Shown here piece by piece: positions 1 through 64,000 of a DNA stretch of 64,000 nucleotides. Each line of letters begins with the position of its first letter. The first letter of the stretch is position 1. The DNA is taken from the NCBI RefSeq assembly GCF_037126465.1, contig NC_088203.1, positions 57,759,581 through 57,823,580 of the forward strand, in the 5' to 3' direction. The position numbers and the translations under genes are program-made. The notes under the pieces are model-generated. The model did not search any database and had not been told where the DNA came from. It saw nothing but the letters and a program-made list of their open reading frames with translations. The stretch comes from Ornithodoros turicata (Eukaryota > Arthropoda > Arachnida > Ixodida > Argasidae).

Positions 1-100
1 GGTGTCAGGCATATGCAAAGACATGCCTCTCTCCAGTGGAAAAAGGTACATAGGAGAGACGGCTCGTTGTAAAAGCGAGAGACTTCGTGAGAGCCACAAG

Positions 101-267
101 AGAGAGTTTTAGCGCATCGTACTTATCGCTTTTGCGTACGTACGGGATAGCGTTGATGGTTCTGCGCACGCCCACAACAGAAAGAGAGCTTCGCAGAGTG
201 CGCAGAACCACCAACGCTATCCTTTCCGTACGCAAAGGCGATAGCGTACGATACACTAAAGCTCTCT
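101..267. repeat. Foldback MITE
   Basis: Two arms of about 70 bases are inverted complements of each other around a short centre. The left arm contains gcgtacgtacgggatagcg and ttgatggttctgcgcac, and the right arm carries the complements with a few mismatches. Both outer ends read agagag/ctctct. No protein is encoded; the open frames across it are artefacts of the palindrome. I see no convincing target-site duplication. Confidence 0.75.
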
Positions 268-273
268 AATAAG

Positions 274-1230
274 GTGACGAAGGCTGAGATGGAGTCTCAG
301 CTGGCTGCACACGTTGGGCAGTGGGGTTGCTCGCAGGACTATGAATCTACTGCAATTGTCTTCAGGTCCGCTAACTGCCACGTCAGACAGGTTGTAGAGA
401 CGTCGCAGATAGATAAGCACGGAAGCTCGTGTATCAGTACTGCCACTTTCATAGATAAGAAAAATAAAATAAAGGGCGTGTGTTTAGGGCGAGTGATATG
501 GTTGGTGTCTTTCCAGTTCCCGCTATGGTCCGTAGTTTAATCTGCTCTTGTGTGTGTGCCTTTTTTTCACTGAGTGTCAGTTAAGTTTGAAAGTTCGACG
601 TTTCCTCTCCGTCTCTATGCTTTTCCATCCCTCGCCTCTTCGCATGATCCCCTCTGGTTTGGGAATCCCACTCCCTTGCGCAAGGCTATTAACGTCAAAG
701 CAAAAACCTGCTTTTTCACTTTAACCCATCTTTTTTGTTAAGAAGGCGGTACCAGGTACTATGACATCGCTTCCTCATGGGGTCAGCTAATGACTTTTGA
801 GAATCGCATAAACATGTGTACGTTATCGCGTATCTCAACAGAGTAAAGAAAGAAAAACGAAACCGAAGCCATCGCGAAGTTTAGGTCACTTCGCTAACAA
901 CGTAATTCTCTCAGCCGACTATCGCTGAAACCTAACGCGTCGCCATTTTCCCTCCAACGTCATTCTCTAAGACGTGGCTCTCTAAGCCGAAGCCTCTAAA
1001 ACGAGATTCGCTAAAACTGGGCTAGCTAAACGGATGGGCTCAGCTCTAGAACCGCATTATCTTTACCGACGGTGGCTTATCTGGGCTAGCGGTTAATCTG
1101 TTCAGCAGATCAGCACCTATCCAATCATCTCCATCGCTCCAAAACACGTCGCCTTCTGTGCTCCCTGCGCTCCTGTTCGCAGCAGTTTCGGTTTGAGCTG
1201 ATTCGCATATTACAATTCAGGGATGGATAT
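274..1230. other. No gene seen
   Basis: This stretch has short open frames but none with recognisable content, splice structure or repeats that I could place. A possible ATG frame at 274-540 has no recognisable domain. Confidence 0.5.
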
Positions 1231-1515
1231 TTCAGCGCACGTAGAATGGAGCGCACCTTTCACGATTTTTAATCGTGGAATGACTTTCAACGAGGTTTGT
1301 ATCCAATTCTACTGTCTCATTTTCCCCGAAATTCCCTAATTACAGGCGAAATAATAAATTTTAGGTAAGTAGGCATCTTTTAGTTACATACTTTCTGGCA
1401 GAGGTTGTCCGCCTGGCCATATAACTCAACTGCAAAAACGACATCTATGCTGCTCTCGTAGCCTTTTTGTAAGAAATCTAATAGTCTAAATCTAAATAAT
1501 CTAAAGATAATAATA
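1230..1515 (+). repeat. Degenerate dispersed repeat, related to 11223-11853
   Basis: Several blocks match the right half of the TA-flanked element at 11223-11853: a catactttct...gaggttgtccgcctggcca block, a gcaaaaacgacatctatgctg block, and a block around cgtggaatg. This copy lacks clear termini, so it is a decayed relative of that element. It ends in an A/T-rich taa-repeat tract. Confidence 0.6.
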
Positions 1516-1894
1516 ATAAAAAAAAACGTCCGGTGTTATCGCTCCTAAAAGTTGTTTTCAAAAAATTTCTCCAAGTAAGCGGCTTGCATACTGCAGGGCC
1601 CATCCATGAAATGGAGATTGTATTGCATTATGCTACTACAGCAAATGAGCGAGTTTTACAGCGAGCGCCGGAAAGCGAGGCGAGTGTGAGGCTATCGCTT
1701 AGCAACACCGCGTCTAGCGCCTCTGTTTCCAAACATGTAGTCACGAGGAGCGCTGGAGCAGAAGACTATTCGACATGTTATCCAAAGCGCTATCATAATT
1801 GGGGGTTTACGTCGCGAGACAACAATGATCATGAGCGATGCAATAGTGCTCGGGTATGTGGATTAATTTTGCCTACATTTAGTGTTCTTCAACG

Positions 1895-2050
1895 TTCGCT
1901 GAAAGCTCAACACACGGCACGCCCTCGCGGAAGACGGCGCGTCTTCCAGCCTTCCACCAAGATGACATCGTCCTCGGCTGGGTTTGAACCCGCGATTTTG
2001 GGATCAGCAGGAAGACACGCTACCGAGTCCGATTATCCAAAATGCGTGTA
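1895..2050 (-). repeat. tRNA-headed SINE fragment
   Basis: On the minus strand a tRNA-like head is visible: an A-box-like segment (actcggtagcgtgtc) and a B box (gggttcaaaccc). It is followed by sequence with no tRNA acceptor pairing. Internal RNA polymerase III boxes without a foldable acceptor stem are typical of SINEs. The open frame across it (1533-2051) is therefore probably not a protein gene. Confidence 0.6.
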
Positions 2051-3020
2051 GTTCCTGTAACTCATCTCATATAACACCATTATAGATATTTTAAACTTTG
2101 TGCACGATGAGAGACAGACGCAAACGTAATCATGTAGGAAACAACAACAATAACTTTATTTTGAGATGGAGAGTGGGGAGGTTCATCTCCAGAAGGAAGA
2201 ATTGTTTATGTTCAGTGCATCTACCAATCGCACAAATTTTAGCGCGGATTTCTGTGTTGTGCCACGACAGGTTTGTGTCTTTTGCACTGGTACTTGTAAC
2301 CTCGCACACCACACGCATCTTCACTAATACATTGCTTACATTTTTCATGCGTTTATTCAATTCAAGTTTCCTAACTCTTTATAACCGGTTCTGCACTCAC
2401 GGAGCATCGGCTAGCTCCGTGGTTTTTTGGGAGGACATTAGCTCCCCTAGCGGATCCTTGAATGAATATCTTTACACATTTCTTGGTCTGAAATAGCCCG
2501 ACGCATGCAAAATAGCCTTAATTTTTGTGCTTGATATTGTACAGTCCAAATTATCGCAATTACGAGTTCTTTTACATTTCCATGTGCCAGCATGCGCTTA
2601 TGTCTTCATTTTCTTTTGTTTATTAACTCCACCATATTGGAAGCGAGAGCGAAAATATCGAAAGGCCATGAATATCAGCGAGATGGTGATTTCACGCTCT
2701 CGCGGTATGGGCCGCTAGTTTGGGAATACTCGACCGAGATGCGAGAGCAAGAAGAGTGACATTCTCACGCTCTCACGTGTCGAAATCGCTCGTTTGGGAA
2801 CGCAGCATAACACGCGTTCTGCTGCACGCCACAGTAGCCACAAAGAAATAATAATTTTTCTACGAGATAGTAGTTCTCGAGATACAACCCCGTAAACGCA
2901 CTTCAACGTTCAGGGTCACTGACGTAAGAAGGTCGAGAAGTCGATTGCCCAACAGCTCGACAAGGTCAATTGGCTCTCACAAGCACGTGACATGTTGCAC
3001 ACTGGCCGACATGTCATAGG
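2051..3020. other. No gene seen
   Basis: There are only short open frames. Around 2640-2800 there are loosely repeated gagag/ctctcgc motifs in opposite orientations, suggesting a decayed inverted-repeat element, but its ends are not clear. Confidence 0.45.
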
Positions 3021-3027
3021 GCTGTAC

Positions 3028-3175
3028 GATCAAATAAATATTTTAAAATAAAACATTGAAAAATCCACGCTTAAAATTCCACCATTCAAAATCCATTTTA
3101 TGAAATACACTGCTTAAAAATAGGCGTCCTCAAAATAACCGCTGTTAAAATAAATCATGGTTAGGCTTAGGAAGG
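3028..3175 (+). repeat. Phased A-rich short-period array
   Basis: About eight units of 14-16 bases each begin with AAAAT and continue with a variable tail, ending in aaaataaatcatggttaggctta. The same kind of array with the same ending occurs at 46860-46995. A T-rich (opposite-strand) array lies at 3866-4035. These look like ends of a dispersed repeat family. Confidence 0.55.
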
Positions 3176-3865
3176 TAATGTTCCGCGTCATGTGTAGTGA
3201 TAGTCCGTATGGGCGACATGGTGTTCTTTTCGGCGGAACATGCTATTATGATGTTTCTTACTCATGTTTGTATTGTTATCAATTACATAACAACTTAGAA
3301 TTTCGAAATATCCAGTTTAAAAGTGATGAGGACGATGCGCGTATGAATACAGGACACGCACTCTTGATCCTTGAGCCATCTGAGCGCTGTGAACGAGGCT
3401 AACAGGCTTCTGGGAGGGAGAGAAGATAGCTATAGAAGTGTTGTGGACGGATTGCGCGGCGACGGTCATTCCTACTGGTAAAAGAAAGGCCAAGAAAGCG
3501 CGCGCACACACGAAAAAGACAAACGGCAAATCAGAAAACATCCCAAAGAATGGACAAAAATCTCTTGATAGACGGCCCTGTATTAGACTATATTACACCG
3601 ATGTCGCGCGCTACTTGCACTGCTAAAACAGAACTTCACCAAATAATATGCTCCCGGGCATCCACCATTCCGAACGATATCAGCCCCCCTCCCCCTACTA
3701 AGTTGGCAACACCGGCCACGGATCACATACAGACAGACAACCTACTTCCGGTGTACCCAAATCCTCGTTCACTGTTCTAGCTCTGGCTGGCCCCAAGCGC
3801 GAGGAGTGCACTATTTTCCGCGGCGGACGTAGCGCCGTCGACTGTCCACCAATCAGGGACGATGG

Positions 3866-4035
3866 ATTTTAAAATATTTATTTCGAAGCGTTTATTCCTC
3901 AAAGTTTATTTTTCGGAGTTTATTTAGACAGCGTGGATTTTCTCATGATTTATATTCAACAGTTTATTTTGCAAGTTTGATATATAAGAGATTTATTTTT
4001 GAACGTTTTATTTTTACATGATTTATTTCGGCGTC
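3866..4035 (-). repeat. Phased T-rich short-period array
   Basis: About eleven units start with TTTATTT and are spaced 13-16 bases apart with different 6-8 base tails. It is the opposite-strand counterpart of the array at 3028-3175, and the two may bound a single element of about 1 kb. Confidence 0.5.
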
Positions 4036-4482
4036 ATCCCTGTCATAGCAGGATGAGTCTCGGAATTCGCGGTTCCTATTTCGTGCGCTATGTCTATTGA
4101 GAGGTTTGCCCTTTGGAATTTTGGAATGCAGGTTCATATGTATACTGTTCACCATCTCTCATATTTACCCTGCATAATCGGGGGTGGCGGCAATTCCGAA
4201 GTAAAAGAAGCAATATAAGTGTACCTGCCGTAGACCGAGCATTGAAGTAGCAGCGCTCGTATTCAGATTTGTAGATAGTCTTCTTTCGCGAACTTTGTAA
4301 TACATCACCCACACAGTCCTCACGATCAACCCTGAGATTATAACTATATAGACTACCATTTGAGCGGTATGAACCCGCGTTTATCATTACAATAGTGGAC
4401 ATTATTTTCTCTTCCAGGGATCCTTTTGTTCTTCATCAGATATTCCTTTGAGGCTAGCTCCAGAAACATCAGAAGAGCCAAG

Positions 4483-7400
4483 ATGCGTTTTGCATTGATC
4501 GTCGCCACTTTGGTTGCCGGTACGTGAGTGACGCAGATTCTTCCGCTGTCCTAATACAATATTCATGTCTCAAATATTTTGTACCTTGCGTGAGGCGTTA
4601 TACTCTCACATGATAAATAATGATTTGGAGTAGAATTACTCCTAAGACGATTCAATCTCCAAGTGATTGGCGACAAAACGATAAACCTGTAGTCAACCAC
4701 ATATTAATGGAGAAACAGTCTTTAATGAACTGAAAGCAAAAGCGCGCCACACGTTCGCGCGCCAAACGCAAACCTCGTTCGTCATCGTCGACGGACGGTA
4801 TAGCCTCTTTCACATATATGTCGGCACTGCTCCCTTTGGAGTCGGCCCAGGACGCACATTCCCCCAGGGCGTCAGTCGTGAAGTTGTCCACCTCTGTGAG
4901 GACGACAACGGCGAGCCCTTTCACAAGCCCCACCACCACCGTGGAATCCAGGGTAACGGTGTCCAGGGTCAGGGGATAGGGAAAGTCACATGGCGTGGCG
5001 GTGGGGCGAGCATTGCAGACTAAACTGCAGGACCGGCGCCAAGAGGGGACGCGAGCGTAGACTCGCGGAGAGGGCTGGCGCCGCGGGGTAAGCTGGCTTC
5101 AGCCGCTCGATGGCAACTGTGTTCGACTTACCATTGATGCTGACGCGAAAGTATTTTTCGTGGCAGCATTGGACGGCAAATGGGCCATCGTAAGGGGGCT
5201 GAAGAGGCTTGCGGACAGCGTCACGACGTACGAAGACGTGAATGCAGGTATTGAGATCCAGTCAAACAAAAACTGTGTGTGGCTGTTGTTGGCGCGTAGG
5301 GGTAGCACGTAGCTTGTGCATGCCTGGACGCAGAAGACTGACATAGTCAGCTGGCTCGGGATCATCTTCGGGAAGCCAAGTGCCAAGAAACTCCCCTGGA
5401 ATGGAAAGAGACTGGCTGTAGACGAGCTCCGCTACGGACGAATCCCGATCTGCTTTGAAGGTAGTGCACATCCCGAGGAGGACAAGGGGAAGATCGTCTG
5501 TCCAGGAAGTCCCACTGCACAATGCAGTAAGGGCGGCCTTCATCTGGCGATGCATGCGCTCTACCATGTCACTTGCAGACGGGTGGTAGGCGGTAGTTCG
5601 AAGGTGTGCGATGCCTAAGGTATAGACAGAAAGCGTTTGAAAAGGGGCGGATTCAAATTGACGTCCGCGGTCAGTTGTGACGCTTCGTGGCACGCCGAAA
5701 CGAGATATTCACGAGACAAGGAACGTTGAAATGACAGTCTGACCAGTGCTGTCTTGCATAGGGGTGGCTTCAGGCAGGGGGAGAATCTGTCAACAACTGT
5801 CAGAAGGAACAGGCGGCCGTGTGAGATGGACAAGGTACCGACGATGTCCATGTTAGTACGTGCGAAGCGGGTTTTCGGAGATGGGAAGTGGTGATGGTGA
5901 AAGGGCTTGCCGTTGTCGGCCTCACGTATGTGGGCAACGTCACGACCGACGCCCTGGGAGAATGTGCGTCCTGGGCCGACTTCTAAGGGAACTGTGCCGA
6001 CATATGTCTGAGAGCGTCTGAGGAAAACCCAGGAAAAACCCCAGACAGCACAGCCGGCACCGGGATTCGAACCCGGGTACCTCCCAGTATCGACGTGACA
6101 TGGCCAGCACGCTAACCACTTAGCCACGGGAGCTGGGAGCCACGGAGATGGGAAATCGTGTGAGTGAGAACGATGTATGCCGTCCAATCATCGCGCGTTG
6201 ACAAGAGATGCAGGAACGTGTGGCGGCCCGTGAAAGACGACGACGACGCGCCTCTGCTGCCGCGCGCTACTGCGCCTGCCAGCCAGTTCTACCGGCACCG
6301 TCCTAGCGTGGGGCCACGCACATCTGCCCCCTGGGACATTCCATCATCGCCGGTCAGGACTCATGTAGGGGAACACCACCTCCTCTACATTTGGTGACCC
6401 GAACAACGAGCACCATGTTCGGCGTAATTCGGCCATGCAACACCCTAAATTTTTCAACAAACCAGCAGCGAACCACCCTCTAGCAGGCAAGGCGCACCGG
6501 GACCACTGTTCCACCGGGGACCCGCAGGAAGACCACAGTAAGCTGACTTTCCGGCCTCCACCTGCTTCATGATTGACCTCCCCGGCACTTCTCTGGCGGC
6601 AGCCGGCATTCACGCTGTCGTACCGGTCGCGGTACTGTCGCCCACTCAGCAACGCACTCACCCAGCAACAATCAGCACTCAACAACCCAATCACTCAGCA
6701 ACAATCAACGCTCGGCAGCAATCTCTCAGCAAGCACTCAGCGCAGTCAACAAGAGCTCAACGCACTCAGCAGACAATCAGCAACCACTCAAGCACCCAAC
6801 CACTCAACCAATCGGCAGTCACATCTCTTCACTGGAACCCACCCGGATCGCAGCGCTCTTGTTCCCGCCATCCCGCTGCTGCATCAACAGCCACAATCGC
6901 AAGCCGTGTCTCCAGTCGTCCACCATCCACGAGTCGTCCTCATTCTCCTCTTCATGGTATCGACGCGGACCTCAACCGCATGCACCGCTCCGCGTCTGAG
7001 GGGGGGAGTGATGTGGCGGCCCGTGAAAGACGACGACGACGCGCCTCTGCTGCCGCGCGCTACTGCGCCTGCCAGCCAGTTCTACCGGCACCGTCCTAGC
7101 GTGAGGCCACGCACATCTGCCCGCTGGGACATTCCATCATCGCCGGTCAGGACTCATGTAGAGGAACACCCCCTCCTCTACAAACGTGTCCAGTTTCATA
7201 CGTCCTTTCAAGCCAGACGTAGTGGCAGGTTAGGAAATCGTAGAAAACTGATGCCGGGAGACTGTGCAGGGCCTCGAGAATAGTGCGCTGGAATGCCCAG
7301 GGCACGTAAGGCGAAGCGTGCCGGTGGACGAGCCGCAGATTAAGCTGAAGCCAGTGTGCGATCACTGTACTAGTTGGGGTGCGATTGGTTTTGTGTTAAG

Positions 7401-10400
7401 GTCTAGGAGCTCGTTATGGCTGTGCTGCGCTTCAGTCAGTGCCGCAAAATCGAAGACGCGTGGGCAAGACTTGGGGAGGGCGTGAATGGTTGCGCGCGAC
7501 AACGCATCGGTAACAGTGTTGTCCGCTCCCTTGATGCACGTACACAGATGTATGCCACCCGACGGGTTTGGCGAGACGAATGATGTCTGCTGTCGGATGG
7601 AAGTAACTTGAGAGCGTGCATGAGTGCTTGTGGTCTGTGAGCAGAGTGACATGGCCTCCCTCGATGAAGCAACGAAAATGGCGAATGGCGAGAAAAGCAA
7701 CTAACAGCTCACAAGCGAAGGTGCTATACCTCTGTTGAGTTTGGGGTCAGCGTGCAGGAAAAGAGGAAAAGTGGCTGCCACGTGCCAGAGATCTATTGCT
7801 GAAGAACAGCACCCACGGCAAGTGACGTAGGAGCATCATGTTGAGGGTGTATGAGTAATCCGGCTAGAGCGGGTGATTCTCTTGCGAGCAAAAATGCATC
7901 AGAAGCAGGGCCCGACCTCCCTGTCCCCCACTCCTTCCTGTTGTCCTCTCTCCATCCGTCACGTCTCTACGGTGCTTATAGCCTCAGTAGCTTCGCGGCA
8001 CTAACACGAGTGATCCTTACGAGATCCTGAAGAGGTTGTAGCAGACTGGCACAATGTGGTGAGGAGCAGCGATAGAAATTGAGAAGACCGAGAAGCTCAT
8101 GCAGCTGTCGCTTGGTAGCCGGACGGGAAAAAATGTGAATGGGTTCCGCTTTCGTGGGTAAGGGACGGATGCCCTTTGCGTCGAGAATGTGCCCGAAGAA
8201 GTTCACCTGAAGTTGATGGCGGAGACGCCGAAATGAATTTTTGATGAGTTGATGTGCCATACTGATGCAGGCGATCGAAAAGGAGGCGTAGGTGCGCGTA
8301 GGCGTAGGTGTTCTTCAAGTGTATAGCCGGCGATGAGGAGGTCGTCAGTGTAGTAACAGAAGGGTAGCCCACGGATCACCTTGCCAATGAACCACTGATA
8401 TGTTTGGGCGGGGTTTCTCAGTCCTATATGCATCCGCACATATTCGAATAGCTCAAATGTTGTGGAGGTGGCTGTCTTGGGAATGTTTTCGGTCTCCATA
8501 AGAATCTGACGATGCCCTTTAATGAGATCTATCTCTGCGCCAGCCAAATTTGCAGTGTAGCCTTGGATATGCGGAATGGGGTACCTGTCCTGGACAGTAA
8601 TGAGGTCGAGGGCACGGTGATCCCCACATGGTCGCCTGTCGCCTGATGTAGGCTTCCGAACAATGTGGAGTGCAGACGACCACGAGCATGATGATTTACG
8701 TATTATGCTCAGTTCCAACATGAATTACGTACGGGTGGAAGGTGGCGAAAACGGGTGTGTACCGGTTGGCCCATAGTCTTGATATGGTGCGTCACGTCGT
8801 GCTTGACGGGGGGAGAGGATCACCGGGTTTGGTCGAGTCGGTGTACTGCTGTAGCAATTCCTTGTACGGGATTTGGATCTTGTGCGGGATTTCTTGTACG
8901 GGATTGGACAGCTTACAGAGTACACTCTAAGGGGAAAAAGAAAAAAAATGTAGAATTTCCTACCCAAGCTAGTAGAACGACAGTTTCTACTCTGTAGTTG
9001 TTTCTGCTTTGCAGTTACACTCAAAAGGTAAAATTGGTTTGAGCAGAAATGTGTTTGCAATGGAGCTCTATTGAGATGAGACCGTTCAGTTCCGACTACC
9101 TTCTATCAAACAATGTGTAGTATTGAAACACTCCAATTGAGATTGCAAGACTATGTATGACAAACTATAAAGGCACCATTCTGGCTCACACCACATCAAC
9201 ATGTAACACAAAATGCACCAAATGATCACTTAGTCAGATGGACAATTATGTAACTATGCGCTGTGGTGTATGGGCTGATAGACGACACAGTTATGACGAT
9301 GACGACGCAATAAAGCATAAAACCATAAAACATTTCATCGAGCACGCTCCCGTCGACCGCTCAAGGGATCCGAGAGCCGACAGACCACAATATTTTCCCG
9401 TGGTTTGCGTTGAACAAAATGCGTTATGTAAGTGACACGTGCGACGCAAATTGTGAGGACAAGCATGCTTCATATTTCCCAGTCAGTATACATCCGTGAA
9501 GCACGGTAGAGGCTGCCTTACTACTCGCAAAGAGTACGGGTTTTCCGCAGGTTTCCATGCAAAACGGAAAGACAAAAATGATAAGCATTGCAGCAGCATC
9601 TGTCGGGTGGTTCCAGCAGCCGGCTCCCTCTCCCAAAGCGACTTTCCTCGGTCGCGCGCCCGCGGTTGCTTACCTGGGGAGTTTCATCTCCTATCCTTCT
9701 TTCTCAGTGATTTGAATTAACATCTAAACGACGAAAATTTTCACCTTTTATCGACAGGCGCCTTGGCAGGGCCATTTGAGGCACTCGACCACGACTCCGT
9801 CTCCTTACCCGACGTCACATTTCATGTACCCGGACACCCCGCAAGTGAGGTCAAGTTAACCCATGGAAAAGTAGAGGGACTAAGCAAGGTCCTCAGGCCC
9901 GGTCGTGATTGCTACGGACGTTACACGTGTGATGTCTTGGTCAGCGGTCTACACGTCACCTACAAGGCTGTAGCTACTGCGCCAGAGCGAGAGTTCGACG
10001 TTGTAGTGGACGTTCTTCACGGCCTGTTCCATCTGGACAGCAGAAAGACAGCAGGTACATGATGTCCGTATTGAGAATTGAGGAGGCTTAAGAGTTCTGT
10101 CCCTTTGTGAGCCATCTATCTTCTTGGTTTTCAGAAGATGCTTTCTTATTGCTTATCTAATCACAAATGCCTGTTACACGTTCTTGAATGATTGATCTAA
10201 AAGTTGATTGGGTCAACGTTGACAGGTGCGTGTTTTCCAGGAGGCAAGTACGAAGCAAAGAACGTCCGTGTCCGGGCTCTACACCAATATGTCAGGAAAC
10301 CAGTGAAGTTCGGCACTGACCGGAAGCAGACTGCACTGTTCGACGACACGCTCAAGAAGAAATTGCTGGAACTATTGAAGCAGGTCGCGCGGACAGAACT

Positions 10401-10584
10401 ATTCAGTGGTGTGCTGAATGAAGTTTTAGACGTTGATACAAGCAAGCGAGGTTGGTGGAACGCCGATACATTTGAACTGCTGTCTCAGACATACTTCGTG
10501 CAAAGGTACCTCCAGAACGGACTCCTATGGAGACACATGTTACGTGCACCACTGGGTACTATTGCACATGTTAATGTGTTTTGA
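4483..10584 (+). CDS. Secreted protein, group-7 mite allergen/TULIP-like, three exons
   Basis: Exon 1 (4483-4519) encodes a hydrophobic start, [13 protein letters not shown], ending in a phase-1 donor (g|gtacgtgag). Exon 2 (9758-10054) follows acag and continues [16 protein letters not shown]. Exon 3 (10241-10584) starts [11 protein letters not shown] and ends at a stop. All junctions are phase 1. The spliced protein is about 225 residues with a signal peptide cleavable near residue 17. The middle alternates beta-like segments ([32 protein letters not shown]), and the end has an amphipathic helix ([12 protein letters not shown]). Length, signal peptide and the strand-then-helix pattern resemble mite group 7 allergens of the lipid-binding TULIP fold; this family call is inference. 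The 5.2-kb first intron is full of transposons. Confidence 0.6.
4800..4960 (+). repeat. SINE fragment (Ruka-like body)
   Basis: The segment with tatgtcggcactgctccc and gtcggcccaggacgcacatt matches the body of the SINEs at 5888-6142 (opposite strand) and 14312-14565. It lacks the tRNA-like head, so it is truncated. Confidence 0.6.
5100..5890 (-). pseudogene. Gypsy integrase core and C-terminal fragment
   Basis: The minus strand reads [10 protein letters not shown], then [30 protein letters not shown] and a C-terminal PYDGPFAV...[14 protein letters not shown] segment. These correspond to the rve integrase core (D, D and E of the catalytic triad region) and the gypsy integrase tail. Frames change at about 5690 and 5260, so the gene is broken. 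The upstream part continues beyond the SINE at 5888-6142. Confidence 0.8.
5888..6142 (-). repeat. tRNA-derived SINE, Ruka-like, with 12-bp TSD
   Basis: The minus strand begins with a tRNA-like head: the A box lies in gtggctaagtggttagcgtg and the B box is gggttcgaatcccgg. It continues through tgtgctgtctg, the gtcggcacagt block and gtcggcccaggacgca. The insertion is flanked by cggagatgggaa at 5876-5887 and again at 6143-6154, a 12-bp target-site duplication. It interrupts the gypsy integrase. The resemblance to the tick Ruka SINE is from memory. Confidence 0.85.
6219..7182. mobile_element. Miniature LTR retrotransposon (TRIM-like)
   Basis: Two direct repeats of 171 bp (6219-6389 and 7012-7182) start tgtggcggcc and end ctctaca, with few differences. 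Directly after the first is tttggtgacccgaac, which looks like a tRNA primer-binding site. Directly before the second is a purine tract (gagggggggagtga) like a polypurine tract. The flanks are aacg on both sides (6215-6218 and 7183-7186), a 4-bp target duplication. The 622-bp interior codes for no pol protein and contains irregular cactcagcaacaa-type repeats, so the element is non-autonomous. It sits inside the gypsy integrase zinc-binding region. Confidence 0.9.
7190..7800 (-). pseudogene. Gypsy RNase H end and integrase zinc-region fragment
   Basis: The minus strand reads [14 protein letters not shown], the typical end of gypsy RNase H. It continues through [14 protein letters not shown] to [20 protein letters not shown], the integrase N-terminal zinc region, and is cut at 7186 by the miniature LTR element. 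The frame breaks at about 7365. This is a fragment of the same dead element as the reverse transcriptase at 8000-8850. Confidence 0.75.
7915..8005 (+). repeat. SINE 3'-end fragment
   Basis: The block ctgtcccccactccttcctg...gcttcgcggcactaacacg matches the 3' end of the SINE at 14312-14565. It lies inside the gypsy remnant. Confidence 0.65.
7990..8850 (-). pseudogene. Gypsy reverse transcriptase fragment
   Basis: The minus strand reads [20 protein letters not shown] and IPHIQGY, then a degraded YTDDLLIAG catalytic box, then [20 protein letters not shown]. These are the classical palm motifs of Ty3/gypsy reverse transcriptase in order. The YxDD motif reads YTDD. At least one frame change at about 8230 makes it non-functional. 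Confidence 0.85.
8900..9757. other. Intron sequence, no gene seen
   Basis: This is the remainder of the first intron of the secreted-protein gene. It has short frames only. The polypyrimidine tract and acag acceptor of exon 2 end at 9757. Confidence 0.5.
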
Positions 10585-11222
10585 AGTTTAGGGAGTTGCG
10601 ATCACATTATTAATAACCGATGCGAGTAATCTATTATAAAATTGCTATCAGAGATATTATGATCACGGATCACTCCATGAGAGCGTCACGAGAATTATCT
10701 CTCGCTCTATAGCTGCATTATGCTCACCAATCGCGATATGACCGGAGATCCAGCCGGTTATACCGTTTTGTTACAGATTACAGATATCTTCTTGTTGAAT
10801 GCATTCATTATTCAGGTATTTCATGAATGAATTCTCATAGGCATACGTTATCGTTCAACATGCCTGCAAATGCACTGCCCTAAAGCTCGTAGAAAATATT
10901 TCAGTCGAAAACCTTAACACCACGTAACTTGGGCGCCTCCTTCAGTTTCCGGAGCCCTTCGTAATAGTCGGCCAAGATCATGTTGCTGCTTGAGTTTCCC
11001 TTTTTGCGGGATAGGCACCTCAGGGCTCTGTTGCACAACTTTCTAATTTAAACCACTAACCCATTTTTATTAATTATTGAAATCTCATTGAGACCTGCGC
11101 TACCGGTTAAAAGGATGTAACGTCGAATCAGGCCACGCAGTATATGTACTGTGTTTTGGAAGTTAAAATAGACCATTAATTTAGGAAAAATTACCTCATT
11201 CCTCGAGAAAGCACCCTGTATA
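10585..11222. other. No gene seen
   Basis: This is an AT-rich interval after the first secreted-protein gene. I find no signal-peptide exon like that at 4483 and no repeats that I can name. Confidence 0.45.
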
Positions 11223-11853
11223 CAGAGTGTTTCGTTTAATTTCCCTGACTAAATAATTCGCGAACGGGTACACCAATCAAATAACTTTCGTTTTTAAAAG
11301 CTTCTGATACCACCTACAAGCTGCACCCCGTGGGAATGAGTGGAAGGCGCTCATTATCTATACGAAAATTCAAATACCTTTCCTGAAACAAACATAACTT
11401 CTAAACCAGAGCACCGTCGGCATGAAAATGGGTACTACCCCTTTTGGAACCTTCGGTGGACACCTTTTAGAGAAAAATCAGCCACCGAAGCGGGTAACTT
11501 CTTGCAGTAGTTAATTGGTTTCGGTTAGATATTTTTGTCATGGCTGGTCGCAGCAGGGATGTATATTTTGACGCACATGCGTGTTTCAGGTTTTGTTAGA
11601 CGTGGAATGGCGATAGTTAGGAATGGCGAAGGAGGATAGTTTATCATTCTGCTAGCTCCCTTTTGCACGAAACCCCTGAGTTACAGAGTTAATTAATGAA
11701 TTTTAAGTAACTAGTCGTCTTGTAGTTGCATACTTTCTTCGAGAGGATGTCCGCTTGGCCACATAACTCTTGCAAAAACGACATCTGTGCTGTATATCTG
11801 TGCTCTCATAACTTTTTCTTAAAATTCTGTAAAGGATAGAAATAAACACCCTG
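11223..11853. repeat. TA-flanked non-autonomous DNA element
   Basis: The left end cagagtgtttcg and the right end aaacaccctg form imperfect terminal inverted repeats, flanked on both sides by TA (11221-11222 and 11854-11855). There is no transposase frame. TA duplications suggest a Tc1/mariner-like MITE. A decayed relative lies at 1230-1515. Confidence 0.6.
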
Positions 11854-12012
11854 TAGAATACCTTCCACTAAAAGATCTCGCTGTATATGCTCGCCGACAT
11901 ATGACGAAGTTCAATATGCGCGTTATGCAAATGTACTCCCGTAAGCCTCGCAGAAAAAAAAAATCTTTTCACAGCCGTTGGTTCCACTTACCTTGGGGTC
12001 TACTTTGTGCAG

Positions 12013-12948
12013 TCGCACCGGGACCGTCTGAAGTAAGAGGAGTGCCATTCAAAGCAGTCTTCGAGGACTACGTCGCTTTTCCCGATTTCGAAATTTCTGT
12101 GTCTGGAGCTCCCACGAGGAACGTGACATTCACCAAGGGAAGAGCAGGACCTCTGAGTGTGCTTCTCAAGTCTACCCGTGGTTCTCATGGGGCCTATAAC
12201 AGCGTTCTATCACTCAGGAACCTGCGTGTCATCTACGAGGCTGTAGCCACAGAGCCAAAAGAACAGTTTCAACTGGTAGTGGATGTAGTACGGGGCTTGG
12301 TGAAAGTACAACGCACAAAAACCGCAGGTACGAGCATTTACACCATTACTGGACTTGTAACTGAACCTTGAAAACTTGTTGGGAGTAGACACAAAAATGT
12401 GCACCACCTTGCTCTAGTTGCACACCTCCGGCTTACAGTAGGCCTTTAAATGTACATTTTATGGACATTGCTCGTACGGACTCTTACTCTTTTATTACAC
12501 GGACATGACCCCCTCCTGCTTTGATCCCCAAGGAATGAATGGCATATGTAGCTGTTAGGAATTTCGTCACTCGAAAAGCAACTTCCTCACATCTGCAACC
12601 TTTGCAGGTGGGAAATTTGAACTTAAGGACGTCACTTTCGAAGATCTGAACGTGTCCGTCGAAAAGCCAGCTGAGTTCAGCAGCGATGGAGAACAGAACA
12701 CTCTGTTTGAAGAGGAGGTGGAGAAAACAATCTTGGGATTTGTGGAGCTTTTCGTACAGGGAGAAGTGGTGAACGACGCGCTGACGTACCTCGGAGCTGA
12801 TATCCCCCAACTAACCTCGACCACTGTCGGTTTGTATGTTTTGTTGAAGCTACCAGAATTGGCAAGATGGAAGAATATCGCAGTTATATCGCGGTATTCT
12901 TATCAGCCGCGCCAAAAGCCAAGGTCATGTCCGCACGCTCTTCGTTAG
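12013..12948 (+). CDS. Second secreted-protein cassette (two exons, no own signal exon seen)
   Basis: Exon 2' (12013-12327) begins after ttgtgcag in phase 1 and reads APGPSEVRGVPFKAVFEDYV; it contains FEISVSGAPTRNVTFTKGRA and LRVIYEAVATEP. It ends in gcag|gtacg. Exon 3' (12608-12948) starts after tttgcag with GGKFELKDVTFEDLNVSVEK and ends at a stop. Layout, phases and content match the gene at 4483-10584, and it is closer to the third cassette at 15107. I do not find a signal-peptide exon directly upstream. Either the exon at 4483 is shared by alternative splicing, or this copy lost or hides its first exon. Confidence 0.55.
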
Positions 12949-14311
12949 AGTACGAGGCCATTGCATTACAGTACTCGTATGGAACAACTGTCTCACGCGT
13001 GTCGCACGGGTGATTTTATTCAGCGCATGTGAATCTTCCTTTCAATGAAACTGCTTTTTCGCATGGTTCATTTGTCCGCGACATATGCTTGTACTATAAG
13101 TCACTGCTACACGTTTGACATGGTACCCCCACTGCGGGATGACAAGCGGCAGCGACAGTTATCGTTCAAGACTTGATGCGAACATTCATGACCAGATACG
13201 TGACTTTCCTCTTTCCTTTCTCTTGTAATGCTTTGAAAACGATGAAAGTCCCTGCATCCCACGCTATCCTTTCCGCGCCCTGTGAGGCTGTCATCTTCGT
13301 TTCGATATTCCGAAGAGGTGATAAAACAGAAAAGGCAACAAAATTGATACGAGGTACTAAGCCCTGCTCTTCAAGTTATTAACAACAATAAGCATTGTGC
13401 GTCGTGGGTAGCGAAATCGCTTGCCTGACTCCATTTAAACTGCATCGATAGTTGGGGACATCAATTTGTACGACAGGCTGGAGAGTTAAAAAAGGATCAA
13501 GAAAGGCCCGCGTTACTGAGGGTTTTCCTGCAGACGCCATCCTTCCAGGTTTCTGTTTTGGGATTGCCCAAGGATGGTGTCACCATCATCTTAGCAATAA
13601 CGTGTAGCCCAATCATAAGCATCACTTCAAACCAATTAAGAACAATTGCCCAGTTTATAAAGGCTACTGTCGTCCCGTATGCTGTGTGTATACCCCTACA
13701 GTAATGTTACGGACCAGAGTGTCACGACACGACGGTCTGCTTTGTAATGCATTTTCTTCTGTTTCCGCAGCTTCGCCGTTAGCACCGTTAAGTGAGCGTG
13801 CAATTCTTCTCCTTGGTCAAGAATAAATAAGAAGGACCCGGCACTTCGCATTCCACTGCTAAAATAATATACAGTGGAGACGAAAGCCTGTTTCGATCAT
13901 ACGGGCATTCGTTCTATCGAGTTCGGTGCAAGCGCTTCTAACCGTCGTGATAAGGGGACACTGCCACAGCCACCAGCGATATACAACGCACACGCGCTGC
14001 CAGCCAGGTAGAGAAAGAGAGGGTACGGCGGAAGTTCACTCATGGCTGTTCCTTAACTTGACTTCCGACACGCCCGCTAGCGAACCGAGTGGATGAATAT
14101 AGTGTCAGCTAGTTGAGCGAAAGAGCACATTGTTACGATTCACGGCGCGAGCAATATTCAAACTGAAACCCATTAGTTCCCCAAAAAAATCACTGAGTGT
14201 CGAAACGGTTTTTCTTCCTGGAATATGTTTCGCTGACAGGCCCGATACGTAAAATAGAGGTTCCGGAAGCGTCCGAAATAAAATTTAAATATGACGATTT
14301 TTATTTAATTA
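12949..14311. other. No gene seen
   Basis: These are spacers between cassettes with short frames only. The stretch at 13740-14160 has no recognisable motif. Confidence 0.45.
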
Positions 14312-14565
14312 ACAGGCGTCTTCCACGCCGAGACTGGGAGGTGACACGGGTTCGAATCCTGTCACCGGCTGTGCTGTCTGAGGTTTTCCCTGGGTTTTCC
14401 GAAGACTTTCCAGACAAATGTCGGCACAGTCCCCCTTGAAGTCGGCCCAGGACGCATACTAACCCCCCCCTGTCCCCCACTCCTTCTTGCTGTCCTCTCT
14501 TCATCTGTCCACGTCTATACGCCGCTCATAGCCACAGTTGCTTCGCGGCGCTAACACGGAATTTT
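14312..14565 (+). repeat. tRNA-derived SINE, Ruka-like
   Basis: A degraded tRNA-like head with a clear B box (gggttcgaatcctg) is followed by tgtgctgtctgaggttttcc, gtcggcccaggacgcata, and the 3' block ccccactccttcttgctg...gcttcgcggcgctaacacgga. An A-rich tail follows. The same body appears at 4800-4960 and 5888-6142, and its 3' end at 7915-8005. Confidence 0.8.
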
Positions 14566-15106
14566 AAAAAAATTAACAGGCGTGTGCAAATAAGCTGCTC
14601 ACTGCTTATATCTTGGCCGATGTCTCAATAACCGTTACCAAAAAAGCAAGTTATTCTAAATGAACCATGAATTTTGGAAAATTTGCCTTACACCTCGACA
14701 AAGCACGCTGTATATATAATACTGTTATATATACTGCTGTATATATATACCCTTCCGCGACGCGAGGGAGCGCCAGCTGGATTTGTACCCCGTAAGTTTT
14801 CCGGTTTGCTCCATTTGTTTGCAAACAGTGGAAGGGTCTATACGTTCCACTGCAAGACGTTGCTGTAGTTCTCGCATACATAAGCTGCGTTCTTTCTATA
14901 TATATTTTTTTAATTCCTTGTTAGCGTCGCGAAGCTGTGGCTATATATGAGCAGCGTACAGACGTGAACATTGAGACAGGACATCAGGAAAGAGTGGGGG
15001 ACAAGGGGGAATATGCTGCGTTCAACATGCATGTTATGCAAATGTACTACCGCAACCCTCGTACAAAAAAATTCATTTTCAGGGTCGTTGTCTCCACTTC
15101 GTGCAG

Positions 15107-16899
15107 TCACCACGGGACCCACTGAAGTAAGGAAAGAGCCATTCAAAGCAGTCTTCGATGACCACGTGGATTTTCCCAATTTCGAAATTTCTGTACCTGG
15201 AAGACCCACGAGGAACGTGAAATTCTCCAACGGAAGAGCAGGGCCTCTGAGCGCGTTTCTCAAGCCTGCCCGTGGTTCTCATGGGGCTTATAAGAGTATT
15301 CTATCCCTGAAGGACCTTCGTGTCACCTACGAGGCTGTAGCCACCGAGCCCAGGGAAGAGTTTCACGTGGTCGTGGATGTAATAAAAGGCGTGGTGGAAG
15401 TGGAGCGCACAGATGCCGAAGGTACGAGCGTTTATATCATTACTGGCCTTGTGAATCAAGGTCAGAAAATTTGTTGTGAGTAGACAAGAAAATAAGCACC
15501 ACCTTGCTCTAATTGCATACCTCCTATTTCCCAGTTGACCTTTAATTGTTTGCTTTATGGACGTTACGACGCCCTCTTGCATGTCTGTACAGGATTGACT
15601 CTTCCTACTGTATTGGAGAAATGTAACCAGCGGTAAAAAACAGGACAAAAGAAGTAGAAGAAGACACGAGTTACCTTTCTCCAATACTGTGTACCAACAG
15701 GCCCAAACATTCACCCTTCCTACTGTGCTACTTCCAAGAAAAACATGAAATATGTGTTGTAAACACTTAAGACTAGTTGGGCAGTTGGTACAAACTCATA
15801 ATAAAGGCGGTGGAAACACAAATAACCAAACATCACACCAACAGACAGCCACGCTTGTGCCAGACTGCGGCTGGTTGTTCGCATGGTATTTGGATATTTG
15901 TGTTTCTGCCGCCCTTATTATGAATATGTAATTCGTCAAGGCGGGCTACATGGTAACTATACATGATATTGAAAGTAAGCATGGGATTACGGACGAAGGA
16001 ACAACACACACACAGGCTCAATTAGCAACTGACATTTATTACGAAAGATAGCAAAGAGGAAAACATTCATCAGTCATACAAAACCCGCAGTTATTCTTTG
16101 GAAAGCATCACAGAAGGATGACTAACACATTCCTTCCCAGTCCCTTGTATCTTCAAGACTTCTATGCTTTCCCTGCCACGTGGTTTTTTGTTACGCCCTA
16201 TGATTTCCGTATATTTAAAAAGGACTCCGCATTCTTACACGTAGGCAGTTACACGTTTCCAGACACAGTCTGCAGTTCCACGTGGGGCACTTGGACTCAG
16301 CTATTCAAATATAATTTATGCTCTCGAATACGATCATTGACATACCGTCCCGTCTGTCCAATGTATACGCCGCGGCATGTCGTAGGAATCTTGTATATCA
16401 CGTTTTTTTTATAAAACACTATATCTATACCGTAGCTAAAACCCACCATCTTAATTATGTGTCTAAAATAATGCAGATACGGGATCACACGTGGACGTTA
16501 AGGTTTTCTGGTCTGGTTTTCATTTTTGTCTTCCTTCGTATTAAATGGCAGTTGCTAGTGTGAGCCTCTGTGTGCGTTGTACCTCCGTCCGTATCCCCCT
16601 GCTCACTTTCAATGTTATGGACATGTCTAGCTGGTAGAAAATTCGTCACTGGACAAGCAATCCTTCTGACTCCCGTAACATTTGCAGGTGGGAAATTTCA
16701 ACTGAAGAACGTCATTGTGAAAGATGTGGACGTGTACGTTGACAAGCCAGCTAAGTTTAGCAGCGATGAAAACCAGAACACTTTGTTTGAAGAGAGGCTG
16801 AAGAAAAAAATATTGCAGTTTCTGGAGGTGTTTGCACAGGGAGAAGTGGTGAACGATGCATTCACCGCCCTCGGAGGTCACACCACCCCCGCTGTCTGA
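15107..16899 (+). CDS. Third secreted-protein cassette (two exons)
   Basis: Exon 2'' (15107-15421) begins after gtgcag and reads TTGPTEVRKEPFKAVFDDHV, then FEISVPGRPTRNVKFSNGRA and LRVTYEAVATEPREEFHVV. Exon 3'' (16688-16899) begins after tttgcag with GGKFQLKNVIVKDVDVYVDK and ends FTALGGHTTPAV. Intron phases match the other two cassettes. The DNA similarity to 11880-12420 extends into the upstream intron (atgttatgcaaatgtact), so the cassettes arose by tandem duplication. The intron here is longer because a Penelope-like fragment has inserted. No separate signal-peptide exon is visible. Confidence 0.55.
16030..16490 (-). mobile_element. Penelope-like element 3' fragment (GIY-YIG endonuclease)
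   Basis: The minus strand encodes NVIYKIPTTCRGVYIGQTGR followed by YVNDRIREHKLYL, the GIY-YIG nuclease signature of Penelope-like elements. Downstream it reads RGRESIEVLKIQGTGKECVS and HPSVMLSKE in another frame, matching the usual C-terminal tail. Frames are broken and the reverse transcriptase is absent, so it is a truncated, dead copy within the intron of the third cassette. Confidence 0.75.
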
Positions 16900-19800
16900 A
16901 GAACAGACATCATATGCATACATGATCGGGCGTTTTACGTATCCGATGTGAATTTATCGTTTCTTATAAGGATATTTGTGTTGTTATCGAAGCTTCCGAA
17001 ATAAACACAATAATCCTATACTTCTCGATGTCAGTGTCGGTGCATTCGTAGACTGCATTGAATTTTCGTTGGGAAATAAAGATAAGGAAAACCGTTTAAT
17101 TATACGAATATCACAGAGCCCGACGGGTGGAAGAAATGCATACCTGTTTAGAGGAAAATTCACTTGAAAATGTGGTATCAGATATTGTAAATTGGAGACG
17201 GTATTTCTGTGGGTCCCACCAATCCTCACTTCACGCCGTTAGCACCACTCTACTGAATATTTTTTTTTAAATCTTACGTGATATGAGGAACGAGACCATT
17301 TTGCTCTAATATGTGACAATACATCGCTTAGAAGATATAGTGACTATCCGATTACGGAGTCACCAGATGTGGGTTGTCACTGTCATTGTCATCGCCAGCT
17401 GGCATGCCTGTTGTTCCTTCTCCTTCTTTTTTATTGTATTATCTGAAAAGTTGCTGCATCGATCTTTCGTGGAGATTACTGCGAGAATTATACTATTGAA
17501 ACCCTTGGCCTAAAAAAAAAGAAAAAAGTAATGCCTATTGCCCGCCCCCGCTGGCTGATTCACGACAGCCGGACAATTCTAAGAGATAGGAAACACTGCA
17601 CTGGGATATGCTTAACCATAACCATAGGCCTTGAGAACATGAAACCATAGAAACGCTTGCACAGGGGGGGGGGGGGCATAGTCAAAGCGAGAGCTACCTA
17701 GAGAGGTGATAGAGACACAAACAATAAGCCCAAATATATATGCCCCGGACATGTTGTATGTCCTAACCTGTCTCGATGATGTTGAAATGTAGAAAATATT
17801 TTTTCCTGTCAAGGCGCCAAAAGTCCTGTTCTCGGCGCGCCCGCGTGTTTGCAAGTTATCGTGTAAGTTTTGAGAGCTTAACATAAGTGACACTTGAGTA
17901 ATCTCCTTACCACTTCACACTGCGCTGCTTTGTATCGGCCCAGGCAACGCTTGGTGCGCTAGTATACGTCTAGAGGACGCCTAAGTGTAGACTTTGGGAA
18001 TGTCTATTAGACGTCTAACAAAGTAGCTGTATTGCTCCCTATCCGTCCCCTAGCCTTCCCCTAGCCCAGCTGACGTTGCGCTAAAATACGATTAGCCGGA
18101 TAAGTATAGCATCGATTTAGCCTTTTTTTAGACCAAATGTCTCAAATGGGACAGCAGTTGTCTATCCACTGAGCCGCCATATAGACATGTATTAGCCATG
18201 ATGTCTAAAATTATACATAATTTATACCTAAATTTGGCACTAGTGGCCTATTGGTTCATCCAGGTATATGTCCCTCACGTGCACATGCAGGTATGTGTGG
18301 TTCATGCACAGTATGTCTACACAATTCAAAGGCGCACCATGGATCCATGGATGTTGGTACAAGATTTATTTCTATTAACATACTGGGTAAACACTGACTA
18401 GAGTTGCAAACATGCTGGCAAGTTACCAGACATCGTGAGCACTTCCCCTCTTTGCACAATGACATATCGCATATGGCAAATCGCAGTACTTGTATCACTG
18501 TTAGCTGGAAGCAAGGCCTTTGTTTTCGGGTCCATGGACAGATCCTGATTACTTTACACACGTGTGGGGTGGAAGACGACTGTGGGTAGCAGGAAGGAAC
18601 GTTTCCAAGATACGCTGAAAAAAAGAAACAATATATATGATAAAACTATAAACGACTGTATGTAAAAATGTTGGATGCAGCTCGTTTACTGAAGAACTGA
18701 AATTTATGCCTATTTTTTATTCAGGCACTACGCAAGTGTCAAATATATCCCTATCCATACATGTAGGATCATATTATGCTTGTGCAGAACCCGTTTGACT
18801 CCCGACTGACAATTCGAGGACGAAACCTTTTTCTATACAGTTGCATAACACCATGGCAAAATTAGAGAATGGGCGACGTTAGGTAATCCCAGCACTCCTC
18901 ACGTGGGGGAAGGGATAGTAGTCCATGCTTTATTTTTTGTGACTTTCACACAGCATGGATCAGGGGCTGAACGACTAGAAAGTGAAGTAGTTTGCAGACC
19001 TTCGCCTACCTCGATGTAACGCAAGTTTCCAATGTTTGAGGCAGTGCTAAACATTCTGGGACTCTCTGAAGTGAACGTTACTAAAGAGACCGTGACGTGA
19101 CACATCCTAGTCTGCAAATCAAAATGCGCACACGTTAAAAAGGAAATGGTGTTACAGAATCTGAAAACTAATCATTCTGACAGCCTGCACTTAAATGGCA
19201 TCAATAACATAAATACCATGCAGGTCCCGAGCGAGATGTGCTTCAGCGTGGTATTCGAAAGCTGCGTGTGTGATAACCATAACGTTGGTGTGTACCTGAC
19301 GCATGTGGATGAGGTGGTTGTTAACAGCGTGCGCTTTCCTGTCGAACTCGTGTAGCCATGTGTCCTGGCAAATCTAAATAGTCGAGAAGTTCGCTCAGAG
19401 GTCCCAGGAAAGAGCAACTATTTGGGTGTTGAACCACAAAACAGTTTGTGTTTCTTTTAGATGTCCCGTTAATATTGTTAAACTATCTTCAATTATAACG
19501 GCGAGGGTTTTGTTAAGTCCCCATTGAATTCGGTGAGCACCCTGCGAATTAATCTTTGCCACGTTCTTGTTAAGCCTGATTTTTCTCAGAATTATACTTT
19601 GGCACCCCCAGTGCACCAGAGAAGCACACTGAACACTCTAACAAACAGCGTCATTCGCGACATACACGCGTTCTGCATATGCACATCGTGCCGCGCATTG
19701 TACACATGTTTCAGAGACCTTTTCAGAAATAATTTATCGATCCTTTTGACTTTTTTCAATCCGGAAAACAGATAATAAACGATAACGCCACACCCAGTTA

Positions 19801-20140
19801 GCCAGCGTAGACTGAGTGTCGTCTGCTAGGGAGCGGCCGTGTGTTGAAAACGTCGCCACTAGCGGCGCTGACACACAAGGTTTGCTGCGCCACCTGGCCC
19901 AGCGCAACAGGCCTATGCTTGCCAATTCTTGCCTGTTGTCCCGTTTCGTCCACGTGTTTGTGAACCTTCCATTTTTCTGTAACCGGTCTGTAGCCTAGAT
20001 CACTACGTTCACATAATCGCCTCCACACTCTAAGAAAGCAGCCATTCACTCCGGCCGTAGAAGCCCGTACGGAACCTTTCTTCCCTCCGGGCTGTTGACC
20101 CACAATTCGCATGAACCTTTAAACACGTCACACCTAACCC
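16900..20140. other. No confident gene
   Basis: A G run lies at 17664-17676. A possible terminal exon, 19224-19355 (cag|gtcccgagc, ending in a stop), has no recognisable family. No other structured repeat was identified. Confidence 0.4.
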
Positions 20141-20144
20141 TTTA

Positions 20145-20210
20145 AATACCATGCCAATGATGAGGACGGTGCCCAGAAGAAGAACAGTCTCTGTTCGAAA
20201 TATCGGCGGC
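20145..20210 (+). other. Possible degenerate Penelope-type hammerhead-like motif
   Basis: The sequence contains tgatgaggacggtgcc followed about 25 bases later by cgaaatatcggc. Penelope-like elements carry hammerhead ribozyme motifs of the general form CTGATGA...CGAAA near their ends. Here the core begins ATGATGA, so a key C is replaced, and stem II pairing is weak. This is a tentative remnant only. Confidence 0.25.
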
Positions 20211-21237
20211 TTCTGTCCTGAGGAAACTCCCTTCCTACATTCTACCGATTCGCTGGATTTCTACCCATCTAGGTTATTCAATAGCCCGCCTGTGCCCCTT
20301 GTCACCGAAGTACATCCCTATAGGCCCAGTGCTCCTACTGAACTGGGTCGCCGCAGTAGGCCGTTCTTGTGAGAACTTGAAGCTTGGAAGATTAATTTAT
20401 TTAGTTTTTGTTTTGTTTATTTGATTGTTTGTTTCGCTGTAGAACGCATTTCGGTTTGGGCAGCCCCCGTGTGCGTTTGGCGGCAGCGGTGGCGATGCGT
20501 CTTCGGGTGAAGCAGCCTTGAGAGGCAATGCCGGATGAGTGCGGGGGTGGTCAAGTTCAAAATTTTTTTTCGCTGCTAAAACAAAAAGTGTTTCGATGAA
20601 ACTTTGTAAAATAAATGTTCAAGGGGCACACTATCAAATGCAATTTGTCTCATATTTTTATCAGGACCACCTCAGTGTGCAGTTGACAGCTGAATATGTG
20701 GTGAAAAGCAATATTTTCGAAATTCATGATTTTTTTTCTGCGTACTCTTCCAAGTCTGCGCGCCGCCTCAAAATATTTTTAACACGTTCTATGCCTCCTA
20801 CACAGCAGAGCTAAACAGTTTAAATAGCTCTGAAAACTTTGCAGAGTTCCGTAGAAAATTCCAAAAGTTCCCGAAATTTTTTAGTTTTCTCGGGGCATAA
20901 ACTCTCGATAAAAGGTGTCCATCAACCTTCAACTGGTCTTGGCACGAAAGTATTATGCTTTGCCTTCACTCAGAAGAGATTTGGTTGGAATTCGCGCAAA
21001 AGCTATTTTGTTATAATTTTTTTTCGCCAGGTAGGTTACATGTCAAATTGTAATCTTCAAGAGGCCGGCACGGCACGAAAAAAATTTTTGCGGCAAAAAT
21101 AAGCCGGTAAGTACATTGGCTGCATGGAAACAATTAACCACAATTTATTTGAAAGAAATCGGGGATGGTCGAGCGCAATGTCTGGGACGTTTGGCATGGA
21201 CTGACCCAACTGTCAAACAACGATTAAATAGATGTGT

Positions 21238-22724
21238 CAAGAAAGACACTGTACTTTGTCGCGCAGAACATGTTTTACCGGTGCAATCTGCTTATTAAAG
21301 ATATCAAGACATTTAGAGATATTTAGCGTGGAAAACGCAGATATTATTTCGGTGTCATCAACCGGAAGGAGGAATACTGACTGGCTAGAATTATATGAAA
21401 AATCATCAGACATTTGTTGGTTGATTATCATTCTTGTGGGAAAACAAACTCGTTAGGTAGGAGTTGAAACACTCTGCTATATCAACATCGTCTACTATTT
21501 CTCCATTTATATTAATCTCGCTCGGCAAAGGCGAGTTTGTGCCCTGTTCAACAGCCAATTCAAATTGTTCCATATAGTATTTGAATGCTTAGTCGACTGG
21601 GTGTTGCAAAACAAGTTAAGGTAATAGTTCCTTTTAGCATCTTTTAATTTTTTGTAGCCTGATTTCTGAACTTTTTGTATTCCTTTAACGTCGCTGCTTC
21701 CTTTGTTTTCACAAAGCTTTTATATAACTTATATTTTTGCCGTACAATTTTTAACAACTCTGGTGACATCCAAGGTTTACGGAACTTTTTGTTTAATGTT
21801 TTTGTCACAACAGCATATGCACAACATGCACAACATGTATATGCCGTCAAGAATGTATTAAAGAAAACATCATAGGCTTCGTTGGGATCGTCGTAAGAAA
21901 ACACAAAATTCCAGTCAATGTTGCAAATATCATTTTGGAAAGCTGGCAGTCTGTCTTCTGTGACAAGCTGTAATGTTCTCTTCTTTGGCCTATTTTCAAT
22001 AACTTTTTGTGCAATCAAGCATACCGGTATATGATCGCTAACATCACTTGTTACAACACAAGTCTTTAACAATTCGTTAGAAACAGGTCAAGTAGAGTTG
22101 AAGAGTATTCTGTAACACGAGTAGGTGTAGAAATTGTGTTATAAAAACCATATCCACTGTATAACATTGCAAACTGTTTTTTTTAACAGAGTTTGACGCC
22201 ATATGAATATTAAAATCTCCGCCTAAAAACCTCATACTTTTGTTGGGAAACAAACATGAAGTATTCATCAAAAAAGTGAGCAATAAACACACGCTACTTG
22301 ATGGTGGGCGGTAAAGGACAGTAAGCATAGATTGGTTACAACGGACACTGAGAACTTCAAAATCATCAGTTATGATAGAGTATTCAGGAACCAGTACACA
22401 ATCACGATCTTTTACATGAACAGATACTCGACCCCCTCTCCTAGATATCTGATTTAGATAGAATTTCTCATATCCCTCTAAGCATAATAAATCGTCTTCA
22501 CATTGAGACCGTGTTTCAGTGAGCATAATAACGTCCAAAGCACAACTTATATTTTGGAAAAGTGCTTGAAGTTTGGCATGTTTGCTTCTTATGCATTGTA
22601 CATTTAAATGTAGAAGTCGAGTAACACTTTGATTAGGAAAGATATGACTGACTTCCCGTGGTAGTACATACATAATATATGAACTAAAACGACAGATAAC
22701 TTCTTCTGAATTTGAAAATCTCAA
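21238..22724 (-). mobile_element. Truncated LINE (endonuclease plus start of reverse transcriptase)
   Basis: The minus strand encodes an APE-type endonuclease: LHLNVQCIRSKHAKLQAL, VIMLTETRS, SRRGGRVSVHVKD, VLYRPPSS and FLGGDFNIH. The next frame has DVSDHIPVCLIAQ and KKFRKPWMSPELLK, and the start of the reverse transcriptase region is at 21238-21560. The frame breaks near 22075, and most of the reverse transcriptase and the 3' end are missing. Motif order fits CR1/L2/Jockey-type elements. Confidence 0.8.
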
Positions 22725-24015
22725 ATTATTTTCTGTATGTGTGCAGTTTTGCTGATACGGATAAGACTGACACCGTCTTGTTTTCGGACATACGTGGTGA
22801 CGTATTTATGCCAGGTGTACTGATATCCGAGCTCCCTCGCGCGCATTCCTGCCTCATAGTACAGCTTACGGTTCATTTCCGTCATGTTTTCGTCAAGGTA
22901 TATCTATTGATTCATCACACATGTTCTCCGTAACCTTGTTTTTCTTTCCATCCATAAATCTCTAGTTCTTCTATTCAATAACTTTGCTAAGATTACAGGC
23001 AGTTTGCCTGGTTTTGCTGGGAGCCTGTGTATTGCCTTGACATCTACTGCTGTGGGTATGGCAAGTCAAGAACCTTCACCACTTCCCCAAGCTTTTCCAT
23101 TAGATTTTCCTTGGTTTCATAGGGAAACCCGTGTATTTCTACAATATTGCGCCTGCCATAGTGTTAACCCTTATGAAAATGGATTTTTCCTTTCTGCGGA
23201 CTTCTTGTGGACTTCTTGCTTCCTGTCTTGACAGTGTGTTGACTTTAACTTCTTGTTGATCAAGTCAACAGGAATTGCTATTGATATCATTTTTACAATC
23301 TCTTGAACTACCCTATGTGTACCTTCTGTGGACAAGGTATATAGATTTCGCTGTTGACAGTTTGTGGACTTTCTATGCGCCTATGTAGCAAGTACTTATT
23401 TCAACCGTTTTTTTTTTTTACATAGATGAATTCCGTATTATTAATTACTGCATTATCGGACAGTAATGTTCACAGAGGTCGACCTCAAGGGGGCACCGAT
23501 CATCCCATAGGGAGGGGGGGGAGTATATGTATATAGAGGCATACTGCTCTATTCATTGGGAGACAAGCTGGGTAATATCAGCAATTTCTGGGTGTGTTGT
23601 AAAAAACCATGTGGGGTGTACACCACTCCTGGGAGGTGGAGAGGTCCGTGTTATCGGCTCTCTAAACAAAGCGGTATTGGGATCTGACCTTATACTTAAA
23701 TGTAGCAGCTTGAACGCAACTTTGCCACCTTTTAACTACATATTAAAACACTAAATACATTTTCGATGGCTTTGAAAAGACGGTTCCTCGTATTACTTTA
23801 CTTCAGTTCAGTACACAATATATTTCCAACTTATACGACCACATGAGGATCATGCGCATGCGACAGGTTTGCTGCACATTTTGATTCTGCGCCTCAGTGC
23901 CTCGCCTCATCACGAAGGAGTCATCGCCAGTAGCATCATCGGAATGTCGTTGGGACTGTTGCAACATGTTTCAATTGTCTCAGGCTTTCAGCGTTCGCTC
24001 GTCAATTACAGAACG
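22725..24015. other. No gene seen
   Basis: There are short frames only. A G-rich tract occurs near 23512-23522 and a T run near 23408-23418. Confidence 0.45.
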
Positions 24016-24511
24016 AAGGAGGATATGATTTTGCGTCGTAAGAGGTAAGCTGTATCATAGAAGTATCATGTTTCATCAAGCTTCACTCATATTCATACGA
24101 TGACTGTTGTGCTGTAGGTTTTTGCTGTTCGTTTCGAGCAGCGGCTGCGGTCTTGCGTCCCGTCAGGTAAGTGTACAGGTTGGGACAAAAGTTTACGGAA
24201 CACGCGAGCGGCGTACTTTTTCTTCGGTGCGACACCCTAGCGGCTGCAGGAAGCGGGTGAGTTCACTGTTTCGGAGGGGTGGAAGGGTACGCTCTTAGCG
24301 ACACACAGCGGTAGCTTCCACTTCCCAAAGAACCAGGCGACCAGAACTACCGCTGTGTCTCTGGCACCGCACGCTTGCGCCCCTCCGAAGCAGTGAACTC
24401 ACCCGCTTCCGCCAGCCGCTAGGGTGTCGTACCGACGAAAAAACACACCGCTCGCGTGTTCCGTAAACTTTTGTCCCAACCTGTACAAGTATCAGTTCAG
24501 GGCCGGTGTTG
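24016..24511 (+). repeat. Diverged tandem copy of 24548-24742, interrupted by a MITE
   Basis: The blocks gaaggaggatatgattttgcgt, gactgttgtgctgtagg and cccgtcaggtaagtgtaca reappear with changes at 24548-24742, including agtatcagttc and ggccggtgttg at the end. This copy is older than the 4,115-bp duplication that follows. A foldback MITE has inserted in it at 24176-24483. Confidence 0.75.
24176..24483. repeat. Foldback MITE with TA duplication
   Basis: A 308-bp near-palindrome has ends caggttgggacaaaagttta and its complement, bounded by TA at 24174-24175 and 24484-24485. The arms of over 100 bases run through cggaacacgcgagcgg and gcgacaccctagcggct. The open frames on both strands are mirror readings of the same arm and are not genes. 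The TA target and this terminal sequence suggest a Tc1/mariner-related element. Confidence 0.85.
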
Positions 24512-24742
24512 GTTCTGCTAATTTCATTCTCGTTTTCGCATGCCATGAAAGAACAAAGGAGGATATCATTTTGCGTCCTAAAGGTTAAGCTGTGTGATAG
24601 AAGTGTGTGATCAATCATCACTTGTATTCATACCATGACTGTTGTGCTGTAGGGTTTTGTATGTTTCTAGCGGCAGCAGCAGTTTTCCGTCCCGTCAGGT
24701 AAGTGTACAAGTATCAGTTCGTGGCCGGTGTTGATTGTGAAC

Positions 24743-25538
24743 CAAATTTGTTGTTGCTATGACCATTCTACTCGGTTTTACTCACTTGTGTTTGAACATT
24801 ACTAATTTGCGATTGAATGCCCTATTCAGACACATTTCTCTCCAGCGCTTCACAGACATCGCTTTCGCCGAAATTCAGTGGATTTTGAAGTCCACCGTTA
24901 TCGTGGGTCACCCGAAGAACTCAGACCGCAACACGTCATTGACTGTCTATTGTGCCACGCGACACTGTGTGGAATAAAGCATGTGTACGTGTGGAATACT
25001 TCGCTACTGTGCGCGCGGGATGTTTTGTATGATTGTGTCGACACTGGATACCACTTTCAAGGTATGCATTTTCGGAATAAAATAGATACATATATAGTTT
25101 TGCAGTACTTCATTTCGTGTATTTTATGCCTGTTGCGATTGAGCGAACAATAGAACGGAGAAATTCAACTTCGCTCAAGTCACAGAAAGTCCACAAAAAG
25201 TCTTCACATCATACGGGGATGGCGTTAATCTTGCTTCAGTAAATCATATATCTTCGTCGATTAAGAAGAATATACCGAGTGCCTCACGGGTAACGGACGC
25301 GAAGCCTTTTAAAAAAGAACGAAGGTAGTTTCGTGGGTGACGCCGACTCATTGATAGCTGAGTCACAACAAAGTCAACAGAGAAATTGAGATCACATATA
25401 ACAAGACTTACACATAAAGGTCACACGAAATTTGTGTAAAGTATATGGAGTCTACAGAAAGACCTGTTACCTTCCTGTGTAATTGTCAACAAGACTTAAA
25501 GTTCCATAAGTCAACATAAAATCAATATGTCAGGTAAA
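24743..25538 (+). other. Left flank of Polinton, possible exon
   Basis: An open frame from about 24830 (after ccctattcag) reads FEVHRYRGSPEELRPQHVID and ends near a gtatgc donor at 25062. An aataaa follows at 25074. It has no family I recognise, so an exon is only possible. The whole stretch recurs at 28858-29653. Confidence 0.25.
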
Positions 25539-25544
25539 CACAAG

Positions 25545-26949
25545 AGTAGTAAGTACTGACCACGATTATCCGGAAACGCACAACTGGTCTGGACGCCATT
25601 AATTAGCAATTAGAGCTAATTGGGACCCCCCACATTAATCAGCACCCTCCAGGGAGCCATCACACTAATTGGGGAACGTCTATCTCGCGTCCAGACCAGT
25701 TGTGCATTTCCGGATAATCGTGGTCATAAAAAATAAAAAATAGGCAGAAAATAGAATAAAAAGATAGAAATAGAGTGGAGAGAAACAATTTATTCGAAAA
25801 TCAACGATGCCGCGGCGAAGAAGCCGCTCCGCAACACCCGAGTGACCAGCGTCCGCCATGTTGGTAGTTTGCACCCAGCAGTTGCAGAGATCGACGACAG
25901 GTGGCCACTTAGTTGCAAGGCATCACACCAGATGGCGCCACCATCATAGCTCTAGACGAGAAAGACAGAACAAGATACTAGCGGCGGGTAAAAATGACAG
26001 CACTGCTAAGCAAGTCTAGGCATGCGAGAGAAAAGGTCTAACCGCTACTGCTAAACAGAAAACAGTACACATCGGGGGAAAAGGCTTACGGGGACGATCG
26101 CTTAGGCCTAACCCCAACACTACGCAGCTAACACAAGGCGGGAACCACACATTGCTAAACATGCGAGAAAAGGCTTAACACGAGCGCGGTCACCGCTAAA
26201 CACGGCAAACATACGAGGAAAGAGGCTTACGGGGGCGATCGCTTAGGCCTAACCCCAACACTACGCAGCTAACACAAGGCGGGAACCACACATCGCTAAA
26301 CATGCGAGAAAAGGCTTAACACGAGCGCGGTCACCGCTAAACACGGCAAACATACGAGGAAAGATGCTTACGGGGACGATCGCTTAGGCCTAACCTCAAC
26401 ACTACGCAGCTAACACAAGGCGGGAACCACACATCGCTAAACATGCGTCAACAGGCTTGGACACCGCAAAACAAGTCTAAACATGCGAGAAAAGGCTTAA
26501 CACGAGCGCGGTCACCGCTAAACACGGCAAACATACGAGAAAAGGAGCGCGTCAAATCACTCACCTTTTCCCCCGCGGCAACTTCCAGGCAGAAACTGAG
26601 CGAGCGCGGAGAACACACACGTCTGCTCTCTACGAGATCCAGCCAGAAAGTGAGCGAGCGCGCGGAGCGCACGTCCGTCTTCCGCGACGGTCCGAGAGAA
26701 ACTGAGAGAGGCGACGCGCAGCGGCCGCTATGGATGCGCGCGCGCCCTCTACTCCACCCGTCTGCGCATGCGCGCGCGCGCTGCTAGCTCCCTCTGCGCC
26801 GGCCGCGGGTGTTTTCGGTTTCGGCTCTCTGCTGCGCGCGCGCGCTCCTAGCGGCGACGGGTGGCTTTTCAGTTTCGCTTTCATTCTCCGTTCTTTGCGC
26901 GCGCGCGTTTATCTGTATAAAGGCAGCGCGCACCGCGCTCGCGTCATCA
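25545..26949 (+). repeat. Polinton left TIR (copy 1)
   Basis: The 1,405-bp repeat matches, inverted, the right TIR at 44909-46310. It holds a hairpin (25558-25725), three 141-bp tandem units starting at 26084, 26225 and 26366, GC-alternating tracts, and a TATA box at 26916-26923. Confidence 0.9.
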
Positions 26950-26974
26950 TTCTGACCGATACGTGGAAAACGCC

Positions 26975-27250
26975 ATGTGTGGTTTATTCTCCTGCGTTTC
27001 TCGTCGTCGCAAGGAAAAGACAAAAAACGAAGAACTTCGCGAATTTATACGCGGCATCGTGGAGGAAGCCTTTCAAGTCCACCGTCTGGAATGGTTGCAA
27101 GCACGTCAAGAAATGTGTCAGGACAAGATGAAGACGCTCGACCGCATCTTAGCGGCGGACAGACTGGCGAAAAAGAAGTCCAACTTTAGCCTGGACAATC
27201 TGTATTGGGAACGCAGTTCCGATGTAGAGGACGACGACGAGGATGTGTAA
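26975..27250 (+). CDS. Orphan TIR-proximal protein (copy 1)
   Basis: This is the same 91-residue protein as at 31090-31365, where it is described. The TATA box at 26916 lies 59 bases before the ATG at 26975. Confidence 0.6.
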   Translation: MCGLFSCVSRRRKEKTKNEELREFIRGIVEEAFQVHRLEWLQARQEMCQDKMKTLDRILAADRLAKKKSNFSLDNLYWERSSDVEDDDEDV

Positions 27251-27320
27251 ATAAAAGCAATGCATTTCTCCTCGAGTCTCAGTCTCTTCTTTCTCTTCGT
27301 GCAACGTGTACGCACGTAAC

Positions 27321-27956
27321 ATGTCTTCCCCCGAACCTTTTCGTTTCCGTCATCCTTTTCGCTGTATCTTAAGCGGTCCCTCCATGTGCGGCAAATCTAC
27401 GTTCGTTGCTAACGTGTTGAGGAACCTGAACGACGTGGTAGACAAGCCTCCGTCACAAATATTCTACGTGCAGAAATATGCTTCGCCGAGCATGCAGGAC
27501 GAACTCGGGGACTCCGTAAAATTTACCAAGAAGCTACCGCGAGAGTGGGACACGTCGCGCGCTACGCTGATCGTCGTCGACGATCACATGACCGACGCCG
27601 GTTCCTTGAAGGAGGTGACCGATCTTTTCATTCGGGGTTCTCACCACGCCAACGCGTCGATCTTCTTACTCGTTCAAAACATCTTTTTCGACAGTAGCCA
27701 TTTTAGAACAATATCCTACAACGCCAGTTACGTCGTCCTGTGGCGCACCGTGCGCAGCGTGCACCAGATGGAACATTTCGGCCAACAGCTATTTGGCAGA
27801 AAAAGATTGGAGTATTTTCTGGACGCATATAAACAAGCGATGTCGTCGCCCCACGCATATTTACTTGTGGATCTCCACAACTATACGCACGAGGATCACA
27901 GGTTGCGTAGCAATATCTTTCCGGGAGAACGTCAATATATCTACGCTCCGAAATGA
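27321..27956 (+). CDS. Polinton packaging ATPase (copy 1)
   Basis: This copy is identical to the ATPase at 31436-32071, described there. It is complete in this copy. Confidence 0.85.
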   Translation: MSSPEPFRFRHPFRCILSGPSMCGKSTFVANVLRNLNDVVDKPPSQIFYVQKYASPSMQDELGDSVKFTKKLPREWDTSRATLIVVDDHMTDAGSLKEVTDLFIRGSHHANASIFLLVQNIFFDSSHFRTISYNASYVVLWRTVRSVHQMEHFGQQLFGRKRLEYFLDAYKQAMSSPHAYLLVDLHNYTHEDHRLRSNIFPGERQYIYAPK

Positions 27957-28297
27957 ATCTCCGCCCTCACCTCACTTTACTCAAAGTACTCTCCACTCTA
28001 CCCCCTCCACGCCGTCGCGACGTCTTGAGACGTTCGTCCTCGTCCGACATGAAACACCTCTCCGAAATTTGCCTCAATGTATTGAACGGAAAGGTGGCTC
28101 TAGCTCCAGATACGTTCGCGCGTTTGAAGAAGCACAAACGCTTTTTACGACGGCTCGCCTACAAAAAGATTCACAAGAATCCGCAACGTTTGAAGCGCTA
28201 TCTGTCTCAGCAGCGAGGACAGGGCGTTCTTTCGTCGGTGGTTCCTCTCCTGCTTTCCTCCGTGTTGAACCTTTTCGCCAATGGCCAAGAGAATTGA
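27953..28297 (+). CDS. Polinton core/minor virion protein (copy 1)
   Basis: This copy is identical to 32068-32412, described there. It overlaps the ATPase by ATGA. Confidence 0.7.
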   Translation: MNLRPHLTLLKVLSTLPPPRRRDVLRRSSSSDMKHLSEICLNVLNGKVALAPDTFARLKKHKRFLRRLAYKKIHKNPQRLKRYLSQQRGQGVLSSVVPLLLSSVLNLFANGQEN

Positions 28298-28703
28298 AGT
28301 GACCACCTCCTCCTCCTCCTCCATCGGAAACATTCTTTCCTCGAAGAAGAGCGACGACGTCAAAGTGAAACTCATACTGCAAGCACTGTATCGCATACTC
28401 AAGCAGTACGGATTTGACCCCTACGACAATAAAAACAAGGCGTCCGACGCTACAAATGACTTTGACTATTCGCTCCTCTCTCCAGAGGTGGACGAAGAGG
28501 AAGCGGAAAGGGTCGTCTCGGAATTAAAGAAGGTTCTTTCCTGGGATCGCGAGGGTTGTGTCTCCGTGTCGGGCAAGCCCATCAGACACTCCTCCGTTTA
28601 CGAACTCGTCATAATTCTTCTGCATCGTTCTGCTAATTTCATTCTCGTTTTCGCATGCCATGAAAGAACAAAGGAGGATATCATTTTGCGTCCTAAAGGT
28701 TAA
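28281..28703 (+). pseudogene. Truncated acidic protein, chimeric 3' end (copy 1)
   Basis: The frame follows the intact gene (32396-32875) up to ...HSSVYELV at 28609. It then crosses the 17-base junction (IILLHR) into duplicated host flank, ending at 28703 after 140 codons. The intact gene reads NYLLQR at the same place, so the junction residues are curiously alike although the codons differ. The host-derived tail is not part of any viral family. Confidence 0.8.
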
Positions 28704-29672
28704 GCTGTGTGATAGAAGTGTGTGATCAATCATCACTTGTATTCATACCATGACTGTTGTGCTGTAGGGTTTTGTATGTTTCTAGCGGCAGCAGCAGTTT
28801 TCCGTCCCGTCAGGTAAGTGTACAAGTATCAGTTCGTGGCCGGTGTTGATTGTGAACCAAATTTGTTGTTGCTATGACCATTCTACTCGGTTTTACTCAC
28901 TTGTGTTTGAACATTACTAATTTGCGATTGAATGCCCTATTCAGACACATTTCTCTCCAGCGCTTCACAGACATCGCTTTCGCCGAAATTCAGTGGATTT
29001 TGAAGTCCACCGTTATCGTGGGTCACCCGAAGAACTCAGACCGCAACACGTCATTGACTGTCTATTGTGCCACGCGACACTGTGTGGAATAAAGCATGTG
29101 TACGTGTGGAATACTTCGCTACTGTGCGCGCGGGATGTTTTGTATGATTGTGTCGACACTGGATACCACTTTCAAGGTATGCATTTTCGGAATAAAATAG
29201 ATACATATATAGTTTTGCAGTACTTCATTTCGTGTATTTTATGCCTGTTGCGATTGAGCGAACAATAGAACGGAGAAATTCAACTTCGCTCAAGTCACAG
29301 AAAGTCCACAAAAAGTCTTCACATCATACGGGGATGGCGTTAATCTTGCTTCAGTAAATCATATATCTTCGTCGATTAAGAAGAATATACCGAGTGCCTC
29401 ACGGGTAACGGACGCGAAGCCTTTTAAAAAAGAACGAAGGTAGTTTCGTGGGTGACGCCGACTCATTGATAGCTGAGTCACAACAAAGTCAACAGAGAAA
29501 TTGAGATCACATATAACAAGACTTACACATAAAGGTCACACGAAATTTGTGTAAAGTATATGGAGTCTACAGAAAGACCTGTTACCTTCCTGTGTAATTG
29601 TCAACAAGACTTAAAGTTCCATAAGTCAACATAAAATCAATATGTCAGGTAAACACAAGAGTAGTAAGTACT

Positions 29673-29840
29673 GACCACGATTATCCGGAAACGCACAACT
29701 GGTCTGGACGCCATTAATTAGCAATTAGAGCTAATTGGGACCCCCCACATTAATCAGCACCCTCCAGGGAGCCATCACACTAATTGGGGAACGTCTATCT
29801 CGCGTCCAGACCAGTTGTGCATTTCCGGATAATCGTGGTC
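29673..29840. repeat. Terminal hairpin in left TIR
   Basis: The arm gaccacgattatccggaaac... of 39 bases and its complement at the other end are separated by about 90 bases. One mismatch (c/t) is present here; the right-hand copy (46130-46297) is perfect. The hairpin begins 13 bases from the element tip. It could be an integral replication structure or a MITE homogenised between the two repeats. Confidence 0.85.
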
Positions 29841-30198
29841 ATAAAAAATAAAAAATAGGCAGAAAATAGAATAAAAAGATAGAAATAGAGTGGAGAGAAA
29901 CAATTTATTCGAAAATCAACGATGCCGCGGCGAAGAAGCCGCTCCGCAACACCCGAGTGACCAGCGTCCGCCATGTTGGTAGTTTGCACCCAGCAGTTGC
30001 AGAGATCGACGACAGGTGGCCACTTAGTTGCAAGGCATCACACCAGATGGCGCCACCATCATAGCTCTAGACGAGAAAGACAGAACAAGATACTAGCGGC
30101 GGGTAAAAATGACAGCACTGCTAAGCAAGTCTAGGCATGCGAGAGAAAAGGTCTAACCGCTACTGCTAAACAGAAAACAGTACACATCGGGGGAAAAG

Positions 30199-30620
30199 GC
30201 TTACGGGGACGATCGCTTAGGCCTAACCCCAACACTACGCAGCTAACACAAGGCGGGAACCACACATTGCTAAACATGCGAGAAAAGGCTTAACACGAGC
30301 GCGGTCACCGCTAAACACGGCAAACATACGAGGAAAGAGGCTTACGGGGGCGATCGCTTAGGCCTAACCCCAACACTACGCAGCTAACACAAGGCGGGAA
30401 CCACACATCGCTAAACATGCGAGAAAAGGCTTAACACGAGCGCGGTCACCGCTAAACACGGCAAACATACGAGGAAAGATGCTTACGGGGACGATCGCTT
30501 AGGCCTAACCTCAACACTACGCAGCTAACACAAGGCGGGAACCACACATCGCTAAACATGCGTCAACAGGCTTGGACACCGCAAAACAAGTCTAAACATG
30601 CGAGAAAAGGCTTAACACGA
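30199..30620 (+). repeat. Three 141-bp tandem units in left TIR
   Basis: Units start at gcttacgggg(a/g)cgatcgc, at 30199, 30340 and 30481, with few differences. Each contains cttaggcctaac, aaggcgggaaccacaca, gctaaacatgcgag and ggtcaccgctaaacac. The same set is present inverted in the right TIR (about 45420-45790). Confidence 0.85.
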
Positions 30621-31030
30621 GCGCGGTCACCGCTAAACACGGCAAACATACGAGAAAAGGAGCGCGTCAAATCACTCACCTTTTCCCCCGCGGCAACTTC
30701 CAGGCAGAAACTGAGCGAGCGCGGAGAACACACACGTCTGCTCTCTACGAGATCCAGCCAGAAAGTGAGCGAGCGCGCGGAGCGCACGTCCGTCTTCCGC
30801 GACGGTCCGAGAGAAACTGAGAGAGGCGACGCGCAGCGGCCGCTATGGATGCGCGCGCGCCCTCTACTCCACCCGTCTGCGCATGCGCGCGCGCGCTGCT
30901 AGCTCCCTCTGCGCCGGCCGCGGGTGTTTTCGGTTTCGGCTCTCTGCTGCGCGCGCGCGCTCCTAGCGGCGACGGGTGGCTTTTCAGTTTCGCTTTCATT
31001 CTCCGTTCTTTGCGCGCGCGCGTTTATCTG

Positions 31031-31038
31031 TATAAAGG
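31031..31038 (+). promoter_or_regulatory. TATA box of left TIR
   Basis: TATAAAGG lies 59 bases upstream of the first ATG (31090), directly after a GC-alternating tract. The mirror copy in the right TIR (44935-44942, minus) has the same sequence and drives the orphan gene there. Confidence 0.75.
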
Positions 31039-31089
31039 CAGCGCGCACCGCGCTCGCGTCATCATTCTGACCGATACGTGGAAAACGCC

Positions 31090-31365
31090 ATGTGTGGTTT
31101 ATTCTCCTGCGTTTCTCGTCGTCGCAAGGAAAAGACAAAAAACGAAGAACTTCGCGAATTTATACGCGGCATCGTGGAGGAAGCCTTTCAAGTCCACCGT
31201 CTGGAATGGTTGCAAGCACGTCAAGAAATGTGTCAGGACAAGATGAAGACGCTCGACCGCATCTTAGCGGCGGACAGACTGGCGAAAAAGAAGTCCAACT
31301 TTAGCCTGGACAATCTGTATTGGGAACGCAGTTCCGATGTAGAGGACGACGACGAGGATGTGTAA
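31090..31365 (+). CDS. Orphan small protein next to left TIR
   Basis: This 91-residue protein of unknown family starts just inside the TIR. The start MCGLFSCVSRRRKEK has two cysteines followed by a basic stretch. The middle is predicted helical (ELREFIRGIVEEAFQVHR) and the tail is acidic (DVEDDDEDV). An aataaa at 31366 overlaps the end, so it probably has its own short transcript from the TIR TATA box. The ATG at 31090 is chosen because a longer frame would need GTG. Its position suggests an early or regulatory role, which is inference only. Confidence 0.6.
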   Translation: MCGLFSCVSRRRKEKTKNEELREFIRGIVEEAFQVHRLEWLQARQEMCQDKMKTLDRILAADRLAKKKSNFSLDNLYWERSSDVEDDDEDV

Positions 31366-31435
31366 ATAAAAGCAATGCATTTCTCCTCGAGTCTCAGTCT
31401 CTTCTTTCTCTTCGTGCAACGTGTACGCACGTAAC

Positions 31436-32071
31436 ATGTCTTCCCCCGAACCTTTTCGTTTCCGTCATCCTTTTCGCTGTATCTTAAGCGGTCCCTCCAT
31501 GTGCGGCAAATCTACGTTCGTTGCTAACGTGTTGAGGAACCTGAACGACGTGGTAGACAAGCCTCCGTCACAAATATTCTACGTGCAGAAATATGCTTCG
31601 CCGAGCATGCAGGACGAACTCGGGGACTCCGTAAAATTTACCAAGAAGCTACCGCGAGAGTGGGACACGTCGCGCGCTACGCTGATCGTCGTCGACGATC
31701 ACATGACCGACGCCGGTTCCTTGAAGGAGGTGACCGATCTTTTCATTCGGGGTTCTCACCACGCCAACGCGTCGATCTTCTTACTCGTTCAAAACATCTT
31801 TTTCGACAGTAGCCATTTTAGAACAATATCCTACAACGCCAGTTACGTCGTCCTGTGGCGCACCGTGCGCAGCGTGCACCAGATGGAACATTTCGGCCAA
31901 CAGCTATTTGGCAGAAAAAGATTGGAGTATTTTCTGGACGCATATAAACAAGCGATGTCGTCGCCCCACGCATATTTACTTGTGGATCTCCACAACTATA
32001 CGCACGAGGATCACAGGTTGCGTAGCAATATCTTTCCGGGAGAACGTCAATATATCTACGCTCCGAAATGA
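31436..32071 (+). CDS. ATP: DNA-packaging ATPase (FtsK/HerA-type)
   Basis: This protein of 211 residues pumps DNA into the capsid in Polintons and related viruses. Walker A is GPSMCGKST (residues 19-27) and Walker B is LIVVDD (83-88), with a downstream LLVQNIF segment. The conserved opening FRFRHPFRCILSGPSMCGKS is characteristic of the viral A32-like branch. The ATG at 31436 is preferred over an upstream GTG. The gene overlaps the next one by the 4-base ATGA, opening a chain of five overlapping genes. Length is typical for Polintons. Confidence 0.93.
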   Translation: MSSPEPFRFRHPFRCILSGPSMCGKSTFVANVLRNLNDVVDKPPSQIFYVQKYASPSMQDELGDSVKFTKKLPREWDTSRATLIVVDDHMTDAGSLKEVTDLFIRGSHHANASIFLLVQNIFFDSSHFRTISYNASYVVLWRTVRSVHQMEHFGQQLFGRKRLEYFLDAYKQAMSSPHAYLLVDLHNYTHEDHRLRSNIFPGERQYIYAPK

Positions 32072-32412
32072 ATCTCCGCCCTCACCTCACTTTACTCAAA
32101 GTACTCTCCACTCTACCCCCTCCACGCCGTCGCGACGTCTTGAGACGTTCGTCCTCGTCCGACATGAAACACCTCTCCGAAATTTGCCTCAATGTATTGA
32201 ACGGAAAGGTGGCTCTAGCTCCAGATACGTTCGCGCGTTTGAAGAAGCACAAACGCTTTTTACGACGGCTCGCCTACAAAAAGATTCACAAGAATCCGCA
32301 ACGTTTGAAGCGCTATCTGTCTCAGCAGCGAGGACAGGGCGTTCTTTCGTCGGTGGTTCCTCTCCTGCTTTCCTCCGTGTTGAACCTTTTCGCCAATGGC
32401 CAAGAGAATTGA
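32068..32412 (+). CDS. Basic protein with hydrophobic C-terminus (core/minor virion protein)
   Basis: This 114-residue protein is strongly basic in the middle (RLKKHKRFLRRLAYKKIHKN) and ends in a hydrophobic segment (VLSSVVPLLLSSVLNLF). A small protein with the pattern basic, QRG, hydrophobic tail is regularly found next to the ATPase and integrase in Polintons and adintoviruses, where it is thought to be a virion core or membrane-active component. That role is inferred from the pattern. It overlaps the ATPase by 4 bases and the next gene by 17 bases. Confidence 0.7.
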   Translation: MNLRPHLTLLKVLSTLPPPRRRDVLRRSSSSDMKHLSEICLNVLNGKVALAPDTFARLKKHKRFLRRLAYKKIHKNPQRLKRYLSQQRGQGVLSSVVPLLLSSVLNLFANGQEN

Positions 32413-32875
32413 AGTGACCACCTCCTCCTCCTCCTCCATCGGAAACATTCTTTCCTCGAAGAAGAGCGACGACGTCAAAGTGAAACTCATACTGCAAGCA
32501 CTGTATCGCATACTCAAGCAGTACGGATTTGACCCCTACGACAATAAAAACAAGGCGTCCGACGCTACAAATGACTTTGACTATTCGCTCCTCTCTCCAG
32601 AGGTGGACGAAGAGGAAGCGGAAAGGGTCGTCTCGGAATTAAAGAAGGTTCTTTCCTGGGATCGCGAGGGTTGTGTCTCCGTGTCGGGCAAGCCCATCAG
32701 ACACTCCTCCGTTTACGAACTCGTCAATTATTTGTTGCAACGTAAGACGGGAAAGAAACCTTCCTGGTTCCTCAAAGTCTCGAAACTATTGCGTCTGATT
32801 TCTCTACCCAAATCTCGCGAGCCTCAACAGCAGCAGCAGGCCTCCATTGCGTGGACGACTTATGGAGGGATATGA
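32396..32875 (+). CDS. Acidic protein upstream of integrase, unknown function
   Basis: This 159-residue protein has a Ser-rich start (TTSSSSSIGNILSSKK), two probable helices (VKLILQALYRILKQYGFDP and EEEAERVVSELKKVLSW) and a Gln run near the end. A protein of similar size with a repeated ELVNYL-type helix commonly precedes the integrase in Polintons, but I know no assigned function. It overlaps the upstream gene by 17 bases and the integrase by 14. A truncated chimeric copy lies at 28281-28703. Confidence 0.65.
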   Translation: MAKRIEVTTSSSSSIGNILSSKKSDDVKVKLILQALYRILKQYGFDPYDNKNKASDATNDFDYSLLSPEVDEEEAERVVSELKKVLSWDREGCVSVSGKPIRHSSVYELVNYLLQRKTGKKPSWFLKVSKLLRLISLPKSREPQQQQQASIAWTTYGGI

Positions 32876-33905
32876 GAAACCAGAGGGTGGTTTGGGGGGT
32901 GTGGAACGCTATAGAAAAGTGCATCACTTGAGCAAAAAGAAGGCTCTCGCCATTCTCAGAAAGCTGGATGCCTACACGCTCCACCATCCGGTCAGAAGAA
33001 AGTTTAATAGGAGACGCATCATCGCGCTCAAGATCAACGACGTGTGGCAAATGGACCTCGCCGATTTTTCAAAATACAAGAGATTCAACGGTGGCTACCG
33101 CTACATTCTCGTGGCAATCGATTCCCTCTCCCGCTTTCTGCGCACCCTCCCGCTAAAGACGAAGCGCCCCGCCGAAATGAAAAGGGCCATGATAAGACTT
33201 TTTCGGGGAGGTAACGTACCTACACGCATCTTTTGCGACAGAGGCGGGGAATTCTACAACAAGACCGTCAAGGAGTATCTCTCACGAAAGAAGGTACACA
33301 TGTATTCTACCTTCTCTCCAGTAATCAAAGCATCGCAGGCAGAGCGCGTCATACGCACTTTACGCAACAGAATATTCCGTTATTTTAGAGTAACGGGAAA
33401 ATACCACTTCGTTTCCGCGCTTCCCAAGATCGTGCGCGACTACAACACCACCAAACACAGGACTTTGGGCATCAGCCCGTCCGAAGTCATGTCCGAAAAC
33501 GAATTGGAGCTGTTCAATAAGATAAATGGGAAGCCCGTCGTACCCTCCGTGAAAAAGAAGCTCAAACTGGGGGATAAAGTGAGGGTCCTACTTCACAGAA
33601 AAGGTTTTCATAAGAGCTCGGAAGGGAGTTGGTCGCCTCAGATTTTCACCGTCTCCCGCCTGAGAGACACCTCTCCTCCCGTCGTACACCTGGAAGATTA
33701 CCGGGGTAAGGAAGTGGACGGATCTTTCTACCCGGAGGAGGTACTCGTCGTAACCCGAAACGCCAATCAGCCTTGGCCAGTAACGAAAGTGCTGAGAAAG
33801 AAGCAACTGAACGGTCAGAGCTTCTCCTTGGTTCGCTGGTTCGGTTACGACAAAGAACACGACAGTTGGGTTCCGAGCAGCGACGTGGTCAAGATTGGGA
33901 AATGA
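32862..33905 (+). CDS. INT: Retroviral-type integrase with chromodomain
   Basis: This 347-residue DDE integrase inserts the element and makes the 6-bp target duplication. An N-terminal His-rich region (HH at 21-22 and 41-42) precedes the rve core. Catalytic residues are D65 (VWQMDLADF), D126 (IFCDRGGEF) and E161 (ASQAERVIRTLRN). The C-terminus is a chromodomain (LVRWFGYDKEHDSWVPSSDV), which in this family probably guides insertion to chromatin. The ATG at 32862 overlaps the preceding stop by 14 bases. The end overlaps the penton start by ATGA. All catalytic residues are present, so it may be active. Confidence 0.93.
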   Translation: MEGYEKPEGGLGGVERYRKVHHLSKKKALAILRKLDAYTLHHPVRRKFNRRRIIALKINDVWQMDLADFSKYKRFNGGYRYILVAIDSLSRFLRTLPLKTKRPAEMKRAMIRLFRGGNVPTRIFCDRGGEFYNKTVKEYLSRKKVHMYSTFSPVIKASQAERVIRTLRNRIFRYFRVTGKYHFVSALPKIVRDYNTTKHRTLGISPSEVMSENELELFNKINGKPVVPSVKKKLKLGDKVRVLLHRKGFHKSSEGSWSPQIFTVSRLRDTSPPVVHLEDYRGKEVDGSFYPEEVLVVTRNANQPWPVTKVLRKKQLNGQSFSLVRWFGYDKEHDSWVPSSDVVKIGK

Positions 33906-35131
33906 TGTCAGACATCTACGTCCACCTGCTCTCGAACGCCAGCATGGATAAGTTTCCCTCGAATAAACTCAACGCCTTCACGGTAGCTTTCGACAGTCCG
34001 CTTCAGCTCTCGAATCGGTATAAAGTCGGTCTGATGGATCTCAGCATAAGTAACGATTTTTTAAATATCGGGTACGAAAGGCAAGATGCGAAAATCGAGG
34101 TTTCTTTCGAGGACACGGTGGAAGCCGGCAGAACTTTTCGTGTCACCTCGGATCTCGAGAGGGATTTGGGAAAAGCCCTTTCGGAATTCGACGTTTCTTT
34201 CGCGTACAATAAATCGCGATACGACTTCGTCTTACCCGTGGACGTGAAAGCCGTGGAATTGGACCCTCGGCTCGCGCAAGCGCTCGACGCCTGGCTAGCG
34301 TCCCGCGAAGCAGGTCGTGCGGTGAAACCCCCCAAATTGAGCGAACGCGAAGCCACCTCTATCTTATTGGAGCACGCCGCACCCGTCGCTTTCAGCGACG
34401 TCACTCTGAATTCGGAAACCACGTCCCTACGGAACACACTCAACAAGTATTTCCAGACGCACAAGCTGGACGCCTCGCTAGAATTCGCGGATAACGTGTA
34501 CTCTCTGAAAACACCGAAAGGGTTGCACGTACTGGAACCCTTTGTCAAGCTGCTACATCTCACACCCGTCGAGGGACACGAAGAAACGCTACGCGTCTCT
34601 CTCCCCATAGCGCGTCAATTTTCTTTCACGATCAAGACGAAAATTCCTCGATCTTTGCAAGTACATCTGCCTCCCGGCTATTATGCGACGCCGCAAGCAC
34701 TTCTAAATGCGATTAATCAGCGCGTAGGCGAACGCGCGCGCTTCAGCTTCGACGGAACCGAACAGAAATGTAAAATTCGGCTTTCCGAGGGCACCTCCAC
34801 CCTAAGACTTTCCGAGTACCTGGCCGTGCTTTTGGGCTTCGAATCGCGTACCGTGTTCACGGGGGATGAGGATGCCACGAGCTCCGTCGAGGTACTCCTG
34901 GAACCCCCGTTTCACAACATAATCGTGTACACGGATATCGTGGAACCCACGTACGTGGGGAGCGGGAAAAAACCTATATTAAAAATACTACCCTTTTATT
35001 ACGAGAAAGACAAGCACGTCGTCACCTACACGTTAGATAACATCCAGTATTTTAACCTGTCTCAATTCGAAATTCCTTCAGTGACGATCGTTCTCGCGGA
35101 CGAAACGGGAAGACGTTTGCCGTTGCCATAG
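33902..35131 (+). CDS. mCP: Minor capsid protein (penton-like), truncated by hAT-like insertion
   Basis: This protein of about 409 residues begins MMSDIYVHLLSNASMDKFPS, the Polinton minor capsid pattern in which an S-N-A-S-M/F-P block opens the N-terminal domain. It should form the pentameric vertices as a single jelly-roll protein. The start codons at 33902 and 33905 overlap the integrase stop. The present stop at 35129-35131 and part of the last codon come from the inserted element (35127-36053). On the far side the same frame stays open for 16 more codons, to a stop at 36109-36111 overlapping the next gene. The gene is therefore missing its original C-terminus. Function after truncation is uncertain. 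Confidence 0.85.
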   Translation: MMSDIYVHLLSNASMDKFPSNKLNAFTVAFDSPLQLSNRYKVGLMDLSISNDFLNIGYERQDAKIEVSFEDTVEAGRTFRVTSDLERDLGKALSEFDVSFAYNKSRYDFVLPVDVKAVELDPRLAQALDAWLASREAGRAVKPPKLSEREATSILLEHAAPVAFSDVTLNSETTSLRNTLNKYFQTHKLDASLEFADNVYSLKTPKGLHVLEPFVKLLHLTPVEGHEETLRVSLPIARQFSFTIKTKIPRSLQVHLPPGYYATPQALLNAINQRVGERARFSFDGTEQKCKIRLSEGTSTLRLSEYLAVLLGFESRTVFTGDEDATSSVEVLLEPPFHNIIVYTDIVEPTYVGSGKKPILKILPFYYEKDKHVVTYTLDNIQYFNLSQFEIPSVTIVLADETGRRLPLP

Positions 35132-36053
35132 ATTGAGAAGTTACCCGTCAAAAAGAACTCGTTACAAGTTAAGTTACCGTGTGAAAAATGTAACTAAGTT
35201 AATAACGAAGTTCTTCAGCCTGAAATGTAACTCGCAGTTACTGAGTTACTTAAAAAAAAGAACGAGTTACTTCCAAGTTACTTGGGAGTTGGGACACAAA
35301 ATAGCATTACGAAGGTGCAGCGCGCGTGAGCAGTTGAGTTGGACCCTGAGTTGCCTGCGGAGGAGTGCAACACGCTTAGATCATTTTCGTTTATGTCCAA
35401 CAATGGACCTCTCCCTGTTTGTAAACAAATGACGTCATAGTGTTCGACAGCGCCACATATTTGGTAGAATTGAACTACGCTCGAAGCTGGAGGTGAACAA
35501 GGTCGCACACGAAAGCCACGGTCTTGAGGGGATTACGATATGGTTCCTTAAAGGGACGCGACCCTCGGTCCTGCTTTTCTTTCAATGGGAGGCAGCGAAC
35601 AAGTGCCCGTTCGTGGAACCCAGCCCTCTTCTTCCAATTTGTTTCGGTTCAGTCTGTCTACCAATGTCATGATGACGTTTCTCTGGTAGAGGTCTACTCG
35701 AACGCTTTGCATCTTACTCCCTGTGGGCGTACAATGGTTCAGCTTCATTTCAATGGCAGCGGTTCTTACTTCCTCAATAAAATACTGTCATTGATTGAAT
35801 ATCACGTTTTATGGTAAAAAAATGCCATGAAGGAACCGGAGAGAAAGCAAGAAAATATGTGGATGTGAGTGAAAAGCGAGTTAAAAGTAACTTGGAACTT
35901 AACTTAAGTTACTTTGGCAAAGTTACCTGAAAAAGGAACGAGTTCCTCTGAAAGTTACCACGGCGCAAAAGTACCGAGTTAAGTTACAAGTTACCAAAAA
36001 AAGGAACTTAGTTACAGTAACGAGTTACTTGTAACGAGTTACCTCGAACTCTG
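35127..36053. mobile_element. Non-autonomous hAT-like element in penton gene
   Basis: The 927-bp element is flanked by the 8-bp direct repeat gccgttgc (35119-35126 and 36054-36061). Its ends read catagattgag and, inverted, cagagttcgag. An 8-bp target and CA...TG ends fit the hAT superfamily. Both subterminal regions (35136-35285 and 35870-36045) are packed with gttac/aagtta motifs in opposite orientations. No transposase frame is present. Confidence 0.85.
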
Positions 36054-36100
36054 GCCGTTGCGGTCCAAAGGCAGAACCAATCTAACGTTGCATTTCAAAT

Positions 36101-36430
36101 ATGTACCGTAATTCCCCCAAAATAATTCCCGTGTACACGGGACCCCTTTTCCAACGAGGGGGCGGTGTGTTGAGCAACATATCCAAGTTTATCGTTCCCA
36201 TCTGGCAGCAAATAAAACCGATCGCCAAGAGAACGTTGAAGCGCTTGGCGCGGAATTTGGCCGATGGCGAAGGAATATCGCGCGCAGTAAAAAAGACGGC
36301 CATAGCAACGGGGAGAGACGTGCTGGATTCCATGGAGGGCTCTGGAAACAACAATGGGAAGAAACGCCGCAAACGACAACAAAAGGCGCCGACACACGAC
36401 GCACCTGCAGATATCTTTGGTACGCCGTGA
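36101..36430 (+). CDS. Small basic Gly-rich virion protein (pVI/core-like)
   Basis: This 109-residue protein has a start containing GPLFQRGGGVLSNISKFIVP, then an amphipathic basic helix (IAKRTLKRLARNLADGEGIS), then a very basic tail (KKRRKRQQK). Polintons and adintoviruses carry such a protein just before the major capsid gene; the combination of GGG, an amphipathic helix and a basic tail recalls adenovirus membrane-lytic or DNA-binding core proteins. That assignment is by analogy. Its start overlaps the original end of the penton frame. Confidence 0.65.
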   Translation: MYRNSPKIIPVYTGPLFQRGGGVLSNISKFIVPIWQQIKPIAKRTLKRLARNLADGEGISRAVKKTAIATGRDVLDSMEGSGNNNGKKRRKRQQKAPTHDAPADIFGTP

Positions 36431-36460
36431 AGGTCACACATCCGCTGCGCGCGCTCCGTC

Positions 36461-37750
36461 ATGACGTCAACGAAAGGAAAAATACAGACGCCGATCTGTC
36501 TAACGAGTGATGTGATGATATTCGAACCCCCTTCCATTCAATACGGCGTGGAAGATACTTCGTACCAACTTTTTTATCCGGTCAACGGAGTAAATAATTC
36601 CGTGATCGAGTTTTGTATTCAAAATTTGCAAAGGGCACACTTGGATCTCTACGGTAGTTTCGTCTCTTTGACCGTGCGCATTGTTCGCGACGACGGGGAA
36701 GAAATGGACGAGAATGATGTCGTTTTCCCAATAAACCACCTGTTGAGCGGCATGTTTAAGACGGTCACCGTTTATGCGAACAACAAGCTCGTCAGTTCCA
36801 ACGAGTTGTACGCCTACAGGAGTATTTTGGACGTCGTGCTTCATTCCATGCCCACGGCTCAAGAAACAGTGCACGCGGCTGGACTTTATGTCGAGGACGA
36901 CGAACATTTAAAGGACGATTACGACGTCTCGTCTCGCGGTCCGAAACAACGTTACGAAGCGACGAAGGGTGGAAAATACTTTAACCTGGTCGGTCAGATC
37001 AATACCGACCTGTTTCAACAGCCGCGCCTGATGGTACCTGCCGTCGAAATTCGCGTCGTTTTCCTGTTAAACAACGACGAATTTAAACTCGTATCGGTCC
37101 CCAAAGACAAGAAAACGTACAATTACGAGGTGGACATTAAAGAAATGACGTTACACTTGAAAAAGGTGACGCTGGCACCTTCCCTATTTTTGGAATACGA
37201 GCGGCGGCTTCAGACCACGCCGGCCATCTACGTGTTACGCGGATTGGAAACCAAGGTGCGGAGCTTGAGTGCCGGGAGCTTGGACGCTCACTTTGAAAAC
37301 GTTTACCCCGAAAGGGTGCCTTCCAAATTATGCGTCGCCCTGCTCGCCACGTCCGACTTTCTCGGCGACATCCAATCGAACCCCTACAAATTCCGCCGTT
37401 ACGACCTGTCTCATTCGATGCTCTCCGTGGACGGCCAGCAAGTGCGAGCCGAGTACGACTTTCAGAACGACCTCGTCAAAATTCCCTACTTTAACTTCTT
37501 GCAAGAACTGGGAGAGAAACATTTCAAGTATAGCTACGAGCGATTTAAAACGAACGGGTTCCTTCTCTACTTTAACTTGGACGTGGACAAGTGTTCTTCT
37601 CCTTCGCATTTGAACGAGTGGCGAAAAGGAAACGTTCGCCTGCAATTACGCTTCGCTAAAGCCCTTCCACACGCGGTCACCGTCCTCTTGATTTCCGAGT
37701 GTCCCAAGCTCATGTACGTCGACAAGGACCGTACGGTCACCTTCCCATAA
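36461..37750 (+). CDS. MCP: Major capsid protein (double jelly-roll)
   Basis: This 429-residue protein matches the Polinton major capsid family. The N-terminal part has QYGVEDTSYQLFYPVNGVNN and FPINHLLSGMFKTVTVYANN, typical of the first jelly roll. The later part (YDLSHSMLSVDGQQVRAEYD and FLLYFNLDVDKC) matches the second. It should trimerise into hexon-like capsomers. The start at 36461 lies 30 bases after the preceding gene, and a TGACGTCA palindrome overlaps the start codon. It is followed after 6 bases by the protease. The frame is intact. Confidence 0.9.
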   Translation: MTSTKGKIQTPICLTSDVMIFEPPSIQYGVEDTSYQLFYPVNGVNNSVIEFCIQNLQRAHLDLYGSFVSLTVRIVRDDGEEMDENDVVFPINHLLSGMFKTVTVYANNKLVSSNELYAYRSILDVVLHSMPTAQETVHAAGLYVEDDEHLKDDYDVSSRGPKQRYEATKGGKYFNLVGQINTDLFQQPRLMVPAVEIRVVFLLNNDEFKLVSVPKDKKTYNYEVDIKEMTLHLKKVTLAPSLFLEYERRLQTTPAIYVLRGLETKVRSLSAGSLDAHFENVYPERVPSKLCVALLATSDFLGDIQSNPYKFRRYDLSHSMLSVDGQQVRAEYDFQNDLVKIPYFNFLQELGEKHFKYSYERFKTNGFLLYFNLDVDKCSSPSHLNEWRKGNVRLQLRFAKALPHAVTVLLISECPKLMYVDKDRTVTFP

Positions 37751-37756
37751 GAAAAG

Positions 37757-38197
37757 ATGTACGAGAGCGACATCTTGGAACTCGTGTCCCTGAACCCCCT
37801 CGCTTCCTCCATGCTGAGAGGCATTTGTGCTTCAAACGAAGCCTTCGTTTTACGCAAGCCCGGTTATTTAATCATCAATACGGAAGAGCGAAGAAGACGC
37901 GGGCAGCACTGGGTGCTCTACCTGAAAAACTACGACGGGTCTGCCGTGTTTTTCGACAGCTACGGACTTCCCCCCATCGAAGCAAACCTTCGAAGGACTT
38001 TACCTGTAGTGGACGAGTATAACGACAAGTGTATTCAATCGCCTTTTTCGCCTTACTGCGGGCTTTTTTGTATCTACGTAGCCACGCGCATGTCGAAACG
38101 CTACAGCTTGAAAAGTTGTGTATCCATGTTTTCCTGTAACCTCGAAGAGAATGACGAAACAATAAAACGTCTCCTCGTGAGCGAACTCGTTTCGTAA
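37757..38197 (+). CDS. PRO: Adenovirus-type cysteine protease (capsid maturation)
   Basis: This 146-residue protease of the Ulp1/adenain class processes virion proteins. Catalytic candidates are H51 (RGQHWVLY), D67 (FFDSYG) and C101 (YCGLFCIY), with Q94 as the oxyanion residue (KCIQSPFSPYCG). Spacing and order fit the family. The gene lies 6 bases after the major capsid gene and ends tail to tail with the minus-strand orphan at 38218. An aataaa near 38160 within the gene may serve as polyadenylation signal. Confidence 0.9.
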   Translation: MYESDILELVSLNPLASSMLRGICASNEAFVLRKPGYLIINTEERRRRGQHWVLYLKNYDGSAVFFDSYGLPPIEANLRRTLPVVDEYNDKCIQSPFSPYCGLFCIYVATRMSKRYSLKSCVSMFSCNLEENDETIKRLLVSELVS

Positions 38198-38217
38198 AAA
38201 ATAGTCTATTTATTTTT

Positions 38218-38613
38218 TCACGACATACACAAGACCCTTGCAAGACGATCTTCCAACGTGCTGACCCGACGCTCGCCGTCGTCGTCGCCGGTCTGCACCG
38301 TGACGTCGAGGGATGGGTGGAGAAGCCAGTAGCGACGGACGATAGGTCGGTTGAAACCCACGTTGATGAGACACGGGTCGACTGTCTCTCCTCGTCTATA
38401 CTTTTCCAGCAGCTCGAGCTTGTAATCTACGAAACGCTTCATTTTCTTTGCAATCTTCCCACTGACGGTGAACAGACGTAAGGGTATCGTCTTGAGAATC
38501 GAGCGAAAGTCTCCCTCGCAGCTATCGCCGTGAATATAATCGCGTAATCGCAGCAAGTCCCGATACATTCGTGTTTGCACAAAGGTGGCAAACCTCTGCT
38601 CGGGCGTCATCAT
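38218..38613 (-). CDS. Orphan Polinton protein, minus strand
   Basis: This 131-residue protein is of unknown family. It is rich in Arg and Leu, with helical segments (RMYRDLLRLRDYIHG, GKIAKKMKRFVDYKLELLEK) and a central NVGFNRPIVRRYWLLHPSLD. It starts at tandem ATGs (38613 and 38610) and converges on the protease gene. An aataaa on the minus strand just beyond the stop (about 38205) supports a real transcript end. I see no zinc motif or signal peptide. Confidence 0.6.
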   Translation of the reverse strand: MMTPEQRFATFVQTRMYRDLLRLRDYIHGDSCEGDFRSILKTIPLRLFTVSGKIAKKMKRFVDYKLELLEKYRRGETVDPCLINVGFNRPIVRRYWLLHPSLDVTVQTGDDDGERRVSTLEDRLARVLCMS

Positions 38614-38667
38614 GACTGAGACGGAATGAGAGTAGACAACCTTTTTTTATTTCTCGTTACACACGAA

Positions 38668-38977
38668 TTAGGCTCCAGCTTTGGTTTCGTAGCCGGGAAG
38701 GCAGCCCAAATACGGACGAAGGCTCGAGTCTAACCAATGGCTGGGGTTTCTCGACCAGAGTCCACCGCAGCGACAGGTAGTCAGTTGATCGCCGATTCGC
38801 AAAAAGAAGGTCTTTGGAGGAGGCTTGAAGGTTAGGACCAGGGGTAGATCTCCCGTCAGTAGCCATTCGTAATCTGCAACGAAAGGAGTGTGAGAAACGC
38901 GTGTTTTTATATCTCAAACACACACACGTACAATCTTCTTCAGTCACAGAGTGACACTGATGGTCCATCTTCTCCAT
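38668..38977 (-). CDS. Small spliced protein with CGGLWS/HW/LGC motif (gene B)
   Basis: Two exons fit: 38977-38932 (MEKMDHQCHSVTEED, donor t|gtacgtg) and 38873-38668 (acceptor ttgcag). They join in matching phase into 83 residues. The second exon contains CRCGGLWSRNPSHW and LRPYLGC, the same Cys-x9-His-x11-Cys framework as gene A (CTNCGGLWSKEQKHW, RPFLGC). This looks like a small metal-binding fold; that is inference. Its first exon overlaps the last exon of gene A in a different frame. An aataaa on the minus strand follows the stop. Confidence 0.65.
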
Positions 38978-39338
38978 CTTCCTTCAATAGTCGAAGTCCT
39001 TCGCAACGTACGTCGAACAATACCGTCCGACAGCCGAGAAACGGGCGAATCAATCGGTCCGTCCAATGCTTTTGCTCTGAAAAAAAAAAAAAAAAAAAGT
39101 GAACGATTATAGAACGTATTAAAAAAAAATAACGAGGAAGCGTACCTTTGGACCACAATCCACCGCAATTGGTGCAGAAGAAGCGGGCCCTGCCAATCTC
39201 CCGAAATATGTGAGGCGGGAAAAAACCGACTTCACGCGCAGCAAAAATGTTGTACACTGGAAACGAAACTCTTCAAACATTTCGACGATGATGATGACGT
39301 CATGGGTATTACTTACGAGGATCTACCAAGCTGATCAT
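38940..39338 (-). CDS. Small spliced protein with CGGLWS/HW/LGC motif (gene A)
   Basis: Three exons fit: 39338-39317 (MISLVDP, donor c|gtaagt), 39256-39146 (acceptor ttccag, donor g|gtacgc) and 39076-38940 (acceptor after a T-tract, cag). They give 89 residues with CTNCGGLWSKEQKHW and IRPFLGC. A minus-strand TATA box (actataaat, about 39370-39376) lies about 35 bases before the ATG. The second intron is 69 bases, a multiple of three without stops, so an unspliced isoform could also be read. It is a paralogue of gene B; function is unknown. Confidence 0.65.
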
Positions 39339-39368
39339 GATGGAATGACGATCGAACGTTCGCTTTGA

Positions 39369-39376
39369 CATTTATA
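39369..39376 (-). promoter_or_regulatory. TATA box for gene A
   Basis: On the minus strand ctataaat lies about 30-40 bases before the gene A start. This is the left half of a divergent control region shared with the polymerase gene. Confidence 0.6.
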
Positions 39377-39401
39377 GTAAAGCTTTGCCTCTCACTCTCT
39401 A

Positions 39402-39640
39402 TGACGTCATTGAACGTGTTTAAACATGTTAAGACGTGTTTGAACATGTTTGAACATGGGCGGCGAAGTCGCCCCTGGACACACTCGTTCCTCTCTCACC
39501 CTCTCTATGATGTCATTGAACGTGTCTGAACATGTTTGGACGTGTTTGAACATGTTGTGACGTCACTGAACATGTCTGAACATGTTTGGACGTGTTTGAA
39601 CATGTTTGAACGTGTTTGAACATGTTGTGACATGTGTAGA
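39402..39640. promoter_or_regulatory. Array of 10-bp p53-like half-sites with CRE palindromes
   Basis: Decamers of the form gaac(a/g)tgt(t/c)t are joined without spacers. Exact RRRCATGYYY half-sites include 39568-39577 and 39578-39587, which together form a zero-spacer pair; others are near 39441, 39527 and 39598. Others have cgtg in the core. TGACGTCA palindromes lie at 39402-39409 and 39558-39565. The array sits between the divergent TATA boxes at 39369 and 39931. Binding by p53-family and CREB/ATF factors is inference from consensus. Confidence 0.6.
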
Positions 39641-39689
39641 CACGAACCCCGCAATACGAAAAACGTCACGCAGTACAAATTAGATTGGT

Positions 39690-39748
39690 GGTTAGTGTGT
39701 CGCGCCCAGTGTAGAAGGATCCTGGGTTCGAATCCCACTCTGGGTCTT
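39690..39748 (+). other. tRNA-like sequence inside Polinton
   Basis: The segment has an A-box-like ttggtggttagtgtg and a B box gggttcgaatccc ending in ctctgggtct. The 5' side cannot pair with the 3' end as an acceptor stem, so it is not an intact tRNA gene. It may be a SINE head or a captured tRNA relic. Confidence 0.55.
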
Positions 39749-39930
39749 CTTGTCGTCATGTACAAGTCGTCCCAGAGTGTTAGCTAGAAATTAGTGTAAT
39801 GTTTTATTCAACGTCGATGGTATTATTGTCATATGCGACATCGCAAAAAGGCGCGAAAGATGGAAGGCGGGGTGGTCAAAGTACAGACGACACCGTCGCA
39901 ATGCGAGGAGGAGGAGAGCGGTGTAGCGAC

Positions 39931-39938
39931 TATAAAAG
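39931..39938 (+). promoter_or_regulatory. TATA box of polymerase transcript
   Basis: TATAAAAG lies about 30 bases before the presumed first exon (from about 39960). The first exon ends at a consensus gtaagt donor at 40019. Confidence 0.65.
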
Positions 39939-40173
39939 GTGCGCTGGTTCTACGACGATTGACAGGAAGCCCACGAGGGGCATCCATCCACGACACGAGG
40001 CGTTTCGTGGACCAAAATGTAAGTTGACCGTCTCTGCTGTGAGAGTGTATTCTATGTATGACATTGTTTTTCAGGAACCAATAGCCGCTGTCACCGCATG
40101 ACACTGACCACAGGGACTCATCCCATCCTCTCTCATCATCAACAATCTCAAGCGTTCCTCAACTGAAGGGAAA

Positions 40174-43100
40174 AGTGAGCATTGTTTCGTGAGGGGGAAT
40201 CTCGTACTGATTTTGTTTGACCGCAGTGCCGCGCTGTCTCGTATGTCAGTACGACCCCATCGATGCCATGCTCGTGGCCGTAGAAAGAGAGCACGAAGCT
40301 AGAATAGAGAATCTCGGTAATAGCCCAGTCGTCCTTTCAGATGACGACGACGACGACAGAGTCAGTAGTCCGCCTTTCATAATACCTGAAACGGACGACG
40401 ACGACGACGAATTGCTCATGTGGGAAGGGGATCAGTCGTATGCAGATTTCATTCCTCTGTCTGGTAGGGTTCGAGATGAATCACCAGATGCAAGCCCAGA
40501 ATTTTGAAACGAAGCTGAGCCTGTCCAGGGTCGTAGAATCGTTGAATTGAGAGAACACGTCGTAGAGAATCATCCCTCCGTCACGGAGAGACGATTCCTT
40601 TTCTTCCTTTTTTTGTCACAGACGAGGCATTTGACGGAACGGCTACTAGGTACACGCTTCTCTGTTCCCCGCACGACGACAACGTCGACGATTTGCGACT
40701 CTATCTACCGAGCATAGCTCCAGTAATCACGCGCGTCCTCGAAGCTTATCCCATGCCTTTCAAATTTTGTCTGTGCTCGAAGGCGCTCATGGTTAAGGAC
40801 GGAGCCGACGGGTTGACTTCGCATCTCCTTCACGTGAACCTTCACATGAGAGTCGTTCATAACCGCCAAGAAATCGAAGGCGCGATAAATGCTGCCATCG
40901 CAGAGTCCTCGCAACGCGTTGAAAACTATGCGAGAGAAGGGTCTGGTTTCACCTCGAACGACGTCCAATGTGTCGACTTAAAACTAACGCGCTTAAAACC
41001 GAAGCGGATAGGATGCACGATCGAGCTTCCCGAGCTGCTAAAGAGAAAAACAAAGACTCTCACAAACGTCAAACTTCCGCCGAATCACGAAAACGAGTGT
41101 TTCAAGTATAGCGTGCTGGCACTCTTACATCCTTTGAGGAGCAAACCAAACCTGCATGTAAGATACCACAAGTACATGAATCCTTCCCATCCGGAGACTG
41201 GCCGCCCTGCTTCCCAGTCACTTACGAAGACATTACGCTGTGGGAGAGAAAAAACAAAATCTCCGTCTACATCTACGTGTTCGACGAGCAGAAGAGTTCG
41301 ATATCTACCGGACGGGTTCCCTGCACGCTCTATAAGGATAAAGTCCACCTGCTCGAGGTTAGGGAGCATTTCTATGGGATCCGAAAATTTAGCACTTTCA
41401 TGGGACGAAGTGACTACTTTTATTGCGAGAAATGCACGTCCGGTTACGGAACGAGAGAGGCATTGCAGCAACACGAACGTCTGTGTCGAGACGTAAACGA
41501 AGTGATTCTCGAAATGCCAAACGCGGGGGAGTGTGTCTCCTTCAACAAGATACAGTACATGCATCCCTACCCCTATTTCGCGGTGTTGGACACGGAGAGC
41601 GTTTTGGAAAAAAACGCGCTCGTGAAGGACGCCTCGAGTGTGCACAGGATGAGCTCGTACAGCATTGTGCTAGTGAGAAGTTGTGATGGGAAAATAATGG
41701 ACGTAGATGGCTATTTGGGACCCAACGCGGCAGAGAAATGCTTGCTCTCGCTCAAGCGATTTAGTGATCAAATCGATAGGTTGAACAGTTGTCCCGCGCC
41801 GTTGGTCATGAGTATGGAAGACCACTTTCGGCACGCGAGCGCTACACACTGCGAATTTTGTGGAATCGAATTTAACCGACATACGCGGAAGGTATCGCAT
41901 CACGACCACACCCGCTTCGTAGAGTCCGGTTCTTCGAATTTTGTCGCGACGCTGTGTGATACGTGTAACCTTACGTGTCGTAATACCAAAGAACTCGTCG
42001 TGTGCGTGCACAACCTGCAGTACGATTTGAGCTCCCTTCTCCGCCACATGCACGTTCTAAATCTGGGCGAGCCGTGGATCTTAGCTTCGAGCTCGGAAAA
42101 GATAAGAGGGTTCAACATTGGCGATCTCCATTTCCGCGATACCACGCAGTTTTTCAACCTCTCCTTGTCGAACCTGGTGGAAACCCTGCTCGCCAGCGGT
42201 GGTGAAAGCGCGTTTCATTGTACCCGTCAAATGTTTGGTGACCGTTTCCGACGCCTCCTCAGGAAGGGCATTTACCCGTACACCTTCGTCGACAGTTTCG
42301 AAGCGTACAATTTGCCCGCACTACCGCCAAAGGAAGCTTTCAAAAGCGACCTGAACGACCAAGAGATCACGGACGAGGACTATCAGTACGCCCTCGAGAT
42401 TTTCGAATTGTTCGAATGTAAGAACCTCGGCGGTTACACGCGTCTCTACGTCACGCTCGACGCCTGTCAGCTCTGCGACGTCGTACTGTATTTCAGGAAG
42501 ATTGCGCTAGAGACGGATAGGTTAGATATCCTACGCACAGTGTCCCTCGCCAGTTACGCGTGGAGCAGCGCTCTGAAGCTCACCAAAGTCAAACTCGAGC
42601 TCATGAGCGATCGCGAGATGTACGAAACGATCGAGAAGGGAATCAGGGGAGGCATTTGTAACAGCTTCCACAGATACTGTCGGGCTAATCACGAGGGGTG
42701 CGACGATTACGATCCCCAGCAAGAAAAGACTTTTATCCAGTACCTCGACGTGAACAGTTTGTACCCGTACGCGATGACTTTCCATCTCCCGACAGGTGGT
42801 TTTGAGTGGGTCGATCCTTCGAGGTGGAGCGAGATCGATTTTCTCAACATTCCTCACGATTCGGAAGTGGGTTACGTGTACGTGGTAGACTTGTCATATC
42901 CCGAAGAACTGCACGCGCTCACTAGGGATTTTCCCCTGGCACCCGAACACAGGTGCGTGGACGAGAACGAACTCTCCCCCTACCAACGCCACCTGAAAGA
43001 TGCGTTGGCGCTGAACGCCCCTTCCACAACGAAACTCTTGCTGACGTGCTACGACAAAGAACGCTACGTCGTTCATTATGCACTGCTCGCTCTGTACGTG

Positions 43101-44114
43101 AGGTTGGGCATGAAAATAAAACGTGTTCACAGCATCCTCTCGTTCCGCCAAGACAACCTTTTGCGAACCTTCGTGCAGAGAAACGTCACGTTGAGGAATG
43201 CCGCGAGCACGAAATTCGAGCGACTTCTGTACAAAACCATGTCGAACAGCACGTTCGGTAAGTCGATACAAAATGTGAGACGGATGAAAAAGTATGCCCT
43301 AGCCTACGACAAAGAAAGCGCGCTCCGAAAAGCTAGCTCTGTCGACAGTCAGCATTTTCACATTCTGAGTGATAAGTGCATCTTGTACGAGATGAAACAA
43401 CGCCGCATCAAATGCACGCACCCCCTTTACGTGGGCTTTGCCATTCTTGAAATATCCAAAGTCCGAATGTACAGCTTCATCTACGAGTCGCTCTTTTCTC
43501 GCTTGACATGTCCAGTGCAATTGATCTATAGCGACACGGACAGCGTAATTTTTTCTCTCACGTGTGAAAGCCTGGAAGAGCAGCTGATGAAGATTGAGAG
43601 TGAGTTAGATCTGTCTTCCTATCCGCCGGACCACCCACTTTTCAACGACGAGCACGCGAATCAGATGGGGTACTTCAAAGACGAGACGGGGGGCGGAGTT
43701 ATTCAGGAAGTCGTAGCCATCCGAGCGAAAATGTACAGCATTCTCTTGGCTGGGACACACAAACAGATCGCGAGAGCCAAAGGAGTTAAGAAAGACGTGG
43801 TGAGGAAACATTTATTGCACGAAGTGTACCGAGATTCTCTGTTCAATGAAAAGGCGGTCTCTCAGAAGCAGTGCACCATCCAGAGTATAAAGCAAACGAT
43901 GTACACCATTTCGAGACTCAAGAAGAGCTTGGTCCCCTACGACGACAAACGCTATCTCGTGGATGCCGTACACTCCTTCCCTTATGGGAGCTGCGAATAC
44001 GGTAAGCTTTCCTAGTGTTTTGACGCGTATAGGATTACGATAGTACTCCCTCTTTGTGCAGCACCGGAAAACCCGGAAGAGAGCCCGAGACCGTTGACGT
44101 CAGGCATCGAGTAA
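40174..44114 (+). CDS. POLB: Protein-primed DNA polymerase B, multi-exon, with apparent frameshift
   Basis: This is the replicative polymerase of Polintons. Proposed exons are 5' UTR about 39960-40018 and 40075-40174, then coding 40227-40463, 40622-44001 and 44062-44114; phases agree at every junction. The first ATG (A40174 with T40227-G40228) would be created by splicing and opens PRCLVCQYDPIDAM. Exonuclease motifs are FAVLDTES and HNLQYDLSSL. Polymerase motifs are YLDVNSLYPYAM, MSNSTFGKSIQN and YSDTDSVIF. A zinc-like CEFCGIEF...CDTCNLTC region lies between. The conserved frame shifts by -1 between about 41110 and 41200 (ECFKYSVLALLHP before, DWPPCFPVTYEDITLWERKN after), which would inactivate the gene unless it is an assembly error. 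Polyadenylation signal aataaa is at 44151. Confidence 0.88.
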
Positions 44115-44439
44115 CCGCGGAACAAAGAGCTGCACGCGCATGTAATCGAGAATAAAAGTTCTAGTCGAGACATCCCTCTCTCTCTCTCTCTCTCTCTCGC
44201 AGACAGGAGCAGCACGGGACATCGTGGCAGTGTGGTAGCGGAATGGGTGTACGAAAAGAATTACCATTCCGTCATCGTGCTGACGCAGTGACCCGCGCAA
44301 TGACGACGCTGCGATGAGGATACCCCATATCCTTTCTCTTGAGGCAAGTCAGGGAGGGTGCAGGCATCTATCGACCGAGTCCTTTGTATGTATTCAATAA
44401 AGATGTTTCAGTGAAAGAACACACAGAGTCTCGTCAAAG
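44115..44439. other. Polymerase 3' region
   Basis: It contains aataaa at 44151, a (ct)n microsatellite at about 44173-44198 ending in tcgcag, and a second aataaa at about 44398. The (ct)n-cag could act as a splice acceptor for an alternative 3' exon. I see no protein gene on the plus strand. Confidence 0.45.
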
Positions 44440-44898
44440 TTATTCGGACTGTTTAATGCGTTGCATGTCAATAACCAAGCGGTATTTCAATAAATCAGTG
44501 ACAAAGTTGACGATGTAGACTGCTTGCAAATGTCGCTGCTTCCGCAGGGCGTGCTTAATATGAGCGATGGCACGAGCGAGAAGGTCCACGATGTCTGCAG
44601 CGATGTAGTTGAATTCTGCGTTGGCCAAGCTCACAAATTCGCTCATCAGTCCCAGGGGTCCGTCAGGAACCGTTATGCAGACGTTCTTGTAACGGGCGTA
44701 AATTCGACGCACCATCTCCTGCAGCGGCCCCGGCGAGATCTCTCCTATATTGCCAAAGCCTACCATGTCTATCACGTAGCGAAAAGCAGTGATGACGAGC
44801 TCGTTGCGGGGACTTTCGCCGTTGAAACATTCCTTCTCCACTTCTTCCCAAGAAGCGTGGGTACGGGAACAATTTTGTAAAGAGTGGTAGCTGAACAT
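44440..44898 (-). CDS. Orphan protein driven from right TIR
   Basis: This 152-residue protein is of unknown family. It is largely helical (FRYVIDMVGFGNIGEISPG; IAADIVDLLARAIAHIKHAL; NFVTDLLKYRLVIDMQRI) and has no zinc motif, signal or membrane segment. The ATG at 44898 lies 44 bases from the TIR TATA box (44942-44935 on the minus strand). It is preferred to a GTG two codons earlier. It is the right-hand counterpart in position, not in sequence, of the orphan at 31090. Its promoter duplication suggests coordinate early expression, which is inference. Confidence 0.65.
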   Translation of the reverse strand: MFSYHSLQNCSRTHASWEEVEKECFNGESPRNELVITAFRYVIDMVGFGNIGEISPGPLQEMVRRIYARYKNVCITVPDGPLGLMSEFVSLANAEFNYIAADIVDLLARAIAHIKHALRKQRHLQAVYIVNFVTDLLKYRLVIDMQRIKQSE

Positions 44899-44908
44899 CT
44901 TCACGTAG

Positions 44909-46310
44909 TGATGACGCGAGCGCGGTGCGCGCTGCCTTTATACAGATAAACGCGCGCGCGCAAAGAACGGAGAATGAAAGCGAAACTGAAAAGCCACCCG
45001 TCGCCGCTAGGAGCGCGCGCGCGCAGCAGAGAGCCGAAAACACCCGCGGCCGGCGCAGAGGGAGCTAGCAGCGCGCGCGCGCATGCGCGGACGGGTGGAG
45101 CAGAGGGCGCGCGCGCGCATCCATAGCGGCCGCTGCGCGTCGCCTCTCTCAGTTTCTCTCGGACCGTCGCGGAAGACGGACGTGCGCTCCGCGCGCTCGC
45201 TCACTTTCTGGCTGGATCTCGTAGAGAGCCGACGTGTGTGTTCTCCGCGCTCGCTCAGTTTCTGCCTGGAAGTTGCCGCGGGGGAAAAGGTGAGTGATTT
45301 GACGCGCTCCTTTTCTCGTATGTTTGCCGTGTTTAGCGGTGACCGCGCTCGTGTTAAGCCTTTTCTCGCATGTTTAGACTTGTTTTGCGGTGTCCAAGCA
45401 TGTTGACGCATGTTTAGCGATGTGTGGTTCCCGCCTTGTGTTAGCTGCGTAGTGTTGAGGTTAGGCCTAAGCGATCGTCCCCGTAAGCCTCTTTCCTCGT
45501 ATGTTTGCCGTGTTTAGCGGTGACCGCGCTCGTGTTAAGCCTTTTCTCGCATGTTTAGCGATGTGTGGTTCCCGCCTTGTGTTAGCTGCGTAGTGTTGGG
45601 GTTAGGCCTAAGCGATCGCCCCCATAAGCCTCTTTCCTCGTATGTTTGCCGTGTTTAGCGGTGACCGCGCTCGTGTTAAGCCTTTTCTCGCATGTTTAGC
45701 GATGTGTGGTTCCCGCCTTGTGTTAGCTGCGTAGTGTTGGGGTTAGGCCTAAGCGATCGTCCCCGTAAGCCTTTTTCCCCGATGTGTACTGTTTTCTGTT
45801 TAGCAGTAGCGGTTAGACCTTTTCTCTCGCATGCCTAGACTTGCTTAGCAGTGCTGTCATTTTTACCCGCCGCTAGTATCTTGTTCTGTCTTTCTCGTCT
45901 AGAGCTATGATGGTGGCGCCATCTGGTGTGATGCCTTGCAACCAAGTGGCCACCTGTCGTCGATCTCTGCAACTGCTGGGTGCAAACTACCAACATGGCG
46001 GACGCTGGTCACTCGGGTGTTGCGGAGCGGCTTCTTCGCCGCGGCATCGTTGATTTTCGAATAAATTGTTTCTCTTCACTCTATTTCTATCTTTTTATTC
46101 TATTTTCTGCCTATTTTTTTATTTTTTATGACCACGATTATCCGGAAACGCACAACTGGTCTGGACGCGAGATAGACGTTCCCCAATTAGTGTGATGGCT
46201 CCCTGGAGGGTGCTGATTAATGTGGGGGGTCCCAATTAGCTCTAATTGCTAATTAATGGCGTCCAGACCAGTTGTGCGTTTCCGGATAATCGTGGTCAGT
46301 ACTTACTACT
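44909..46310 (-). repeat. Polinton right TIR
   Basis: The 1,402-bp inverted counterpart of 29660-31064 differs by a few bases and a 3-bp length difference. It contains the TATA box (44935-44942), (GC)n tracts, 141-bp units (about 45420-45790) and the terminal hairpin (46130-46297). It is followed by cacaag at 46311-46316. Confidence 0.93.
46130..46297. repeat. Terminal hairpin in right TIR
   Basis: The arms 46130-46168 and 46259-46297 are perfect 39-nt inverted complements around a 90-base loop region, which has smaller palindromes (aattagctctaatt). It ends 13 bases from the element tip. Confidence 0.9.
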
Positions 46311-46316
46311 CACAAG
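46311..46316. other. Target-site duplication of Polinton
   Basis: The sequence cacaag occurs here and at 29654-29659 (also 25539-25544 through the tandem duplication), the 6-bp repeat expected of Polinton integrase. Confidence 0.9.
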
Positions 46317-46471
46317 GCTAATAGAAAGTCTACTGAATGTCTGTGCTCTTTGTTGACTAAGTTCTGTAGAATGGAAACAAATGGTCAACAGCCATTTTTG
46401 TAAGGATTCAAGGTGATTGACCTGTTCTATCATGTTAAGTGGTTCTTCTGAAGTAGCGTGCGACGTATCCA

Positions 46472-46930
46472 TTATATATCAACACGTTTCTTTAGGTTTT
46501 TGATTTCTTTGTTTTGCTCAGACAGTTGCTTCAGAACTTCATCATACTCATCAGGCATAATCTGAACTGATGCCTCAACATTCTGAATAGTTTCTTTCAG
46601 AGTTAACAATTCATCTACTTTATCCTTTAGTGGCAGAAGCATTTGAAACATCATGGAAATTTCATTAAGCTTGCCAGTGATAGCTGTGTTGGAACCGCCA
46701 GATACATCAGAAGCACCATGAACATTTTCAGTGTCAATTTCTATAGTGCTCGTTGCATTTTTTGAGGTATCAAGATTCGTTTGTCGACCTTGGGCAGCTT
46801 TTGTTCTACATGTCTGACATTTCCATGCGGCTCGTCTGGTCGGGTGCGCCGTGTTATACACAATTAAAAATAAATTATTGAAAAACACACGCTTAAAATT
46901 CCATTCACCAAAATCCATCCGCTGAAACAA
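46472..46930 (-). pseudogene. LINE ORF1 fragment (PHD-type cysteines plus coiled coil)
   Basis: The minus strand reads RAAWKCQTCRTKAAQ, the last Cys pair of the PHD-like finger of CR1/L2 ORF1 proteins. It is followed by a Ser/Thr linker and a coiled coil (MFQMLLPLKDKVDELLTLKE, QLSEQNKEIKNLKKRV). The finger's first half is absent, so it is a 5'-truncated remnant. It overlaps an A-rich array at its left end in coding sense. Confidence 0.65.
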
Positions 46931-46995
46931 ACCTCTGAAAAATCCATCACTTTGAAATCCACACTTTCAAAATAAATCATAGTTAGGCTTATGTG
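46860..46995 (+). repeat. Phased A-rich array, second copy
   Basis: Units of about 14-17 bases beginning AAAA(T/C) end in aaaataaatcatagttaggctta, matching the end of the array at 3028-3175. The shared end shows a dispersed repeat family. Confidence 0.6.
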
Positions 46996-47328
46996 TACAC
47001 TATGGTCGTGCTACATTGGGTGAGCAACGCAGTGTTTTATGTGGGTGGCAACAAAAGATTAGGGCATTTTGCGATGTTCTACCTCGCATTTATCGTGTTT
47101 CTCCAAATTTATAGCTGGTATCATCGAAATATTGGCAAAATAAAATGTCGCGTATGAATACACCGATCTACAGGCCCCTCACCGGAAAGCAACTGACACG
47201 AGGCTATCGGAGGCTATCATGTCTGTACGAAGCGAGAAGTTACGACATAAACAACGAGAATTGCCGAGGTAGACCACAATCCGGGACGACACAGACATGT
47301 GAGCCTCAAACCCCCCAAAATTAACGAA

Positions 47329-47416
47329 TTCAAACAACTCAAGGAAAAGAGGTGCTGACGTCAGGAGCTGGAGCGATTGCTGGCGTGAGCACCTCTTTTC
47401 TCCGAGTTGTTTGAAC
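47329..47416. repeat. Hairpin, about 28-nt arms
   Basis: The sequence ttcaaacaactcaaggaaaa...gaggtgct and its near-complement agcacctcttttctccgag...ttgtttgaa surround a 30-base loop containing gctgacgtcagg. It could be a small foldback element. Confidence 0.7.
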
Positions 47417-47954
47417 TAGTGGTAGTTGTATCTGGTTGTGTTTGTTCAACTTAATATGGCGAGTTGGAGCAAATAAAAACATAGCGAATTTCCGCATATG
47501 TATCCGTTTCTCATGCGGTTGATCTTGACACATAACACTGCCAAGTTTTCCCCTTTCGCGTATCACAGATTGCTTGTACGGCGTTTAGCTGTGTGTAGAA
47601 CTACTACACTTCTTGTCTTCGTTTCTTTTTACACCTGTCATTCGTCCCTTCAAGTATCCCGAATATTTCTCTATACTCTTGCAGCAAGGTGGAAAAGCAT
47701 AATCTGTAAAATTGTAACCTGCCTCCACCCGTCTATGTTACAATATAGGTATTGCACAGATTACCCTGTAGTTAATTCTGAACTGCTGTTCTGAACTGTT
47801 CTGAACCCCGCCACAGGAGCATTTCAAGGATGGCATCCTATGGGAGGAAGCAGGCGAACTGCTGTTTTCTTCTTTTTTTTCTTTCAAATGGCCGACTGTG
47901 TCCTACCCATGCGCCCTACCTATGAGTTGAATTAAATTGCCTGCTTTTTCAAAT

Positions 47955-49435
47955 AAAATAATGATAATAATAATTTATTTCACCAATGACACTTGGTGAT
48001 GGGATACAGACAAAAAGCTGCAAAAACTGCAGCTTGACGAGGTCTGACCCCCCCCCCCCCTTTGTACACTCGACAGATACAACAAAGCAATGACAAATAG
48101 CAAACCAGACAATGGAAAGCGAACAGCTATGACAAAATAGCAAACCAGACGAATTACGGAGTGAGACAATGGTAATGACCACAATGCATTAAGATGCATA
48201 AAACAAAAAAGCTATGAGAACACACGAAATAATATGACTATCCTAGTGAACATACATGGCCTTTATAGAGCGAATTGAAAGACAGCTGATGTTAATGTTG
48301 TTTTGGATATGGGAATTGATATGTTGTGGAAGATTATATGAAACCAACTGCGAGCCATAATTAGTTCGTGCACACGGTGTGAAGTAGGGCTCATTGTAGC
48401 GTAGTGAATAAGAGGTTAATCGCATGGTTAAATTGGCTAGGGCTAGAAAGATGTGATTAGTTTGCTTTACTGAAGTTACATATGTAATGGACATACCGTA
48501 CTTCCATAATTCTGATTATGCTAAATTTCGCGAAGAGGGATCCTGATGGATGTAAAAAAGGAACGTTTGCTATGTGACGAAGTACCTTCTTCTGACACAA
48601 AAGGAACCTTTCAAGATTTGTTTGCGTTGTGGTTCCCCAAACTAGGTAACAGTATGTGAGGTGAGGGCAAACCAGAGCGTTATAGGTCATAACTTTTGCC
48701 TTAGTTGGAACGACGTTTCTGTGTCGACCTAAAATGCCGATAACGCGCGACATTTTGTTAGTGATGTAACCGACGTGTTTATTCCACGACATCGTATCAG
48801 TGAACCAGATGCCCAGTGACTTCACCTCCTTGACAAAAGATATCGTGCTTGTACCGATAACAATAGATTCGGAGCAGGAAATAGCCTTATGCAGTGGGTG
48901 GAAAACAGCCTTGGTTTTAAGGGGGTTAATTATTAATTTTTTTTGTAGACACGTGTAGAAGGTTGATAAGAAGTTGTTCATCTTTGTTGTTAAATCTGTG
49001 AGACACTTTCCTTGCAGGAATAGGGCGGTGTCATCAGCATAAGCTACTATCTTAATGTGGTTCGATAAGGCAAATATGTCATTCACATATATAATGAAAA
49101 GCAGTGGCCCAAGAATGCTCCCTTGTGGTACACCGGTTGTGATGTGGTGTATTCCCGAACACTGCCCCTGAATATCAACAAACTGTTTGCGATGCTGAAA
49201 ATAAGTGCGTATTAAATTTAATGGAACACCGCGGATACCGTAGTGCTCAAGCTTTTAAGAAGAGAACACCGTGATTCAGTAAATCCAAAGCCTTGGTGAA
49301 ATCAATGAACAGTCTCGGAGTAATGAGTTTTTCTTCGAACCCGGAAAGGATATATTCTTTCTTGGGCAGAAGAACTAGTTCTGCCGAGCGTTGCTTTCTA
49401 AATCCAAACTGAGAATCGGAAAGCATGGAAGCTGA
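47955..49435 (-). mobile_element. 5'-truncated LINE (reverse transcriptase and 3' end)
   Basis: The minus strand has TGVPQGSILGPLLFIIYVND, AYADDTALFLQGK (catalytic YADD), VKSLGIWFTDTMSWNKHVGY and VCPHLTYCYLVWGTTT. It ends at a tandem attatt tail (47955-47975), typical of CR1/L2-like 3' ends. At least one frame break at about 49085-49250. The endonuclease and ORF1 are missing. Confidence 0.82.
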
Positions 49436-50310
49436 GGCTCTCGGTACAAAACTAAAATCCTACACTCACTCTCCGTCACTATCGACCGAGCTCAGAGCTG
49501 AGTTGAAAGGATGGGTCATCGTAAACCTGTGAGCTGTTCAGACATAGGGTAATGAAACATTAGAATATGGTTGTCATTAATAAATATGGACAGGGTCTGC
49601 TCTGCTTTAAGAAGGGACGGTCCAGAACCCCCAATTCCAAACTCAGATGATGCTGTCATGCGGTTCCTCATCATACTCTTGTACCCTTGTCAGACGGGCA
49701 CATTTAGGGCCCTTTATCTCAACTGTTTTATTAGATAGGGCAACAAGTTCAATGCCGCAGAGAGCGCGAAACAGTGCTGCGTGAATGTTTTCTATCTCAA
49801 TTGTGGAATTTCCAAAAGGCCTTGAGATAAGAGGTCCTGAATGTGCCTGTGCGTCAGGGGTATTGCTCGCACTCTAAAATACCCCCTATGCATTGGCTTC
49901 TGAAAATTTATTAAAGTATCATTATTAGTAGTATCGTCTAGTATTAGTAGTAGTTACACTAGTATCAGTATTATTAGAGATTGCCACTGCCATCGGAATG
50001 ATGGCCTCACTGGGCATTAGTAGTGACTTTTTTTTTCGCTTGCTCACATCGCCAATTATATTCACCAGCACAAGCTGCAGCTCTTGAAACCTGTCTTGGT
50101 GCATTTCATGCTGTGCATGGGAATGGAACTTAGTGTTTGCTTTCACCAAATTACCACAATTTTCAGCTTACTTTTTGTGACATCATGAGCAGTGGCACAT
50201 CAAAACTGGATACGGCTAAGTTGTTTGCTTTAATTCAACTACTCGAAAACTATTCTGTTTTCAGACGTGTGGCTACACCCACAGTATGCAACACTGGAGA
50301 AGAACCTTAT
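49436..50310. other. No confident gene
   Basis: A minus-strand frame at 49925-50149 (NTKFHSHAQHEMHQDRFQEL) could be a further 3' exon of the THAP gene, but its junctions are not clear. An attagtagta microsatellite lies at about 49925-49975. Confidence 0.35.
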
Positions 50311-52334
50311 TCAGACAGAATCTGGATACCTGTCATGGTCCAGATCACTTTTTAAAATTATGCTCACAATACTGCAATTATCCTGCATCAGCTTGAGATA
50401 CCCGTACCTGTGTGGCTCATCCAGACTGGTGTCAGCCAGGTCTTGTCCCCCTGATGCGAAAAAGTTTTGAACAGAGTCTGGTGAACCTTCATCCACAAGG
50501 GGAGTTGATGATCTGGTGGGCTGGTAACCAGAGGGGCCGGCGACTGCAAAGCCGTCCTCAGGGAGCTGGGACACATTGCTAGGTTCATCCACGCTTGTGG
50601 CTGACATACGAGCTTCAGCACTAGCTCCAGTGGGTGGCACTTTAGGCACTTCCACGATCACTATTCGAGCTGTGTCTCCTGTGATGGAGATGTCTGTCTG
50701 TGTTGCAGCATCACATACTGATGGTCTCGCACCTGAGGAACACGTATATATATGCTGTAAACACTTGCAATCAAATGCTGCAACACTTGCATTTTGGTGG
50801 TGATCATAATCAACACAAAAAACTAACAATAATGACCCAAGAAAAAAATGCATGACAGGAAGGATCACACAGAACAATGTCCAAAAAACTGAATTCCAGT
50901 TCATCGGTGTGCGTTGCCTTTTCTGTTTGAGTGTCATTGCCCTTAATTTGTACTGTGCCACTATTTTCTAAGTTTCTGAAAGCGATACTCACTGTATTCT
51001 TCTAAACAACAGGTGACCTTTCAGCAAAACAATGCTCCAGAATGGTTGCCACAGTTGTGAATTAATAACACCATATAATTTACCATAATTTAGCACTGAT
51101 GCAATATATAAATATACATTTGAAACAGGATCGTTATACCAGTAACCTGAGGTCAGGGTACTTCATCCTTTTTCTAACCAGGTTACTTGTAGCTTGTACT
51201 CAATGATAATTACTTTGCAGATTATCTGTGTGTTATTGTGAATGTATCATTATTGTTACACTGCTTATGCAGCATACTTCCATTCTATACTGCATCTTCT
51301 TGACCATTAGATTTCCAGGAAGCGTCAGCATCATTTAGCTCGCTCCTCACTCTTGTCCAGAAAAGCATATGCCAGACTGGAAGGAGTGGTAATTAAAAAG
51401 GAGCCATGTGATTGCCTTTATGCATTCTAATTGGCGCAGCAAGGTTGTGAACTTGCCTGTTCTCATGGAGTCTGGAGCCAGAGGTTGCACAGTTGTCACA
51501 CCTCTGTCGGACTGCTGGGAAGAAATCAGTGCAGATGGCAGTAGTGCTCCTGGAGATTCCATGTACACTGACTGTACAAGGTCCACTGGCAGATGTGCCA
51601 CTGAATAGATGAGAAAATATAATACTTTCATAGAGGTTGATAGAAACTGCATCAACACCATTTTAGTTATACTGGCTAGTTAGAAGTTATACTGGCGCGT
51701 TGTACCTCCTCATCTCGTTCTAAAATAATAAGGAACGTCTTGGCACTCACCTGATGGCACAGCCTCACGGGCAGGGGAAGTACTGGGTACCTCAGGAGGT
51801 GCTTCTGCGAGTGGCACTGAACGTAACTGGTTAGTGATTTTCAACGTGTGATGAGCAACACTTATATGAAATGTATACTTACTGGCCTCCTCGGAACTGT
51901 CGGCAGCGCGATTTCTTCGTTCCTCACACTGCATACGGGGACAATGCAAACAATGCGGTAATGTCTCAACAAGAAATTGCGAACTCGGAACTTACGCCTT
52001 CCTGAGGTGACAAACTTGCTTCAGTGGTCATAGCTCCCTCACGGTCGTTGAAAATCGTGGGTATGGCATCACACTTCAGTGTAAGGGCCGGCCGCTTTCC
52101 GGGACGCGATAGACCGAACTCTTGTTTAAGTCTGCTGCCGAGCTCAAAGCAGTCCTCAGTGAAATGGTCCGAACACAGTTTACTATTCTTATAAAGCGTC
52201 CACCCGGGGCGGCGTACTTTCGAGATCCACAACTGCCTGAGGCACTCCTCCTTCGGAAACCCGAGAAATGACACACCTGTCGTATTTCGCCACTTGTTCT
52301 CGCAATGGATGAAGCAACATTTGCTCCCCACCAT
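50311..52334 (-). CDS. THAP-domain protein, five exons
   Basis: Exons 52334-51996, 51928-51883, 51816-51751, 51600-51457 (GC donor g|gcaagt) and 50732-50311 join in consistent phase to 338 residues. Residues 1-85 form a C2CH THAP zinc finger: CCFIHCENKWR, VSFLGFPKEECLRQLW, SKLCSDHFTEDCF, and the closing AIPTIF box. It is a sequence-specific DNA-binding module shared by transcription factors and P-element transposases. The rest is low-complexity, Pro/Ser-rich and has no transposase core visible. It could be a host gene or the remains of a domesticated transposase. A tgacgtca motif lies upstream at 52493-52500. Confidence 0.7.
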
Positions 52335-52479
52335 TGCAGAAAATGTGCCTTTCGAGGCTACTGAACAATTGACACTTCCAGAGAGTTGAAATGCGCTGCG
52401 TATCGAAACCGACAAAGCACGAGAACGATTGCTCACAGCGAACGCAACTCTCCGGGCAGCAGACGAGCAGACGCCGGAA

Positions 52480-54105
52480 GGACCCAGCCTCTGACGTCAT
52501 CAGCAGTAAGGCTAGCGCGGGTGCGGCCTTTAGTCGGGGGTGAAAATTCAATCTTTAAAAATCGGTTGTAAATTACATATGCCTCGCAGAGGCGAGATAT
52601 TTTGCATGAGTGGTGGGTATGGCATAAGGAACCGTACGGGATCGCCCGTTTGCATCCGCCCTGAGGTCCAGACACTCCCTTTAAGCAACAGTCTTTCCCA
52701 GTGCCATGCAGTCACGTGTATTATTATTCCATTTCTTTCATTCCAATCAATGTGTGACATGTTTGTTAAAGTGATTGCTAATGTGGACAATCACTGATCA
52801 GGTGGCCAAGATTTAAATCGCCCACAGTAATCTCCAGAATAGGCTGGAACGATGTGTAGGTAACAAATATCCACCTAACAGCCAGTGCCCGTTGAAAGCG
52901 GTGGGACGGCCACCCCTGTGACGTGAGTACGACAACCCTGATCGCTCTCCTCCAATTCCAGTTTCAGCCGCTAGGGTGTCGTCCGTCTTGCTTCCCAAGC
53001 CAGCACCGTGTTCAAGTTAAGGTTGGACGAAGCTGTACATAGAACACTTTGAGGCATGTAAATCTAAATTTCATCTTCTGTCCAGAATGCATGTAGGACG
53101 CGCAAATGTAAAGTGTTTCTGTAATTCCCATTTCCATGTAATCATGATTTTCTTTTCATAATGCAGCATTTTGCATGCCACAACATGCTGCCAGTGGACT
53201 TTACTGACTGTAAAAGACTAGTTGCCAGGAAATCAATCATGAATAAAGCTCAGCTTACACCAATGTGTGGGTTCGTTTCCAACTGTACACGTACAACACA
53301 CATTGCATATCTGTGCACGATATTTGTATGCTGGTCTCGCAGTGCATGTTTGATCATTGGCACGCAGGAGTGTATGATACCATACTATAAATAGTGGCAG
53401 GTTGTTACACAGAAACAATGGCCCATACCGCTTTGCTGTCTTCTCAAGGTCTGCGAGTTTTTCCACAATAAAGCGATTCAGGCCTTTCAGGGCAGACTGT
53501 AGGAGGCACTGGGGAACACCATTACGTTGAAGGCGTGTTTTGTAGCATTCTAATAGAAAGTTACCAAAAAGCACCATTAGTCATTGAGTTATGCATCTCA
53601 TAAACACAAAGGTAACTTCTGATATGACATGAAAATCTGTTTCATTTTCAGAACACCATTACCGAACCAAAAACAACATTATTATTCAATGTGTCTAGTA
53701 GGCATCACACAATGAAACACAAAAAGCAAAATGGAAGGCAGACACTATGTCCTTGTGTTACAGTGACTTTTCGTTCCACAAGCCATGGTCCTCATTCGGT
53801 GCACTAATTCTGGATGCACCGGGGATACAGTTGTTTGAAAAATGAGAATTTTGCGCGACTTTGGAGGCACATTTTGGCTTCCTTTGCTCATATAACTGAT
53901 TTTTGGGGCACTTTGCGACATTTTTCAGCAATGAATCTTCGGGATTAGAAAGAAAATCAACCACACAGTCAAAGTCCTTTACAACGAAGTCCAAGGGGCC
54001 ACGGAAAATATTCGCTGTAAAGGTGACTTCGTTAAAAAAGACCGTGGAGTGATATTGCAGTTCAAACTGACCGTAATAGTTGCGATGCAATAGTAGGAGG
54101 GTAGG
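52480..54105. other. No confident gene
   Basis: The frames present (for example 53233-53577, minus, with ALKGLNRFIVEKLADLEKTA) lack recognisable motifs. Part may belong to introns or UTRs of neighbouring genes. Confidence 0.4.
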
Positions 54106-54106
54106 C

Positions 54107-54500
54107 TTAGGGAGAAACCTATCACGCACGTGTGAAAATTTCTGCCGCTCCAGCGGCAACCAAAGTCCACACGCAGAGTCGTAGGCCCTATTTTGGCATC
54201 AGTTTCCGCGATGACAACATATTTCTGGAAACGAGTTTGAATACAAACCTCGCGGATGTTACGGCTCGCGGAGCCGATGACCGGTGTCGTATTAGCGTAG
54301 ACCCAGGAAGAAACCTATTACGTATCGTGTGAAAACAACCAAAGTCAAGTCCCCCACAGAGTCGCAGGCCCCTTTAAGTTTCCCTTTAAGTTTCGCTCCA
54401 CTATGACAACAAATTTCTGGGAACGAGTTTGAATACGAACCGCACGGAGGTTTGTTTATGCCACGCTTCGTGGAGCCGATGACCGGTGTCGCCACTGTCG
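54107..54500. repeat. Direct tandem repeat, about 195-bp unit, two copies
   Basis: The blocks gaaacctat(c/t)acg, caaccaaagtc, cagagtcg(t/c)aggccc, tttctgg(a/g)aacgagtttgaata and ggagccgatgaccggtgtcg occur in the same order at 54107-54292 and 54305-54500. The copies differ by insertions and substitutions, so the duplication is not recent. Confidence 0.7.
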
Positions 54501-55339
54501 CGGGCAATGCGGTTCTTGTTTCTGAATGCATGGCACCGTAGAGCCCGTTTATAAACTCAGACGGCTCATGACATATGCAAGCTTATTTACTCATATGTTT
54601 CTTCAGACTAAAAAAACTCTGTTACCCTATTTTGAACAAGTGAGTTCAAAGCACCACACTTTCGGTCAGTACACTGTCAGTACACATGAGATTCATAACA
54701 ATGTTTTCCCATATTACTCTGTATACATCCACTTACCTCTCATCACGCTGACTTTTCAAGGCGTCAGCGGAGTTTTTGGAGCCCTGTCTGGAAACCGAGG
54801 GCACTGCTTGCCTATCGATACAAAAAAATATCAAACTGTTGTCAACTGGGAGCTGTAGTGTGGACATCTTAAAGACAGTGTGTGGGTGTGTATCACTGTG
54901 TCACATGTGTAAAGGGACAGTTGCATCCAGAAAACAAACACTAAAGCGTTCGACATCGTTTGACACTGTACCTTCCCCGTTTTGCTTGCCAAAAAACGGC
55001 ACATATTCAATAACAGAATTTGAGAGGCTGCACACTATTTTTGCAGCAGAGGAGGCACAGTGGCAAGAGTTTGTGTGACGTTCCTCCCACTCCCAGTCGC
55101 TTAGCCGTTTGCCTTCTTAGGAGGCACGGCCTCATTGGTTGTTGTCTGCTTGACACCTACAGAGAGGGAGACACGGCACATACCCAGATTTGTCGTCTGC
55201 TCTGTGTTTTATCGAATCGTACGAGAACTATACCAGCAATTTGCATCAGGTTTTCAGAATTATTGTCGGTGATGAATGAGAAGCCAAAAGGCGCTTTCGA
55301 CCAAGAAGGATGCGACTGGCCCTTTAAGCAGTAGGAATA
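54501..55339. other. No confident gene
   Basis: A plus-strand frame at 54776-55078 ending WQEFV has no family I recognise. The rest shows nothing. Confidence 0.4.
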
Positions 55340-55619
55340 CATGATAGATAGATAGATAGATAGATAAGTGCTTTATTTAAACATTCTATGCATTACAAAT
55401 TATAAGCGGGACCGCTAGGCACGCCTGTAATGCGGTCCCCGTAAAAATTACAGTCATTACTAATGATCTGATACGCCTAGAAAAAAAACAACACTTTTTA
55501 CAATCCAATGAAAACAACAACAAAAAAAAAAGATCAGAAATAACTTTGCAGAGACAGTTTCAGCGTAAATACATAAACAGCAATAAGCGTTACAAGAAGG
55601 AATAAATAGAAGAAATCAA

Positions 55620-57959
55620 TCACAGCAGATTCGACAACAGCCGTTTAAACATCTCGAAACTAGGTACTTCTCGTACCTGTGACGGAAGACTATTCCAATA
55701 CTTTCCCGCGAAGTAACAGAATAACTGTAGACCATAATTCGTGCGGGGCTGGGGAAGCGTTACACAAAATTCACTATTTCTGAAGCAATACTGACTAGCA
55801 GCATAACTAACTGAAATTAATGATGAATTGACCATATTGTGCAAAAGTTTAAACAAAAGTAACAGACAGTTGTATTTTACTAAGGAATAGATGTTTCTAA
55901 TGCCCAGTAAGGCGAAACAAAATGTAACAGACTCATATGGGGGGAGTCCCATCATAATACGCAAGGCCTTCTTTTGCAAAAGAAATATTGGTTGAATACT
56001 TGTCTTGTAGGTAACCCCATATGCTTCCAGACAATACGAAATGTGACTATGAATAAGCGCATGATAGACTAACACAGAAACACTCAATGGCACCAGGTGT
56101 CTTAAACGAGCAAGTGCAAATAAGCCCTGTGAAATCTTCTTTCTCACATGGAGAATATGTGGAGACCAAGTGAGACAAGAATCTAAATGTACACCCAGGA
56201 ATTTGACAGAGTCGACTTTCTGGAGTGTTGCATCACAACAAATAATATTCAAACTGTGATTTGCGATTTTCCTTTGCCGTGGATGAAAAATCATGTAACA
56301 TGACTTGGTTAGATTAATTTTCAGCTGATTTGCAGCGACCCATAGAGACAGTCTTTTAAGAACCAGGTTGGCCTTAGTAATAACCTCAGGTACAGTATTG
56401 CCTTCAACAAAAATGTTTGTGTCATCTGCGTACAAAGCTGTAACTGTTGATAAGTACTTGGGCAGGTCATTCACATAGACCAAAAATAGAAAAGGTCCTA
56501 GTAGAGACCCTTGCGGGACACCGCAAGAAGTCACACGCATTGAGGAGCGTTTGCTATCAATTTTAACATACTGTTTTCTGTTGGTTAAGTAACTCCTGAA
56601 GAGATCAAGAGGTAGCCCTCGTACCCCATAGCGTTCTAATTTAATTAATAAAATATTATGATTAATGAGGTCAAATGCCTTTGTAAAATCAATAAATGTG
56701 CCCAATGTTAAAATTTTGCTATCCATGTTGTTCTTTAAATACTCAACAATATCAACCAACGCGATTTCAGTGGATTTTTTCTTCGTGAATCCATATTGCG
56801 AAGGCGAAAGTAAGTTTTTATCAGAAAAAAATTTCTGCAACCTGGATAGTATACTTCTCTCAATTACTTTACTGATCACAGACAGAACAGATATTGGACG
56901 ATAATTTGTGGTAGCCAACCTGTCACCTTTTTTGAAAACAGGCACCACCTTCGCAATCTTTAATTCGTCTGGAAAAGACCCCACTTGATACATGGAGTTA
57001 ATTAATTTAGCTAAAGGAACAGATAATACATGTCGGAAGCGTTTCAACACAGAAACAGATATCCCATCATGCCCAGCTGATTTTGTATTGTTTAATTTCT
57101 GAATGATACTCCCGATTTCTAATGGAGTAACTGGTGCAAGGAAAAACGAGTCCGGATTGCGCGGAAGCAGTGGCAGTTCTGGAACATCATTATCTCCATC
57201 GACATCGCTTATGACAAAACTTTCACTGAGCATCTCTGCAATTGTTTGCTTGTCGTTAACAAGCTGTCCGCCAGTACCACGGAGCGCAGGAACGTCATTC
57301 ACTGGAGCTGTTCGACACAGAACTTGATTAATCGTACTCCAAACCTTTTTGCTATTACCAACAGCGTTGTTGATGCTTTCCTCGTAGTACAATATTTTTG
57401 CATGGCGTAGCACTCTGTGTAAAATGGCAGCGTATGCGGAATAACGATCCTTTAACGTTACGTTATGTGGATGAATACGAACTTTTTTATATAAATTGTT
57501 TTTGTGTTTAATGCTTCTTAGCATTGCAGGTGTTACCCATGGCTTCCTTATCTTATTCCTCTTACTAACTGTTACAGTATGTGTCGCAGCTTGTATTGAT
57601 GTGGAGAGATTTGTAAGAAAGTCATTACACTTAACATCAACTGAGGCATTAGAATTTAAGAACGACCAATCTACCGCTTCCAGCAATGTTCCCAATGCCA
57701 CAAAATCAGTGAACGTCTTTTCCCTGATGCTATCATCTCGTGGACAAGCTGCTTTAACAGAAATGAAGACTAGTTCGTGGTCCGAGATCCCTGTTGCAAC
57801 AACTTCACAAACAACCTCATTTTCATAAAAATTAGTTGTAATGTGATCAATAATGGTTGACGATCCATCATCTGTAAACCTAGTTTGACCAACTGATTTA
57901 CACCATAGTTCGTTAGGAGTTCCAAATAGTTGACAGCAACAGAGCCCTGCTTCAGACAA
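55620..57959 (-). pseudogene. LINE ORF2, reverse transcriptase part
   Basis: This open frame of about 779 codons contains KPWVTPAMLRSIKHKNNLYK, the palm start NNTKSAGHDGISVSVLKRF, DELKIAKVVPVFKKGDRLAT, SQYGFTKKKSTEIAL, GTFIDFTKAFD, SCGVPQGSLLGPFLFLVYVN and the catalytic box ALYADDTNIFV. The C-terminal region has the usual VKFLGVHLD and HSHISYCLEAYG. It is separated from the endonuclease by a frameshift near 57900, where QTRFTDDGSSTIIDHI continues the endonuclease domain in the new frame. Confidence 0.85.
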
Positions 57960-58490
57960 TCAATATTAAAGTCACCAAGGATCAGTACATTTGATTTAGT
58001 TGTCCATAGTGAGTGCAATGTAGCCTCCAACTCATTTAAGAACACAGAGGCATTTACCGAAGGAGACTTGTAAACTACACCAACAATCAGGGATGAGTTT
58101 CTGAATGGCATAGCCCTGCCGATAGTCAGCTTCGGTAACTCGATAAATAAACTTTCGCACATTGGAACACTTATGGACAGGTCGGGTCGCTGTCTGAATG
58201 GCAAGTCCTCCTTCACGTATAATGCAACGCCTCCATGCTCTCTCTCAGCTCTGTTACAAAAGATTACCGAGTAACCAGTTATATGAAAAAACTGAGAGGT
58301 TTCATCACCAAGCCATGTTTCAGAAAGAGCAAATATCTGTATACTTGCCGACGAAAGCAACGTTTGTACATCATCGAAATGTTAATTTAAACTACGAATG
58401 TTTAAATGCGCGGCACAGAAGCCAGAGTTGTGCGTTTCGTCACAGAAATCATCCACAGAAAGCAGGGACATACCAAAAAATGAAAAAAAA
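57770..58490 (-). pseudogene. LINE ORF2, endonuclease part
   Basis: APE-type endonuclease motifs are HLNIRSL, FALSETWL, REHGGVALYVKEDLPF, VGVVYKSP and VLILGDFNID. A TAA interrupts the frame at about 58385, just after HLNIRSLN, where the family normally reads on. The frame is lost again near 57900. Confidence 0.8.
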
Positions 58491-58509
58491 ATAGGCAGTG
58501 AGGGCCGCT

Positions 58510-59400
58510 CTACAGCCTCTGAATATCATTCACATGTTCAATACAAATGCGCTCAGCTTTGTCATTTTTCTTAACGAAGATACGACCATTTCGTACCCAC
58601 ATGTACATGTACCCTTGTTCTTTCGCTCGTTCTTTGGCCAGCCGCAGAATGTTTTTGTTTTGGCGGGTAGGGTTCTCGCACACAAACAGACCTAGACACG
58701 GATGCTCGATAGATAATTTCTTAACTTCTGATTTTGCGAGAAGCCACGACTGTACGTCGGAACGATCCTTAAACCTTATCAGGATAACTGGCGGCTTAGT
58801 TGTTGACCTAGTCTGAAGTCGGTGATAAGCCTCTACCGGCGTATTTGAGATAGGCATAACCTTAATCTTTGTGGCGAGCTCATCAAGCACTTTGACAAGC
58901 TCTTCGCCGTGGGTGTACTGTACGCCATGAATTTCAATATTCAGTCGGCGATCGTACTGCTCATTATAGTTTACAGTTTTTTCTAGGCCGGTAATCATCT
59001 CATCCTTATCTTTCAGAAGTCTTTCCATAGCTGTCACTTTAGTGTCTGTGCCATCATCACGATGTACAAGGTCATCATACTTCCGTTCTATACTGTCCAG
59101 TCTTTTCTCTATAGTTGTCGTTCTTTCCAATACCTCACTAGTCTTTTGTCCATTGCTTTGAATAGCAGCAAGTAACATTTGAGGAGTGATCTGATTTTGA
59201 TCTTGACCAGTTCTCCTCTTGTGCACGGTGCACGTGTTACAAAGCCAAGATTCCCGTTCAGGCACTGTCATTGCTTTTAGTGTCGTTTTCGTGATGGAGC
59301 TACATGTTCCAGAGTGATAGCGGTTATTGCATAGGGCACATTTAACAGCACTATCATCAGTAGTGACAGGCTTCATACATGCGAGACAAATACTAGCCAT
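58510..59400 (-). CDS. LINE ORF1 protein (PHD finger, coiled coil, RRM-like)
   Basis: This intact frame has 296 codons. The N-terminus has a PHD-like zinc finger (ICLACMKPV, VKCALCNNRYHSGTC, WLCNTC), then a coiled coil (TTIEKRLDSIERKYDDLV, MERLLKDKDEMITGLEKTVN), then an RNA-binding domain (RRLNIEIHGVQY, VEAYHRLQTRSTTKPPVILI, FVCENPTRQNKNILRLAKER). ORF1 proteins of this layout bind LINE RNA. The ATG at 59400 is chosen because MASICLACM is the usual beginning. Confidence 0.8.
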   Translation of the reverse strand: MASICLACMKPVTTDDSAVKCALCNNRYHSGTCSSITKTTLKAMTVPERESWLCNTCTVHKRRTGQDQNQITPQMLLAAIQSNGQKTSEVLERTTTIEKRLDSIERKYDDLVHRDDGTDTKVTAMERLLKDKDEMITGLEKTVNYNEQYDRRLNIEIHGVQYTHGEELVKVLDELATKIKVMPISNTPVEAYHRLQTRSTTKPPVILIRFKDRSDVQSWLLAKSEVKKLSIEHPCLGLFVCENPTRQNKNILRLAKERAKEQGYMYMWVRNGRIFVKKNDKAERICIEHVNDIQRL

Positions 59401-59447
59401 AACAGTTGCAGTCCACTGGAGCGAACAGAATAACACTGTGATAAAAT

Positions 59448-59718
59448 CACGTACCTAGATAACAAGATGCAAGTTAGCAACCGGCATATCAGATAGCTCC
59501 AGAGGACTGCAGAGCGGAGACGATCGTAGGGCGCTTATGAAGTCATAACGTCCGCCAGGTGTCACCTCTGTTGATGACGTTGTAGCTTGATGGCTCTCTT
59601 GCGCTGAAGCACGTGTCGCTGTCTTCCCAGTTGTACAGGTTCCTCGATAGCAGTACAGTATCTAGATAACAAGATGCAAGTTAGCAACCGGCATATCAGA
59701 TAGCTCCAGAGGACTCAT
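59448..59718 (-). repeat. Repeated promoter monomers of LINE 5' UTR
   Basis: A segment of about 60 bases (ctagataacaagatgcaagttagcaac...ctccagaggact) occurs at 59455-59510 and again at 59660-59716, about 205 bases apart. Tandem 5' monomers are known in several LINE families as promoter repeats. Confidence 0.7.
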
Positions 59719-59720
59719 GT

Positions 59721-62294
59721 AGGAAAGTGTTGTGGATGTGAGGCCTCACAAAGCCCAGGAGACACAGGATCAATAGGGAGATGCTTACATAACTGGGGGC
59801 TGCCTTTTTGGGACTTATTTTTCAGTAAAGTCGTGGGGTTAATATCGGGTTGTATGTTTTTCTCAAGATTCATGTGCCACTGAGTTGTATTCTCTCGTTT
59901 ACTTTTCTTTCAAAATTTGGGTGCAAATGGGCTGTATTTTTAGTTTCACCCATGCAGTTTTACATCACTTGACACCTGAGATATGCTCATCATGCAACTT
60001 TATGGAGTTGACCTGCAAAGGCGTTAATGTATGCAATGTTCCTCTACTGGTACCATAATTTGGTAGGAGACCTTTCCCTGGCATGTCATTTACTTGCCTC
60101 TCAGGTAACAGACCAATTGAGAGTGTGCAAATGGTATTCCCTGCATCTTTCCCCATTTGGTCTTAAGTCCCACAACAGTTTGGGCACTTGACTATGGCAT
60201 TATGCGTTGTTGGGCAACATGTGTGCCATGCTGCATCACTACGGACCCCTGTTATGCATGTAAGTGTAGAAGGCTCATACACAAGTCCTGCTTACCCAGC
60301 AAAGACCTATTCCTGCAAGTCTTCTTTTGGCCAGATGCTCATGAGAAGCTCCTTCACAAAAATGGAGTCCTTCTGTTGGCACTGGACACGCTCCCACACC
60401 TCCTTCTGAAGCTCGAGACCTTGGCCAATGTTAATCTGGAACCATTGAGAAGAATGCAAGAGAGCACTTTATGTGAAATCAGAGTGCACAGCTGAGTGCA
60501 CAAAAAATTGGACCAGTGGTCCACTTTGGGACACATTACTGTCAACAGTTAAATCCAAGCTGACTGGTGACAAGAGATTTGTTAACATTTTTTTTAGCTT
60601 TGGCAGTACCACCATTACTCAGCCTCAAGGAAACAACCATCAAATCATGTAGCACTCTCTTTAGATCATCTGTATTTTGCATTTGAAAAAGTTGTAACCT
60701 GAATTGGAAGCAAGAGTGGATAAGCAAGGGGCTTTTGGATATTCCATGTCTGTCCTATGGGCGCACGAAAGAAGCAAGTTAGAGCAAATACGATAAGGAA
60801 CCTATACAGGTGTCACATGGGCAACCTTTATTGGCTGCTTTCAATTAGTGGTGTTAGTAATTATGGGATGCTTCCTCGTACCATTTTGCTGCTGGCTGCA
60901 CTTGGCGGTGGTGGCTCAGGAGTGGCCTCTCTGGATGGCAGAAGCTCTAGTGCTGGAAGCTTCAATGTTGTCAAGTTCCAGTTTCTTGACAGCATGAAGG
61001 GCTATATAACAGATTACCTTTATTAAGTGTACCATAGCTGCCAAAAATTTTGTTGGCCCCATATCTATATTTTTTCCATTAATTTGCAATACAGGCTCTT
61101 ATAATTGTTTTCTCAACACACACCAGTTCAGAACCAGCAGTTATAAAAGCGTGCTGAATGAGCACACAGGTATCCTGTACAGCCGCAATGAAAGCAAAAG
61201 GGCACTATGAAAAGGATGCTCAGAGGCTCTGGAACATTTATGCAGAGAGTCAATCCAACCCTGAATCGAAAACCATTACAAACCGATATTTTTGGGTAGA
61301 CTGGAACTGCACGGAACCCAAAATTGGTGGTGTCATTTTGGAGCTGTATTGTTAGAAAAGAAACTGCTAAAATATAACAGTTCACGCTAGCTGACACTAC
61401 ATCCAGCTATTGGGTCCGAAAAGGCAGTTGTGCCAGAACTTGTGTGGTTACAACACTCTGTGGTTGACTAATTCAGCAGTGCTCTGTTCCGTGGAGCTCT
61501 ATTTCACCTGATCTTTAGCTTGTGAATAAGTGGCACTGCCGAGAGCTAGAGAGAAATAATTAGTTAGCATTTGCAAATGAACCTCTTTCAGACCAGCACG
61601 TGGCTGACATGTCAGAAGCTTATTTGCCTAGCTAACTAATTATATCTAAATCTTGAAATATGAGTGGGACGCTTCAGGCACCTTCATCACAGGAATAAGC
61701 AGCTTGATCGAGGACTGTTTCAGAGCAAAACTTGCCTCAGCCCTTATGAATTTTCCAGGTAATAACGCATTTCAATCCACAAATTCTCGCACAATGTACT
61801 CTCTCGCAGGACTATACTGCATTAGATTATGGGCTTAAGGAGATGGGTCTGCTGGAAGATAAGGCACAGCCAGGAGATCGCGCTGTTTATGAACAAGCTA
61901 ATAAAACTGTAACCATAATAAAAACTAAATAAAATATGGCCTTTACTCTGCACATGAGATTTGTAGACCAAAACCAACTAATTACTTGAAAAACAAAGCA
62001 AAAACACTAATATTCAACACATTTGTTTTAAGAAACAGTTCTCGATCGAGTTGTTCAATCTTGTGATAAAGCTGGCGGAAATGTCAGACTCAAAAAAATT
62101 TAGTTACTTAGAATATACAAGTAAACTTTTAACAGGCCAGCACGTAGCTGGTGTATATGCAGAGTTCTCTGAAAAAGAAACGACATTCAATAGAGCCACA
62201 TGTTCACGAAATGTCCAGCAGGAGGACATTCATGGTACACCTGGGATTAAATGATGCTCTGATGACATAAACTATGCAATTTAAATAAAATACA
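59721..62294. other. No confident gene
   Basis: Several plus-strand frames may be exons, for example 61158-61355 with GHYEKDAQRLWNIYAESQSN and NRYFWVDWN, and 62051-62254 with SDSKKFSYLEYTSKLLTGQH. I cannot place them in a family or find a consistent set of junctions. No repeat arrays are seen. Confidence 0.35.
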
Positions 62295-63419
62295 TTAACA
62301 TGCTGTACCGTCCTGGTCATCAAGCCTGCGCAGGATCTTCTCTTGCAGAGCTATGTTGATCCTACGGAGGTTCCAAATTTCATTGTTCTTTTCCTGAAGC
62401 CTGATCTCAAGGTCGCGTATGATGCTTTCCTCTCTTATGGCCCTTTCTGAGCATGAAGTTCTGTCGTCCTCCCCAGCTAGCAGCTTCGGCTGCTTTTTTT
62501 TGCTGCGCTTCGACAGTTCATGAGGTACTTCATTGATCTGCTGCTTCCGCTTTTCTAATATGTGCAGCAGGTCCTTCTTTCTGTGCCCATCTTTACTCGG
62601 GCGGGCAGGTGGCTATAAAAGAAAAACCTATTGTGTTTTTCTTTTTTCTTTTTTTGTGAATGCTATGGAGCTACCTCTTGTTTTGTGTCTTCTTCACTTT
62701 CGCTTGTGTCTACGATGCGGCGGACGCTGACTCTCTTCCGACTCACTTTAGCGGCCACGTCTTCTGCTGACTCTGTAAAGCATTCCGGAAACGATTACAG
62801 ACTGAAATATAACCTGCAGAACGCAACGTTGCACTTGTGATAAATCGCCCCACACAAAGGTGGGAGATGTCAAACACGCGACAACCCACTTACGCCCGGT
62901 TGCAGCAACGAGACTTCAGACTTGAACAGAGTTTAGAGTCCACAGAACTTGGTTTGAAACACTCAGACCTGTTCAGAAACGCTGGATTTCGAGCCTTGCC
63001 ATTACACTAGTCAAACTGAACCGTTAGTAGCACATCGTTGACGATTAATCGTGAGTTTAGAAACCGTTAATCTCGGCTGAAGTCGGAGCTCGCGTTGGTG
63101 CAACACAGTGTAGACAGCGTTATTGTAAACGATAAACGATACTTGAGCATGCCACGAATATGGCGCATGTGGCGGTGGGCCGCGCCGAGAACGCTCGGTA
63201 TGTCGGATTCAAGCAAACGAAATGCCACTCACCTCCTAACATCAATATACGCGCTCGGTAGTAGTCACAGCTGCCGTCCGTGTCGGTCCACTTCACGGAA
63301 TAGAACGCCGATGGAGAGAAGTCCTGTATATGCAGCGGCTGGAAATCCTCGATGTCTTCGACATTCACAACGGCATATTTTTTGTCGTCCTCATACCGGA
63401 CATAACCGTGGGTGATCAT
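62295..63419 (-). CDS. Three-exon nuclear-type protein, BEN-family-like N-terminus
   Basis: Exons 63419-63233 (donor g|gtgagt), 62772-62675 (acceptor tttacag, donor gag|gtagct) and 62612-62295 (acceptor tttatag) join in phase to 200 residues. The first exon reads GYVRYEDDKKYAVVNVEDIE, then VKWTDTDGSCDYYRARILML, a module I associate with N-termini of arthropod BEN-domain proteins. The second is Ser/Glu-rich with RKRVSVRRIVDTSESEED. The third has a basic stretch (LSKRSKKKQPK) and a coiled coil (IIRDLEIRLQEKNNEIWNLR). No BEN domain itself is seen, so this may be a short isoform or relative. Family assignment is tentative; the gene structure is well supported. Confidence 0.65.
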
Positions 63420-63846
63420 GGCAACGCGCTTCTTTGTGTGTAGGTTGCCAAAACTTCGTGTACACGCAGTAAATACGATAACAGCAACTGACTACAATAC
63501 AGAATCCCTACTACTGCTACTGCGTTCCCCGCGTCAAAACTAAGGAAAATTCGCGCGCGACGCCGGTCGAGTTGTGGCGCGCCTACAGTTTCGCAGAAAC
63601 CGTTCAGCATAGAAACAGACATAATAATAATGCAATCATAATAATGCTGGCTATTTTTCTTATTCGTGATGTTGGCTGTCCCGTATCAGCTATGGTCGAA
63701 CAACTATTAAAACGCGAAACATGGACATCATCATCCTCATCTGCGTTGTTGTTGATATGTGTCAGTGGTATATGTGCCGTGTTGTGTTGTCTTTCCCGTG
63801 CTACTGCTAGCCGCTGGGATCTATTATACGCTGAAGGCGCGCCACG
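63420..63846. promoter_or_regulatory. Likely bidirectional promoter region
   Basis: This 427-base interval separates two divergent first exons (63419 minus and 63847 plus). It is locally GC-rich near 63540-63600 and contains a short cat/ata microsatellite. No TATA box is obvious. Confidence 0.4.
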
Positions 63847-63957
63847 ATGAATCCTCCAGAAAAACGAAAAAAGCGAGGACATTACAAAAGCTATCTGAGT
63901 CCTTCAGCGGAGTTCCAGCTCCCGAGATCCACTCCCCGCGCGCACCGGCAACAAGCA
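63847..63957 (+). CDS. First exon of a gene running off the window
   Basis: An ATG at 63847 opens MNPPEKRKKRGHYKSYL and stays open for 37 codons to a strong donor (gca|gtaagtg) at 63958. The N-terminus is basic, consistent with a nuclear protein, but there is too little to name a family. Confidence 0.45.
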
Positions 63958-64000
63958 GTAAGTGAAATTCATTTTCCTTTTTTTTTTTTTCTTGATTGCA

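What the first reader, a model, noticed from the sequence alone, without database searches (positions are those of the whole stretch)
29660..46310. Complete, recently inserted Polinton with full virion gene set
Sequence shows a 6-bp target duplication, matching 1.4-kb inverted repeats, and open frames for ATPase, integrase, protease, both capsid proteins and polymerase. Known biology: Polintons with capsid genes are candidate integrated viruses. It also carries four orphan or novel small genes.
Basis: partly seen in the sequence, partly recalled or inferred. Interest (0 to 1): 0.85.

Follow-up and report, generated by a model that had tools for sequence, protein, structure and literature searches.

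The report
Recently amplified tick Polinton provirus family
A soft-tick chromosome carries a virus-like Polinton with capsid genes; this copy is damaged, but it belongs to a large, young family whose copies show traces of linear viral DNA replication and a promoter-like array that might respond to the tick's DNA-damage regulator p53.

Summary
"Complete" is not right. The polymerase lies in three frames, and 35127-36053 is a 927-bp hAT-like insert absent from 12 of 12 other copies compared. A perfect 4.1-kb tandem duplication also repeats the left end. The genome is Ornithodoros turicata.

New here: (1) The family is large and young: 432 terminus matches genome-wide, control 0; 13 copies differ by a median 0.67%. 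(2) 15 of 19 other elements checked have perfect, different 6-bp duplications. (3) Variants shared between copies are mostly synonymous, capsid genes included. (4) Two copies are palindromic right-arm dimers, each inserted as a unit between its own 6-bp duplication, read as integrated snap-back genomes. (5) Beside a TATA box lies an array of 10-bp units fitting p53/p63-type half-sites, in 20 of 20 stretches read; a p53 response is inferred only.

Verdict: a new Polinton member with two unusual features.

The parts
29654..29659 (.). left target-site duplication CACAAG
   Evidence: same hexamer after the right end
46311..46316 (.). right target-site duplication CACAAG
29660..31064 (+). left terminal inverted repeat, tip AGTAGTAAGTAC
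   Evidence: 98.6% to the right one; 11 mismatches, 3 gap openings in 1408 columns
44909..46310 (-). right terminal inverted repeat
29672..29841 (.). subterminal 40-bp inverted repeat, 90-bp loop (mirrored at 46129-46298)
   Evidence: I13, I14
30192..30573 (.). 2.7 copies of a 141-bp tandem repeat in the inverted repeat (mirrored at 45407-45785)
31436..32071 (+). candidate packaging ATPase, 211 aa
   Evidence: Pox_A32 below cut-off; stop-free over at least 95% in 12 of 12 other copies
32068..32412 (+). small gene p114, 114 aa
   Evidence: 11 of 12
32396..32875 (+). small gene p159, 159 aa
   Evidence: 11 of 12
32862..33905 (+). integrase, rve core plus probable C-terminal chromodomain, 347 aa
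   Evidence: rve 1.9e-9 (above cut-off), Chromo 1.8e-4 (below cut-off); (9 of 12)
33902..35131 (+). candidate penton (minor capsid) gene; the last codons run into the insert
   Evidence: position; (9 of 12); fold not tested
35127..36053 (.). 927-bp hAT-like insertion, 8-bp duplication GCCGTTGC at 35119-35126 and 36054-36061
   Evidence: absent from 12 of 12 copies compared; hAT type recalled
36101..36430 (+). small basic protein, 109 aa (core/pX-like by recalled resemblance)
   Evidence: 10 of 12
36461..37750 (+). major capsid protein, 429 aa
   Evidence: 8 of 12; selection
37757..38197 (+). adenain-type cysteine protease, 146 aa
   Evidence: Peptidase_C5 21.5 bits (cut-off 21.3); (12 of 12)
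38218..38613 (-). orphan gene m131, 131 aa
   Evidence: 10 of 12; no Pfam
39371..39376 (-). minus-strand TATA box, about 32 bp from the array start
   Evidence: in 19 of 20 fetched stretches; the 20th is the arm of a palindrome broken here
39402..39640 (.). promoter-like array: p53/p63-type decamers (GAACATGTTT / GAACGTGTTT) with TGACGTCA sites
40211..40507 (+). polymerase N-terminal piece (frame 1 of 3)
   Evidence: compared by eye
40546..41496 (+). polymerase piece, residues 131-330 of relative P0005 (frame 2 of 3)
41112..44015 (+). polymerase piece with exonuclease and palm motifs (motifs recalled), residues 335-1269 of P0005 (frame 3 of 3)
44440..44898 (-). orphan gene, 152 aa, predicted all-helical at low confidence
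24512..28611 (+). upstream copy of a perfect 4100-bp tandem duplication (second copy 28627-32726, 15-nt filler 28612-28626); holds a truncated second left end of the element

Best explanation
The element is a somewhat decayed copy of a young, high-copy Polinton (adintovirus-like integrated virus) of the soft tick Ornithodoros turicata. The family multiplied as a linear extrachromosomal DNA copied from its ends by a protein-primed polymerase, and was put into the chromosomes by its retrovirus-type integrase, which makes 6-bp target duplications. Shown: the anatomy; the duplications at many sites; the low divergence; a synonymous excess among variants shared by copies, capsid genes included; and two palindromic right-arm dimers integrated as units. 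Inferred: that the dimers are snap-back products of strand-displacement replication, that replication is protein-primed, that particles are or were made, and that the decamer array is a promoter or enhancer of the minus-strand (possibly early) unit answering to a p53-family factor.
For: Ends, duplications and repeats. Host: the genome's contig lengths C3 108618500, C4 83779437 and C1 235596939 equal those listed for NCBI O. turicata proteins P0005, P0001 and P0006. Copies: 40 of 40 scored polymerase hits at 98-100%, out of 806 first-look candidates; 432 terminus 34-mers, control 0; median pairwise difference 0.67% over 78 pairs of 13 copies. Integrase signature: 13 of 20 hit places directly plus both palindromes, i.e. 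15 of 19 distinct other elements. Selection: shared variants 44 synonymous to 17 non-synonymous, singletons 69 to 89 (one a stop), Fisher p = 1.6e-4. Capsid plus penton: shared 18 to 6, p = 7e-7 against a neutral ratio. Palindromes: both outer ends are the terminus tip, flanked by AACGCT / AACGCT and AACTTG / AACTTG; arms 99.94% and 99.3% alike; the C4 arms differ by 1 in 1495 from each other and by 3-11 from seven copies.
Against: This copy cannot make a full polymerase as assembled. Of nine genes scored, all but ATPase and protease fail the 95% stop-free test in at least one of 12 other copies. No particle, transcript or extrachromosomal DNA was seen here. Polymerase-core shared variants are 0 synonymous to 3 non-synonymous among 8 copies, so selection is not shown there. 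The capsid model has pLDDT 42 and its matches have TM-scores of about 0.2-0.35, so they are weak evidence. For the C3 palindrome the arms are no closer to each other (7 mismatches in 1441) than one arm is to some other copies (6 in about 1500), so single-molecule origin is shown clearly only for C4. Four of 19 elements showed no perfect duplication in the pieces fetched. The 13-kb size class of terminus pairs was not read.
Confidence: 0.85

Rival explanations
1. The element spreads only as a transposon inside the germ line; the capsid genes are passengers and no particles form.
For: The copies studied are all in one genome, and 4 of 12 fail the stop-free test in the capsid gene. Particles of Mavericks had not been observed by 2021 (abstract of PMC8097293).
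Against: Capsid and penton variants shared between copies are strongly synonymous (18 to 6), so capsid function mattered while the family spread.
Confidence: 0.2
2. The palindromic copies and the 4.1-kb tandem duplication are assembly artefacts.
For: Perfect or near-perfect repeats of several kb are where assemblers fail; 24512-28611 is identical to 28627-32726 over 4100 bases. Reads were not available.
Against: Both palindromes end at the exact element tip, have unlike host DNA outside, and share the same 6-bp duplication on both sides; a chimeric read would mirror the flank too. The tandem duplication has a 15-nt filler that repeats junction words (TTCTGC, TAATT), as end-joining repair leaves.
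Confidence: 0.1
3. The decamer array is not a p53-type response element but an iteron-like array bound by an element protein, or a bZIP (TGACGTCA) enhancer with neutral spacer repeats.
For: TGACGTCA or a one-base variant opens the blocks; 8 TGACGTCA in the window against 1.4 expected. Block number varies among copies, as in viral enhancers (analogy recalled). The p53 motif was noticed after the repeat, so shuffles do not test it, and strict RRRCWWGYYY is not significant over the window (26 against 18.1; 5 of 100 shuffles reach it). Host p53 was not looked up because the genome tool did not complete (16 calls from 36 to 144).
Against: Decamers abut with no spacer, as p53 response elements may, and alternate CATG and CGTG cores; p63, p73 and Drosophila p53 accept A or G at that position (passages of PMC2807882; PMC4323202). 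RRRCRTGYYY occurs 32 times against 17.4, 0 of 100 shuffles. 8 matches of the double decamer at 7 places, all in the array, 0 in 100 shuffles.
Confidence: 0.5

Closest known systems
Polinton / Maverick elements of animals (vertebrate survey PMC8097293, capsid paper PMC4028283; passages)
   Same: 6-bp target duplications, (AGT)2//(ACT)2-type ends, 15-20 kb, PolB, rve integrase, ATPase, protease, two capsid genes.
   Different: Long repeats (1.4 kb, near the 1,447-bp maximum of that survey's intact elements), 141-bp subrepeats, a subterminal 40-bp inverted repeat, the decamer array, and integrated palindromic right-arm dimers. About 216 tip pairs is many, though vertebrate families of 280 and 172 defective copies are reported there.
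Adintoviruses (Adintoviridae, Orthopolintovirales)
   Same: Integrase with probable C-terminal chromodomain, adenovirus-like protease and capsid genes, PolB (passages of PMC11071296). 453 adintovirus-like insertions are reported in ixodid (hard) tick genomes (passages of PMC10675110).
   Different: A soft tick; near-identical copies with most frames open. [quoted passage not shown]
Adenovirus-type protein-primed linear genomes and their defective palindromic genomes (recalled)
   Same: Short terminal tandem repeat (AGTAGT), PolB, palindromic end dimers.
   Different: Here the dimers are integrated in chromosomes between 6-bp duplications.
Endogenous retroviruses with p53 response elements (named in a passage of PMC4323202)
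   Same: A resident viral element carrying p53-type sites.
   Different: A DNA virus-like element; a phased array in an internal promoter-like stretch; arthropod host; response untested.

Membership tests
Polinton / Maverick | Terminal inverted repeats with AG...CT-type ends | tested here: met
Polinton / Maverick | 6-bp target-site duplication | tested here: met
   window copy; 15 of 19 other elements
Polinton / Maverick | Family B polymerase of the viral/organellar type | tested here: met
   DNA_pol_B_2 1.3e-18; relatives with one frame exist; this copy's gene is split
Polinton / Maverick | Protein-primed replication | not testable with these tools
   inferred from the polymerase type and the (AGT)2 ends
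Polinton / Maverick | Retrovirus-type (rve) integrase | tested here: met
   rve 38.1 bits, cut-off 32.6
Polinton / Maverick | Adenovirus-type cysteine protease | tested here: met
   Peptidase_C5 21.5 bits, cut-off 21.3; weak PDB match to adenain, E 0.23
Polinton / Maverick | FtsK/A32-type packaging ATPase | tested here: inconclusive
   Pox_A32 18.6 bits below cut-off 22.8; Walker motifs read by eye (recalled)
Polinton / Maverick | Double-jelly-roll major capsid protein | tested here: inconclusive
Polinton / Maverick | Single-jelly-roll penton | not tested
   position one gene upstream of the capsid gene fits (passage); fold not predicted
Polinton / Maverick | All conserved frames open ('intact' element) | tested here: not met
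   polymerase in three frames, insert at 35127-36053
Adintoviridae | Integrase with C-terminal chromodomain | tested here: inconclusive
   Chromo 21.8 bits, E 1.8e-4, below the Pfam cut-off 25.1
Adintoviridae | PolB with OTU-like N-terminal domain and hexon recognisable by BLAST to references | not tested
   references not at hand; weak fold matches to two adintovirus proteins (ranks 3 and 19)
p53-responsive element | Two or more abutting RRRCWWGYYY / RRRCRTGYYY decamers | tested here: met
   in the window; decamers in 20 of 20 stretches from 19 elements
p53-responsive element | Host has a p53-family protein that activates through it | not tested
   PF00870 search of the genome did not complete

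The most novel reading that the evidence does not exclude
This is an animal DNA provirus wired to the host's genome-integrity alarm: p53-family protein binds a phased decamer array and switches on a TATA-driven early unit, so that the provirus leaves a damaged cell as an SOS-induced prophage does. The integrated palindromic dimers are then fossil defective genomes of such episodes.
Probability: 0.25. Interest if true: 0.9.

Novelty: new member of a known kind. Interest (0 to 1): 0.68.

Why it matters
Maverick/Polinton particles had not been observed in the papers whose abstracts I saw (PMC8097293 and PMC7805220), and whether the capsid genes are used is an open question. A young family with near-identical copies lets selection on capsid genes be measured, and here it is strong on variants shared between copies. 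Palindromic dimers inserted with proper target duplications are a physical trace of linear extrachromosomal replication that can be looked for in other genomes. If the decamer array proves p53-responsive, it would be a DNA-damage switch in an animal DNA provirus.

Tried and rejected
Capsid fold: the 5-sequence alignment gave pLDDT 42, so the fold matches are only supportive; a PDB profile search found nothing. The 152-aa orphan model (pLDDT 47) was too poor to search. PDB search with the polymerase piece gave no meaningful match. The viral-contig scan with the capsid alignment confirmed no relative. Pfam found nothing above cut-off for ten further frames. No tRNA or Rfam family in the window. 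A first search for left ends failed in 20 of 20 copies because I had placed them by the window's length; this exposed the 927-bp insert. Glucocorticoid-type sites were considered for the array and dropped (spacing does not fit; recalled consensus). Programmed frameshifting in the polymerase was considered and thought unlikely: of the four loci read in coding orientation (the window's own included), two have one frame of 1270 codons (the four loci on the other strand were not read in reverse). That the family occupies other tick species could not be tested; three capsid relatives at 46-58% and one orphan relative at 55% come from short contigs without a species name.

Not answered: the contents of the 13-kb size class (10 of the 33 terminus pairs within 30 kb that I paired by hand among the 100 places listed, of 432); the second polymerase subfamily (P0007, 49%); host p53; total count of capsid genes; a genome-wide search with the array.
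Full report
The element. Position 29660-46310 is flanked on both sides by CACAAG, and its 1.4-kb ends are inverted repeats with 11 mismatches and 3 gap openings in 1408 columns. The ends read AGTAGTAAGTAC...GTACTTACTACT, the (AGT)2//(ACT)2 type that a survey of vertebrate Mavericks describes together with perfect 6-bp duplications (passages of PMC8097293). Inside each repeat are 2.7 copies of a 141-bp unit and a subterminal 40-bp inverted repeat around 90 bp.

Genes. Left to right on the + strand: ATPase, p114, p159, integrase, candidate penton, a small basic protein, major capsid, protease; then on the - strand m131; then on the + strand the polymerase; last, on the - strand, a 152-aa orphan. 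Pfam supports integrase, protease (narrowly) and polymerase above cut-off, and the ATPase and the integrase's chromodomain below it. Nothing in Pfam matches the capsid, and ten further frames have nothing above cut-off. The capsid model is poor (pLDDT 42). Still, 43 viral models match at E <= 0.001: 19 are named capsid proteins (giant viruses, a virophage, adintoviruses and others), 10 have no name, and 14 are other or uncharacterised; TM-scores are low. The best match is an uncharacterised bracovirus protein at 22% identity. The penton is named from position and recalled resemblance only.

This copy is damaged. A 1285-aa O. turicata polymerase (P0005) matches the window in separate frames: residues 131-330 at 99% in frame 40546-41496 and residues 335-1269 at 95% in frame 41112-44015, while its N-terminus corresponds, by eye, to frame 40211-40507. 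Of the four loci read in coding orientation, the window's own included, two have one frame of 1270 codons and two do not; the four loci on the other strand were not read in reverse. The stretch 35127-36053 is missing from 12 of 12 other copies compared and is bounded by an 8-bp duplication, GCCGTTGC; its ends resemble hAT termini (recalled). It overlaps the last codons of the penton frame.

The duplication. 24512-28611 equals 28627-32726 over 4100 bases without a difference, with 15 nt between. It contains 1.0 kb of flank and 3.1 kb of the element's left end. The filler repeats junction words, which favours a real end-joining event over an assembly slip, but reads were not available.

The host and the family. 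The genome searched has contigs of exactly the lengths given for NCBI O. turicata proteins that match capsid and polymerase. All 40 scored polymerase hits were 98-100% identical; 806 first-look candidates were seen and only 40 scored, so 40 is a lower bound. The 34-base element tip with up to 3 mismatches occurs 219 times forward and 213 times reverse; the reversed control occurs 0 times, so about 216 pairs of tips, including shortened and palindromic elements and the window's three tips. Only 100 of the 432 places were listed; pairing them by hand within 30 kb gave 33 pairs: 10 of 15.1-15.8 kb, 10 of 13.0-13.5 kb, 13 of other sizes including the window's 16.65 kb. What the 13-kb class lacks could not be read.

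Integration. For 20 other polymerase hits (19 elements) I fetched both ends. Thirteen show a perfect 6-bp duplication, all with different hexamers. The seven hits that failed include three arms of two palindromic elements, whose duplications were then shown, leaving four elements unresolved: 15 of 19. In 11 copies whose repeats could be paired, they were 97.1-100% identical over the 47-448 bases compared. Thirteen copies, the window's included, differ pairwise by 0.13-1.44%, median 0.67%, over window 31370-35100. No calibrated tick rate was used, so only 'young' is claimed.

Selection. Across the window copy and 12 others (8 copies for the polymerase core), variants seen in two or more copies are 44 synonymous and 17 non-synonymous; singletons are 69 and 88, plus one stop. 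The difference is significant (Fisher p = 1.6e-4). For capsid plus penton alone the shared variants are 18 to 6 and the singletons 24 to 28 (p = 0.026 between them; p = 7e-7 for the shared against a neutral ratio that weights transitions twofold). Singletons too are below neutral (p = 0.002), as expected if terminal branches include active time. Copies are related, so sites are not fully independent. The polymerase core gives no support (0 to 3 shared). Stop-free coverage of at least 95% in 12 other copies: ATPase 12, p114 11, p159 11, integrase 9, penton 9, pX 10, capsid 8, protease 12, m131 10.

Palindromic copies. Two pairs of head-to-head polymerase hits are single elements. On C4 the two arms (3522 bases of the inner stretch compared, 2 mismatches) surround a 602-base unique centre; both outer ends are the element tip and the host hexamer AACGCT stands on both sides. 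On C3 the arms meet inside the decamer array with no loop, are 99.3% alike, and AACTTG stands on both sides. C4's arms are closer to each other (1 mismatch in 1495) than to any of seven copies compared, the window's included (3-11); for C3 this is not so (7 in 1441 against 6-15). A right-arm dimer with its own target duplication was most simply palindromic before insertion, so the integrase took a linear palindromic molecule. Snap-back copying of a displaced strand makes such molecules in adenovirus-type replication (recalled). I searched 'Polinton' with palindromic, hairpin, snap-back, defective or Maverick (1,080 papers held three of the terms, 12 listed) and adenovirus with palindromic or snapback terms (3 papers). 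The listings show no title about this in Polintons; I read listings only, so this is weak evidence of novelty.

The array. At 39402-39640 blocks opening with TGACGTCA, or a one-base variant of it, are followed by abutting 10-bp units such as GAACATGTTT and GAACGTGTTT. p53 binds two RRRCWWGYYY decamers; p63, p73 and Drosophila p53 also accept G at position 5, and p63 is reported to prefer RRRCGTGYYY (passages of PMC2807882; PMC4323202). In the window the double decamer RRRCRWGYYY x 2 matches 8 times at 7 places, all here, against 0 in 100 shuffles. RRRCRTGYYY matches 32 times, 11 of them plus-strand sites in the array, against a mean of 17.4 (0 of 100 shuffles reach 32). The strict motif RRRCWWGYYY is not significant over the whole window (26 against 18.1; 5 of 100 shuffles reach it). 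The motif was chosen after seeing the repeat, so these figures show clustering and do not test binding. The array is present in 20 of 20 fetched stretches, from 19 elements, with 5-14 decamers and changing block numbers. A minus-strand TATA box stands 32 bp away in 19 of 20; the exception is the arm of the palindrome that breaks in the array. A p53 switch is therefore an inference from sequence. The paper search p53 + Polinton held 12 papers, 10 listed, none about such sites by its listing; the one passage read concerns another virus group.

Conclusion. It is not an intact copy. It is a new member of a known kind, adintovirus-like by its probable chromodomain. My capped literature searches listed no paper titled on Polintons in soft ticks, and the two that I checked for the words hold nothing on them in soft ticks (passages of PMC7542975, and PMC8696169). 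Ixodid ticks are reported to hold 453 adintovirus-like insertions (passages of PMC10675110). The unusual points are selection on capsid genes, integrated palindromic dimers and the decamer array.

Noticed in passing
window 24512-32726: Perfect 4.1-kb tandem duplication with a 15-nt filler that repeats junction words; gives the element a second, truncated left end.
   Followed up: partly
window 55620-59436 (-): Non-LTR retrotransposon-like frames (779 aa reverse-transcriptase-like, 308 aa zinc-finger/coiled-coil-like), by eye only.
   Followed up: no
window 5262-8721 (-): Fragments resembling Gypsy-type integrase and reverse transcriptase, by eye only.
   Followed up: no
window 51966-52436 (-): 156-aa frame resembling a THAP domain, by eye only.
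   Followed up: no
window 11999-12466 and 15093-15562: Two 80% alike copies of a stretch with coding-looking frames (about 150 aa), possibly a duplicated exon or gene.
   Followed up: no
genome-wide, terminus pairs: A size class of 13.0-13.5 kb (10 of 33 hand-paired) and short pairs of 3.9, 6.8 and 7.1 kb: possible second form and deleted derivatives. Contents not read.
   Followed up: no
window 29672-29841 and 46129-46298: Each inverted repeat begins with a 40-bp inverted repeat around 90 bp, right behind the 12-bp tip; possibly a replication or packaging signal.
   Followed up: no
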